A DNA stretch of 64,000 bases, taken from contig JAVXUO010002832.1 in NCBI GenBank assembly GCA_033065855.1, forward strand, positions 135,001 through 199,000. The letters are read 5' to 3'. Every line of letters begins with the position of its first letter. The stretch's first letter is position 1. Source of the DNA: Escallonia rubra (lineage: Eukaryota > Streptophyta > Magnoliopsida > Escalloniales > Escalloniaceae). Under the pieces are notes generated by a model, which was not told the DNA's origin, made no database searches, and worked only from the letters and a program-made list of their open reading frames with translations. This document shows positions 1-64,000 of this stretch, in pieces. Both the position numbers and the translations under genes were made by a program.

Positions 1-2475
1 TGTCTCTCGCTATTGCAGGTATATCATACAATTCTTCATTACGTGCTCTTTGTTGTTTTTTTTGTTGTTGAATGGACAATAAATGTTGACGATACTTTTT
101 TCAATGCCTTTGCTCTCAGGTGTGGTCTTATGAACACCTTGCTACCGGCGCACCCAGGCGTAGGGACGGAACAGATAATGTGTGGCCTCGGTTGTGCGCC
201 TGGGAGTACAGCCGGAAGGAAACCCACTACGAGAGGAGAGACGATCCCCATCACAACATTTCATACTATCGGGGGGAGCTCGACTCGTTATCTCCTGGCC
301 AGATGCGATGGGCACCGTACAAACGTTTGGCGCGACGGGTGGGAGAGTCGTTCGTCTTCACGCTCTCCGGGTTGCAACGCACACCCCTGATCCACTTCGA
401 GGTCGCAGAGTGGCAGCTGCCGGATCGCGCTATGCGCCATTTTGACTGCCTGCAGGGGTTGCCAGCCGGTGCGCCAGATATGAGGCTTAACAGGAACCCA
501 CCGGGTGTCGGACTGTTTGGCAGGGCGAATGCGCACGAGTTGTGCGCGCGTGAAATTGAGGTCTGGAATTCTTGGCAGGACACGCTGGCGGCCATTGTGT
601 CGGAGCCTGACCCCGTCATCAGTATCGAACAGTACAACGAGTGGTACTACCGCATCACCCGGAGGAGAGTAGCTCCAGTAAGGTTTGAACGCGGGGAGAA
701 GTACCACCCTAGGGGTCAGATCGATGAGCACATGGCATACAATCTGGTAAGTTGCCCAACCAGTGCTTCTAATTGAACTTGATCATTCTAAGTGTGTACG
801 AAGTTACTTATTTATTATCTCTCTGGATGTAGGTTAATGCCTCGTTCGCCTTCTTCCAGAAGTTGAGCGAGCGGAAGGATTTGGTGGATGCCATGGGCGA
901 GGAGCTTCGCCAACAGGCTGAAGCGTTGGCGGTTGGCTGCGGGAATTTTTTGCGGCAAGCATCGGGACAGCCAAACCCGGGAATGGGTTATCCGGGGTGG
1001 CAGCGGCCGTTTGTTCCCGAGGGATGCACCGATCCCTCGGGACAGACTTCGGGAGTGAGCCAGGGATATGGTTTTCCCTCTGTACCAGAGATGGCTGGTG
1101 ATTGGGGACCGCCAAGCACCATGGGCCAGGCTCAAGCGCCGTGGGATTATTACAGTGCGCCCTCCTTCTCTTTACGATTGGATTCGGAACCCCAACCCCT
1201 CTCCCAGAGTCAAGTCACGCAAGACTGGATTTTCGGAAACATCAGTCTGCCCATTGTCCCGTGGGCAGGACCATCTATTGCCGAAGGCGGGCAATACCCC
1301 CCGTTGACCCCCCTGAAGGAGTGCAATATCCCCCCGTCGACCCCCCCGAAGGAGTGCAATATCCCCCCGTCGACCCCCCCGAAGGAGTGCAAGACCCCCC
1401 GGTCGACCCCCCCGAAGGAGTGCAATACCCCCCAGTCGACCCCCCCGAAGGAGTGCAATATCCCCCCGTCGACCCCCCCGAAGGAGTGCAATACCCCCCG
1501 GTCGACCCCCGAGGGCAATATCGCAAAGGGCATCCGTTGAAGCCCCTAAAGCCGCAGAAATGCCAGATAATCAGGGAGCGTTATTTTAGCGGCGTCCCGC
1601 ATGACCAAGCGTTGTATAGTGTGGATCATCCGGAGGGCATGGATTACAGTTGCTCGTGGGGAGAACTGGCCTCGCTGGCTCCGGGGAGTTGGTTAGACAC
1701 CGGTGTCGTCTCCACCTACGTGGAGATTCTGAGGGAAAGGTGTCGGCAGCAGCCGAGCTATCCGGCCGTATTTCTGTTCGATGCCTTTTTTCATCAGATG
1801 CTAGTGTCTGAATGGCAGGAGTGGGTCGAACATAGGGGGAAGAAAAAGTTGGCCCACTGGAGACCGTCCTTTAACCTAGGAGCATATATTAATAGGGATA
1901 GTCCGGTGAGCGCAAGTGTTGCCGATGTGTTTCTAATCCCATTTCTAGGGCACAGCCACTGGTACTTGGTTTGCTACTCCCCAACAACTAAAGTCGTATC
2001 GGTGATCGACAGTCTCCACGACGATACTCATCAGATGCCTGTGCTGCACATGTACAAACCCCAATTGGACGCGTTGGTAATATTACGATCGCTGTATAAT
2101 TCTCTGATTCTATCTTGCCATAAATTTTAACTCGTGTCTTACGCCATTTTCTGTTTCTCGCAGAATATTTTTTGTGCAATGGTCAATCGTGCCCGTGATG
2201 TCCCCGTACCGGCGCGGCCAAATCTCAATAGGCGATTGAAGAAGAGGAGGCCCAAGCAACGTAACACTTCGGACTGCGGCGTCTTCCTTTGCATGTACAT
2301 GGATTTCATTTGTCGCTCTGAGAGCCTCAAGGCGGCCGTCTGGAGCCAAGCAGAAGTTGAAGGCTATAGATATAAAATGGCTTGGCAAATTATGAAAGGC
2401 CGGCCTAGAGCGGTTAGGTTTATAGAAAATCCGGCTAATGACGAGAATCCGGCCCAACATGCGGACCCCAGTTGA
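1..2475 (+). CDS. PMD-Ulp1 fusion protein, copy 1 (5' part outside window)
   Basis: MULE-borne gene joining a plant mobile domain (PMD, as in MAIN/MAIL proteins) to a Ulp1/C48 cysteine protease. Exons seen: 1-18, 120-746, 833-2076 and 2164-2475, all with GT/AG borders and all phase 0. The second exon is PMD C-terminal sequence. The last two carry the protease triad: His in H-W at 1957-1959, Asp at 2008-2010, and Cys in D-C-G at 2275-2277. A Pro-rich 11-residue repeat separates the halves. One apparent 1-bp frameshift near 1297-1310, at the repeat's start, breaks the frame: PMD side in one frame, protease in another. It could be a true lesion, an unseen splice or a sequence error. The family could act on SUMO-like modifiers; that role is inferred from the fold only. 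Confidence 0.75.
1290..1521 (+). repeat. 33-bp coding minisatellite (about 7 units)
   Basis: Tandem 33-bp units rich in C runs that read VQYPPVDPPEG in the protease frame and ECNIPPSTPPK in the PMD frame. The array sits in the linker between the PMD and Ulp1 parts. Copy 2 has only a degenerate version of this linker (20890-21050), so the array expanded in copy 1. Confidence 0.9.
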
Positions 2476-2661
2476 AATTGTATCATAACAGTATTTTTTA
2501 CATAAACCGTACGCCATTGGTGTGATTTGATTTGTGTTGATTTCTGTTGTCGTTGGTGTGATTTGATTTGTGTTATTTTTCTGATGAACGTTGTTGGTTT
2601 TTTGGCCTCATTGGGAATGATTGAAATGTGGAAAACGAAATGGTGCAAAAAATTTTTGGAA

Positions 2662-3873
2662 GTTTCTCTGCTGCGCCGTCCGCTACATTGTATCGCGGAC
2701 GTCAAATGAAGACCAAATTTTTCTAAGTGTTGATACCAAAAGTTTCTGCTGCGCCGTCCGCTACATTGTATCGCGGACGTCAAATGAAGACCAAATTTTT
2801 CTAAGTGTTGATACCAAAAGTTTCTGCTGCGCCGTCCGCTACATTGTATCGCGGACGTCAAATGAAGACCAAATTTTTCTAAGTGTTGATACCAAAAGTT
2901 TCTGCTGCGCCGTCCGCTACATTGTATCGCGGACGTACAATGAAGACCAAAATTTTCTAAGTGTTGATACCAAAAGTTTCTGCTGCGCCGTCCGCTACAT
3001 TGTATCGCGGACGTCAAATGAAGACCAAATTTTTCTAAGTGTTGATACCAAAAGTTTCTGCTGCGCCGTCCGCTACATTGTATCGCGGACGTCAAATGAA
3101 GACCAAATTTTTCTAAGTGTTGATACCAAAAGTTTCTGCTGCGCCGTCCGCTACATTGTATCGCGGACGTACAATGAACACCAAATTTTTCTAAGTGTTG
3201 ATACCAAAAGTTTCTGCTGCGCCGTCCGCTACATTGTATCGCGGACGTCAAATGAAGACCAAATTTTTCTAAGTGTTGATACCAAAAGTTTCTGCTGCGC
3301 CGTCCGCTACATTGTATCGCGGACGTACAATGAAGACCAAATTTTTCTAAGTGTTGATACCAAAAGTTTCTGCTGCGCCGTCCGCTACATTGTATCGCGG
3401 ACGTCAAATGAAGACCAAATTTTTCTAAGTGTTGATACCAAAAGTTTCTGCTGCGCCGTCCGCTACATTGTATCGCGGACGTCAAATGAAGACCAAATTT
3501 TTCTGAGTGTTGATACCAAAAGTTTCTGCTGCGCCGTCCGCTACATTGTATCGCGGACGTCAAATGAAGACCAAATTTTTCTAAGTGTTGATACCAAAAG
3601 TTTCTGCTGCGCCGTCCGCTACATTGTATCGCGGACGTCAAATGAAGACCAAATTTTTCTAAGTGTTGATACCAAAAGTTTCTGCTGCGCCGTCCGCTAC
3701 ATTGTATCGCGGACGTACAATGAACACCAAATTTTTCTAAGTGTTGATACCAAAAGTTTCTGCTGCGCCGTCCGCTACATTGTATCGCGGACGTAAAATG
3801 AAGACCAAATTTTTCTAAGTGTTGATACCAAAAGTTTCTGCTGCGCCGTCCGCTACATTGTATCGCGGACGTA
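2662..3873. repeat. 78-bp satellite, 16 units, each with a GTCCGC...GCGGAC palindrome
   Basis: Palindrome cores start every 78 bp from 2678 to 3848 (16 units). Units are almost identical; variants after the core (CAAATG, ACAATG, AAAATG) are interspersed. As 78 is divisible by three, both strands appear open for about 400 codons, but this is not coding. Element 2 holds the same unit in low copy and more diverged form at 22296-22494 and 23592-23945. The array lies between the PMD-Ulp1 stop and the B3 gene. Confidence 0.95.
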
Positions 3874-3888
3874 AAATCCCTGCAATTA

Positions 3889-3984
3889 ACCTACCATTCA
3901 CTATCGAGTGTATCTCAATATATCGAGGCTATTTCAACCTACCATTCACTATCGAGGGTATCTCAATATATCGAGGCTATTTCA
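3889..3984. repeat. 48-bp direct repeat, two copies
   Basis: A 48-bp unit starting CTACCATTCACTATCGAG at 3891 is repeated at 3939. It lies just downstream of the B3 stop codon on the minus strand, so it would fall in that gene's 3' flank. Confidence 0.8.
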
Positions 3985-4057
3985 GTTGAGACAATTAAGC
4001 GAGGAAAAATTTCGATACACAATCAACAAGAACTCAAATTATTTTATTAATCATAAA

Positions 4058-4521
4058 TTAGGGTTCACATTGGGGGAAAGAAATTTTTTCACAAGTGCTC
4101 CGATCAAAGATTACAACTTCAAAATCCCACCACCCAAGGTGTTCAAACACTACAAAGTCCCCGAGTTCGAGGCCATGCTGGCGCACGAAGACGTTCCAAC
4201 CCTCTGCGAATTGCTTTTTTTGGGGTCGGCCGGGCTTCAGCTTGATTTCAACCTGCCATGCCCCCTTGCGGCTATATAATCTTGCACTGTCATGAATTGT
4301 TGTAAATTGATTGGTGAAGGCTTCCGGTATGTCCTAACAAACACAATACACAAAAAATAGGTTAGTTTTTAACCAAAAGATTTAACACACGAAAATACAG
4401 ACATAGAGGGATGGCGTACAAGTTCATTCTCAAACCCCGGCATCATGACTTTGAAAAAGTGTTTGCCTGCCAGGTGCAAGTTGCCAATAAAATCGTAGGT
4501 GGTCTCCGATCCAGAAGCCAT
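4058..4521 (-). CDS. Small B3-domain protein, copy 1 (2 exons, 125 aa)
   Basis: A B3 DNA-binding-domain protein of the plant REM-like type, found by splicing. Exon 1 is 4420-4521 (34 codons from ATG at 4519-4521) and ends in ...PGFENEL before a GT donor (4416-4419, GTAC on the minus strand). Exon 2 is 4058-4333, after a TTAG acceptor, with 91 codons and a stop. B3 hallmarks are HFFKVMMPGF in exon 1 and FAEGWNVFVRQHGLELGDF then FEVVIFDRSTCEKISFP in exon 2. The protein is little more than the domain, so a DNA-binding role is likely by family. It lies between the 78-bp satellite and the palindrome cluster upstream, on the same strand as the transposase. Copy 2 at 25579-26042 preserves the same structure. 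It could be a captured host gene now kept by the element. Confidence 0.85.
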
Positions 4522-4687
4522 CGAGGTCGGCGTTGAGGGGGGACGGTTTATCGCCGGAGTTGTGGATCACCTGTGGGTCGCCGGAGATGGAGGGCCTGGG
4601 CTAGATGTTCCAGACAGAGAGACTGTTATCAGATTGGACTGATAACAGCCGATTGCCCGATATGATTAATATATATCATATAGACTT

Positions 4688-4917
4688 ATCCGCTACATTG
4701 TATAGCGGACATAAAATAAGACCAAAAGTTATGACGTCCGCTATATTATATAGCGGACATTAAAGAAGACCAAAAGTTTGCCTGCTCTAACGTCCGCTAC
4801 ATTGTATAGCGGACGTACAAAGACCAAAAGTTTTACTTCGATGCCACCCCTCCGCTATACAATATAGCGGACGTAAAAGACCAAAGTCAATGATGTCCGC
4901 TACATTGTATAGCGGAC
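4688..4917. repeat. Five-palindrome cluster between B3 and transposase genes
   Basis: Five 23-bp imperfect palindromes of the GTCCGC...GCGGAC type at 4688, 4736, 4792, 4849 and 4895, spaced 46-57 bp, joined by AAAGACCAAAAGTT-like spacers. They lie upstream of the B3 start and downstream of the transposase stop. Element 2 has four at the matching place (26363-26575). Confidence 0.9.
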
Positions 4918-5067
4918 GGGGATTACAAAATAAAAAAAAAACTCGTAATAAAGACTTTAGATTTTATTCGATGGCCTCTCATAGGTCCATTTTAAAAAAA
5001 TTCCAGTACCCGGTCGAAAAATTATCCCTCGAATATTATTACAAATGTCATAAAGTTGTACAAAAAA

Positions 5068-7365
5068 TTAAAGGTCCACTGCAGCTTGTTCGTCCTCATC
5101 TTCGGCGTCACCTTCTTCCCCGTCTTGCAAACCCCTTGAACTTATCCCCAGTGCCTTGTAATGGTTCCGCTTGTCGTGGTCGGTCATTTTGTTGCACAAT
5201 GCACACCTTCGCAGCTTTTTAGGTTGAGTTGCCGTTTCAATAGAGCTTTTCATCCGCGTAGATCTCTTGCGGCCTTTCGTTTGCGATATAATTGGATCCA
5301 ACAAACGGATATCATTGTCGTCTTCCTCCTCCGGCTCGTCATCTTCTGATACCCCCGTCGTAGGCTCGGTGTCAATCGCATTGGTGACTGAAGCTGCTTC
5401 CAACTGGTCGACGATGGGCTCTTGTTGCTGAGCTACCTCGAGGAGATGTTTATAACCGACCATTGTAGCAGCACCTTTTACGGACAAACGGGTGAACATC
5501 GTCACCAGATGATTATACCGCAACGTCTCTGATTCTTCAAAGTCAGTATACGGGTGCTCCGGAAAGGAAATGGTACCGTGCAACCTGTTTGCACCTTTTG
5601 TCCACCGTGGCAAGACGTATTTATCGGGGATTGTCCTGATATTCTTCTGGGTGAAAAACCGCAGAACGTGTCTACACAGGATGCCATGGAACTCAAACTT
5701 CTTGCAAACACATGTCACCGAGTCCGTCAATGTGTCGTGGCTCACCGTATACATTCTGCGCAGCTTCTCAGGGACTAGGTCATTCACGAGCGAATAAACC
5801 TTGTACTCACGCGCAGACATTTCTGCCACCTTGTTTATACTGTATCGTCCGGATTTTCGCAGCTCTACTTGGTATAGCAAGAAGATCTCCTTCGTATAGA
5901 CTTTGGCACCGTTCATCTCCAGCGGGGTCTCGAGCAACGTTCTCCTTTGTTTGTACGTTGTTGCAAAGTCGGCAGCCCTTTCTTTTACGAACAACGAAGC
6001 TACCGCTTTTTGTGCGGATGCAACGAAAGTCTTCAAATTGGTAGCTGTACCCACATAACTATCGAACGTGGCATTCATGGATTCACTCCTGCCCGTCGTT
6101 TTCATGCCCGCTGAAAAATACCTCCTCGTGTAAACGCCAATCCATTGCTCTTTGCGCTCGTACAAGTGCTGGAGCCACTCGTTGTCTTGCAATGAGTAAT
6201 CCCGAACAAGCTTTTCCCACCTCTCCTCGAATTCCTCAATCGTTAACGACTTGAGGACGCACTTGTCAAAATCCTGTTTAAAGTCTTGATACTTTGCGTA
6301 CACGTGATGCAGCCGTTCCGGGTATTTGTTGCTTATGTGCCAGGTGCACAAGTTGTGCCGAGTGTCTGGGAAGACGGTCGCAATAGCCTTCTTCATTGCC
6401 AAATCTTGATCGGTGATGATCACTTTGGGTGCTTTGAAGTTCATTGCTTCCAGCCACGTCCTAAACAACCATTCAAAAGAACTCTCGGTCTCGTCCCTTA
6501 ACAAGGCGAACCCGAACAGGATGGAGTGATAATGATGATTGACCCCCGTGAAAGGGGCGAACGGCATCGAGTACTTGTTGGTACGGTATGTGGTGTCGAA
6601 CGTCACGACATCCCCAAAATGCTTATAAGCAAGCCTCGAACGACCGTCGACCCAAAAAATTGTGCTAACTCGATGCTCGTCGTCAAGTTTATAATCGAAG
6701 GTCAACTGCGGGTCCTCCATCTGCATCCGTTTCAATAGGCTCATTGTGGCTTGAGCATCATTGAGGTCATACGCGGCTCGTCTATGGGTTCGGACCGCGT
6801 TACGAACGTCTGTCGTGTTAAAGGTCAAATTTTGAATTCCCCCAGCCTGTTCAGCAAGAACATTAATCATGTCGGTAGGTCCTAGTCGCGCATTGCTCAT
6901 TGTCTGAATCAGGCTCCTTGCGACCTTACCCATCTTCTTGTGTTGATGCATCTCACTCACCTTAGAAGGGGTTACTAACGGGTGATTGTGTGCCAGTTCC
7001 AGGCTGGTAATAAGCCAATGGTCTTGTTTGGGTTTGTAGCTTACGAACATCTTGACCTGGCAATTTGTGCGCTCAAAGCAGTCCCGTCTTCTACGCGGAT
7101 ATCCTATTTCGTCCTCACTGTCATCATTGCCTACACATGTCTCATTTTGCACTGGGTTTCTGCTCCTATGGCACTCGTATAAGCGAGAGCATATCTTTCT
7201 CGTTATGGTGCTCGTTCTTGAAGTCTTTATTCTAATGCCAAAACCAACCCTCAATGAATACGCTCGAAAACATGCTTCAGCTTCTTCCAACGTAGCAAAT
7301 GTTCGTCCTAGATACGGATCACTAGCATCTACGGGGACGTTGGAGCTCGACACGAAATCAGACAT
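5068..7365 (-). CDS. FAR1-like / MURA-type MULE transposase, copy 1 (intact, 765 aa)
   Basis: Intact transposase of the FAR1/FHY3-related MULE class, expected to bind the element ends and catalyse cut-and-paste transposition in the nucleus. Domains in order: FAR1 zinc-binding region with Cys 59, 65, 96, 102 and His 126/128; MULE catalytic domain with Asp 257 in FDTTY, Asp 319 in TDQDL, and a candidate Glu 428 in GRSESMN; SWIM zinc finger CVC...CRH at 552-566; an acidic stretch; and a C-terminal C-x2-C-x5-H-x4-H at 721-735. I place the start at 7363-7365 (MSDFV) rather than 7408-7410, because copy 2 retains MSDF but has a stop in the upstream frame. It looks functional from sequence alone. Confidence 0.92.
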   Translation of the reverse strand: MSDFVSSSNVPVDASDPYLGRTFATLEEAEACFRAYSLRVGFGIRIKTSRTSTITRKICSRLYECHRSRNPVQNETCVGNDDSEDEIGYPRRRRDCFERTNCQVKMFVSYKPKQDHWLITSLELAHNHPLVTPSKVSEMHQHKKMGKVARSLIQTMSNARLGPTDMINVLAEQAGGIQNLTFNTTDVRNAVRTHRRAAYDLNDAQATMSLLKRMQMEDPQLTFDYKLDDEHRVSTIFWVDGRSRLAYKHFGDVVTFDTTYRTNKYSMPFAPFTGVNHHYHSILFGFALLRDETESSFEWLFRTWLEAMNFKAPKVIITDQDLAMKKAIATVFPDTRHNLCTWHISNKYPERLHHVYAKYQDFKQDFDKCVLKSLTIEEFEERWEKLVRDYSLQDNEWLQHLYERKEQWIGVYTRRYFSAGMKTTGRSESMNATFDSYVGTATNLKTFVASAQKAVASLFVKERAADFATTYKQRRTLLETPLEMNGAKVYTKEIFLLYQVELRKSGRYSINKVAEMSAREYKVYSLVNDLVPEKLRRMYTVSHDTLTDSVTCVCKKFEFHGILCRHVLRFFTQKNIRTIPDKYVLPRWTKGANRLHGTISFPEHPYTDFEESETLRYNHLVTMFTRLSVKGAATMVGYKHLLEVAQQQEPIVDQLEAASVTNAIDTEPTTGVSEDDEPEEEDDNDIRLLDPIISQTKGRKRSTRMKSSIETATQPKKLRRCALCNKMTDHDKRNHYKALGISSRGLQDGEEGDAEDEDEQAAVDL

Positions 7366-7867
7366 TGTGAAACAAGAGCTGTGTAGAAATAGACTACGCT
7401 TAACAATCAAATGGCATTTCTAACTGAAAATATTACCTAAAAATTAGGATGGCAAACATACGGTATGCATAATCTCAAAAGTGTCTCCAAATTAACAATT
7501 ACTAATTTATTGAACATAACAAATTTAAATTAGTAAGATAAATAGACAAATTCATCATGCCAAAAAATCGAATTAAACTATAATGAATTAAATATAAAGT
7601 TAACAAATTATACCTTTTTGATGAACATCATGTCTAGAACATCACAAAAAATCTAGAGTATAAAATCACAAATTGATGAATACAGTGACAAATTTCTAGA
7701 ACATCAAGAAAACTTGAAGCAAACTTACCTTGCTTGACGAAGCTTGAAGCAAGTGTTACTCGAAGCTTGAAGGCAGCTGAAAATGGAAGCGAGTCTGAAG
7801 GAGAAGAAAATTGTGCGGAAAGAATTGAGTAGAAGAAAATTGTGCTGAAAGAAAGGGGATGGGCAAT
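7366..7867 (-). other. 5' leader of transposase copy 1 with a leader intron (7424-7728)
   Basis: On the minus strand a donor CAAG/GTAAGTTT at 7728 and an acceptor TTTTCAG ending at 7424 define a 305-bp intron just upstream of the start codon. Both sites are conserved at the matching place in element 2 (near 29085 and 29500), which supports real splicing. The rest is AT-rich leader and promoter-side sequence with no ORF. Confidence 0.6.
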
Positions 7868-8194
7868 ACTGTCCGCTATACTGTGTAGCGGACAGAATTG
7901 CCGACATCAAGTCACACTTGTGTCAGACAAGTCACAATTGTGTCAGAATGACAGTCGTCCGCTGGACAGTGTAGCGGACTACTTTTTGTCGCAGGTTGTT
8001 TTCGTCCGCTAGATTGTGTAGCGGACGGGGGAGCGAGGGTAAGATGGTAAAAAGATCCGTCCGCGAGACTGTGTAGCGGACGACTGATTGCGCCGCAAAA
8101 AAAAGCGATCTGGACCGTCCATCCCTTCGGGATGGACGGCCAGATCGCGCTGGCAAGATATCCTATTTTGCCTACGCGGTCAAGGGATCAGCTC

Positions 8195-8196
<2 letters not shown>
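7868..8196. repeat. Right TIR of MULE element 1
   Basis: Holds palindromes at 7871, 7957, 8004 and 8059, a hairpin at 8105-8150 with about 20-bp arms around a short loop, and the terminal GATCAGCTCCC at 8186-8196. The same parts in the same order, read inward from the tip, occur at the right ends of element B and element 2, and in inverted order at their left ends. Confidence 0.85.

Positions 8197-8260
<64 letters not shown>
8197..8260. repeat. (AT)n microsatellite between two MULE ends
   Basis: Uninterrupted AT repeat of 64 bp lying exactly between the right TIR of element 1 and the left TIR of element B. The two tips face each other as a perfect inverted repeat (CTCCC and GGGAG). Confidence 0.97.
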
Positions 8261-8262
<2 letters not shown>

Positions 8263-8590
8263 GAGCTGATCCGTTGAGAGCGCGGGCAAAATAAGAGATC
8301 TTGCAAACGCGATCTGGCTGTCCATCCTGAAAGATTTACGGCCCAGATCGCGCTTTTTTCGAATACTATCAGTCGTCAGCGACACTATGTCGCGGACGAA
8401 CTTTTTTACATTTTTGCCCCTCCGCCAGTCCGCTACATTGTATCGCGGACTGTCCAAATTTTTTTTTACGTTTTTTTTAAGTTCGTCCGCTACATAATGT
8501 AGCGGACGATTTTTTGATAAAAATACAGTCTTGTTCCATCCGCTACATTATGTAGCGGACGAATAGGCAGCACTATTTTTTTTCTGTTGC
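8261..8590. repeat. Left TIR of element B
   Basis: Palindromes at 8375, 8428, 8485 and 8538, and a degraded hairpin at about 8310-8355. The sequence matches the reverse complement of 17115-17437 through the spacers as well as the palindromes. Confidence 0.88.
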
Positions 8591-8985
8591 GCATTCTGAA
8601 CCATCATTATCATCACCCATCTTTCCATCAATTTGCCGCCACTGTCTTCACACCCACCCACACACACACCCATTAGCACACACATCACGTTTGCCAGTCG
8701 CTCACCCACGACCACACCTCCGTCAATCGCAGACCCACGGCTTACAGCGGCCACCAACAAAACCCAGATCATAAAAAATGAAAAAAAGAAACTTCAAAAT
8801 CGCGAGTTGCGTACACACACGAGGTGCGTGTGTTTGACCCATTGTATATATATGTAATCAAATTCAGATTGCCGGACTTTATCTTCTGCACAGAGACGGT
8901 GGTAGTTCGAGAAGATCGGTGCCAAGCACGTCATCGTCGGTGATGTATAGGTCGCTAACTCGATGGTGATGATCTTGTCGTGGCG
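8591..8985. other. Interior of element B, left part (possible captured gene sequence)
   Basis: Mixed sequence, CA-rich at first. On the minus strand, near 8895-8985, a short frame reads SDLYITDDDVLGTDLLELPP before a stop, which has the look of a protein C-terminus. The matching piece across the LTR element is 16447-16600. I do not recognise the source gene. Confidence 0.35.
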
Positions 8986-8990
8986 TCGGG

Positions 8991-11900
8991 TGTAATACCC
9001 CGAACCTAGGCTTAACCGGTTATTATTACTTTAGCGACAGTTTTTTTTAAGAGTAATGTTCTTTTGAGTTTTTAGCGACGAATTTGGGGAGCATTATATG
9101 ATGATCTTTACTGACAATTTTTGTAGTTAACGTATAGACCTTATTAACAGGTGTTAGCAACAAATTAGTGTAGCGGGGTAGGTAATAAACCATTAAGTTC
9201 TTTTAATGCGCCATCTTTCATAAATAAATATAATGGACATTTTTGTAACAATAAAAGTCTCGAGTAGAATTTAAATGGCTTAGGGAATGGTAGGGGGACT
9301 TATGGTAATTGTACAAATTAGGGTTGATTTATATATATAGTGTAGGAATCGTGGGCAGCCGACCTTGGCTTCGGAAGGCAACAGATCGAGATAGAGAAAG
9401 AGAGAAGTAGAGAGGGCTCTCCGGGGAAGGGATTAGAGGATTCTCTTTCTGGCGAAGTTTTCCGGTAAGGTTTCCTTGAAAATTTATGTTCTTATCTATG
9501 TATATATTGTAAGTTATGGCTATTGCATATATATGTATCTGCGTATGGGTTGGATCTGTGTTGATATGGTTGGGTTTGTGAGAGTCTTTGTGTGGTAGAA
9601 GAAAGGAAGAGGGCCACTGCCGTGAGGTAGTGGATGTCGCCGTGGTGCGTTTTGTTGGATATATGTGAGATCGTGTAAACCGTAAGAATAGGTTTAATGG
9701 GTCTGCCGTGAGTAGTCTGTGAGTTGTTGATGCATTGGTTTGGGAGTGCGATAGTGATGCCTGAGGGAACTGTGAAGGAGATGCGATTCAACCCGCCACT
9801 ATGTGCTCATAGATTTGTGTAGGGGCTGTGAGGGATTGGATGTGCGGGTGACAGCCTTGGGCCGTCACGGCTGAGAAACCGAGTGAAGGAGGTGGCAGCC
9901 ATGGTTGCCGTGAGAAACGGAGATGGCTGGGCAGCCATGGGCTGCCATAATTACATTTTTCGGTGCTTTGTGAGGGTGTGGGAAGTGGTGTGATGTGGAT
10001 GTAATGGAGTAATATGTGAACCTGTAGTGTGTGTAAAGATGAGATCACATATATGTGTACAGCGTGTGTACATGTATATATACATTTTGTGTGTGAGTGA
10101 TGTTGAGTTAGCGTGTGGGTGCATGTAGTCCAAGGTGTGTGTGTGTGTTTGCGGTGGAAGTTTGGAGTGAAGTGTTGTTGAGTGCCCAGGTGTTTCAAAT
10201 GGTGGTTGCCGTGCGCACCAGTGGGGAGAGAACCGTGAGTATGTGCGGTGATTAATATATGTGGGTGTTATATATGTGTTTGAGAGGGTACAAATGGGTA
10301 TGAATAGATGTGAGTGGGTAATGTATGTGTGAGTGTGTAAACTGATAAAGTGGGTTCGGATAGTGGGTTTTGAGGAAGAAGAAGATACTGGCAAAAAGAG
10401 GAAAAGCTTTAGTTTGAAATTGAACTCAAGTGTCGCTAAAAAGGTATCCTATTCCAGCAGTTTATTTTCGAATTTTTAAAATATATTTATAAATTTATTT
10501 GTACAAAACTCAAAGAAGTAACTTATGTTAATTTTGCAAGATCTACACACAGTAAAATTTTCAGATTTTTTGGAGCTCGATAAGCATGCTAACTAATTTT
10601 ATTTGTAAAAGCGTTTTTCGGTGTATTTTAAAATAGTAAACTAAGTTATTAAATTATGATACTTTTATAATAGTCTTACATAGCTATGATAATGTATATT
10701 CCAGAGTTTTAAAAGTTTTGAAAGTCGTTTGCTATTTTTAGCGTTCTTAACAGTGTAGCGTCCGAACGGATATAGCGTAACGCTTCATTGTCACGATAGT
10801 TATTAAATTATTTCTAAGGACCTCTTCTGAATAGATTCAGACAAAGTGCAAATAGGTAATTAATTCTAATGACTCTTTTAGGTTATATCTGGGTGGATAA
10901 GGTACTTTAGGCATTGGGGGCACATAAGTAATTATACATAGGTCGGGGGACGGTTGGGTAAAATTTTACTCATCTAAAAGAAAACTAATACCTAATACTT
11001 AGGTGTGTTCGAGCGTTAATGAATGACATTTGTATGATTTGTTATTTAGGTTTTTATAGTCAAGAGTTAGGGCCGGCATTTGAGCAAATACCTGAAGCGG
11101 ATTTTGAGCGAGGTAAGTACTCCTGCCATATTCCTCCGTATACCCTATTTTCCGTTTATGTATATGTATGAATGAATTGTTCAAATTATAAGTTTTAAAG
11201 CCTTTTACATGCTACTGTTTTTGTGTAAATTGTTTGATGAGAAAATGCATAAAAAAATGCCATGGAATGTTTTCTATGAGTTGTGTTTTAAAGTTGGCTT
11301 ATGTTGAATGAGACGGTATTTCTGGCTCGGTTGTTGCGCCCCATATCCACGGGGGAAAGTTGGATTGTTGGGTCCTGGTCAACGGGACGATACGTTGACG
11401 CACAGTACTGTTGCTCGTGGTGCGCCATTGCGTCCACATATGTATCCCGGATGAAGGAGGGATTGTGTGCCCTAGTCAGGGGGGCGCATACCCTGACCAA
11501 ATAATGTTCATCCCAGGTGGAGTAGGGATTGTGGGCCCTAGTCAGGGGGGAACGTACGCTGACCGCAACATACCCATGTTATGATGAACTGTGATAGTTG
11601 TTAATAAGCCTACTTGATGTCAGACTTCATTTCTGAGAATCTTGGATGCATTGCTTTCAAAAATTCTATATATGTATAGTATCTCTTGTGAAAATGTTTA
11701 CCAGCTTTAAATTGAAGAAAATCGTGGCATGTTTCATGTTTTATGAATCCCAAAACTATTTTAGGAATATGGTATGTGTACTTACTGGGCCCCAAGCTCA
11801 CCCCTTTTTATAAATGTTTTCAGGCGATCAACTAGATGAACATGAGTATTACGAGAGAAATGAGAATGAAGCTGCAGGAGATGCTCATTAGGAAGTTGTT

Positions 11901-12198
11901 TAAGCCCTTGAGAAATTGTAGAACTGCCAGTTATTTATTTGTATTGTTCGTAGCTTAATTTTAGGAGGTTTCTTTAAAACAAATAGTATCAGTTTTTATG
12001 GAGGAATTCAGTAAAGATGATTTGGAAAAGAGTTGTAAGGACATCTTTAGAAGTCATGTTATGGTTAATGTATGATCTTAGAATTGTGTACAAGTTTTAG
12101 TGAGTAAGGCCTGGCAGAGCCCTAAATTGGAGTCTTTTGGGTCTGCGGCCGGTCACGTGCCTAGCTCGCGGGCCTGCCCGTGGGTTCGGGTCGTGACA
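8991..12198 (+). repeat. 5' LTR of the LARD
   Basis: Runs from TGTAATACCCC to CGTGACA and repeats 4243 bp downstream. A likely TATA box (TTTATATATATAG) lies near 9331-9343. Apparent short ORFs on the minus strand come from GT-rich sequence at 9960-10350 and are not coding. Confidence 0.95.
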
Positions 12199-13233
12199 GA
12201 AATGGTATCAGAGCATTACGATTTTGGGATATTAGAGTTTAAGTAATGATTTCGCTGGTTAGGTTTTAGAACCCTAAGTGATGATCCAATTTTATTGGTA
12301 AAGTTTCTTTAAGTTGCTATTGATGATGATGACTTACATTTCGAAAGTTTCATACCATTAAGAGAACTTACTTCGTTTGGGTGAAGTTAGATTAGATTGG
12401 TTCAGAGAAATGTTTTCTAGTTGTCAAGGCTGGTTCAGAATGTAGAAACTTTGAGACTTTTGGAAAGTTACGAAAACTCTCGAAGTTTCGCAAGTGTTAA
12501 AGTGTAAGTGATGACCTGGTAAGTTAGAGCTTAGCATTACGACTTAAATAGGAATTGTGACGTTTAATATTCGTCGGTGATAGATTTTGGTGCAGAGGAT
12601 AGGCATTGCTCGGATATTGTGTGGTTAGTACATATCTAAGTTATAGCAAAAGCTTAATGTCTGGATACTGTGAGTATAATGAAATTCGAGGTCGAATTTC
12701 TTTTAACGGGGAGCAGATATAATATCCTGGTCTCAAGTTGATTTCATGGTTGATTTTGATGAATATTTTTGATACTCTAGAAATTTGATCACTTGGTGGA
12801 ACTTCAGAGTTTAGCGACTATTTAGTCGTATAAGTTCAGAATTATGGAGATAGCATTTATAATTGGCGAATGTTCTAATTTAAAAGTATTAATCCTAGAC
12901 GTATTTTTCTTTGGTAAATTAAAGTGAGCTTTGAGTTAATTTTATGATGGGAGATAAGATCAGAGCAATCTAGTTTTGAGGTATCGTTTATCAATGGGTT
13001 AAAGTGTGTTAAATGCGTATCACACAACTTGATGCCTTAAGGTCTTTAGTGCAGGTGCCTGTAAACTCGCTTGAGATTATATTCGAGTTTGGTTGTCAAC
13101 CTTTTGGATGGATTTAGTTGTGTGGTACACTTGAGATGTTATGCTGATGGTTATCTGAGATCAAGCATGATTAAGATCAGCTGTGTAAGGAGTACCGAAT
13201 TTCGAGGACGAAATTTCTTTAAGGGGGAGATAT
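12199..13233 (+). other. Internal region of the LARD: PBS, non-coding body, PPT
   Basis: The primer-binding site TGGTATCAGAGC is at 12203-12214, four bases after the LTR, and matches the 3' end of initiator tRNA-Met. The polypurine tract AAGGGGGAGATAT is at 13221-13233, directly before the 3' LTR. No gag or pol is found. A degenerate copy of the tract's neighbourhood (CGAGGTCGAATTTC) occurs at about 12690. Confidence 0.9.
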
Positions 13234-16200
13234 TGTAATACCCCGAACCTAGGCTTAACCGGTTATTATTACTTTAGCGACAGTTTTTTTTAAGAGTAAT
13301 GTTCTTTTGAGTTTTTAGCGACGAATTTGGGGAGCATTATATGATGATCTTTACTGACAATTTTTGTAGTTAACGTATAGACCTTATTAACAGGTGTTAG
13401 CAACAAATTAGTGTAGCGGGGTAGGTAATAAACCATTAAGTTCTTTTAATGCGCCATCTTTCATAAATAAATATAATGGACATTTTTGTAACAATAAAAG
13501 TCTCGAGTAGAATTTAAATGGCTTAGGGAATGGTAGGGGGACTTATGGTAATTGTACAAATTAGGGTTGATTTATATATATAGTGTAGGAATCGTGGGCA
13601 GCCGACCTTGGCTTCGGAAGGCAACAGATCGAGATAGAGAAAGAGAGAAGTAGAGAGGGCTCTCCGGGGAAGGGATTAGAGGATTCTCTTTCTGGCGAAG
13701 TTTTCCGGTAAGGTTTCCTTGAAAATTTATGTTCTTATCTATGTATATATTGTAAGTTATGGCTATTGCATATATATGTATCTGCGTATGGGTTGGATCT
13801 GTGTTGATATGGTTGGGTTTGTGAGAGTCTTTGTGTGGTAGAAGAAAGGAAGAGGGCCACTGCCGTGAGGTAGTGGATGTCGCCGTGGTGCGTTTTGTTG
13901 GATATATGTGAGATCGTGTAAACCGTAAGAATAGGTTTAATGGGTCTGCCGTGAGTAGTCTGTGAGTTGTTGATGCATTGGTTTGGGAGTGCGATAGTGA
14001 TGCCTGAGGGAACTGTGAAGGAGATGCGATTCAACCCGCCACTATGTGCTCATAGATTTGTGTAGGGGCTGTGAGGGATTGGATGTGCGGGTGACAGCCT
14101 TGGGCCGTCACGGCTGAGAAACCGAGTGAAGGAGGTGGCAGCCATGGTTGCCGTGAGAAACGGAGATGGCTGGGCAGCCATGGGCTGCCATAATTACATT
14201 TTTCGGTGCTTTGTGAGGGTGTGGGAAGTGGTGTGATGTGGATGTAATGGAGTAATATGTGAACCTGTAGTGTGTGTAAAGATGAGATCACATATATGTG
14301 TACAGCGTGTGTACATGTATATATACATTTTGTGTGTGAGTGATGTTGAGTTAGCGTGTGGGTGCATGTAGTCCAAGGTGTGTGTGTGTGTTTGCGGTGG
14401 AAGTTTGGAGTGAAGTGTTGTTGAGTGCCCAGGTGTTTCAAATGGTGGTTGCCGTGCGCACCAGTGGGGAGAGAACCGTGAGTATGTGCGGTGATTAATA
14501 TATGTGGGTGTTATATATGTGTTTGAGAGGGTACAAATGGGTATGAATAGATGTGAGTGGGTAATGTATGTGTGAGTGTGTAAACTGATAAAGTGGGTTC
14601 GGATAGTGGGTTTTGAGGAAGAAGAAGATACTGGCAAAAAGAGGAAAAGCTTTAGTTTGAAATTGAACTCAAGTGTCGCTAAAAAGGTATCCTATTCCAG
14701 CAGTTTATTTTCGAATTTTTAAAATATATTTATAAATTTATTTGTACAAAACTCAAAGAAGTAACTTATGTTAATTTTGCAAGATCTACACACAGTAAAA
14801 TTTTCAGATTTTTTGGAGCTCGATAAGCATGCTAACTAATTTTATTTGTAAAAGCGTTTTTCGGTGTATTTTAAAATAGTAAACTAAGTTATTAAATTAT
14901 GATACTTTTATAATAGTCTTACATAGCTATGATAATGTATATTCCAGAGTTTTAAAAGTTTTGAAAGTCGTTTGCTATTTTTAGCGTTCTTAACAGTGTA
15001 GCGTCCGAACGGATATAGCGTAACGCTTCATTGTCACGATAGTTATTAAATTATTTCTAAGGACCTCTTCTGAATAGATTCAGACAAAGTGCAAATAGGT
15101 AATTAATTCTAATGACTCTTTTAGGTTATATCTGGGTGGATAAGGTACTTTAGGCATTGGGGGCACATAAGTAATTATACATAGGTCGGGGGACGGTTGG
15201 GTAAAATTTTACTCATCTAAAAGAAAACTAATACCTAATACTTAGGTGTGTTCGAGCGTTAATGAATGACATTTGTATGATTTGTTATTTAGGTTTTTAT
15301 AGTCAAGAGTTAGGGCCGGCATTTGAGCAAATACCTGAAGCGGATTTTGAGCGAGGTAAGTACTCCTGCCATATTCCTCCGTATACCCTATTTTCCGTTT
15401 ATGTATATGTATGAATGAATTGTTCAAATTATAAGTTTTAAAGCCTTTTACATGCTACTGTTTTTGTGTAAATTGTTTGATGAGAAAATGCATAAAAAAA
15501 TGCCATGGAATGTTTTCTATGAGTTGTGTTTTAAAGTTGGCTTATGTTGAATGAGACGGTATTTCTGGCTCGGTTGTTGCGCCCCATATCCACGGGGGAA
15601 AGTTGGATTGTTGGGTCCTGGTCAACGGGACGATACGTTGACGCACAGTACTGTTGCTCGTGGTGCGCCATTGCGTCCACATATGTATCCCGGATGAAGG
15701 AGGGATTGTGTGCCCTAGTCAGGGGGGCGCATACCCTGACCAAATAATGTTCATCCCAGGTGGAGTAGGGATTGTGGGCCCTAGTCAGGGGGGAACGTAC
15801 GCTGACCGCAACATACCCATGTTATGATGAACTGTGATAGTTGTTAATAAGCCTACTTGATGTCATACTTCATTTCTGAGAATCTTGGATGCATTGCTTT
15901 CAAAAATTCTATATATGTATAGTATCTCTTGTGAAAATGTTTACCAGCTTTAAATTGAAGAAAATCGTGGCATGTTTCATGTTTTATGAATCCCAAAACT
16001 ATTTTAGGAATATGGTATGTGTACTTACTGGGCCCCAAGCTCACCCCTTTTTATAAATGTTTTCAGGCGATCAACTAGATGAACATGAGTATTACGAGAG
16101 AAATGAGAATGAAGCTGCAGGAGATGCTCATTAGGAAGTTGTTTAAGCCCTTGAGAAATTGTAGAACTGCCAGTTATTTATTTGTATTGTTCGTAGCTTA

Positions 16201-16441
16201 ATTTTAGGAGGTTTCTTTAAAACAAATAGTATCAGTTTTTATGGAGGAATTCAGTAAAGATGATTTGGAAAAGAGTTGTAAGGACATCTTTAGAAGTCAT
16301 GTTATGGTTAATGTATGATCTTAGAATTGTGTACAAGTTTTAGTGAGTAAGGCCTGGCAGAGCCCTAAATTGGAGTCTTTTGGGTCTGCGGCCGGTCACG
16401 TGCCTAGCTCGCGGGCCTGCCCGTGGGTTCGGGTCGTGACA
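13234..16441 (+). repeat. 3' LTR of the LARD
   Basis: Same 3208 bp as the 5' LTR. The one difference I found by eye is G to T at 11622 versus 15865. It ends CGTGACA followed by the TCGGG duplication. Confidence 0.95.
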
Positions 16442-16446
16442 TCGGG

Positions 16447-17114
16447 CCTGGGAGTCCCTACCTCCGGCATAAGGACGTCCGCAGGTAGTGAAGAGGCAGT
16501 CAAATCTTCGTCTTCTCCGACGAGGAAGCCGACCGATCTGGTAGAAGGATCAGATCCATAGGTCTTCTGCGTCGACATTGGCGACTTCACGTCCTGATGC
16601 TACTCCCCTCTCCTTCTTTTTTCAGACACAGGCGCACCAATCCCCTCGCCCTCACCTTCTCACAGCAGCCATGGCTGCTTACCCACGAACCCATCACTGT
16701 ATCTCATTAGAGCCCGTTTAACCCTTTCTTTCTTACTTTGTTTCTGCAAACTTTTATCATTTAGGTAACCACACAAACAAAAAACATTATCTGAAGAAAA
16801 AATGTTTCCAAAAGGCCAAATTCACAAAGAATGTCCCAGAACTTTTATCCCATCTGTGCACTACCAAGACAAAGCAGAACACGGCAAACATAAAAATGAT
16901 AATTCATGACTCACCACAACAGAACAAATTTCGGGGAAGAGGCTCGCGCAGGTAACAACTCTAATGAGAAAGGACGGTGAGAGAAACGAGAGAGAGAGAG
17001 AGAAAGGACGGTGAGAGAAAGGAGAGAGAGAGAAAGAGAAAGGACAGTGAGAGAAACGAGAGAGAGAGAGAGATGTCATAAGGACAATGAGAGAAAGGAC
17101 AGAGAAAGAGGAAA
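16447..17114. other. Interior of element B, right part
   Basis: Continues the element B interior after the LTR element. A minus-strand frame at about 16450-16590 begins MKSPMSTQKTYGSDPS and runs to the LTR junction; I do not recognise it. From about 16970 to 17090 there is a purine-rich GAGAGAGAAAGGAC repeat. I see no clear gene. Confidence 0.35.
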
Positions 17115-17435
17115 AAAAAGTAGTGTCTGTCCACTCGTCCGCTACATAATGTAGCGGATGGAACATGAGGGTATTTTTGTCAAAAAAATGTCTGCTACAT
17201 TATGTAGCTAACGTATTTAAAAAAAACGTAAAAAAAAAGATTTGGACCGTCCGCGATACAGTGTAGCGGACGGGCGGAGGGGCAAAAAGGTAAAAAAGTC
17301 CGTCCGCGACATTATGTCGCGGACGACTGACAGTATTCAAAAAAGGCGCGATCTGGGCCGTCCATCTTTCTGGATGGACGGTCAGATCGCGCTTGCAAAA
17401 TATCCCATTTTGCCCGCGCTCTCAACGGATCAGCT

Positions 17436-17437
<2 letters not shown>
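17115..17437. repeat. Right TIR of element B
   Basis: Palindromes at 17137, 17190, 17249 and 17302, a hairpin at 17347-17391, and the tip CGGATCAGCTCC at 17437. An (AT)n tract follows from 17438 to 17498. Confidence 0.88.
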
Positions 17438-17498
<61 letters not shown>

Positions 17499-17501
<3 letters not shown>

Positions 17502-17789
17502 AGCCGATCCACACCCACCTGTGGAGAAATATTTCTCCACAATAAATCTGGTCGTCCACGTGTACTCGTGGATGGCCCAGATCTGTTTTTTTTTTCTATT
17601 GAAAAAGTTACAACCGTCACTCTTTAAAGAGATTGCAAAAGATCCCAAAAATGCCCTTGGAAGCAGAAAAAACCCCAACCTCTAGTCTTTCTAGCGGTTG
17701 GGGGCCCACTAATTTCCTCCCAACCGCTACAAAGTGTAGCAATTGGGAGCACACCCAACCGCTACACTTAGTAGGGGTTACTATCATGG

Positions 17790-17790
<1 letters not shown>
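17499..17790. mobile_element. Diverged short relative of the MULE end (MITE-like)
   Basis: Starts GGGAGCCGATCC directly after an (AT)n tract, one base from the MULE tip. It has its own hairpins (CCTGTGGAGAAA/TTTCTCCACA at about 17518-17540, GTCCACG/CGTGGA at 17553-17573) and a different palindrome (CAACCGCTAC...GTAGC at about 17721-17747). (AT)n follows from 17791. I see no matching right-hand tip, so it may be truncated. Confidence 0.5.
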
Positions 17791-17838
<48 letters not shown>

Positions 17839-17979
17839 GTATATATACACGTGTATATACGTATATATACACGTGTATATACGTATATATACACGTGTAT
17901 ATACGTATGTATACATATACGTATATATATATATATACGTGTATATACGTGTATATATATATATACACGTATATATATA
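17791..17979. repeat. (TA)n and TATACGTATATATACACGTG compound microsatellite
   Basis: A pure TA tract passes into roughly 20-bp repeats mixing TACGTA and CACGTG, then ends where the left hairpin of element 2 begins. It occupies the place where element 2's terminal bases should be. Confidence 0.9.
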
Positions 17980-18370
17980 GCCTATACGCGATCTGGCCGT
18001 CTATCCTAAAAGATGGACGGCCCAGATCGCGCCTTTTTCGAAAACTGTCAGTCGTCCGCGACATAGTGTCGCGGACGGGCTTTTTTTACCTTTTTGCCCC
18101 TCCTCCCCCGTCCGCTACACTGTATAGCGGACGTCATTCAAGTCCTGACATGTGACAGCAAAAAGTCGTCCGCTATACAGTGTAACGGACGTCCCCTAGG
18201 CTGACACCTGTCAGGACCAGTCCCGTCAGTCCTTTACGCCCACGACGGTTATCTTGTCCTTATCTGTCCCGTCAGCATTGTCCGCTACACAGTCTGGCAG
18301 ACGTAATAGTCCGCGATATAATGCAGCGGACAACCTAAAATTGTCCGCTACACTGTGTAGCAGCCGTTTC
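17980..18370. repeat. Left TIR of element 2 (tip lost)
   Basis: Hairpin at 17988-18033, palindromes at 18054, 18110, 18168, 18280, 18309 and 18343. Order and spacers (for example CCTTTTTGCCCCTCC and CAGCAAAAAG) match the reverse complement of the right TIR at 29640-30040. Confidence 0.85.
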
Positions 18371-18849
18371 ATATATATTAAAAAAAAAACCCTAACTACG
18401 ACACTCTTCTCCCTTCTTCCTACTCACAAATTTTCCCAGCGACATTGGCAAGCAGATCTTCACAATTTCTTCTTAAGAGCAGCTTTAATAGCCTAATAGA
18501 TCACGTAAGTTCACAAAATCAATCATTTACATGTTTGTAATCTATAGTTGTGATGAATATTGCGTTTTATGCGTGGTTTTGATTATGCATTGAGCATGTG
18601 CTAGCGATGAGAATTTATATATGTATGTATTTGTTCATGTGCTAACGTTTGTAAAATCCGATTCCGTATATGTATATATATCTATTATACATACATATGA
18701 GTATATATGCTAACATTGTATGTATTATGCATGTGCTTGCGTTATATGTATTATGCATGTGCTAGCGTCGTATTTTTGCAAGCGATTATCAAAAACCAAA
18801 CCGTAAAATCCAAACTGAGACCGTTTTTCCATAATTTCAGTTGCAAAAA
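18371..18849 (+). promoter_or_regulatory. Promoter side and 5' leader of PMD-Ulp1 copy 2, with leader intron
   Basis: ATATATATTAAA at about 18371-18382 is a plausible TATA region. A leader intron runs 18505-18840 (CAC/GTAAGT donor, TAATTTCAG acceptor), ending nine bases before the start codon. Placement is by splice-site form only. Confidence 0.5.
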
Positions 18850-21800
18850 ATGGAATTTAACCCTAGACCAGAAGATTCATCTGTGTTATACGACCAAGCC
18901 AACCATATCAGTACGTTCATATGGGATGGTGGAGTAATATTACATTATTTATCAACTTTCTTATTCTTAGGAACGTTGTATACCGTTTGTTTTGCTTAAA
19001 TTGTATTTATTAATTCGTAGGAAAGAGAACTTCTTACCACCATAGAAGTATCTCGCGAGTTCACATCATGGAAACTGAACACCTCCCAGAAAAGTATAGT
19101 GCGTGGAATTGGGTTTGGGATTTTCACGCACGGGCAGATCTTTCAACAGCTTGACCGGGCCTTGATATGTGCCCTTGTTGAGAGGTGGATAAGTGAAACG
19201 AATACGTTTCACTTCCCGCTCGGAGAGATGACAATTACCCTAAAAGATGTAGGGTTCATCTTAGGGTTGCCGGTGACGGGGCGGCCGGTAATTGCTCCTC
19301 CGTCAGAAGTAACGAATAAGAGAACCGCTAGGGACTTCTTCACTTCGATACCCCAGGATCAATTTAGCAGTGGTGGTATAAAGTTGAAGTGGTTGGTAGA
19401 TACCTACGAGATTTTGCCGAAAAACTATACGGGCCGTGAGCTTGTGCTGTACACACAAGCCTTCCTCTGGTGGGTGATGGGGGCAATTTTATTCCCAACG
19501 ACGTCGAAGAACACGGTCAGCGTGAGATATTTACCGTTGTTGGGTAACCTGGCAGAGGTTGGGGATTATGCCTGGGGTGCAGCGGTTCTTTCGTATCTGT
19601 ACCGAGCATTGCACAAAGCAACGATGCCCGACTCCAAAGCCATATGTGCATGTCTCTCGCTATTGCATGTATATCATATAAATCCTATCCTCGTTATTGT
19701 TTTTTTTTAGTTGAATCGACGATATCAATATAATTTTCCCGTGTTCTCAGGTGTGGTCTTATGAACACCTTGCTACCGGTGCACCAACGCGTAGGGATGG
19801 AACCGATAAAGTGTGGCCTCGGTTGCGTGCTTGGGAGTACAGCCAGAGGGATAGCCACTACCGTAGGAGAGTCGATCCCCATCACAAAATTACGTACTAT
19901 CGGTGGGAGTTCGACCATCTATCTCCGGGCCAAATGCGTTGGGCACCGTACATACGTTTGGCGCGACGGGTGGGAGAGTCGTTCGTCTTCACGCTCTCCG
20001 GGTTGCAGCGCACACCCCTGATCCACTTCGAGGTCGCAGAGTGGCAGCTGCCAGACCGAGCAATGCGCCATTTTGAGTTGGAGCAGGGTTTGCCAGCTGA
20101 TGCCCCAGATATGAGGGTTAACAGGGACCCACCGGATGTCGGACGGTTTGGCAAGGCCAATGCGCACGAATTGTGCACGGCCAAAATAGAGCTTTGGAGT
20201 TCTTGGCAGGACACACTAGCGGCCATCATCTCAGAGCCGGACCCTGTTATCAGCATCGAACAGTACGATGAGTGGTACTACCGCATTACGCGGAGGAGAG
20301 TAGCCCCAGTAAACTTTGAATGCGGGGAGAGGTATGCGCCTAGGGGTCAGATCAATGAGCGTATGGCATTCAATCTCGTAAGTTGCCCAACCAGTCTGAC
20401 TTCTCTTGAATTTGTTAAATATAAATGTCGGATTGAAGTTACTTATTTTTTTATCTCTTTGGATGTAGGTTAATGCCTCGCTTGCATTCTTCCAGAAGTT
20501 GAGTGAGCGGAAGGATCTGGTGAGTGCAATGGGCGAGGATCTTCGCCAACAGGCTGCTGCACTGGCTTTAGGCTGCGGGAATTTTGTGCGCCAAGCATCA
20601 GGACAGTCTTCGGTCGGCAGGCCGGGAATAGGTTATACGGGCGTTAGCCAGGGATACGGTGATCCTTCCGGACAGGCTTCAGGGGTGAGCCAGGGAGTTG
20701 GTGGTCCCTCTGTAGCGGGGATGGGAGACGCTTAAGCGTCGTGGGCCGATTACAGCGGCCCCTCCTTCAATTTGTTCCCAGAACCCCAACCCCTTTGTCA
20801 GAGTCAAGTCATGCAAGACTGGCCTTTCGGAAACTACGGTTTCTCCGAGGCACTGCCCATTGTCCCGTGGGTGGGACCAATTGGTGCCCTCGGAGGGCAA
20901 TATCAGCCGACAGAAGAAATGGCCGGAGAGCTATATCAGCCGGTCGGGGCCCCCGAAGCGGATTATCAGCCAGTCGAACCATCTTTCGGAGGCCAATATC
21001 CCTTGCTCTTGCCCCCTAGCGGAGGGCAAGATTTGTCAATCGACCCCTGAGGGCAATATCCGAAGGGGCATCTAGCCAGGCCCCTAAAGCCACATAAATG
21101 CGAGCTAATCCGAGCCCGTTATTTTAGCAGCCCCCCCCCCAAGACGGAGTGTCGTATGACGTGGATCACCCACAGGACTTGGATTACAATGCCTCGTGGA
21201 GAGAAATGGCCTCGCTGACGTCGGGAGCTTGGTTAGACAACTTTGTCATCTCGCACTACGTGAAAATTCTGAGGGAAAGGTGTCGGGAGCAGCCAAACTA
21301 CGGTCCGTGCATTTTTATCTTTGATGCTTTTTTTCACGGCATGCTAGTACGAGAGTCTGACGACTGGGTTGATTCAAGGAAGGGGAGAGCCCTGCCCCAG
21401 TGGAGACCGTCCGCTAACCTGTAAGCATATCTTGCTAGGGATAGTCCAGTGAGCGCAAGTGTTACCGACGTGTTTCTAATCCCATTTATATGGAATGCCC
21501 ACTGGTACTTGGTTTGATATGAACCAGTAAAGAAGACGGTATCAGTCATCGACAGTCTCTACGATGATACCCCCGTGATGCCTGTGATTGACATGTACCA
21601 CGGCATAGGCCAGTTGGGTGCCATGGTAAGATCTTGTTTACTTCTTATTGTAACTTGCATATTGTAAAACTGATTAATCTTATTATGTTTGCTATGTTTA
21701 ATGTTTAATGCTTATTATGTTTCTCGTAGAATCTATTTGTTGTCTTGGTCAATGGTTGGCGTCAAGAGAGGGTAGCGGTCAGGCCAAAGCTCATTTTCCG

Positions 21801-22041
21801 ATTGAAAAGAAGTAGGCCCAAGCAACATAATTCCTCGGACTGCAGCGTCTTCGTCTGCGTGTACATGGATTACATTTGTCAGTCTGAGAGCCTCAAGAAG
21901 ACCGTCTGGAGCCGAGAATGCATAGAAGGCTTTAGGTATAGGATGGCTTGGCAAATTATCAATGGCCGGCCTAGAGCTATTAGGTTTATTGTAAATCCGT
22001 GTAATAACGAGGATCCCGCAGGAGATGAGGGCCCCAATTGA
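18850..22041 (+). pseudogene. PMD-Ulp1 fusion, copy 2 (full length, broken)
   Basis: Gives the complete gene model that copy 1 lacks. Exons: 18850-18933, 19021-19668, 19751-20377, 20469-21625 and 21730-22041, with GT/AG borders. The start MEFNPRPEDSSVLYDQ is typical of MAIN-like PMD proteins; FPLGEMTITLKDVGFILGLP is the PMD core. The Ulp1 half retains His at 21500-21502 (H-W) and Cys at 21841-21843 (D-C-S). Breaks: stop at 20733-20735, a frame change in the linker, and stops at about 21048, 21422 and 21517. A run of nine C at 21130 marks another unstable point. Not functional as one protein. Confidence 0.85.
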
Positions 22042-22295
22042 CATTGTAACATTATAACATTATATTCACTTTTTTAATAAACATATATTGAATGCGATTG
22101 ATTTGATTTGTGTTGACATTAGTTGATCGGTGTTGAATGCGATTGATTTGATTGACCAATATCGTTGTGTTGTTGAATTCAGTTGAGTGTTTGATTTGTG
22201 GTCAGAGATAGCTTTTTGGCTCATTGACTGATCTGTGATTTGCTTTGAACGGTAGGAAACAAAGTGTGGGCCAGTTTTGGTTTGTGTTCCTGCAG

Positions 22296-22494
22296 GGCCG
22301 TCCGCTATATAGTATAGCGGACGTAGAGAAAACCAAAAAAAAACTAAGTGTTGGAGACCGTCTTTCTGCTGGGTCGTCCGCTCTACTATATAGCGGACGT
22401 AGAGAGAAACAAAAAAAACTAAGTGTTGGAGACTGTCTTTCTGTCGGGCCGTCCGCGTTACTATATAGCGGACGTAGAGAGAAACAAAAAAACT
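22296..22494. repeat. Three diverged satellite-type units with palindromes
   Basis: About 75-bp units (AAACTAAGTGTTGGAGA spacer plus GTCCGC...GCGGAC core) downstream of PMD-Ulp1 copy 2. They correspond in place and sequence to the 78-bp satellite of element 1. Confidence 0.85.
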
Positions 22495-22496
22495 AA

Positions 22497-23588
22497 GGCC
22501 CCGTACGCTTACCATATTTGTTTTCTGTTTTCATTTTCTGTTTTCATTTTCAAGATTTTCATATTCAGTTTGAAAATTGTTCCTGTACTTTTATCATTTT
22601 CCGTATTATTTTTTTCAATTTTTCTTGTACGTTTACCATTCTCATTTTTTTTTACCCAACTTTTTTGGATCGATTCTCCCTCTTCCCCTTCACGAGTTCC
22701 CTTTCCCCTTCCCCTTCCCTGTTCGAGTTCCCTTTCCCCTTCCCCTTCCCCTTCCCTGTTCCCAGCTCTGTGTCCCCATTTCCCTTCCCCTTCCCCTTCA
22801 TTACCATCACCGTAATCCCAACATCCTCAATCCCATCAAATACCCCACAAGTCCCTCCATTTCCACCGCCGACCACCACGGGCCACAGTCCACGACGATT
22901 GAGCGGGGAAGGAAGAACAACCGAACGAAAGCTCTCTGTGTTCATTTCCCTTTCTTAACAAGATCACAAGCTTAGAGCCACCAGTAGCTTCGGTTGTTGA
23001 ATCTCGTGCAAGAGTGCTTGAGAACTCTTCGGTTAGTGACAGGGTGACTCGTCATCGTCTCGGTCAGCCATCCCACGACTGTTGCCTGAATTAGCGGCAT
23101 CAGTCGATGAACCCACAAACCTGAATTCCACAGGCAACGACTTGATCGACTGGAGAGCTTTCTGCGACATTTCCTCGCGACGATGATTCTTGGCCAGCGA
23201 TTTCGTCAACCCATCTCCTTCGTCTGGATTCCGGCGAGATCTCCTTTCGGATGGGAGTTGATGGTGTTGTCTGTGGGTTGTGGTGAAGAAAGAGTACAGG
23301 AAGAGAGATAGAGGGAGAGGCAGAGAGAGTTTGCCGAAGGTCGAGGGGTGAACAATGGCTCTGTACGAGGTGCTAGGGAGGAGAGAGAGGGAGGGAGCAG
23401 CTTCTGACATTGAGTTCGTTTTTTTAGAAAAAGGTGAAAACAGCCTTGGGCTGTTTTCATGATTTTGGCTACTGTTTGGATATTTGGATCCAAAACGAAT
23501 ACCGAAAATGATAAAAGTACGCGAAAAAGAGTATCTTTTTATCATCATTACAAAAAACAAAAACTAAATACTGTAAACGTACGGGCCC
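22497..23588. mobile_element. PIF/Harbinger-like non-autonomous element (TSD TAA)
   Basis: Starts GGCCCCGTACGCTTACC and ends with the imperfect inverse of it (GTAAACGTACGGGCCC). The flanking 3-bp duplication TAA (22494-22496, 23589-23591) restores the interrupted satellite text ACTAAGTGTTGG. The 3-bp TWA duplication and GGSCC tips fit PIF/Harbinger. No transposase. The interior has CCTTCC-rich DNA and, on the minus strand at 23033-23420, a frame (for example QSIKSLPVEFRFVGSS) that may be captured gene sequence; I do not recognise it. Confidence 0.75.
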
Positions 23589-23591
23589 TAA

Positions 23592-23945
23592 GTGTTGGAA
23601 ATCTATTTTTCTGCTTTGCCGTCTGCTCTACTATATAGCGGACGTAGAGAGACAAAAAAAAAACTAAGTGTTGGAGATCTATTTTTCTGCTTGGTCGTCC
23701 GCTATATAGTATGGCGGATGTAGAGAGAAACAAAAAAAAAACTAAGTGTTGGAGACTATGTTTCTGATGGGCCGTCCGCTATACTATATAGCGGACGTAG
23801 AGAGAAATAAAAAAACTAAGTGTTAGAAATCTGTCTTTCTGCTTGGTCGTCCGCTATATAGTATGGCGGATCTAGAGAGAAAAGAGACTGTCTTTTTTGC
23901 TGGGCCGTCCGCTACATAGTAAAGCGGACAGCCCTGGAAAGAAAA
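23592..23945. repeat. Satellite-type units continuing after the insertion
   Basis: Four to five further units of about 75-78 bp with palindrome cores near 23620, 23697, 23774, 23848 and 23907, more degenerate than in element 1. Confidence 0.85.
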
Positions 23946-24007
23946 ACTAAGTGTTAAATTACAAAGAAGCAACATCGTTGACACAGCGTGACGTTGGAGG
24001 AGCATCT

Positions 24008-24364
24008 TCAGTCATCTTCATCTGACACTGGAGCATCGAAAACAGATCCAAGTTCGAATCTCATGTTCCAGTATACTTGTGCTTCATTGTTGTTGCCATC
24101 TTCATGTGCATCACGTGCCATACGACGTAAGTTATGCCTACTTTGACGAACTCTCATTCTATTATTTTCTTCACGTATTCGATGCAGTGCCCTTTCAAGC
24201 TCCATGTGTGTAATTCGAGGCATGTTGATTGCCTTTTGTCGAGGTATGGGTATATTCATGCGTCGTGAATCAGCTACTAAGACCTCATATTCATTCATCC
24301 GACAAGACCATTCTGCATGTAATGTATTAACATAGCGTGATGAGTAACGCAAACTTGGACACAA
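24008..24364 (-). CDS. Small hypothetical protein (118 aa), divergent pair member
   Basis: Arg-rich, acidic C-terminus (PVSDEDD), no known domain recognised. It shares a pattern with the plus-strand ORF at 24783: a Tyr-containing N-terminus, EW-x2-R, then RIREENNRMRVRQ here and RIRMENNRMLLRRK there. The two are divergently arranged around 24365-24782. No counterpart was seen in element 1. It may be an element-specific accessory gene or captured sequence. Confidence 0.45.
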   Translation of the reverse strand: MCPSLRYSSRYVNTLHAEWSCRMNEYEVLVADSRRMNIPIPRQKAINMPRITHMELERALHRIREENNRMRVRQSRHNLRRMARDAHEDGNNNEAQVYWNMRFELGSVFDAPVSDEDD

Positions 24365-24782
24365 AGAATAGTGAAATTCATCTTTGCCCGCCTAGTAACG
24401 ACCCATTGCTTCAAAAATATCTCGTGGAGTATATGAAATTTCTAGAGTTGTTATGAAACTGGGAGTATTTCACTATATGCCCTTTGCCCTTCATGCAATG
24501 CATGTACTTATATATACTTTGAAACGGGACCACTTTATGAGATGCTACAGGTTCAACTTTATGAGATATGACAAGTCGCTGCAATAGACCAGAGACTTGT
24601 CTTGTCACCAAAGACTTGTCTTCTCACTGACACATGCATGCTATTGTCTCCAACTACCAATTAAGCAGGGTGTCAGTGTCCAGAGACTTCTCTTGTCACC
24701 AGAGATGGATTTGTTTATGTGTATGAATGGGCTTATTTATATATGTTAGCCATGCTCATCGCATTAGATGTACCTAAGTTAA
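24365..24782. other. Intergenic region between two divergent small ORFs
   Basis: Contains repeated phrases such as CAGAGACTT.TCTTGTCACC at about 24590-24705 and no ORF. By position it could be a shared promoter region. Confidence 0.35.
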
Positions 24783-25203
24783 ATGGCAGGAGTTCCTGGT
24801 AGTTCTAGTTATCGGGGACGTGAGACTGTGTGGTTGTTGTGTGAAAAGAACGACGACTACAAAGAAGTGAAGTACACCAATCCGAGAGAGTATTATGCAG
24901 GTTTACGAAGAGAATGGGCATATCGAGTTAAGAAATCTGAAGCATTACACCAAGATCTCACCACGCTGAGAGCACCTGTGCCGCAATGTCGTTCACTTAG
25001 TATGTCGAGGCGTAATGTTAAGCAGTGTAAGAAAGCTGTGTGCCGAATCCGTATGGAGAATAACCGGATGTTGCTGCGTAGAAAATGATTTTACATGCTT
25101 CAACTTGCGGAAGAAATGGCCGATGCTAGTGGGAGGCACCTCAATTCAAACGAGAGAAACAATATTTTAACCAATGATCAGTACTTATCTGATGAGTATA
25201 TGT
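24783..25203 (+). pseudogene. Small hypothetical protein, second member, with in-frame stop
   Basis: Reads 101 codons from ATG at 24783 to TGA at 25086-25088, then stays open in the same frame to TAA at about 25203 (continuing LAEEMADASGRH). The downstream part aligns loosely with the C-terminal part of the 24008 ORF, so the TGA looks like a break. Function unknown; related to the ORF at 24008-24364. Confidence 0.45.
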
Positions 25204-25578
25204 AAAATGAAGAGTGATATATATCTCTTCCTACTGCATGTTAGGATTTCATTCCAACTAGCACTTATCCACATGTCATTCTAATTAGCGAACCCCGTCT
25301 TTCGATTTTTCAAGTGTTGGGAATTTCTGTTGCGCCGTCCGCTAGACATTGTAGCGGACGACGAAGACTTGGGTTTTAATAAATTGGTGCCCGAAGACTT
25401 GTTTTAGCGACGGAATCAACCATCTCAATATCGTTTGAACAATAAATAACGTACGATTCACAATCAACAATCTCAATATCGATGGAATCTCAAACGGCAC
25501 AACTAAGCGAGAAAAAATTCGAAAAAATAATGAACATCAACATAAATTTATTCATTCATAATAAATAGAATTTAGGGT
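25204..25578. other. Spacer of element 2 with one palindrome
   Basis: No gene. One palindrome core at about 25338-25360 and CAATCTCAATATCGA-type phrases near 25420-25480 that resemble the 3' flank of the B3 gene in element 1. Confidence 0.6.
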
Positions 25579-26042
25579 TCAACATTGGGGGAAAGAAATT
25601 TTTTCACAAGTGCTCCGATCAAATATCAAAACATGAAAATCCCACGCTCCAATGTGTTCAAACACTACAAAGTCCCCGAGTTGGAGGCCATGCTGCCGCA
25701 CGAATTCGTTCCAACCCTTTGCAAAAATAATTTGACCTTGGAGGCCGCGCTTCATCTTGATTCTTACATGCCATGACCCCTTGCGGCTGGTTAATCTTGA
25801 ATCGAAATAAATTGTGGTAACCCAATCGGAAAAGGCTACCGGTATGTCCTAACATATTCACAATACAAAAAATAGGTTAGTTTTTAACCAAAGATCAAAC
25901 TTTTAACACACGAAAACACAAAGAAAGAGGGATGGCCTATAAGTTCATTCTCAAAACCAGGCACCATGACCTTGAAGAAGTGTCTGCCTGCAAGGTGCAT
26001 GTTGCCAATAAATTCACCGCTACTCGACGAATCAGAAGCCAT
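25579..26042 (-). pseudogene. B3-domain protein, copy 2 (splice donor lost)
   Basis: Exon 1 is 25941-26042 (34 codons, ends PGFENEL) and exon 2 is 25579-25848 (89 codons plus stop), with the domain features FAKGWNEFVRQHGLQLGDF and FHVLIFDRSTCEKISFP. In element 1 the exon 1 border is CTT/GTAC; here it reads CTT/ATAG, a G to A change that removes the GT donor. Unless a cryptic site is used, the domain cannot be joined. Otherwise the copy is still open. Its stop codon falls two codons earlier than in copy 1. Confidence 0.8.
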
Positions 26043-26362
26043 CACGCCGAGAATGTCGCCGAAGGCGCCGCGGCGTTGAGGGGAGGAAGGGGCTGTCGCG
26101 GCGTTAGGGGGAGGACGGTGAGGGTCACCGGAGGTGTTGGTCGCCGGAGATGGGGTAGCGGCTTGGGTTAGATGTTCGAGACATAGAGAGAAATGGACGG
26201 ACTGGGGAGGACGATGGGGTCGGCGGAGATGAGGGTCACCGGAGGTGTGGGTCGCCGTAGATGGGGTAGCGGCTTGGGTTAGATGTTCGAGACAGAGAGA
26301 GAAACAGTCGGACTGATAAGATGATTGCCCGATCTGATTAATATATATAATAAGATATAGTC
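26043..26362. repeat. B3 upstream region with a partial direct duplication
   Basis: A block containing GGTCGCCGGAGATGGGGTAGCG-like text then GATGTTCGAGACA occurs near 26130-26195 and again near 26250-26310 with small changes. Element 1 has a single diverged copy (4560-4630), so this duplicated in element 2. Confidence 0.65.
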
Positions 26363-26575
26363 GTCCGCTATATTGTGTGGCGGACAAAAAGAAGACCAAC
26401 AGTTTTTATGCGATGCCATCCGCTATATTGTGTAGCGGACACGAAGAACACCAACAAATTAGGGCTCTGCATATTCGTCCGCTACATTGTATAGCGAACA
26501 TAAAAGAGGTACAAAATTTTCTAAGGTGTTGGAATTTTAACTCTGCAGATCCGTCCGCTACATAGTGTAGCGGAC
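26363..26575. repeat. Four-palindrome cluster, element 2
   Basis: Palindromes at 26363, 26418, 26477 and 26553, matching in place the cluster at 4688-4917 of element 1. Confidence 0.85.
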
Positions 26576-26742
26576 GGGGCTAATAAAAATAAAATAAAAA
26601 CTTAAACTTAGATTTGATGGCCTCTCATAGGTCCATCAGAAAAAAAAATTCAGTATTCGGTCGAAAAATTATTAGAAACAAATTACCAAAAATTATTACA
26701 AATGTCAAACAGAATTGATGGCTTATACAAAAAATTAAAGGT

Positions 26743-29027
26743 CCACTGCAGCTTGTTCGTCCTCATCTTCGGCGTCATCTTCTTCTTGTCTTGCGAACCC
26801 CCTGGACTTATCCCCAGTGCCTTGTAATGGTTCCGCTTGTCGTGGTCGGTCATTTTGTTGCATAATGCACACCTTCGTAGCTTTTAGGTTGAGTTGCCGT
26901 TTCAATAGAGCTTTTCATCCGCGTAGATCTCTTGCGGCCTTTCGTTTGCGATATAATTGGATTCAACGGCCGGATATCACTGTCGTCTTCCTCCCCCGGC
27001 TCATCATCTTCTGATCCCGTCGTAGGCTCGGTGTCAACCGCATTGGTGACTGAAGCTGCTTCCAACTGGTCAACGATGGGCTCTTACTGCTGAGCTACCT
27101 CGAGGAGATGTTTATAACCGAACATTGTAGCAGCAGCCTTTACGGACAAACGGGTGACCATCGTCACCAGATGATTATACCGCAACGTCTCTGATTCTTC
27201 AAAGTCAATATACGGGTGCTCCGGAAAGGCAATGGTACCGTGCAACCTGTTTGCACCTTTCGTCAACCGTGGCAAGACGTATTTATCAGGGATTGTCCTG
27301 ATATTCTTCTGGGTGAAAAATTACAGAATGTGTCTACACAGGATGCCATGGAACTCAAACTTCTTGCAAACACATGTCACCGAGTCCGTCAATGTGTCGT
27401 GGCTCACCGTATACATTCTGCGCAGCTTCTCAGGGACGAGGTCATTCACTAGCGAATAAACCTTGTACTCACGCGTAGACTTTTCTGCCACCTTGTTTAT
27501 ACAGTATCGTCCCGATTTTTGCAGATCTACTTGGTATAGCAAGAAGATCTCCTTCGTATAGAGTTTGGCACCGCTCAGCTCCAGTGGGGTCTCAAGCAAC
27601 CTTCTCCTCTGTTTGTACGTGGTTGCAAAGTCTGCAGCCCTTTCTTTCACGAACAACGACGCAACCGCTTTCTGTGTGGATGTGACGAAACTCTTCAAAG
27701 TGGTAGTTGTACCCACGTAACTATCGAACGTGGCATTCATAGATTCACTCCTGCCCGTCGTTTTCATGCCCGCAGAAAAATGCCTCCTCGTGTAAATGCC
27801 AATCCATTGCTCTTTGAGCTCGTACAAGTGCTGGAGCCACTCGTTTTCTTGCAATGAGTAATCCTCAACAAGCTTTTCCCACCTCTCCTCAAATTACTCA
27901 ATCGTTAACGACTTGCTAACGCACGTGTCAAAATCCTGTTTAAAGTCTGGAAACTTTGCATACACGTGATGCAAACGTTTGGGATATTTGTTGCTTATGT
28001 TCCAAGTGCACAAGTTGTGTCGAGTATCTGGGAAGGCATTGGTAATAGCCTTCTTCATTGCCAAATCTTGATCGGTGATGATAACCTTTGGTGCTTTGTT
28101 GTTCATGGCTTCCAGCCACTCCCTAAACAACCATTCAAAAGAACTCTCGCTCTCGTCCCTTAACAAGGTGAACCCGAACATGATGGAGTGATAATGATTA
28201 TTGACCCCCGTGAAAGGGGCGAACGGCATCGAGTACTTGTTGGTACGATATGTGGTGTCGAAAGTCACGACATCCCTAAAATGCTTATAAGCAAGCCTCG
28301 AACGATCGTCGACCCAAAAAATTGTGCTAACTCGATGCTCGTCGTCAAGTTTATAATCGAAGGTAAACTGCGGGTCCTCCATCTGCATCCGCTTCAATAG
28401 GCTCATTGTGGCTTGAGCATCATTGAGGTCATACGCGGCTCGTCTATGGGTTCGGACCGCGTTACGAACGTCTGTCATGTTAAAGTTTAAATTTTGAATT
28501 CCCCCAGCCTGTTCAGCAAGAAAATTAATCATGTCGGTAGGTCCTAGCCGCGCATCGCTCATTGTGTGAATGAGGCTCCTCGCGACCTTACCCATCTTCT
28601 TGTGTTGATGCATCTGACTCACCTTAGAAGGGGTTACTAACGGGTGATTGTGTGCCAGTTCTAGGCTGGTAATAAGCCAATGATCTTGCTTGGCTTTATA
28701 GCTTATGAACATTTTGACCTGGCAATTCGTTCGCGCAAAGCAGTCCCGTCTTCTGCGCGAATATCCTATTTCGTCATCACTGTCATCGTTCCCTAGGACT
28801 GTCTCATTTTGCACTGGGTTTCTGCCCCTTTGGCACTCGTATAAGCGAGAGCATATCTTTTTCGTTACGCTGCTCGTTCTTGTAGTCTTTATTCTAATGC
28901 CAAATCCAACCCTCAATGAATACGCTCGGAAACATTCTCCAGCTTCTTCCAATATTTGAAAGGTTCATCCTAGATACGGATCACTAGCATCTACGAGCGT
29001 GTTGGAGCTCGACACGAAATCAGACAT
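26743..29027 (-). pseudogene. FAR1-like / MURA transposase, copy 2 (broken)
   Basis: Highly similar to the transposase at 5068-7365 along its length, from MSDF at 29025-29027 to the acidic tail. In-frame stops lie at about 28965, 27894, 27321 and 27084, and the reading frame shifts before the C-terminal Cys/His motif (about 26880). Both Asp motifs, the SES motif and the SWIM finger are still readable. Since the copy 1 gene is open, it could in principle act on element 2's ends in trans. Confidence 0.92.
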
Positions 29028-29639
29028 TGTGAAACAAGACCTATGTAGAAATATAGACTACGCTTAACAATCAAATGACATTTTCAACTGAAAATATTAC
29101 CTAAAAATTATCTTGACGAATAGACCAATTTAGGATGACAAATATACCATATACATAATCTCAAAAGTCACCCATTTTGCTAATTATAGATTTATCGAAC
29201 ATAACAAATTAAAATTACTAAGATAAATAGACAAATTCATCATGCCAAAATACAACAAACGTATCTCAAAAAATTCGAATTTAACTAGGATAGATGTGCC
29301 GAAGTTAGCGCCCCTCAAAAAAATCAAAATTAACTACAATAAACTTCTTTAAAGTTAACAAATTAATTTCTAGAACATCACAAGTTGATGAATAGAGTGA
29401 CAAATTTCTAGAACATCATCCTAAATCTATACTTTTTTGTCCAAAAAAATATATATACTTTATCAGTCAATCCACCCAGAAAATATTTGAGATCAGAAAC
29501 TTACCTTACTTGACTGAAGATTGAAGCAAGTTTTATTCGAAGCTTGAGGGGAGCCGAAAATGGAAGCAAGTGAATCCGAAGGAGAAGAAAATTTTGCCGA
29601 AAGAGCTGAGAATTAGGGAACTTTGGGGTATACGGGAAA
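29028..29639 (-). other. 5' leader side of transposase copy 2
   Basis: AT-rich, no ORF. The splice acceptor TTTTCAG near 29085 and donor GTAAGTTTC near 29500 of the leader intron are conserved with element 1. Confidence 0.55.
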
Positions 29640-30089
29640 TAATGTCCGCGATACTGTATAGCAAAAATTATTCCCGACACTCTGATACGTGCAAAAATAA
29701 AGTCCCTGAAATAAGGTCCTGACAGGTGTCAGCCTAGGGAACGTCCGCTACACTGCATAGCGGATTCCTTTTTTCTGTCCCGTGTCAGGACTTCAATATC
29801 GTCCGGGATACAGTATAGCAGACGGTGTGGAGGGGCAAAAAGGTAAAGTGTCAGCCTGGGGGACGTCCGCTATACAGTGTTGCGGACGTCTTTTTGCTGT
29901 CTCCAATCAGGACTTTAATGTTGTCCGCTATACAGTGTAGCGGTCAGGCGCGGAGGGGCAAAAAGGTAAAAAAGTCCGTCTGCGACACTGAAAAAGGCGC
30001 GATCTGGGCCGTCCATTTTTCAGGATGGACGGCCAGATCGCACTAGCAAAATAGCCTATTTTGCCAGCACTCTCAACGGATCAGCTCCC
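29640..30089. repeat. Right TIR of element 2
   Basis: Palindromes near 29644, 29743, 29801, 29865 and 29923, hairpin at 29999-30042, tip CTCAACGGATCAGCTCCC ending at 30089. A (TA)n run of about 20 bp follows, then viral sequence. Confidence 0.88.
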
Positions 30090-30119
30090 TATATATATAT
30101 ATATATTCTAGACAAATAT

Positions 30120-31237
30120 ATTCTAGACAATTTAGCACTTAAAATAGATTTAAATCTTGATCGTCCAGACAAAGAGTCAAATGTAGATATAGAAAATTTG
30201 TGCAAAAAATTAGATAATATAACTATAGACAAACCTAAAAAGAAGATTAAAATACAAAACAATTTAAAATTCTTAGTCTATGATAAGAAACAATAGTCAT
30301 ATCTTAGGAAGAGGAAATATAGAAGATAGAAACATAACAGAAGTTTTAGCAACTGAAACAAGAAGACGTAATGAAAACACAATGAGAAATAAAGTTCTTA
30401 GACTTTTTAGAACTCCATCAGCACCTATAGTTTCTTTAGAACAGATAACAGACATAGATAGACAAATTGAACATTTTAGACAAAACAGACTCGATTTAAT
30501 ATCTCCATAAATTTTATATCAACATCATTCTCAAGTAAGTCAAACTAGACTATTTATGTATTATAGAGAAACACAAAATAGATGTGTAGGAGAAGATGTA
30601 GCTAGTGTTAATTTGATACATCCAGACTCTGAAAATGAATTAATTAGAGGAAATTTTAATTTGACACATATAGGTCTAATTGTTATAGGAATAAAAGGAT
30701 TAACTAGAAGAGACACAGGCGCTAAAGTATTTTTAGCCATAATAGATTTCTAGTGAACAAGCTATAATAGCTATAGAAGTAGATCTGAACAATAATGGTG
30801 GCATCTTTTACTGTGCACCAGATTTCTGTATAAATACCAGAGACTTTGCAAAAAACATTAAAATTAAGATAATGACAAAAGGATATGAAGACTTTCAACA
30901 AGGCAAAAACCTTTTAATTTGCACCACCTTTATAGGAAAATTAACACAAAATAGTCAAGTTGGATATAAGTTAACTATAGATGATACAGCTAAATTTATT
31001 ATAAATAGAGGAATTAGACTACTACCACCTTATAGAGTAGATCCGTTAGAAAATTCAGGACAAGAGTGGCAAGTAGACAAACTACTGGAAACAAGCTCTA
31101 ATAATAATATCATACCCACAGATAACCTTTGGTACAGAAATGCATCAGGAAGAATGTCTGTTAGATTTACTAATTATATTGAAGCAAACACCCACCTAGA
31201 AGATCAAGACATTCCAGAAGAATTAGAAAATGTATAG
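30120..31237 (+). pseudogene. Viral movement-protein region
   Basis: The frame segments at 30280-30510, 30556-30753 and 30872-31237 read as a caulimovirus-type movement protein, which in live viruses widens plasmodesmata for cell-to-cell spread. The assignment rests on order in the polyprotein and the Gly/Lys-rich core around 30680-30750. Stops at 30508 and 30751 and a frame change after 30753 disable it. The stretch 30120-30280 is a degraded N-terminal extension. Confidence 0.7.
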
Positions 31238-31334
31238 TTACAAAGACTTTGATATCCTAAAAAACTTAGACATAAAAATTCTAAATCAAGCGGTAGGAAC
31301 TACATTCATAGGAGAATGAATAAGTATAGAACAA

Positions 31335-32948
31335 TTGCAGAATTTTATGCGTCTTACAGAACAAGAAGATAGTCTAGATATATTCAATCAACCTGAATAT
31401 ACAATACAATCAAATAATACTATTCAAATCCCAGAAAGCCTAAAAGAACTAGACATAAGCTCTAATCCTTCTATTAAAACTCCCTGTATAGATGCATCAC
31501 AACCTGAAACAAATTATAAAATAGAATTAGATCACAAAATTAATAAAGCCCTAGAAGAAATTGAAAAGATTAGACAAGAAGAAAAAACTCTAGAAGAAAA
31601 TAATAAGTTATTAATAGAAGAAATGGATAACATATTAGAATCGTTAGAAACAGAAGACTTTAAATTAAAAGAAAGTATAAATCTAGAACAGTTTGAAACT
31701 AATTCCATAGATGCACAAATTACCGCAAACAATGTAAAATTCAATTTAATGAATGAAATACCTTACGTTCTCATGGAAGAAGGTGAAGGTTCAGGAACTA
31801 CTAATAATAGAAACAGTGACGGAAGCAGATTTTATACGTTACAACCAACAGCTAGACCAACTTATCCTTATGAAAATTTACCTAGACAGAGTGCAAATAT
31901 AGAACACAACAACAAATTTGATAGACCTAATTATAAACCTAGAGGTAAAAGACACCCTTTAGTACAAAATTTAAAAATACAAAAGGCAGCTGAACCTTTT
32001 ATTTTAAATATAACAGCTGTAGATCCTCAACAAAGAAATAATTATATACAAGTATGGAAAGATGCAGTAGTAGCAAACTTTATAACTAAACAATCAGATA
32101 ATTTAGAAACAGGAGAAGAAATGATCAGATATATGACACAATTCTTAGGCCCTATAGCCAAAGCGAATTTTGAAGAATGGCAAAAATCTTTTCCTAATGA
32201 TTTAAAACAAATGGCTGACTTAGGACCTAATCCTTATAATTTTGTAAACACTATACAATTAATTTTAACAGGAAGAAATCCTAATACAGGTGATACCCTA
32301 ATACAAACAGAAGCGGCTAGAAAATTAGAACAAGTACATTTATACAATTGGCATAATATAAAACCTTTTATGTAAGAATACTATTACTTTGCCTCTCAAA
32401 GTGGCAATATTTATAGTCCAACTGTGGTAGACAAATTTTTAAATAAATTACCAGGAGCTTTAGGAAGAGAAATATATGAAACAGTTAAAAAGATACATAA
32501 TGACCCTAGATGGACACCATCTTTAGGAAGTATTTTTGAACATGTCATAGAAATATTAGTTTCTAAATGTACTAATATACAAATAGCAAGACAATTAAAG
32601 AATGAAACCAGTTTCTGTAAAGAAATATATACTCCACAACACTATGGTCAAGAAGAGTCTAGACCAAAGTACAACAGGAAAACCTATAAAAGATATAAAC
32701 AACCTAGAAAAACATACTATTTAAGAAAAAGCAAAGCTAGAAAACTTTTCTTAAATCCTAAACATGTTAGGAAATATGATACTAGAAGAATTTATAAAAA
32801 CAAAATCACATGTTATTCGTGTGGAGAACCAGATCATTTAAGCTCTAATTGTCCTAGAAGACATAATAATAATAATTTTAAAGTTGTGATAGTTAATAAT
32901 ACTAATGAAGATCTCTTAGAAGTAGACAAAACCCTTAGCGATACATAA
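31335..32948 (+). pseudogene. Viral coat-protein region with CCHC zinc knuckle
   Basis: Two segments, 31335-32375 and 32424-32948, share one frame with a stop at 32373-32375. The first half has an acidic coiled-coil-like N-terminus (Glu/Lys-rich, about 31500-31700). The second half ends in a basic Lys/Arg/Tyr-rich stretch and a CCHC knuckle (CYSCGEPDHLSSNC) at about 32810-32855, as in caulimovirus coat proteins that bind nucleic acid. Confidence 0.8.
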
Positions 32949-34090
32949 AGTATATATAGTATTAAATCCACAGAAGAATATATAAAAGACAACCTTTCTA
33001 TAAGTAGTGATGAAGAAGAAGAAAATCTTCCAGTAGAAACCACAGTTAAACTAGATACTTTCATAAATTCTTTAAAAAATACAGAGATATACAATTTTAT
33101 GTTTAAACCCTTAGCAAATCAATTAGCCTTAGAAGAAGACTGTATACATCAATGGCAAATAGAAAAGGGATTAGATACAATACCATGCTATATATGCACG
33201 TGGTATCCAGCAATTAAAGTAAGATGTAAATGCATATTATGTTACAAATAAGCATGCATAAAACATAAATATAACATAGATATTATCAAACCCAAAGAAC
33301 AAATTTCGAATAAAGACACTTATTATGACAAAAATGTTAATAGGAGATTAGAATTCTTAGAACAAAAGGTTATTCAAATAGAAGAAACCATAAATCAACA
33401 ACATATAGAAGAATTAATCATACATGATAATAAACAATTAATTCAAGACATTCAAGATTTTAAAATAGAAAAATTTTGTACTCAAGCAAGATTTAATAAC
33501 CTTATAACTACAAGAGTACAAGTAAGGCATTATAATAAATTAATAGAAACAAATGCAATTACAGATACAGGTTGTACAATCACAGTTATAGATCCAAGCC
33601 TAACTGATCTATCTTATATAAAAACATTTGAGACACCCATAACTGGAGTAGGTTTTTCTAATACTTCCATACATTACTCTCAATATATTACAAATGCCTC
33701 TATTACTTTTCTTACACCATGCAATACACAAAGCAAACCTTATTATCTAAAACAAGCCTTTTGTGCACCTATTGCACACTCAGAAGGAAAGATTATTTTA
33801 GGAATAATTTTTTTAATAAACGACAATAACACTTTAACAATTACTAAAGACTTTATCCAATTAGCACAAAATGTCCCACATACACCAATTAACATTGACA
33901 CTCCATCAGAGTACGCTCAGAAGCGTGGTGGGGAATATGCTAATATAAAACACAAAGGAAAAAATAAAATATGTGAAGATTGTAGCAATGGAAAAACAAA
34001 CTGTTGCTTAACAAACATAGGAGATGATTGTTTAAGGATAGAAGAATTAGTAGAAGAACCAGATATAGAAGAAAATATAGATCTAGACAT
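32949..34090 (+). pseudogene. Viral aspartic-protease region, cut by insertion
   Basis: Contains the retropepsin-type D-T-G at 33564-33572 and downstream hydrophobic strands. A stop at about 33249 separates it from the acidic linker after the coat region. The frame is open from the protease motif to the TSD at 34086-34090, where the LTR element enters; it resumes at 42561. Confidence 0.7.
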
Positions 34091-35915
34091 TGATGCCAAG
34101 GAAAATGGGTTCGTACTTACGTGGAGGTGCCACAAAGGCTGCAGTCCGAGTCAGCTTCCAAGTATGTTGATGTGAGACACAGCAAGGGTGGAACAAGGGC
34201 AGAGACCAAGGGCTTCCCAGACAGAACTCGAGGGTGGCAGTGCTGCGAGGGCGATAGCGCGAGATGAATACACGATGACAGTCACAGTCCGATGCTTAGG
34301 TCCAGAGTCAGGGTACTGTATGTTTCTCTCTCTAGAATTCTAGAGTGAGAAAGTGAAATATGTTCTGAAAATGTCCAACCTCTATATCCTGTCCAAATGA
34401 ATTCTCAAGACCTCTATTTATAGAGATTGAGATGATGATGTCATAAACCGACACGTGGCGCTCCCCGGGAGTGACACGTCACCGGGGGGTCCACGGGTGC
34501 CGGTGCTCCATGGACTGTCAGATCGCATATTCACCCGGCCTGCCCCGCACAGCGTCGCTCTGTCTGTCTGGAAAGACTGGCTCCCACCGCATCGGTGTGG
34601 CCAGAGAACCCCCTTGATCTAGCCTCCAATCCAAGCCCTTGCGGAGTCCCACAGGCCTGGCAGCGGTGGGGAAGACCCGACGCCCAACTGCCAGGTGAAC
34701 TAGGCGCGATGCCCTCCGAAGACCTGCTCCCGTCTCGGAGTGACCCGGGGGTCATAGTCCCTAGGGGTGCCGACGCAAGCCCCCAGTGCCGGAGCACGTA
34801 GGCCAGTCACGCAGGCACCCTGACGGAGATAGTGTCCCGGAGGAGTCGCCTATTCCGCAGGCCGAGGTAGCATCCCGGAGGAGCCGTCTACCTGACCGGC
34901 CAAGGTAGCATCCCGGAGGAGCTCTCTACCTGGCAGAGGGGGAGTCTTCGTGCCGGAGCACTTGGAGCTCCCTGGCAGAGATAGTGTCCCGGAGAAGTCA
35001 CCTATCCCCGCGGGTGAGTCCTTGTGCCGGAGCACTCAGAGCATGTCAAGGTAGCATCCCGGAGGAGCCGTCTACCCGACTGGCCGAGGTAGCATCCCGG
35101 AGGAGCCGTCTACCTGGCGGAAGGGGAGTTGAAGAGCTCCCTGGCGGAGATAGTGTCCCGGAGGAGTCGCCTATCCCCGCGGGTGAGTCCTTATGCCGGA
35201 GCACTCGGAGCGAGTCAAGGTAGCATCCCGGAGGAGCCGTCTACCCGACTGGCCGAGGTAGCATCCCGGAGGAGCCGTCTACCTGGCGGAAGGGGAGTTG
35301 AAGAGCTCCCTGGCAGAGATAGTGTCCCGGAGGAGTCGCCTATCCCCGCGGGTGAGTCCTTGTGCCGGAGCACTCGGAGCAGATCTAGGTAGCATCCCGG
35401 AGGAGCCGTCTACCCGACTGGCCGAGGTAGCATCCCGGAGGAGCCGTCTACCTGGCGGAATGGGAGTTGAAGAGCTCCCTGGCAGAGATAGTGTCCCGGA
35501 GGAGTCGCCTATCCCCGCGGGTGATGTACACTCCGGAGAGTGGGTTGAAGCATGTTCCATGACCAAGGCAAGGTGCGCATGGTGTGATGAATGTGTGTGG
35601 TGCCCGGGGGCATGATGACATGATTGTGGCGCATGGGCGCGATGAAGTGAGTAAGGTGCCGGGAGCACGTCTATGTCAATGGCGCGACGCATGGGCGCGA
35701 CGGAGTGCGTAAGGTGCCGGGGGCATGTTTGTGTTAATGGTGGCGCATGCGTGCGACAAAGTGCGTAAGGTGCCGGGGGCACGTTGGTGTCAATGGTGGC
35801 GCATGGGCACGACATAATGCGTATAGTGCCGGGGGCACGGTAGGGCGCACGGGCGTCGCGGAGACGGCGCACGGGGGTCGCAGAGACTGCGCCCGGGCGA
35901 CGGATGACGAGCGTC
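34091..35915 (-). repeat. 3' LTR of the gag-only element (inner end lost or diverged)
   Basis: Starts TGATGCCAAGGAAA like the LTR at 40029, offset 5938 bp. A minus-strand TATA box (TATAAATAGAGG) lies at about 34410-34421. Close identity runs to about 35850, then loosens; the boundary given is approximate. Confidence 0.75.
34800..35545. repeat. 169-bp tandem repeat in the 3' LTR
   Basis: Units with TAGCATCCCGGAGGAGCC and GTGTCCCGGAGGAGTCGCC phrases repeat at 169-bp spacing, about three full units plus partial ones. As it lies upstream of the TATA box on the minus strand, it would be in U3 and could act on the promoter. Confidence 0.9.
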
Positions 35916-38100
35916 AAATAATGAGTTGGAGTAGGTGGTTCGAGCTACCTCGCGTACCACCGACCAAGGATGTTGATGTCGAGGGACATCGTCATGAGGG
36001 GCGCGGTCGGACGTTGCGATGCAGGGGCAGTCCACGACGAGCGCTTGTGCGTGGGCAATGCACGTCGGTCTATGTTACAAAAAAAATTTTTTTTTTTTTA
36101 GTTGCCGGCCTTAGATGTCGATGTTCGGTCATTGGGTGAGTGTGTGTAGGCCGAAGTTTGGAGGGTAAGCCTTGGTGTGGTATGAAGCCGAAGAGTAGCC
36201 TTGGTGATGGAGGCCGCGGTGGGCATGGAGGATGGCCATGGGGTAAGGGGGAGAGTAATGTAAGGAAGAGAGAATGATGTTTAACTTTGGGAGTTAGGAG
36301 GAAAGAAAGGAAAAAATTCAAGGGTTGATTTGGTGAGGGGAGTGTAAGGGAAGTGTGGTGTTGTAAGAGAAAATGGAAGAGGGAGAGAGTGGCCTTAGTG
36401 GAGGAGGCCGAAGTTGATGGGCTTGATGGTGGCCGAAGGTGAAGGGAGGGGGATGGGTGGAAGAGGTGGGAGGAGGGAAGAGAGGAAGGGGAAGGGTGGA
36501 GATGGGCCGAGGCCGAAGGGGGATGGGGAGGGGTGGCCGAGGCCGAGGGGGGCGCGGGTGGGGGGAGGACGGAGGGGGGAGAGAGGAAATGGGGATGGGA
36601 GGGGGAGGGCCGAGGCCGAGGGGGTAGGGGGAGGGATGGCCGAGGTCGAAGGGGGATGGGGGAAGGGAGGCGGCGGCGGCCTGCCGCGGGTGGGCAAGGG
36701 GCGGGGGGAAGAGGAGAGGGAGAGGGAAGGGGGAAGGAGGGGGGGCGGGGTGGGCCTAGGGGAGGGGGTTGGGGAGGCCGAGGCCGAAGGAGGGGAGGGG
36801 GAAGATGGAGGGGAAAAGGAAGGGAAGATAGGGCGGGGGAGGGGGAGGGGGGAGTTGGGCCGAGGCCGAGGGAGGGGGAGGAAGGGGAAGAGGGAGGAGA
36901 GGAGAGAGGAAGGGGGGAGGTCGGCCTTGAGGAGGTGGTTGGGGTCGGCCTTGGGGAGGGGGTTGGGGAGGCCGAGGCCGAAGGAGGGGAGGGGGAAGAT
37001 GGAGGGGAAAAAGGAAGAGGAAAGAAGAAGGGGGGCGGCGGCGGAGGGGGACAGAGAGGGGTCGTCGCCGGCGATGGGGGAGACGACGCCGGTGGGCGGG
37101 GGTGCGGGGCAGAAGACCGAGGCCAAGGGGCTGTGGCGACGCCAATGGGGGATACGGCGGGGGCTGTGCATGGTGAAGAGAAAGAGAAGAGATGATTAGG
37201 GTTTCTTTGCATTAGGGTTTGTGAGAGAAGAGAGGCGCGGGTCGGGTTCGGGTGGGTCGCGCCCGGGTGGGTCTGGCATATGGGCGTATAAAGAGACAAA
37301 GAGGGAGTCGCGGGTCAGTTCGGGGCGGGTTCGGGCTCTCGGGTAATCTGGGTTCGCGGGTAGGATTTGCCCAGATTTTTTGAAATTCAAATAAAATAAT
37401 AATAATAATATTTATTAAAACTTTTTTTTTTTTTTGGACAACCTTAAAGAGGGAGCCCCCAATGACATTTTCGTAATGTGCAAGATGAGAGTGAGAGAAA
37501 TGGGATTGTGGGAGAATGAAAACTTTTTCATAAGAGAGAGAAGTTGTTTATGAAGTGGGGAAAGGGTGATGGGGTGTTGGGTGGTGAGAGGGAGAGTGAA
37601 TGGAGGTATAGAGAGAGTGATGAGAGCATGTATGTAGGGAATAGTGGGGAAGATGAAAAACTTGAAAAATTTTCTAAGTGTTGAATTTTTATTTTTTTTT
37701 GAGCTCGGGCAAGGATGCTAAGGGAGGCCGCTGAGGATGATCATTGATGACCGGTTGCAAAAAAAAATGAAATTTTTTCTAAGTGTTGGGCTGAGACAAG
37801 GATGCCGAGGGAGACAACTGAGGATGATCATCGATGACCGGTTGCGAAAAAATTAAAAAAAATTCTAAGTGTCAAGAAAAAGTAAATGAAGGATGATGAT
37901 GCGACCGTAGTAGCACGGCTCGAGCCACCCCGCGCACCACGTACCAAGTCGTTGCAATGTGAGGCCGAAGGGATTGGGAAGGGGTGAAGCCCCCAAGGGA
38001 GTGGGTGATGGCATGAAGGGTGGCGTCAAGAGACTTGTGCAAGAGCAATATAACTTGAAAATTTTCTTAGTCTGGAAAATGTAACTTCATTGATAACGAA
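35916..38100. other. GC-rich and low-complexity interior of the gag-only element
   Basis: From about 36400 to 37100 it is built of GGCCGAGGCCGAAGGGG-like text; the proline-rich minus-strand frame across it is a composition artefact. The region 37390-37880 has A/T runs and TTCTAAGTGT phrases. No pol domain is visible. Confidence 0.6.
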
Positions 38101-38231
38101 GGATAGACAACATGCCTTGATACATGGGTATGACATACATGAAAACTTGCAAAACGAACGAAAAAATTACAAGTGTGGAAAATGCACTAAGGCATGCCAA
38201 GGCTTGGTCGGGTGGGTCAAATGTCCCGTAC

Positions 38232-40006
38232 TTAGAGTTTGAGCTCTCCGGACGCAATCTTGTCAGCGAAGACAAACTTGAAGCCCCTGCACCACTTGAG
38301 GCCATGACCGACCTTCCGATGATAGGGGCAGTAGTTGTGACGGGTTAAGTCTTTCGGGGTAGGTTCATTGTCGACATTGGGCAGGGTTATGGTATTGTCG
38401 TCGATCCATGTCTCAAGGAGATCTCTAACAGTCTTCAAGTCACACGGGTATTCCGGGGCAGGCATCGGCTGCCCTCTCTTGTCAGGACGCCCGTCCCTTC
38501 CTTGGGACTGACGCTTGCGGTTGTTATCGTCGTTACTAGCTGCTTCCATCGTCGTGGCCAAGGCAATATGAGGTTGGGGCTTTGGAGTCTTTAACGGACC
38601 GACCGAGTCATAGGTGCGTCGTGCAGCTTCCTTGAGATGTCTCCAAGACCGAAGCTGGAGGTTTTCAAGGTAGACCATGTAGGTGTCCTTCATGTTCTTG
38701 ATGCAAATGGGTACAAGGGTTTCATCTTTGCTGAAGTCAGTGCACTCCAAGCACTTGTGATGAAATCGCGTAACATAGGTGTTGAGGTCTTCCCCGGGAT
38801 TCTGGCGGATCCCGGCAATGTCAACGATGGTCACACGTTCCGTCTCATAGTGAAACTTGTCAAGGAAGAGCTGGACCATGTCGGACCATGAGTGGATAGT
38901 ACTGTCAGGAATCTGATGATACCAAGAGTAGGCGAGGCCAGTCACGGACTTGTGAAATTCTCGAAGCTTCAAAGTGTCGTCTTCCCCGTAGTGCTCGAGG
39001 GAGCCAGCAAAACGGGTGAGATGCTCGCGGGTGTTGCCTTCTTTGCCGTTGAACAATGTGAAGGATGGTTGCTGGGGTAAGGCTTGGTAGCGAGGCTGTC
39101 AGAGTAGGGAGCATGGCCTGACAGCTTAGAAGGGGAGTGGGGTAAGGATGACTGCTTGAGACGGTGAAGGAGGGCATCAAGGTCATGCTTGGTGACGTAC
39201 GACGCATGTGAGGGTTTGTGCCCTGTCGGGATGATCCGGGCACCAGAGCCCCCAGACGGTGCAACCTGAGGCATTGAGGGGATGACGATGGTAGAGAGGG
39301 GTTGGTGATGGTGAGCAACTTGTTTGGGCATGTTTTGCATATGGGTAGTGTCAGCTGCTGGAGGTCGGTCGTCAGGAAAGGTCGACTGGAGTAAGCCGGG
39401 GGAATGACTTGTGTTTAGGTTTCGGCTGGTTATGTTCGGGTTAGGCTCCATCTCAATTGATTCGTGAGTCTCTGAAGTGCTTCGAGCAAGGGTAAGGCGT
39501 GGCGCCGGGGGCTGAGGTGCCGCGAGTCCTACTGTCGAAGGCCCGGAGGACCAAGGCAGCGGTGGTCGCGACACTGGGACCTGAGCAGTGTCCAAAACTA
39601 GCCCAGGCCCTGAAGGTTGGATATGAGCAGGAAGGGCCAAGCCTGGAGCTTGGGATAGCACGGGGTGAGTAATGGGCACAGGGTGCAGAGCTCTAAGGCT
39701 TTGGGAAATCGGTGATTGTGAAGTCAAGACTTGGATTGATTTTTGCATTTCCACCATGGCTGTCATAAGAGTGGCTATAGTGGGTGAAAACTGTTGGATG
39801 GCCGCATTGACTGCAACTTGTATGTCAGGTGCGGTAGCTACTAGCTGGTCTTGGAGACGCATAGCACTAGTCCCTTCTTGTTCGCCGAGGTGATCCTCCT
39901 CTTGCACGGTGTGGATGAGTACTTGTCTGGTAGCCCTCGTAGCTTTCCGTCGTACAGGCATGATGATCAAGGTTACAAGACAGGCAGACTGCAGTACGAT
40001 GCTCAC
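38232..40006 (-). pseudogene. Gag polyprotein of the gag-only element (one frameshift)
   Basis: The C-terminal part (38232-39056) is a Retrotrans_gag-type capsid domain, with FNGKEGNTREHLTRF at its start and a basic tail ending before a Cys/His cluster (YCPYHRKVGHGLKWC). The N-terminal part (up to 40006) is Pro/Ser/Gln-rich and lies in another frame; the two join if one base is allowed for near 39065. Gag would form the virus-like particle. No protease follows. The frameshift probably makes this copy inactive. Confidence 0.8.
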
Positions 40007-40028
40007 CTCCCCAGCGGAGTCACCAAAA
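40007..40028 (-). promoter_or_regulatory. Primer-binding site of the gag-only element
   Basis: Directly inside the 5' LTR the minus strand reads TTTTGGTGACTCCGCTGGGG, typical in form and place for a gypsy primer-binding site. I cannot name the tRNA with certainty. Confidence 0.65.
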
Positions 40029-42555
40029 TGATGCCAAGGAAAGTGGGTTCGTACTTACGTGGAGGTGCCACAAAGGCTGTAGTCCGAGTCAGCTTCCAAG
40101 TATGTTGATGTGAGACACAGCAAGGGTGGAACAAGGGCAGAGACCAAGGGCTTCCCAGACAGAACTCGAGGGTGGCAGTGCTGCGAGGGCGATAGCGCGA
40201 GATGAATACACGATGACAGTCACAGTCCGATGCTTAGGTCCAGAGTCAGGGTACTGTATGTTTCTCTCTCTAGAATTCTAGAGTGAGAAAGTGAAATATG
40301 TTCTGAAAATGTCCAACCTCTATATCCTGTCCAAATGAATTCTCAAGACCTCTATTTATAGAGATTGAGATGATGATGTCATAAACCGACACGTGGCGCT
40401 CCCCGGGAGTGACACGTCACCGGGGGGTCCACGGGTGCCGGTGCTCCATGGACTGTCAGATCGCATATTCACCCGGCCTGCCCCGCACAGCGTCGCTCTG
40501 TCTGTCAGGAAAGACTGGCTTCCACCGCATCAGTGTGGCCAGAGAACCCCCTTGATCTAGCCTCCAATCCAAGCCCTTGCGGAGTCCCACAGGCCTGGCA
40601 GCGGTGGGGAAGACCCGACGCCCAACTGCCAGGTGAACTAGGCGCGATGCCCTCCGAAGACCTGCTCCCGTCTCGGAGTGACCCGGGGGTCATAGTCCCT
40701 AGGGGTGCCGACGCAAGCCCCCAGTGCCAGAGCACGTAGGCCAGTCACGCAGGCACCCTGACGGAGATAGTGTCCCGGAGGAGTCGCCTATTCCGCAGGC
40801 CGAGGTAGCATCCCGGAGGAGCCGTCTACCTGACCGGCCAAGGTAGCATCCCGGAGGAGCCGTCTACCTGGCAGAAGGGGAGTCTTCGTGCCGGAGCACT
40901 TGGAGCTCCCTGGCAGAGATAGTGTCCCGGAGGAGTCGCCTATCCCCGCGGGTGAGTCCTTGTGCCGGAGCACTCGGAGCATGTCAAGGTAGCATCCCGG
41001 AGGAGCCGTCTACCCGACTGGCCGAGGTAGCATCCCGGAGGAGCCGTCTACCTGGCGGAAGGGGAGTTGAAGAGCTCCCTGGCAGAGATAGTGTCCCGGA
41101 GGAGTCGCCTATCCCCGCGGGTGAGTCCTTATGCCGGAGCACTCGGAGCGAGTCAAGGTAGCATCCCGGAGGAGCCGTCTACCCGACTGGCCGAGGTAGC
41201 ATCCCGGAGGAGCCGTCTACCTGGCGGAAGGGGAGTTGAAGAGCTCCCTGGCAGAGATAGTGTCCCGGAGGAGTCGCCTATCCCCGCGGGTGAGTCCTTG
41301 TGCCGGAGCACTCGGAGCCAGTCAAGGTAGCATCCCGGAGGAGCCGTCTACCCGACTGGCCGAGGTAGCATCCCGGAGGAGCCGTCTACCTGGCGGAAGG
41401 GGAGTTGAAGAGCTCCCTGGCAGAGATAGTGTCCCGGAGGAGTCGCCTATCCCCGCGGGTGATGTACACTCCGGAGAGTGGGTTGAAGCATGTTCCATGA
41501 CCAAGGCAAGGTGAGCATGGTGTGATGAATGAGTGTGGTGCCCGGGGGCATGATGACATGATTGTGGCGCATGGGCGCGATGAAGTGAGTAAGGTGCCGG
41601 GAGCACGTCTATGTCAATGGCGCGGCGCATGGGCGCGATGGAGTGCGTAAGGTGCCGGGGGCATGTTTGTGTTAATGGTGGCGCATGGGCGCGACAGAGT
41701 GCGTAAGGTGCCGGGGGCACGTTGGTGTCAATGGTGGCGCATGGGCGCGACAGAGTGTGTATAGTGCCGGGGGCACGGTAGTGTGACAGAGAGCCTGGGG
41801 GCACGGTTGTATCAGCGGTGCGGCGCACGGGCGCGGCGAAGTGTTGGAGTGTGACGCCGGAACGTCGGTGACGGGGGTCATGGAGACGACGTCCGGGCGA
41901 CGGACGATGAGCGTCATGGAGTTGTGTCTGGGCGACGGGGTCGCGGAGTTGTGTCCGGGCGACGGGGGTCGCGGAGTTGTGTCCGGGCGACGGGGGTCGC
42001 AGAGATGTATCCGGGCGACGGGGGTCGCGGAGATGACGTCCGGACGACGGGCGACAGGGGTTGCGGAGTTGACGTCCGGACGACGGGCGACGCGGAGGAT
42101 GCAAGGCCTCTTGAAGAGAAGGGAAAGTGTTAAGTATGGAGACCAAAGGCCAACCCTTGGGGGAAGGCCAAGGCCAACCCCAAGGGAAGGCCGAGGCCGA
42201 CCCTTAGGGCGAGGCCGAGGCCGACCCCAAGGGGGAGGCCGAGGCCGACCCCAAAGGGAAGGCCAAGGCCGAGGCCGACCCCAAGGGGAAGGCCAAGGCC
42301 AACCTCCTTGGGCAAGTGTCATGGCGCATCGACAGACGACGTGCGAAGTGCGACGGTCAAAGCGTGATGCGGCGTCGCACGATGATGAGTTTCTTGGTGA
42401 CGAAGTCGCGTAGAAGAAGTAAGAAGTGCACGTGACTTGAGCGTGCACGCTTTGACCGGTTGTGAGCGTTGAAAATGACTGTTACTTGTGCGGACGTGTC
42501 ATGAAAAATGGGACCGCAGTGGGCCTTTGGGTACGACCTGAATGGGTTGGGAACA
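40029..42555 (-). repeat. 5' LTR of the gag-only element (2527 bp)
   Basis: Outer end is GGGAACA next to GACAT. Minus-strand TATA box at about 40348-40360. Contains the 169-bp tandem units (40770-41470), a GGGCGACGGG-type array (41880-42090) and a GGCCGAGGCCGACCCC array (42160-42300). Confidence 0.85.
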
Positions 42556-42560
42556 GACAT

Positions 42561-44028
42561 TTATAGTCAAGACAGAATCAGCTATAATTTAATAAATCTC
42601 TTTACAAACAAATACGATATTCTTAATGCAATAGAAAGACTACCTTTTATAGGAGAAGATCCTATCAAACGATGGGATTTAAACAAAATATATTGTAAAT
42701 TAGACATTATAAATCCCGATTATATAGTTAAAACAGCCAACATAGAAGCAAGTAGTTTAGATACAGACGATTTCAAAATGCACATTAAAGATTTAACAGA
42801 ATTAAAAGTAATTAGACCCAGTAATAGCCCTCATAGATCTGCAGCATTCATAGTTAGGAATCATGCAGAAATAATCAGAGGTAAAAGTAGAATGGTAATA
42901 AACTATAAAAGACTTAATGATAATATAAAAGACGATAGTTACAATATCCCTAATAAGACCTTTCTTTTAAGTAAGATTCAAGGCAAAAAGATATTTAGTA
43001 AATTCGACTGCAAATCAGGCTTTTATCAAATTAAAATGTGGCCTGAAGATATAAGATGGACAGCTTTCACTACACCAGAAGGATTATACGAATGGTTAGT
43101 CATGCCATTTGGCCTTAAGACAGCACCCAGTATCTTCCAACGCAAAATGGATGATATTTTCAGACCTTATAATGATTTCATCTTAGTATATATAGATGAT
43201 ATTCTAGTTTGTAGCAAAAGCGAACATGAACACTTATCATATTTAGATTTAGTCTTTAAACTTTTCAATAAACATGGTTTAATTTTAAGTAAGAAAAAGG
43301 TAGAACTATTTAAAACTAGTGTAAAATTTTTAGGAATGGAAATAGGAAATGGCAAGATAAAATTACAAGAACATATAGCTAAAAAGATTTTAGACTTTCC
43401 AGATAAATTAGAAGGATTAAAACAAATTCAAGCATTCTTAGGGTTAGTTAACCAAGCTAGAATTTACTTTAAAGATCTAAGTAAATTAATAGGCCCCCTA
43501 TATAATAAAACTCGTAAAAATGGACAAAGACATTTTAATATAGAAGACATCAGACTCATAAGAACCATAAAAGAAAGAGTTAAACAATTACCAGATTTAT
43601 ATCTACCCTTAGATACAGATTATTTGATAGTACAAACAGATGGATGCAAAGAAGGATGGGGAGCAGTCTTATACTGCAAACCTAATAAATACAGTAATAA
43701 GAAAGAAGAAAGAATATGTAGATATTCTAGCGGTAAATATAAAGAAAGTAATCGATATCTAACTACTTTAGATTACGAATTACTGGCAATAGTTTACGCT
43801 TTAGAGCATTTCAAAGCACTTCTAATATCAAAACATGAATTTTGCATTAGAACAGATTGCGAAGCTATAGTCAGATACAATAAAAATAAAGATTCTAGAT
43901 ACACAAATAGATGGTTAAAATTTATGACATCCTTGAGTAATTATAGAATAGATAAAATCGAGTGGCAGCATATCAAAGGAGTAGACAACTCTATTGCAGA
44001 CTTATTATCTAGAAAGATTTTATCTTAA
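42561..44028 (+). CDS. Viral reverse transcriptase / RNase H region (open frame)
   Basis: Open from the insertion junction to TAA at 44026-44028. The RT active-site Y-I-D-D is at about 43189-43200. RNase H follows with its first Asp in the Q-T-D-G context (about 43636) and a late H-I-K-G and D-N-S context near 43970. In live viruses this copies pregenomic RNA into DNA. It is the only viral region here without internal stops, though cut off from its upstream polyprotein by the LTR element. Confidence 0.9.
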
Positions 44029-44080
44029 GATAACCTCATACAGTTAGTAGATTCAGACAATCTTCTTGTTTTATTTTCAG

Positions 44081-45376
44081 ATGGCATCTTCATCATCATC
44101 CTCTGTTCAAACCAGGCAAAGTCAGGTAAATCAACCAAACCATGTATTCCCTACGCAATTTACTAGTTATATAGATAACTTAGGAAGAAACAAGATTAAC
44201 TACAATGGTAACAACTTAGAAGTTATACACGCTGGTTCTAGGTTTCAGGTCAAAGATGACAAAATTGGCCCTTTCCCTGTGGACCAAAGGACTCTCTTAG
44301 ACAACCTTTGACAATCTTTTATTAAAAAAGACAATGGATGGTTTGTTAACACAGTTAACGCAGTAGCCAATTACTTCCATAAATTAAGAGACACTAAAAA
44401 ATATATTTTTTTATTGTGTTTTTAAAGGCAACATGCCAGGAATTTTTAAAAGTTACCCTGAGGCTATGGTCGGAGGAGTTGGAAACTTTCCTCAACCATG
44501 GTATAAAGGCACCATAACATTTCAAGAGGCAACCACTCTTATGCAGACACATTGGGGACCTAATTATTATATTAGCCCTGATTGTCAAGATAAATCTAAC
44601 ACAGACACCATCGCAGATTGTGAAAACTGCGACACTTTAATTAAACACTTTAATTTATTAAAAACAAGACATGACCATTTACTTTTAAAAAAATCACAAT
44701 TTGACACCCAAATAGCCCAGTTCAAAGCACATGCACAAGTCTCTGAATTAGAAACCACTGACTGGAAAAATAGATATACTGCCCTTCTTTCTAAATACCA
44801 GTCTACAAAACCCACTACTTCCGGGAATAAAGAAGTAGCTAGTCCGGATTCACAGGCTTCCGGTAAAGACAGATCAAGTCCTGTTACAGTTGGTAGTTTA
44901 CTTAAAATTACTGAAAATCCCAAGGGTTCAGGAGAAAGAATCTCTAGTCCAGCTTCACAGGCTGCTGGTAAAGACACCTCAAGTCCTGTTAGAGTTGGTG
45001 TTTTACTCAAAAACACTGAAAATCCTTTGAATATGGGAGAACATATTCCTAGTCGAGTTCTACAGGTAGCTGGTAAAGACCCATCAAATCTTGAGACCCC
45101 TGTCCGTTTGGGAAAACGGAATTAAGAAGACAGAAGAACAAGAAAGCTAAAAAACAAGCTCTGGCCATACAAAAGCAAGTAGCCAATGTCCTTGCCGAAT
45201 TGGTTAACAAGACTCTAGCAAATAAGACAGAAGCAACAACGAGCAATTTTGAAGATTCTTTATTTCAAGATGCGCAAAGAGAAAGTCCTAGTCCTATTGC
45301 TACTTCCAGTGACTCATCCGAAAGGACTGAAGACCAGACTGAAGAAGACTCTAGTGAAAGACCTCTGAAGAAATAA
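44081..45376 (+). pseudogene. Downstream viral ORF2, broken
   Basis: Begins at ATG 44081, 52 bases after the RT/RNase H stop, directly after TTGTTTTATTTTCAG, which looks like a splice acceptor. Frame segments are 44081-44311, 44433-45125 and about 45122-45376. The middle has a coiled-coil-like Lys/Glu/Leu stretch (44620-44800), then three tandem copies of a Ser/Pro/Gly-rich unit (SSPVTVGSLLKITENPKGS and relatives, 44860-45110). The end is acidic. Function unknown; florendoviruses have an ORF of unknown role here. Confidence 0.65.
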
Positions 45377-46400
45377 GAAGACAGCTGTAACCAATAAGTG
45401 AAGAAAGAGAGACGTAAAGAAGAAGACAGAACTAAAAGTATCTCCTTTCTGAAAGCATGTCCTTTTGAAAAATAAGAGACGCTGTCGGCAGCATCTTTAG
45501 GAAAAAGGGTTACTATTCCCTTTAAGACTTTAGCAAAAGTAATCTTGTAATGTAGTCATAAAGAGGAATCCAGTAGGATCTATGTAAACAGTAAGGCAAT
45601 CATGTAAATGCACTGTACATATCTTTCTCCTGCCTATTTAAGCGAAGGCAGTTTTCGATTGTAGAGTAGAGTGTAATCCTCAGAAGAGCAATATAATTTC
45701 TCTTTCCAAAACCTTCTCTGCTTCATGTTATCTCAACTTTCTCTATAAACTTCATGATTCAGAATTCAAGTACTTAGCTGCTTTCATTAAAGTAAGTCTA
45801 CTTTCTCTTTAAACTCGTTTATTATTTTGGGGTGAAAACGCTCTATGGTGAAACGCATTCTATGAATTGAAAAGGAACATTTCAAAGTCTAATATGACTA
45901 AAAACAACTCAATATAGTCTTGATTAGAGATCATATGGCATTTACTTGGGAAAGAGAGACTCATTTAATAAATTTTTGTTTTAAAAATGATTATGCTTAC
46001 TTAAGGTTTTTTCCAGTTTTTAAATCGATTATGCTTCTAAACGGACTTCCAGAGTCCTCTTAATGGGTTTTAAACAATAGTGGGAGCGAGTCGTTAGGGT
46101 TAATTGCCTAGTGATGGCATTGATAACCCGCAGACTAACGCATGCCCTGAGTTTTTTCCTAAAAAAAAACTTTGGTAGTTCAACCTAGCATCCTGAGATC
46201 TAATCTAGTTAAAACCTACCCGGCATCCTGAAATTTTGAAAAATAAGAATTCTAATACTGACTCTCTCTCTACACTTAAGTTTTTGCCATATCTTCTCTG
46301 AATCATCTCTCTATTCCGCCTTGCTTTTATCAACATTACACTTTTATCCATCATGGATCAAGGTCCAACCGGGGACTCTTTTGTTTTTCCGGCAAACCCC
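45377..46400 (+). other. Viral intergenic region with a candidate promoter
   Basis: No ORF. CCTATTTAAGCG at about 45634-45645 followed by a pyrimidine-rich stretch resembles a plant pararetrovirus promoter and leader. Text after 45800 is AT-rich and may be the viral leader. It ends at C and TA runs (46399-46432). Confidence 0.45.
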
Positions 46401-46432
46401 CCCCCCCCCCTATATATATATATATATATATA

Positions 46433-46739
46433 ATCCCGCTTCACTAATTGTCGCTAAAAGATTGCCAATAAAATTTGGTCACTCTAATCGGCACTAAACA
46501 CTTCAATCAATATCACTTATAACTGTTAACGTTAAATTATAATTTATGATTTGTAAAATAAACTTGTCTCTATGGGTCATAAACTGTAAGGCTTAGCTCC
46601 ACTAATCTATAACATTTTGTTTAAAGAAAATGTCACTAAAGTTGACATAAATATTGCTCATTGAATCGTTGCTAAAAGTCTAATAAATAATTAGTTGGGG
46701 TTTTTACTGTAAAACCACCTCAAATTTTGGGGTGTTACA
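46433..46739 (-). repeat. LTR fragment related to the LARD family
   Basis: On the minus strand it begins TGTAACACCCCAAAATTTG and contains TTTAGCGACAATTAGTG near its end, like the first 200 bases of the LTR at 8991 (TTTAGCGAC, GTGTAGCGGGGT). The far end is lost at the TA/C runs at 46399-46432. Confidence 0.5.
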
Positions 46740-47474
46740 CCAGCCATAAGACGAAGTTATGACGTGGAACATGCCACTTACATGATAGTAAACAAGCCCA
46801 TCTATCTAACGGCCGCTTGAGATCGAAGGGCTTCCCACGTACTTGGAATGGAGAACTCCTCGGAACCACTAATCGTCCAAACGATTCTATCATGTGTACC
46901 CGGAGCAGGACGAAATGAGCTAGGGGTACTCTCGCGCAACTCCATGAGCGCAAGTGTATTGGGTACAGGCCAACACCACGAGGAGCCCAAAATCACATTA
47001 GAAACTCTCACTCGCGTACCTAGACCCGAGTCAGAAATAATCCTACCAGCAAGGTTAGGAATGATAGGACCTATCGGATGCCACCAATCAAACTACAGAG
47101 AGATCCTACTACCATTCCCAACTATATACCGGGAAAAAGAGCGAATCATATCCCTAACCATGAGAATATTTTTCCAAAACCAGCTACAATTACTGGGGCC
47201 AGAGACTTCCCAAAAACTCCTTCCTATCAGAATATTGGACTTAACCCACCTCGGCCAGAGGGAATCTGACATGAATGATATGATGGACCAAATGTGCCTA
47301 GAGATGGTAGCAAAGTTCTACACCTCAATCAGCTTAATACCCAGGCCACCCTCTTCCTCCAGACTACATACATCAGCCCAAGCCACCTTGGCTCCCATGG
47401 TACAAAGCCTTATACTCTTCCAAAGGAAAGCTTGAAATTTCCTCTCCATCTCTAGAATCATTTTCTTTGGAAGG
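46740..47474 (-). pseudogene. LINE (L1 type) ORF2, 3' part
   Basis: The minus strand reads the zf-RVT-type end of a plant LINE ORF2 (KWHVPRHNFVLWLV near 46740-46790) and the region before it, in several frames. It continues at 49131 beyond a solo LTR. Confidence 0.7.
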
Positions 47475-47479
47475 ATAAA

Positions 47480-49125
47480 TGTAACGCCCCGCAATTTTAT
47501 CGAAGTGTTAATGATGAATAAACAGAATTAGAAACCTTAAAATATCAAAAATCTCCCAAAAAGGGGCATTCAGAGCGTACACTAATAATTCCAAAAAATA
47601 CATCAATATCTGACACAAAGGCCTAAGGCTTTTTATACAATCCAAGTTCTCCGACACGGAGTTTCCAAAAGAAAACCTAAGTAATAACAATTTGTTTCAA
47701 TCATTACACTCAAAATATCAGTACTCACTCTGAAACAAAGGCAGCTAACTCTTGATCACTTTCCAATCCAAAATCCCACCTACTGTTCACCTGAAAGGAA
47801 AAACAATAAGGGAATGAGCCAAATGCCCAGTAAGATCGTTCAAGGGACCAATCAAAATAATGCAAAGATATCTAAGAGACGAAAATTTTGGAGGCACAAA
47901 AGTTTCAATGGAACGGACATCAAACCAAATTTCAAAAGTCAAACTATATATGAGTACAGAGACAGACACTAGAGAGCCATTCAGAAAGTTGTCACATACG
48001 TCATTACTGACATATGAGGCCGGTTCAAAAAGTAAGATCACGATCTCTAGCTCAATCCCACTGAGCTAGCCCACGCTCCAGTCCATGTGGGTAAGTCAGA
48101 AATAAGTACACTGTGACGTGGCTCATAGAGTTACCAAAACAAAGATTCAAAGATAAACATTACCAAATAACGGACTTGTCAAACAATAAGCAGAATTTAT
48201 GAAACAATGACAATCATTAATCACTGAACGAACAATATTAACATGACAAATGTTAAGGTCAAACAATTTCAACGAAAATCGAATTTCACAAGTCAAAGTA
48301 TTGAGAAACATATTACCCATAATGAAGTTGAAAACAAAAGGGGAAGAAGAATAATTTAATCAGTTGGAAGGAATTCGGATTTCAAAAAGAACTAAAAACT
48401 TACGTGAACGATCGGTCCATCATTGATTCGAATTTCAAAAATAAACCCTTACCTTAGCCAAGCTTTTGAGAAATACAAATCCTTAAGCTCCACCTTAGAA
48501 CTTCCAAACTTCCCAAGCCTTCTTCTTCTTCTTCTTCTTCTTCTTCTCTCTCTCTCTCTCTCTCTCGCAAAGGAAAAAGAAACAGAGAACCAAAAAGGCT
48601 AGAGAGGAAATATGACATCTATTTATATGGGACACAAATTTTAAGTTTTCATTCGACCGAAAAATAGTTTTCATTCGACCGAATCCGACAGAGATAAAAA
48701 TGCCTTAAAAAATATTTATTTATTAATTTTTTTAATTTGACCGAAAACAGGTTTTCATTCGAATTAAAACTTTTAATTCGAATTAAAACTTTTTTTCATT
48801 CGACCGAAAATAGGTTTTCATTCGAATTAAAACTTTTAATTCGAATGAAAACTTCAGTAACTCACTCTACACAATTTAAATGTTTTTCGCTCGAAGCAAA
48901 ATCTTTTCATTCGAAGCAAACCCATTTTCATTCGACCGAATCTTTCAGACTCCAAAACATCACTACCCTTCCCATTTTGATTCGAATGAAACCACTATTC
49001 ATTCGACCGAAAATTTCAGAAACATTAACAACCATTTTCTCAATATTTTCAAAAAATACCACAAACTTATTTACTTAAAATAATAATTTTGCACAAGAAA
49101 AAAAGAAAATTTTTGGGATATTACA
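47480..49125 (-). mobile_element. Solo LTR (1646 bp) inside the LINE
   Basis: TG...CA ends and the 5-bp duplication ATAAA (47475-47479, 49126-49130). Minus orientation is indicated by TATAAATAG at about 48618-48628. It has (CTT)n/(CT)n at 48522-48566 and many TTTTCATTCGA phrases at 48645-49010. With only one LTR it is the product of LTR-LTR recombination. Confidence 0.9.
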
Positions 49126-49130
49126 ATAAA

Positions 49131-50583
49131 AACTAAAGGCCAGTACATCTGGATAGAGAACAAAATTGATCTAATCAATTGAACCCTATCGGCATACGAC
49201 AGGTAGTTGCAAGTTCAATGCTTGACTTTCTTCACGATGCGGTCCAAGAGAGGCTGACAGTCCTTTTTCCGCAAATAAGTGGAGATCAGAGGGACTCCAA
49301 GACATCGTATAGGGAGCTCTCCCTCGAGAAAGCCAAGGCAAGGAGAGATCAAAGCGTTGGCAGTATGCTCAACACCAGAGAAAAAAACATGGCTCTTATT
49401 AGGATTGGGAACGAGTCCTGAGAACTGCTGGAAGACAGTAAGACATGTTTCAAGACCTGAACTGAAGGAACGTGACCCCGACAAAAAAGCATGAGATCAT
49501 CAGCAAAGGCAAGCTGAAAGTTACCATCCTTTTGGCACCTCCAATGGTAGCGAAACTGACTACCAACTACTAGCCTCTGCAATATCCCTGCAAGAACATC
49601 CATGCATATAACAAAAAGGTAGGGGGACATCGGATCCCCCTGCCTAATACCTCGCCTACCCCAAAAAAAACCATTAGATTTTTCGTTTATGATGATCGAA
49701 AAGCTCTTACTAGAGACACAAGCTTTAATCCATCTAATAACCGTGGGGGGGGGGGGGGGTCTAAGGCAAACTAACACATCAAAGAGAAATTGCATATACA
49801 TACAATCATAGGCCTTCATCAAATCCACCTTCATGGCGCATCTAGGAACCCTGAAATCCTCATGATGATAGTTCCAAGAGGCAACAGAGGCAGTCTGGGA
49901 AAGATCAATGAGGTCCCCAAGCACCACCTAACACGATTAGCAATGATCTTGGCAATGCACTTATAATTCGTGTTACAACAAGGAATATACCTGTAATCGT
50001 TAAGGCTCGAGGGATTAGTCACTTTGGGGATTAAGACAAGGAAAGTATGGTTAACTTCTTTGAGAAGCTGTCCATTACCAAAAAAATCTTGAATCGCTTC
50101 CACAATCTCATCCCCCACAATATGCCATGCCCTCTTAAAAAAGAGGGCATTATACCCATCAGGACCAGGGGACTTACCATCCTTGAGAGATAAGAAAACC
50201 TTCTATATCTCGCCCTCGGTAACCTCACGACCTATTTCACGCTGCTGAGAATTTGAAAAGGATTTCGACATCCAGTTCCTCAGTTCATTCAATCTCGAAT
50301 AGTGACCCAGACCACAAGTCTCCAACAAACTCTGAACATGGTCAACAATCGAAGTCTTAGCCAAATTTGAGTCTTCAAGGATGGTCTTGTCAGACCAAAG
50401 AAAGGAACTAATTTTATTGAAATTCCTTCTCTTATTAACTGACTTGAACAAAAATTTGTTATTTTTATCTCCCACATTCAGCTGGTGAATCCCAGATTTT
50501 TGCTTGAGAAAACTCTCCTTCTCTCCACGCACACTAGCAAAAAGCCCAAGCTTCTCATTTTCAATCCGACGCCACACTTGATA
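49131..50583 (-). pseudogene. LINE (L1 type) ORF2, reverse transcriptase part
   Basis: Minus-strand RT with DGKSPGPDGYN-type text (about 50170-50205, with a stop), the RRGIRQGDPMSPYLF block (about 49620-49660) and the active-site FADD at about 49495-49510. Frames change several times, and a G-run at 49746-49759 is one such point. The endonuclease part is absent, so the copy is 5'-truncated. Confidence 0.85.
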
Positions 50584-51237
50584 TTGTCATAGGGGTTTGC
50601 TTCCCTGGGGTATGCCCCTTGTACATTGTATTCCTCATTATTGTCTAGCGTGTGGAGACTCTAGTTAATGCCAGGTGTGCCCGTTCTCCATGTGCCCCTT
50701 CGTTGACCTTCGTAGGTGAGACCGAGTGAGGAGTACTGTCATGGTTGTTAGGTTGAGTAATTGGTTTGGCAAGATGGCTTAATCCAGATGGCATTTTCAC
50801 CTGATAATGGTGTATCCTTATGATGACTGCTGTGGATTGGCAAGTTTGGACAGATTGATATATGAGGGGTGATCCACTTACGAACAGACCTTTGCAGTTT
50901 TTAGCATGATTTGGCGATGTTGCTAGTGTGATTGGTCATTCTTTCAGGATTTTCAGACTCTCCAGTTGGCTTCACATGTTGATGTTACCTTCATGTGGTC
51001 ACTATTAGTCTTTCTATTTCCTTTCTTTGTTGATTTGGCTTCCGTGGTTACGTATTACCTCTTTTGTTTTGATGCCAGTGTGGCATGTTTTAGCCTAGTA
51101 TAGGTCTACTTATCAGCTCTGGTTTAGCGAGACTTGCGTTTCCATTGTAGTATTCATGGGGTATGCCCTTTGAAATTTGTTGTACTGTTGTTTCATCGGT
51201 TGATATATATTTTTATTTACAAAATAAAAAAAATTAC
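50584..51237 (+). mobile_element. LINE 3' end on the opposite strand
   Basis: Plus-strand sequence with TGGGGTATGCCC phrases and an end TTGATATATATTTTTATTTACAAAATAAAAAAAATT, which is the usual look of a plant LINE 3' UTR and tail. It abuts the 5' end of the minus-strand LINE. Confidence 0.6.
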
Positions 51238-52808
51238 AGCTAGGTTAAACTAAGGTCCTCACATCTACCCCTCCTCAAAACATTTAGTCCTTAAATTCAT
51301 ACCTCACTAAGGAAAAATATGGGGATACTTCTCTCTGATTGCAGCCTCTCTCTCCCATGTAGCTTATTCAGTTCCATTGTGTTCCCATAACACCTTAACA
51401 AGTGGTATGTTCCTGTTCCGTAGTGCTTGTTCCTTTTGGTCCAAAGTCTGAATAAGTTGCTCGACTTAAGATAACTCATTCTGAATCCGAATTGGTTCAT
51501 GGTAGAATACATGTGAAGGATCATGCTCATACTTCCTCAACATTTATACGTGGAAAACATCATGTATACCAGCTAGCGATGGTGGCAATGCAACCCGATA
51601 TGCTACTGCACCAATCCGTTCCAAAATCTCAAAGGGACCAACATAGCGAGGTTCCAGTTTTCCTTTCTTTCCAAACCTGGTAACCCCTTTAGAAGGTGAA
51701 ACACGTAGAAATACATGATTTCCTATAGCAAATTTCAAATCTCTTTTTCTTTTATCTGCACAACTTTTCAGTCTACTCTTAGCCGTTAACAAATTATCAC
51801 GGATCACCATGATTGCTTATGTGGTTTCTTGCAACAATTCGGGTCCAAGCAACTGTTTGTCACCAACTTCATTCCAACACATAGGAGATCTATAATTCCT
51901 ACCATAAAGAGCTTCAAGTGGTGCCATTTCAATGCTAGAGTGGTAGTTGTTATTGTAGGAAAACTCCATAATTGCCAAGTGATCATTCTCGTAGCATATC
52001 CTCCAACAAGGTCTGAATTGTTATTGCATTTGACCATCTATTTGTGGATATATATATATATATATATATATATGCGTGCCAACTTTTCTAAGGTGTAAGT
52101 CACATTTATAGCAAGAAAGTGAGTAGATTTAGTAAGTCTATCAACAATCACCCAAGTAGCATCATGTCCATTTTGAGTTCGAGGTAAACTTGATATAAAG
52201 TTCATCTCAATATGCTCCCATTTCCACTCGGGCACGGATAACGGTTGAAGTAACCCAGCCGGTTTGCGATGTTCCAACTTAACTTGTTGACACATAAGTT
52301 ATTTTGCAACAAATTCAACCACATCTCTTTTCATGTTACTCCACCAATAACTAGAATTCAGATCCTTATACATTTTAGTACTTCCAAGTTAGATAGAATA
52401 CTTGGACCGATGTGCTTCTTCTATTATTTCTCGTTTCAAACTAGCATCAGTTGGAACACACATTCTCTTACCAATTCAGAGCAAAACGTCACTGTGCAAA
52501 TGTAAAATTTGATTTTGAACCAAAATATTTCAAAATAGCTTCTACTTCTGGTTGCACCCTAATATTAGCAAATACAATACATATCTTAAGTAGTTGAGGC
52601 TTCCAAACGCATGCATCTTCCAACAATTTCCATTCTTTTATCATCAAGTGTTCAACTATAGATTTTCTTGTCAATGCATCAGCAACCACGTTAGCTTTGC
52701 CCAGATGATATTGGATGGTGCAATTATAATCATTTAGAAGTTCCATCCATCTATGTTGCCTCATAGTAAGCTCTTTCTGTGAGAATAATTACCTCAAGCT
52801 TTTATGGT
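51238..52808 (-). pseudogene. Ty3/gypsy pol fragment: end of RNase H, integrase, C-terminal part
   Basis: Read from high to low: RNase H end (QYHLGKANVVADALTRKS, about 52650-52700), zinc-binding and core integrase (WKWEHIEMNFISSLP at about 52205-52250, DRLTKSTHFL), and the C-terminal integrase region (RFGKKGKLEPRYVGPFEILER near 51630-51690). A polyprotein end and LTR-like TGTGAGGACC lie at about 51250-51290. Stops and a TA repeat (52048-52072) break it. RT and gag should be beyond the inserted Sirevirus, outside the window. Confidence 0.85.
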
Positions 52809-52813
52809 CCGTG

Positions 52814-55800
52814 TGTAGGTTCCTAAACACACCTAGAGGGGGGGGTGAATAGGTGTTTACAACTTTGAGCAGAAATTTAAAAACTAAATTTACAAAGTAA
52901 TAACAGAAACAGTAAATATAAATCAACACAGAGATTTATACTAGTTTGGCCCCACCAGCCTACGTCCAGTCCCCGACCACTCCACACAAGGGAGACCTAC
53001 TCGAGCCTTTCACTAGGCAGCTAGCTCAAACCGCAGTACAGATTCTGAAACCCTTCAAGATTTCCAACAATTACAAGTGAAAAGAAGATTTACAATTGAG
53101 ATACAAAAATACACTCCTTTATGAGTAGATATTACAATGAGTACAACAAGGCTAAGCTTTCTTAGGTGGGAAGATCTCTAATCTTTCAAGAACAAAACCA
53201 AGAAGCTTGCTTTTCAATTTCTCAAAGTATGAACTCACTCAAAGAAGAATAGATGAAAGTGTGAAATAAGTTGAGAGAGTAATTTTGAAAAGTGAGAGAT
53301 TTTTCAGAGATTGGAGAAGTTAGTAATAAATGCTCCCAATGACCCCTTTTATACTGGAAGAGAAAATGACCGTTAAAAAAGGATGACACAAAGTTTGATT
53401 CGAATGAAAGATCAAACACATTCTAATGAAAACTTCTCTGAAGAATTCAGTTAAATGAATCTTGTATTCATTCAAATCAAAAGATAGAGTCGAGAAGGTT
53501 TGAAGCTACTAAAACTTTGAGTCGAATGAAAACTAGTTTTCATTCAAAAGAAAACTTTGCTTTGACTGAAAAGTTTGTCTTCGACTAAAAAGTTTTGCTT
53601 CGATCGAAAATTTTGGCTGTGACTGAAAACTTTTTGCTTCGACCATAAAGTTTAGCTTCGACTAAAAACTTTGGGTTCGACTGAAAACTTTTTGCTTCGA
53701 CTGAAAAGTATTTTGAAACGAGACAAAGAAGTCTGAAGGATCAATTCGAATAAAACTCACTTTCATTTGAATGAAAGTTTTTGGTTTGTTCTTTACTTGA
53801 TTTTCTGGAAATCTTTAAGAAAGACTTAGTTACAAAAAAATAATTACACAAAGATAACTATACTGAGGATTATAAGTCCAGGTCCAATACTTTGTCCAAG
53901 TCCTCGTCCAAGTCCAAGTCCAGTTTTTGTCCAAGAATTGTTCCTTGTTTAAGTTTGATTATGATTGAACCTGCAATTAATCTTAATAACAATGTTAGAG
54001 TTAGGGGTGAGCACGGTGCGGTCGGTTCGGTTTGGAGGCTGAATACCAAACCGAACCGACCAACATCGGTTTGGAAAAAAATAAACCAAACCGCGTTCGA
54101 ACGGTTCGGTTTGAACGGATTGAATGGATCGAACGGTTCGGTTTGAACGGATCAAACGGTTTGGGCTAGACTCCTTTCTAATCCCAGAAATAATGAATTT
54201 TGTAATAAAAACAGATCAAATTACATAACTCTAATAAAATTAATTCACACATTATCTGTTAAAGTTCTAATCAAATTACATAACTCTAAAGAGAACTCTA
54301 AAGAGATCATTGCATAATCAAGTTAAACATCCTTCATTACACATCATCAACAACCAGATTAAGTTAAAAAGGAACATGTCCTAACTCCTAAGGATCAACT
54401 TTGGCATCTTCAATCACCAATCAACCTTCAATCAGCATATAGTCAATATTTCTGAAAAATGAAAATAAAAATGAATCAGGTTCAGAAGAAATATATATAT
54501 ATAAATATTCAAATAATCCATTATAATAAGCGTGGAGGGAGTAGAGTTTTATGAGCCATTAAACTACCAGTAGCCGGTGATGGAGATGGGCTAATAGCAG
54601 GAATGAGGTAGATGGGCTAATAGCCGGAATAAGGTTTACTGGGCTTAAGCGACCCTTGTTTGAGACAATCGAGTTGACAGAAGCATAAGCTAACCACCTT
54701 TGACCCGAAGCCATTGAACCATACCCGATAGTGACCCCAAATGTTCCTTGACCTCCATGAGGAACTGGATAGGTTACGCCGATAGTCGTCTTCTCACAAG
54801 TAAGTGCATCATTGCAATATATCTGCTGCCAAATAGGAAAATAAGATAGTTAAGCCACAGCGTTCCTGGTCCCACTGTTATCTTAAAGGCATTTATTATC
54901 AAGCAGCAGTCTCCAATCAAAGAATCAAGCAGGCCAAAAAAAAAAACTAATTCCCGAAAAGGTCAAGCTATGGGTTGAATGGTATGAGAGAGAACGAAAA
55001 CCTGCTATGGTTGAACTATTGACGATGCTGTTTGAGGTAATCTCCCATCTTGTTTTGAAAAACTCCCTTGGGTTTTGTTGAATTTTTAATTTTTATTTTG
55101 GGGTTCCATATGTATTTGTACAGGCATGTGGAGCAAAGTATCATCTTGAAAGAGATTTTCTGAACAAGATTTTCTGAAAGGGAGTAGAGTTTTATGCTTG
55201 CAGTTGCAGAGCTGCATTGAAGAATAACAAGGCTTTATCTAGAAATTGAAGAATGATCAGTACATAACAAATAGGTGCAAGCTAATTTCCTTAGGCAGCT
55301 AAAGATTCAAACTAATTTTATTTTCTTATTTCAATCAAACCCACAAGACTCGGTTGAAGCCATCAAGTGAATATTCTATTCCAGTATTCTGTGTATTTGG
55401 TCTATTTGGTGAGATCATGTGGTGAAGAGAAGAATAGAAAGGATTCAAGAAACAAAAGAAAAGAGAAGAAACAGAAACAGAAACTGAAGAGGAGAAACAG
55501 AAACAGAAACTGAAGAAGAGAGGAGAAAGGGAGACATACTTCGTACTTGAGACCGAAGGAGATTGGAGGCGCCGGCGGGAAGAGAGACATCAGAGATGGA
55601 GGCACAGCCGTAGGAGGTGGAGACGGCGGCTAGAGGAGAGACGTGGCTGAGGGAGGCGCTGTCGTGGAGGCGTGGAGCAGTCGGCATAATCACAGATCTG
55701 GGCGTGAAACGGAGGACTGGAATGGAGGCTGTGGAGCAATCTCCAGATCTTGCGGCGAGTGAAAAGTAGGGTTAATGGAATTTAGGGTTACTTGCCTTTT

Positions 55801-56109
55801 ATATTAATGGGTTAAGTTTAACTAGGGCAGGTAGTAAAATTAACTGGGGTTAGGTAACAAAAATTATATTATATATTACCTACGGTCGGTTCGGTTTATA
55901 TCGGTTTCGGAAAATCCAAACCGAACCGAATATGCGGTTTAGAGAAAAAAAAACCGAACCGACTGTTTTTGCGATCGGTTTGGGATTAGTCGGATTGGTT
56001 GGTTCGGTTTTCACGGTTGGATTGGTTTTCACGGTTTAAATGCTCACCCCTAGTTAGAGTAATGTCAGAGATAGTAATCTTGGAATCATCAAAATCAATC
56101 AAGTCAACA
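52814..56109 (-). repeat. 3' LTR of the Sirevirus, with hAT insertion
   Basis: Ends at 56109 before a minus-strand polypurine tract (AAAAAAGGGGGAGA, 56110-56124). Without the hAT element it is about 1.2 kb. The stretch at 53395-53780 is rich in TTCGAATGAAA and TTCGACTGAAAA phrases. Confidence 0.85.
54002..56052. mobile_element. Non-autonomous hAT-like element (TSD GTTAGAGT)
   Basis: Terminal inverted repeat TAGGGGTGAGCA/TGCTCACCCCTA and an exact 8-bp duplication at 53994-54001 and 56053-56060. Subterminal zones at both ends hold repeated CGGTTCGGTTT and AAACCGAACCG, likely transposase-binding sites. No hAT transposase is found in the 2051 bp. Short minus-strand ORFs near 55400-55690 are simple-sequence based. 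Confidence 0.93.
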
Positions 56110-56245
56110 ATCTCCCCCTTTTTTATGATGACAACATTAATCTAATAATAATATAACATACTCCCCCTGGATTAGATAATCATTCATAAACAAACAACCA
56201 ATATTCGAACTATTTTAATATTAGCAAAAATTTATAGTTCAATAG

Positions 56246-58296
56246 TTAAAATAAGATTTTCTCCCCCTTTCTCAAATCAAAAAAAGGGAGAAACAATCGA
56301 AAGAGTAAAAAAAATCTATTGTCTACGACGGGCACCCTGAGCAGATGACGAAGGATCTGGAGCGGGAGGAGGAGCGGCGGGGGGGGGATTTCAACAACTT
56401 CCACTACACGAGGAGAGCGTGGCATCAGAGGATTATATGGAAGGTGGGGATTGAAGAACCACTCTTCACCTTCAGTACCGGTGTGACGAGATGGAAAGAT
56501 GTCGGGACGAATGACCAGGAATCCATGTGCTTGATCAAAGATCTGATGTGCCAGGTAGCGGTTCTGCTCAGTTAAAATGCTGGTAGTAAGATAAGCATGG
56601 CAACGATGGGCTTGAGTGGCGGCGTCATGTTGGCGTTGGAGGTCCTGCTGCATGCGAAACAAGCGTTCCAAAATGGGAGTGTGGTTAAGAGGAAGTAAGG
56701 TGACGTTGCAAACAAGTTCGTTAAGAAGGGTGTGAAAATCAATTTGATTAGAGAGGAGTTGGGCTGAGGGCTGCTAAAGGGACTGCTGAAGGGAAAAGAG
56801 CTGGTTAAGAAGGGCAGTGTGATTGGCAGTGACAGAAGCGGCCACGGTAGTTTGGGATTCAAGAATGAGCTAAACGGTGTTGGAAAGACGAAAGAGCTGC
56901 TCGAAAAGGTCAAAGGTGCCAGACGATAAAAATTCGTCAAAGTTTAAGTTTGAAAAATTGGGAAGGGAACCAAAAAGAGGGTCAGAAGAATGAGGTGGTG
57001 TAGGCAGATGAGGTGCAGAAGAAGAAATGTCAGTGGGTTGACGATGTGCGAAAGAGGAAGGGTCAGTAGGCAGTGGTGGTACAGAAGAAGAAGGGTCAGT
57101 CGGCGGTGGTGGCACAGAGGGAGTAGGGTCAGTTGGCGGAGGTGGATGAAAGAGGGGGACATGAACATGAGTAGACTCAGGTGCGTGAGTCGACTCAGAA
57201 GATACAACGCGCTCAAGAGAACGGACATTTGTAACAGGGTCAGTGCGAATAGTAAATCACGCACGGCGAATGGAGGTCTCTTGAAGCATATGCGTGCTCG
57301 GAAGAGAGACACATTCCGATACAGCGGTCGGAAGAGGAACATTGAAAGATTCAAAAAATTTAGTGAGAAGAAGACCAAAAGGAAGATGAGCAGAAGGTTT
57401 ATTTTACGGGCAGGCATAACATGTAGAATTATGCCCGCAATGTTTAAAGGAGAGCCCCGAATAAAGTGGGTAAGAATAATAATATCGAGGTAGGTGAAGG
57501 CGGCATAAGAACCTGAGCGCACTGAAAGATTATACGAAAGGATGAGATGAAGAATACGGTATAAGGGTGAAAATTCACTAAGGTTAGGTTAACGGGCTCG
57601 AGTGATAGAATGATTGTTGAGTATAGTTTGAGTTCGTTCGAGAGGGGTGAAAAGGCCACGAGTGGACCAAGTGTTGCCAGGAAAAATGACAAGGGTAGAT
57701 TGGTTTGTGAAACTGAGGATACGTGCCAATGTTGTGTCATCGAGGTGAATAGTGACCCCATTTACGTAGGTCACAAGATATGAGGAGGCAGCGGAGTTAA
57801 AGGTCATGTTTGAATATAACATTCAGACCAAGTGGGGATTATATACAGAGGGAGGAGATAAGAGAGATAGACACCCCATTCGTTCAAATAATGGAGTGAA
57901 ATCGAGTTGATTCATAAGGTTGAGGTCACTAGGACGACCGGGCACTACCTCAAGATGGACGAAGTTCGTATAGAAGTTGATTTGGTCTTCAGCAGTTTCA
58001 AAAAAATGGGGTATGTAAAGAATGTCTATTGGTGAACTGTATGGACACGTTGATGGAGGATAGGTAGGTTGAGGAGCAGAGGGAGGTGGAGGAGGAGCAG
58101 CAGTACCTGGAGTAAGTGGGGCAGTGTTGGATATTTGGTTGACAGGAGCAGGTGAGCGAGTAGCAGCAGCCTGAGAAGTAGCCTGAGTGTTGTGTCGTGA
58201 GGGAGCAGGAAGAACTTCAAGTGAACTGTCGGATTTGGACGTAGCTTGCAACATAAGGCGATGGCGACTGCGAGAATGATGGGTGGATGGATCCAT
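56246..58296 (-). pseudogene. Sirevirus env-like ORF, several frames
   Basis: Begins at ATG 58294-58296, with Ser/Pro/Thr-rich sequence, then a conserved plant transposon-protein region (FNSAASSYLVTYVNGV near 57745-57790) and hydrophobic parts to about 57430. A Pro/Ser/Thr repeat region (56950-57190) and a coiled stretch (to 56246) follow. Frame changes at about 57822, 57590 and 57520. It resembles the env-like or putative plant transposon ORF of Sirevirus elements; its function is not established. Confidence 0.7.
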
Positions 58297-58731
58297 AGTA
58301 GTAAGCGTTAAAAGAAGTCAAAAGAGAGGGGTAAAAAAAATGACAGTAAGCGGTGAAAAGTAAACAGTGAAAAAAAGTAAAAAGTGACCGAGGGTTTATA
58401 TTGACAGAAGAATTCCTTTGAATGAAAATGAGTTTTCATTCGAATGAAAGTGTTTTCATTCGAATGAAAATTCATTTTCATTCGGCCGAAATGGTCAGAG
58501 GGTAAGAAACGTTCAGATGGATTCGTTTCATTCGAATGAAAACTTTTCATGAGTTTCATTCGAATCAAAACTTTTCATGAGTTTCATTCGAATCAAAACT
58601 TTTCATTCGAAGGAAATGTTTTCGGTCGAAGGAAAACTTTTCGTCGAATGAAAAACCTTTCATTCGAAGGAAATCCTTTTCCTTCGACTGAAAAGAACAG
58701 AGATGAGCAACAAGAGATAGAGGAAAAAAAA
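58297..58731 (-). repeat. Spacer with CATTCGAATGAAA repeats
   Basis: Between RNase H stop and env-like start. From 58410 to 58690 it holds more than ten copies of the phrase TTTTCATTCGAATGAAAA and variants (CATTCGAAGGAAA, CATTCGAATCAAAA). No ORF. Confidence 0.8.
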
Positions 58732-59410
58732 TTAGATAAGATCACACATTCCTAAGCGACAACAAAGAGAACAAAAACTAGATTCAGCTAAAGGTTTGGT
58801 AAAAATATCTGCAAACTGATCTCCTGAACCAACTTTCTTGAGTTCGATTAAAACTTTCTCAACGTTGTCTCGAAGAAAGTGGTGACGAATATCGATGTAC
58901 TTAGTGCGAGAGTGTTGAACAAAATTTTTACTAATATCAATAGCGCTGCCACTATCGCACATGATGGGAATATTATCTAAGGAAACGCCAAAATCTCGTA
59001 AGGTTTGACGCGTCCAAAGAACTTGAGCACAACAACTCCGAGCCACAACATATTCTGCCTCTACTGTGGAAAGTGCAACAAATGTTTGTTTCTTGCTATG
59101 CCAAAATACTAGGGCACCACCAAGAAATTGGCAAGTACCACTAGTACTTTTACGATCAACAAGACATCCGGCATAGCCGAAATCTGAGAAACCTACTAGA
59201 TCAAGAGAAGAATTTCGTGGATACCAAAGTCCTAAATTTATCGTCCCAAAAAGGTATTTAAAAATACGTTTAACAGCAGTAAGATGAGATTCTTTGGGAC
59301 AAGATTGAAAACGGGCACAGATGCACACACTAAACATAATATCAGGTCTAGAGGAGTTAGATAAAGTAAACTACCAATCATACAACGGTAAAGTTTTTAA
59401 TCAACATCTT
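58732..59410 (-). pseudogene. Sirevirus RT end and RNase H
   Basis: Starts in the RT-RNase H connection (KLYRCMIGSLLYLTSSRPDI at about 59335-59400, with one stop) and reads through RNase H with DRKSTSGTCQFLGGALVFW, STVEAEYVVA and the typical copia end HHFLRDNV...DIFTKPL. The stop before 58732 ends pol. Confidence 0.88.
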
Positions 59411-59606
59411 TACCATTTTCATGGAAAGAAGTTTTTGACTGCTTGCCATATTGACAGGCATCACAAACTTTATCCTTGACAAACTTTAACTTAGGTAAGC
59501 CTCGAACAAGTTCTTTTGAGAGTAGTTTCTTGATTAGATCCATATGCACATGACCTAATCTATGATGCCACAACCAAACATCATTTTGTTGAACAGAGAG
59601 GCACAC
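59397..59606 (-). pseudogene. Sirevirus GAG-pre-integrase fragment
   Basis: WLWHHRLGHVHMDLIKKL and CDACQYGKQSKTSFH are the zinc-binding N-terminus of copia integrase. Directly after, the frame runs into text that belongs just before the RT-RNase H connection, so the integrase core and RT catalytic part are deleted at about 59410-59420. The protease lies degraded in 59607-59916. Confidence 0.85.
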
Positions 59607-59916
59607 TTCTTGAGAAAAATCTAATGCATCAAAAGATAAAGTGTAAATGTTACCATCTCACTTACCAACCAACGTACCTCCATCTGAGGCATGACGAAAG
59701 AGGCAGTGCTCACCTTCAAAATGAACTTTGTGTCCACTATCGATTAGTTTAGTGATGCTAATCAAATTAAACTTCAAACCATCAACTAGAGACACGTTAT
59801 CAATGAAAAATCAACCATTACCAATTTTACCTTTACCGATGATCTTCCCATTTGAGTTGTCTCCGAAGGTAACAAGGTCACCATCCTTCGAAGTGATACG
59901 AGAGAACAATGAACGA
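59607..59916 (-). pseudogene. Degraded protease-side region of Sirevirus pol
   Basis: The minus strand has recognisable copia text such as LDSGYSRHMTGDRSLFS (about 59895-59945) and GDNSNGKIIGKG (59835-59865), the protease-to-integrase stretch, with stops. The protease D-S-G triad is the D-S-G at about 59940. Confidence 0.65.
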
Positions 59917-61800
59917 TCACCTGTCATATGCCTTGAGTATCCGCTGTCCAGGATCCATTTGTTTGAATCCACCTTTGCTTTCAATCATACCTACAACAAA
60001 TTCTGGTTTCGTTCCTTTAGGTACCCACACTTTCTTGGGTCCTGGAATATTAGGTAAACAATGTTTTGGCACCCAAACTTGCTCTATTCTATTTTGACTG
60101 ACAGAAGAAGAATGTTGATTTCTGACAGCTTTAAGAGGACAATTTTTCACTAAGTGCCCTTTCTTATTACACACTATACAGAGTGTGAATAGTGAGCCGG
60201 AGGCTAGATTTTTGTTAAAGAAATTTTTATAATCCTTTTGCTTCTTTGAAGTATCATAACCAATCCCACTTTTTTCAAATACACATCTTTGTCTTCCCAA
60301 AAGTATATCCAGGTTCTCTTTTCATTGTGTAAATTTTGAAAGAGTAAAATTCAGATCTTCGATCTCTTTTTCCAACACCCCCTTTTGTGTAGAAATTTGT
60401 TCAAGTTGAGATTTCAAAAACTCATTTTCTGCATGGGTTTAAACACTTTTAAGAGATTGGATTTCTGAAGACAAATAAGAGTTTTCCTCTTTATAAACAA
60501 TCATATTTTTTTTTTAAAAAGCATTTTCCATGATATAAAACTCAATATTTTTGTCTAGCTCTTCCTTTTCACCTTCCAGCTCTTCAACATTATTTATCAA
60601 AGAAAGGGCCTTATTTTTAAGAGCAACATTTTTTAGTTTCAATTTTTCATTAGTTTTACTAAGTTCAAGGAAAGCTGATTTAAGCTCATCGTAATCAAAA
60701 TTTTCAGAAATGATTACCTCATCCGAGTGATCGTCCTTGGTCATAAAGCACAGCTGAGCAACATCATCGTCCTCGCTAATCTCTTTGTCACTCTCGTTAG
60801 AATCATCCCAAGTTAGCAGAGCTTTTTTTGGTTTGAATTTATTTTCTTTTGTGTCTCGGCTGCTACTGCTTGTTGATTTATTCTTGAGTTGCGGGCAGTA
60901 TTTTTTGACGTGTCCAGTTCTGCCGCATTCATAGCAAGCGTCGGGATTTTCTCTTGCATTCCAATCACCATTGTTTCTTTGATGTGACTGGGTTGTCTGA
61001 CTCCTCCTCGTCTTTCCTTCTCGCTTGCTTGTGAGGAACTTCTTGAACTTTCGAGTGATGAATGCCATTTCTGGATCAGAGTCATCACTGATCTCTACAG
61101 GTTCATGAGAGGCCTCAACTTTGAGAGCTAAGTTCTTCTTCTTCGAAGTGACCTCTTCCTTATCATGAATCTTCATCGTGATTTCATGAGTCATTAAAGA
61201 ACCCACCAATTCTTCCAGCTTCAGCACATTCAGATCTTTGGCTTCTTGAATGGCTGTGAGTTTCGCTTCCCATCTCTTGAGAAAAGATCTAAGAATTTTT
61301 CTTACGATCTCCTTTTTCTGGGTATGTTTTTCCCAAGAGTTTTAGTCCATTTATAATGGGAGTAAACCTGGAGTACATCTCATTTATGGACTCGTGTTCC
61401 TTCATCTTGAAGGCCTCATATTACTGGACTAACATGTTAATCTTAGTCTCCTTTACCTGATTGGTACCTTCGTGAGTAACCTCCAGCAGTCTCCACGTTT
61501 CTTTAGCTGTTTCACATGCTGAGACTCAATTGTACTTATTCATGTCAAGGCCACAGCTCATAATGTTCTTTGCTTTGTCGTCCATGGAGAAGAGTTGCGC
61601 CTCATGAGCGTCCATTTTTTAGAATTCCCTTGGGAACCTTGGTTCAGTCTGGCCCATCCTTCATGGGAATAATAGGGCCATTCTCTACAACGTACCATAC
61701 ATGAGTATCCTGCCTCAGGAAATTCCTCATCCAATTTTTCCAATAGTTATAATTGTCGTTCTTCAACAAAGGTGGTCTAGTAGTTGTTGAACCTTCTTCC
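59917..61800 (-). pseudogene. Sirevirus gag with two zinc knuckles, broken
   Basis: From high to low: N-terminal gag (KLDEEFPEAGYSCMVRCREW at about 61680-61740), capsid-side text with stops, then 60514-61227 with knuckle CYECGRTGHVKKYC (about 60895-60935), an acidic stretch and a long coiled coil, then 59917-60300 with knuckle CIVCNKKGHLVKNC (about 60130-60175). The long coiled-coil tail fits Sirevirus gag. Several stops and frame changes. Confidence 0.8.
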
Positions 61801-61857
61801 ATAATAAGATCTTTAGCTCTTGACTGTTAGGTCACAAAGAAAATAACAGAGCACACG

Positions 61858-61869
61858 GCTCTGATACCA
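61858..61869 (-). promoter_or_regulatory. Primer-binding site of the Sirevirus
   Basis: TGGTATCAGAGC on the minus strand, two bases inside the 5' LTR, matches initiator tRNA-Met as is usual for copia elements. Confidence 0.9.
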
Positions 61870-61871
61870 CT

Positions 61872-62007
61872 TGTAGGTCCCTAAACACACCTTGAAGGGG
61901 GGGGGTGAATAGGTGTTTACCACTTTGAGCAGAAATTTAAAAACTAAATTTACAAATTAATAACAAAAACGGTAAATATAAATCGACACAGAGATTTGTA
62001 CTGGTTC
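61872..62007 (-). repeat. 5' LTR of the Sirevirus, first 136 bp before an insertion
   Basis: Matches 52814-52950 closely (GGTGAATAGGTGTTTAC, CACAGAGATTTGTACT) and stops abruptly at CTGGTTC where another LTR begins. Confidence 0.9.
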
Positions 62008-64000
62008 TGTCACGACCCGAACCCACGGGTAGGCCCGTGAGCTAGGCACGTGACCGGCCGCAGACCCAAAAGGCTCCAACCGAGGGCTCTGCCAGGCCTT
62101 ACTACAATCCTGTGACTCCAAAAATAATTCTAATTTACGGACCTCCAAAAATTCGAATAAAACTCTCATTACATGTCTTTAAAACTTATAAAGAAAACTC
62201 GAGGAGACCTAAGCTCCTTACATCAGTTCAAGCATAACATAAATTAACATAGACTAAAATGTTCGAATAATGGACACTCATTATTCTAAAAGTTCTCTTC
62301 GGGCACTACTCCCCCATGTGGCTCATACGGCTCCGCTTCCCTTAAGTCGTCACCTGAAAAGTAAGGAATGAGCGAAAGCCCAGCAAATACACCAGCCATG
62401 CTCCTAAAATAAGTTTGAAATTTCTAAAACATGCCATGGATTTTCTTTCAACAATTCAAACATTCGATCATTGTCATTCTTAAAACCTTTTCCAAATACA
62501 TATACACATATATATAAAGATTCAAAAAGAGGATTTTCAAATATGAGTACAATCATCGTTAATTACATTCACATCAAACACATATTTTTCTTTCGTTAGG
62601 TATGTTGCGGTCAGCGTACGAGCCCCCCTGACTAGGGCCCGAAATCCCTCCTACACCCGGGATAAAATTTTGGACGCATGGGCGAACCACCAGCCACAGT
62701 ACTGTGCATCAACGTATGAGCCCCGTTGACCAGGGCCCGAAATCCAACATTCCCCCGTTGGATATGGGGCACAACAACCAAGACAAGTTTCATTTGCTCA
62801 TTCAACATGTACTCAGTAAAATCCATAACATTTGATTCACATAACATTCCATGGCATTTCTTTCAAGTTACATTTGTCATCAAATACTTTAGAAATAAAA
62901 CATATGCAGAATAAATCTTTGAACGTCAATTGATCAAAACAGAAATACATATTATAGTTTTTGCAAATACATATACGGAGGAACATGACAGGGGTACTTA
63001 CCTCGCTCAAAATCTGTTTCTGGTATTTGCTCAAATGCCGGCCCTAACTCTTGACTATCAAAACCTAAATAACAAATCATACAGATGTCATTTATTGACG
63101 CTCGGGCACGTTTAGATATTATGTTTCTTTTAGATGAGTAAACTTTACCCAACCATCCCCCGACTTATGTATAATTACCTATTCGCACTTTGTCTGAATC
63201 TATTCAGAAGAGGTCCTTGGAACTAATTTAATAATTATCGTGACAATGAAGCGTTACGCTATATCCGTTACACTATATCCGTTCGGGCGCTACGCCGCTA
63301 ACATAGCAAACGACCTTAAAACTTTTCAAAACTTTAGAAACTACCTTATCTTAGCTACATAAGATTATTGTAGGAGTTTCAGGATTTAATAACTTCATTT
63401 ACTATTCTATAATACACTAACGTCTCTATCACCAATAAAATTAGTTAGCACGCTTCCCAAGCTCCAAAAAATCTAAAAGTTTTACTGTGTGTAGGTGTTG
63501 AAAAATAAACCTAAGTTACTTCTTTGAGTTTTGCCCAAAACAGTTTCTAGATATATTTTAAAAATTCAAGAACGAACTGCTAAAAAACTTTACTATTAGC
63601 GACAATTTGAAGTTCAAATTAAAACCACAGCTTTCCCTCTCTCCCTACAGCACCTTCTTCCTCATGCAACCCATCAGTCTACTTCTTCCAAAAACACTGT
63701 TCACGCAGCCTTTCTTTCCTTCCAATTTTTCATTTACTCATTTGTTTACACATACACTAACTATACTCTTGCCTTGTAGCTTCCCTTCCACCTCGCAAAT
63801 ATACACCTCTAATACACACAAATGGGTTACAGAACACACTCATTTGATTCCCTTATACCTTACAACACAGCTATGGTCTCTCTCTCTCTCTATAAAACCC
63901 ACGCACCAAAGCCACACGATTTGGTACGGTCACCATGCACACTCTGACTCCCTTTCTGGCAGCCTCTCCACTCACATCTTTACACACAAATTCACGCACA
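62008..64000 (-). repeat. LTR of a LARD-family element, opposite orientation, cut by window edge
   Basis: TGTCACGACCCGAACCCACG at 62008 is the reverse of the 3' end of the LTR at 8991-12198 (CGGGTCGTGACA). Similarity continues at several places, for example the GGGCCC and GTCAGGGGG parts near 62630-62760 and the AGTCGGGGGATGG part near 63150, but the sequence is much diverged from the LARD above. The candidate target duplication is GGTTC (62003-62007); the other side is outside the window. Confidence 0.85.

What the first reader, a model, noticed from the sequence alone, without database searches (positions are those of the whole stretch)
1..30089. MULE family with a conserved PMD-Ulp1 + B3 + FAR1 gene set
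Two copies keep the same order, strands and introns for three proteins: a plant mobile domain fused to a Ulp1 protease, a stand-alone B3 domain and a FAR1/MURA transposase. MULEs with Ulp1 genes and TEs with PMD genes are known; the fused protein together with a B3 protein in one element is not something I recall being described. Two copies that share all three make a chance collection unlikely.
Basis: partly seen in the sequence, partly recalled or inferred. Interest (0 to 1): 0.9.

Follow-up and report, generated by a model that had tools for sequence, protein, structure and literature searches.

The report
Multi-gene transposon with palindrome arrays
This is a family of plant jumping genes whose intact copies carry three protein genes (a transposase, a DNA-binding protein and a mobile-domain protein fused to a SUMO-cutting protease) plus arrays of a short palindromic DNA motif, and its many near-identical recent copies in one shrub genome make it a good place to ask how transposons escape silencing.

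Summary
Two diverged copies (1-8196, left end lost in an N run; ~17976-30089) carry PMD-Ulp1 (+), B3 (-) and FAR1/MULE transposase (-). Two capped searches of the own genome (566 Mb, probably Escallonia) list 214 B3 loci; 61 encode exon 2 identical to copy 1's. Of 30 of these read, 29 have FAR1 on the same strand and 20 show PMD/Ulp1 on the opposite strand. Four of four longer copies are open in every exon tested; the two with both ends read are 9.2 kb. Between subfamilies dN/dS is 0.25 (FAR1), 0.26 (PMD), 0.61 (Ulp1) and 0.58 (B3, not significant). A 21-bp palindrome fills TIRs and intergenic arrays and is absent from coding sequence in both complete copies counted; 30 loci show 29 different spacing patterns. 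It is a (TA)n-inserted MULE. My reading is that B3 and PMD-Ulp1 act on these arrays against silencing, as VANC does; that function is inferred. Each part is known; I did not find the combination in print. New variant of a known kind.

The parts
1..8196 (+). Element copy 1 (subfamily 1); left end lies in an N run upstream of the window; right end GGATCAGCTCCC at 8185-8196 followed by (TA)n
120..2475 (+). PMD-Ulp1 gene, copy 1: exons 120-746 (PMD C-half), 833-2076 (linker with 11-aa repeats, Ulp1 N-part; 1-nt frameshift near 1297), 2164-2475 (Ulp1 C-part with catalytic Cys)
2679..3869 (.). Array of 16 palindromes at 78-bp spacing, downstream of PMD-Ulp1
4061..4521 (-). B3 gene, copy 1 (exon 1 4521-4420, exon 2 4333-4061; 125 aa, open)
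4689..4916 (.). Cluster of 5 palindromes between B3 5' end and FAR1 3' end
5068..7365 (-). FAR1/MULE transposase, copy 1, intact single-exon frame of 765 aa
7872..8196 (.). Right TIR region with 4 palindromes; ends at (TA)n
17976..30089 (+). Element copy 2 (subfamily 2); left terminus not clean (start approximate), right end GGATCAGCTCCC at 30078-30089 next to (TA)n
18055..18364 (.). Left TIR region of copy 2 with 6 palindromes
18850..22041 (+). PMD-Ulp1 gene, copy 2 (stops in linker and Ulp1); exon 1 start at 18850 placed by likeness to protein P0002
22301..23928 (.). Array of 8 palindromes (mostly 75-77-bp spacing), split by a ~1.1-kb foreign insertion at about 22497-23590
24008..24391 (-). 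SMm: small helical protein gene, no Pfam family; one stop relative to the 143-aa majority form of other copies
24783..25205 (+). SMp: divergently oriented paralogue of SMm (31% identity), premature TGA in this copy; open 144-aa form in C1050
25338..25358 (.). Single palindrome between SMp and B3
25582..26042 (-). B3 gene, copy 2 (donor GT changed to AT)
26364..26574 (.). Cluster of 4 palindromes between B3 and FAR1
26738..29027 (-). FAR1/MULE transposase, copy 2, interrupted by stops and frameshifts
29645..30089 (.). Right TIR region of copy 2 with 5 palindromes

Best explanation
An autonomous, recently amplified Mutator-like element (9.2 kb in the two copies with both ends read; TIRs beginning GGGAGCTGATCC, sitting in (TA)n tracts). 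The FAR1-type transposase moves it (inferred from domains). The conserved companion genes form one module with the palindromes: a B3 protein and/or the PMD-Ulp1 protein reads the 21-bp palindrome that fills the TIRs and intergenic arrays. PMD-Ulp1 then works locally against host silencing: its Ulp1 part removes SUMO from chromatin or silencing proteins, and its PMD part interferes with the host MAIN/MAIL1 type of PMD pathway. This keeps the element expressed, as VANC does for VANDAL elements. Shown here: anatomy, gene-set conservation, recency, dN/dS, complete catalytic residues, motif distribution, different arrays in different copies. Inferred: who binds the motif, deSUMOylation, anti-silencing.
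For: Same three genes, order and strands in two subfamilies and many loci. FAR1 CDS differs by 0-9 of 2295 nt among copy 1 and four other copies, and PMD exons 2+3 by 0-1 of 1272 nt among those four, so complete copies moved recently. Constraint between subfamilies: FAR1 0.25 (0.18-0.37), PMD C-half 0.26 (0.15-0.44), linker 0.46 (0.27-0.68), Ulp1 0.61 (0.43-0.86). Ulp1 aligns with human SENP2 (3.5e-14) with His, Asp, Gln and Cys conserved. 26 motifs per complete element, 0 in coding (2 of 2 elements counted). 29 different spacing patterns among 30 loci with identical B3 exon 2, within the 1752 bp read. Motif 18/21 conserved between subfamilies, spacer 33/57. The linker has an 11-aa tandem repeat that varies in number between near-identical copies. 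The VANC paper reports the same three features: non-coding motifs, dynamic tandem repeats, tandem peptide motifs in variable protein regions (PMC5735166, passages). Ikeda et al. already speculate that MULE-captured PMDs serve anti-silencing (PMC5418596, passages). A review describes Ulp1-bearing KIU elements as hypomethylating (PMC13317346, passages).
Against: No expression, binding or methylation data. The motif also lies in the TIRs, so it could simply be the transposase site. The motif core stays the same in both subfamilies although B3 exon 2 is only 69% identical between the copies, so no motif-reader coevolution is seen. Within subfamily 2 the motif is not more conserved than the spacer (0.87 against 0.90). 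B3 constraint alone is not significant (0.58, 0.31-1.20, p 0.06), and single copies against their majority show relaxed pN/pS of 0.51-0.73 in every gene. C-to-T decay gives no sign of a protected array: CpG retention is 0.82 in arrays against 0.81-0.93 in the genes. SMm/SMp come and go, so not every carried gene is needed. Array differences could be partly assembly error.
Confidence: 0.45

Rival explanations
1. The palindromes are transposase (FAR1) binding sites and the internal arrays are surplus or decoy sites; B3 and PMD-Ulp1 help transposition (target choice, complex turnover), not anti-silencing.
For: In L062 three palindromes lie within each 245-bp TIR and one just inside it; the transposase is the protein expected to act on the TIRs (domain knowledge). 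The motif is symmetric without covariation of inner pairs, which fits a two-fold protein site rather than a folded strand. The motif core is the same in TIRs and arrays.
Against: Most motifs (18 of 26 in L059 and L062, 29 of 37 in L060, 28 of 36 in L061) are internal, between genes, which cut-and-paste transposition does not need; internal arrays are kept in both subfamilies.
Confidence: 0.3
2. B3, PMD-Ulp1 and SMm/SMp are captured passengers (Pack-MULE style) that ride along without benefit to the element.
For: MULEs often capture host gene pieces (PMC2528002, PMC13317346, passages). SMm/SMp are absent from the most amplified subfamily (0 of 30 read loci). B3 dN/dS is not significantly below 1. 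Two of 11 TIR-anchored stretches lack B3 through deletion.
Against: PMD and Ulp1 dN/dS significantly below 1 between subfamilies; 214 listed B3 loci in several lineages, 137 of the 150 rows without a stop in exon 2 (those copies are young, so this is weak); own introns, own intergenic regions, fixed order.
Confidence: 0.12
3. The palindromes are transcript boundary or terminator signals separating the genes, unrelated to B3/PMD-Ulp1.
For: They lie at gene ends and between genes.
Against: Arrays of 13-24 copies are excessive for termination; the motif is also in the TIRs in front of the first and last gene; inner stem pairs show no covariation.
Confidence: 0.08

Closest known systems
VANDAL/Hiun elements with VANC anti-silencing proteins (Arabidopsis MULEs)
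   Same: Multi-gene MULE; short motif repeated in non-coding regions as rapidly changing tandem arrays; accessory protein with tandem peptide repeats (PMC5735166 passages; PMC10398659 abstract, outline and one passage).
   Different: VANDALs have degenerate TIRs; here TIRs are 245 bp at 91.5% (L062). Motif is a 21-bp palindrome, not the 9-bp YAGTATTAY. No anti-silencing test. VANC homology was not tested here.
KIU/Kaonashi and other Ulp1-carrying MULEs (Arabidopsis, melon, rice, grapevine)
   Same: Ulp1 gene or domain inside a MULE (PMC13317346, PMC2528002 passages).
   Different: Described as non-TIR MULEs in Arabidopsis; here Ulp1 is the C-terminal part of a PMD protein and a B3 gene is added.
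PMD-bearing MULEs of grasses and Amborella
   Same: PMD inside a MULE, anti-silencing speculated (PMC5418596 passages).
   Different: There PMD is fused to the transposase; here it is fused to Ulp1 in a separate gene, in a eudicot.
AutoMuTAnT (Medicago) and SaTar/AgS-MULE arrays (guayule, rice)
   Same: TIR-bearing MULE inserted in (TA)n microsatellites; modules stacked end to end with (TA)n between (PMC4486113, PMC5907723 passages).
   Different: AutoMuTAnT is 4.9 kb with one Jittery-like ORF; the SaTar main text has no occurrence of FAR1, plant mobile or Ulp1 (B3 was not looked for there).
FAR1-RELATED SEQUENCE 5-like proteins of Apiaceae (Daucus, Apium)
   Same: Closest named relatives of the transposase, 40-41% identity over most of the length; two unnamed proteins score higher at 46-47%.
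   Different: Annotated as FAR1-related proteins; their neighbourhood could not be read here.

Membership tests
Mutator-like elements (MULE) | MULE-type DDE transposase | tested here: met
   PF10551 4e-33 and 1.2e-31, FAR1 and SWIM domains
Mutator-like elements (MULE) | Terminal inverted repeats | tested here: met
   245 bp, 91.5% in L062, the one copy measured
Mutator-like elements (MULE) | 8-11 bp target site duplication | tested here: inconclusive
   Flanks are (TA)n, so a TSD cannot be told apart
(TA)n-targeting MULEs (MuTAnT/SaTar) | Insertion in (TA)n tracts | tested here: met
   Both flanks in L059 and L062; right flank of window copies 1 and 2
(TA)n-targeting MULEs (MuTAnT/SaTar) | Non-nested end-to-end arrays of different elements | tested here: met
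   In this one window: copy 1 | (TA)n | 8261-17437 | (TA)n | 17499-~17793 | (TA)n | copy 2; copy 2's left terminus is not clean, and the second module holds an LTR element
[quoted passage not shown]
   26 motifs per element, 0 in coding, 2 of 2 elements
VANC-type anti-silencing system | Motif arrays change rapidly between related copies | tested here: met
   29 spacing patterns among 30 loci, 23 for the last eight spacings; assembly error not excluded
VANC-type anti-silencing system | Element protein binds the motif and removes silencing marks | not testable with these tools
   needs EMSA/ChIP and methylome
VANDAL elements | Degenerate or absent TIRs | tested here: not met
   245-bp TIRs
VANDAL elements | VANC homologue | not tested
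   no VANC sequence was compared
Ulp1/SENP cysteine protease (C48) | Catalytic His-Asp-Gln-Cys | tested here: met
   aligned with SENP2, E 3.5e-14; also in the subfamily 2 majority sequence
PMD-C MULEs | PMD of clade C fused to transposase | tested here: not met
   PMD is fused to Ulp1, transposase is a separate gene; PMD clade not tested
B3 (REM-like) | B3 domain by sequence | tested here: met
   PF02362 1.5e-10 and 1.6e-12; nearest PDB chains VRN1 (0.01) and At1g16640 (0.037), both weak; REM membership itself not tested
Pack-MULE | Non-autonomous carrier of gene fragments | tested here: not met
   complete transposase and companion genes in 4 of 4 longer copies

The most novel reading that the evidence does not exclude
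PMD-Ulp1 plus B3 is a separately evolved, sequence-guided anti-silencing system of a TIR MULE: B3 (or PMD-Ulp1) reads palindrome arrays and the Ulp1 part removes SUMO from silencing complexes there, which let one subfamily spread to many near-identical intact copies.
Probability: 0.28. Interest if true: 0.87.

Novelty: new variant of a known kind. Interest (0 to 1): 0.7.

Why it matters
It gives complete, apparently recently active MULE copies with a defined companion-gene set and a defined candidate cis motif, so the open question of why transposons carry Ulp1 and PMD genes can be tested directly: express each protein, map its binding to the palindrome, and look at methylation and mobility. 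It also joins two ideas that I found only apart in print: Ulp1/VANC-type anti-silencing and capture of PMD silencing genes.

Tried and rejected
Rejected: chance collection of genes; one recent segmental duplication; palindromes as a conserved RNA/cruciform fold (no covariation at inner pairs in 64 distinct sites); one universal gene set (SMm/SMp in 0 of 30 read subfamily-1 loci; and 123 of 150 SMm loci have no listed B3 within 4 kb, though the lists are capped).

Led nowhere: SM fold (AF2 mean pLDDT 74.5, three helices, no PDB match at E<=0.001); CpG decay as a footprint of hypomethylation; locus-tag neighbourhood of Escallonia proteins (no protein named Escallonia among the 120 FAR1 hits listed of 1851); search for other plants with B3 or PMD-Ulp1 (the B3 search returned one protein, from Escallonia herrerae; the PMD-Ulp1 search scored only the 8000 candidates sharing most words and returned four, all Escallonia, so absence elsewhere is not shown). 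The planned genome-wide PMD and FAR1 neighbour census did not complete. In one search the script stopped on a zero division after printing the dN/dS rows used here. The 11 TIR-anchored stretches cover 15 of the 39 other full-length TIR matches scored and were chosen for TIR pairs and best scores, not at random. A sugarcane paper with MULE and B3 words has the B3 gene only as a syntenic neighbour (PMC3418495, passages).

Print searches behind the novelty claim: (open-licence PMC only). Papers were seen as search listings and passages found by term; PMC10398659 also as abstract and outline. Hoen 2006, van Leeuwen 2007 and Babu 2006 were not read; van Leeuwen and Babu were seen cited, Hoen is recalled. 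The labels Pack-MULE and REM, and the Ulp1 catalytic residues by name, are from recall.
Full report
What is there. The window is contig C2983, bases 135001-199000, of a 566-Mb assembly. The protein matches found for copy-1 B3 and PMD-Ulp1 are all from Escallonia rubra and E. herrerae, so the plant is probably an Escallonia; this is inference. Two element copies lie in 1-30089. Pfam confirms PMD, Peptidase_C48, MULE, FAR1 and SWIM domains, and the two-exon B3 protein is confirmed in both copies. Copy 1 runs into N upstream of the window. Copy 2 has stops in linker, Ulp1 and FAR1.

The family. A 127-bp TIR query scored 40 of 1530 candidates in the genome. I fetched 11 stretches around such matches besides the window, chosen for TIR pairs and best scores. 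In copy-2 orientation, five (C1050, C1569, C866, C2239, C1248) have at least part of PMD-Ulp1, SMm, SMp, B3 and FAR1 in the same order and strands; PMD is truncated in C2239 and only a fragment was read in C866. Three are cut by contig ends or N (C3046, C1049, C3010); two are deletion derivatives (C2195 without SMp, B3 and most of FAR1; C2558 without SM, B3 and most of Ulp1); one (C2524) has only TIR motifs. These are 'subfamily 2'. SMm and SMp are divergently oriented paralogues, 31% identical in the window copy, with forms of 143-144 aa ending in acidic tails; no Pfam family and no similar solved fold.

Copy 1's subfamily is the most amplified one seen. A B3 search scored 150 of 2129 candidates; 61 rows are 100% identical to copy 1 over exon 2. 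A second search with the subfamily-2 B3 raised the number of distinct listed loci to 214; both lists are capped, so this is a lower bound. In the 30 loci read around the identical B3 (3.27 kb each), 30 of 30 have B3 exon 1 (one with a stop), 29 have FAR1 on the same strand and 20 have Ulp1 or PMD on the opposite strand; in the other ten, 17-20 palindromes fill the flank. None has SM genes. Four longer copies (L059-L062) all have PMD-Ulp1, B3 and FAR1. PMD exon 2, exons 3-5 joined, both B3 exons and FAR1 are open in all four; exon 1 of PMD-Ulp1 was not found by my pattern and was not tested, and the stop counted in Ulp1 is the intron read through there. FAR1 coding sequences of copy 1 and these four differ by 0-9 of 2295 bases, two being identical: recent transposition of complete elements. 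The two copies with both ends read are 9214 and 9250 bp (L059, L062); TIRs measured in L062 are 245 bp at 91.5%, starting GGGAGCTGATCC, inside (TA)n.

Selection. Comparing copy 1 with the majority codons of subfamily 2 gives dN/dS 0.25 for FAR1 (bootstrap 0.18-0.37), 0.26 for the PMD C-half (0.15-0.44), 0.46 for the linker (0.27-0.68), 0.61 for Ulp1 (0.43-0.86), 0.58 for B3 (0.31-1.20, Fisher p 0.06). So FAR1 and PMD are clearly, Ulp1 moderately, B3 only possibly constrained by this one comparison. Single copies against the majority give pooled pN/pS of 0.51-0.73 in every gene, as expected for elements that decay after insertion. Synonymous divergence is unequal (FAR1 0.12, B3 0.25, PMD 0.33, Ulp1 0.41), and FAR1 has blocks of 1-3% nucleotide difference (codons 205-306, 511-663) between blocks at 6-10%, which suggests exchange between subfamilies.

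The palindrome. TCCGCTAYA-N-TRTAGCGGA-like sites (21 bp, up to 5 mismatches) number 57 in the window, all in 1-30089, none in 30090-64000, none in 5 Markov simulations. They lie in both TIRs, in an array after Ulp1, as a single site between SMp and B3 (subfamily 2), and in a cluster between B3 and FAR1; two complete elements have 26 each, none in coding sequence. Inner pairs show no covariation over 64 distinct sites, so a symmetric protein site is likelier than a folded strand. Array spacings are 78 and 55 bp in most subfamily-1 copies and about 75-77 bp in subfamily 2; the motif is 18/21 identical between subfamilies, the spacer 33/57, but within subfamily 2 alone the motif is not more conserved than the spacer (0.87 against 0.90). 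Thirty loci with identical B3 exon 2 show 29 spacing patterns in the 1752 bp read, 23 for the last eight spacings alone. The coding linker also carries an 11-aa tandem repeat of varying number. Assembly error in arrays cannot be excluded.

How it most likely works. FAR1 moves the element (domain inference). The Ulp1 part aligns with SENP2 with its catalytic residues, so it is probably an active SUMO protease. B3 is a DNA-binding domain, weakly nearest to VRN1 and At1g16640 among solved structures. Host PMD proteins MAIN/MAIL1 silence transposons (PMC5418596, PMC7156037, passages). The layout, with a motif in non-coding arrays, arrays that differ between near-identical copies and a protein with tandem peptide repeats, repeats the reported signature of VANC anti-silencing (PMC5735166, passages). 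I therefore favour an element-encoded anti-silencing module, at 0.45. Against it: the motif is also in the TIRs, the motif core does not change with B3, CpG decay shows no protected arrays, and no experiment exists. The strongest rival is that the palindrome is the transposase site.

What is known. Each part has precedent: Ulp1 in MULEs (PMC13317346, PMC2528002, passages), PMD in MULEs as transposase fusions, genic PMD fused to a protease mentioned in passing (PMC7156037), (TA)n-targeting MULEs and stacked arrays (PMC4486113, PMC5907723, passages), motif arrays in VANDALs. I found no report of PMD-Ulp1 plus B3 plus FAR1 in one element (open-licence PMC only, so the claim is limited). It is a new variant of a known kind.

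Limits. The SMm search (150 of 1347 candidates scored) shows SM genes at many loci without a B3 in my capped lists (123 of 150 within 4 kb; 19 in the subfamily-2 layout, 8 in an inverted layout), so SM may be a separate module that several element families share.

Noticed in passing
window 8261-17437: A further element with the same GGGAGCTGATCC termini and palindrome-bearing TIRs, between (TA)n tracts, holding an LTR-retrotransposon-like pair of repeats (8991-12198, 13234-16441) that differ by 1 of 3208 bases, with an interior of only about 1 kb.
   Followed up: partly
window 17499-17793: A short element starting GGGAGCCGATCC between two (TA)n tracts, the third module in a SaTar-like stack.
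   Followed up: no
window 32376-44025: Caulimovirus-like endogenous pieces: coat protein domain, A3B peptidase, reverse transcriptase/RNase H. Described only.
   Followed up: no
window 24008-25205; G000 genome-wide: SMm/SMp: paralogous small helical proteins of unknown family; SMm has 150 scored loci, seven of them identical to the query; found in two orientations relative to B3.
   Followed up: partly
FAR1 of copies 1 and 2: Blocks of near identity between otherwise diverged subfamilies point to recombination or gene conversion between elements.
   Followed up: partly
window 1281-1527: A 33-bp coding minisatellite in the PMD-Ulp1 linker varies in number (6 pattern matches in copy 1; 2, 5, 3, 4 in L059-L062) between near-identical copies.
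   Followed up: partly
L009 40-986: Another PMD gene (45% identity) on the minus strand upstream on the same contig, not of this family.
   Followed up: no
protein P0003 (Escallonia rubra): The deposited protein joins this element's PMD to other parts, among them pentatricopeptide repeats by its precomputed Pfam list, so the family may be hidden in host annotation.
   Followed up: no
window 49352-49927: A minus-strand reverse transcriptase fragment (PF00078, 1e-16).
   Followed up: no
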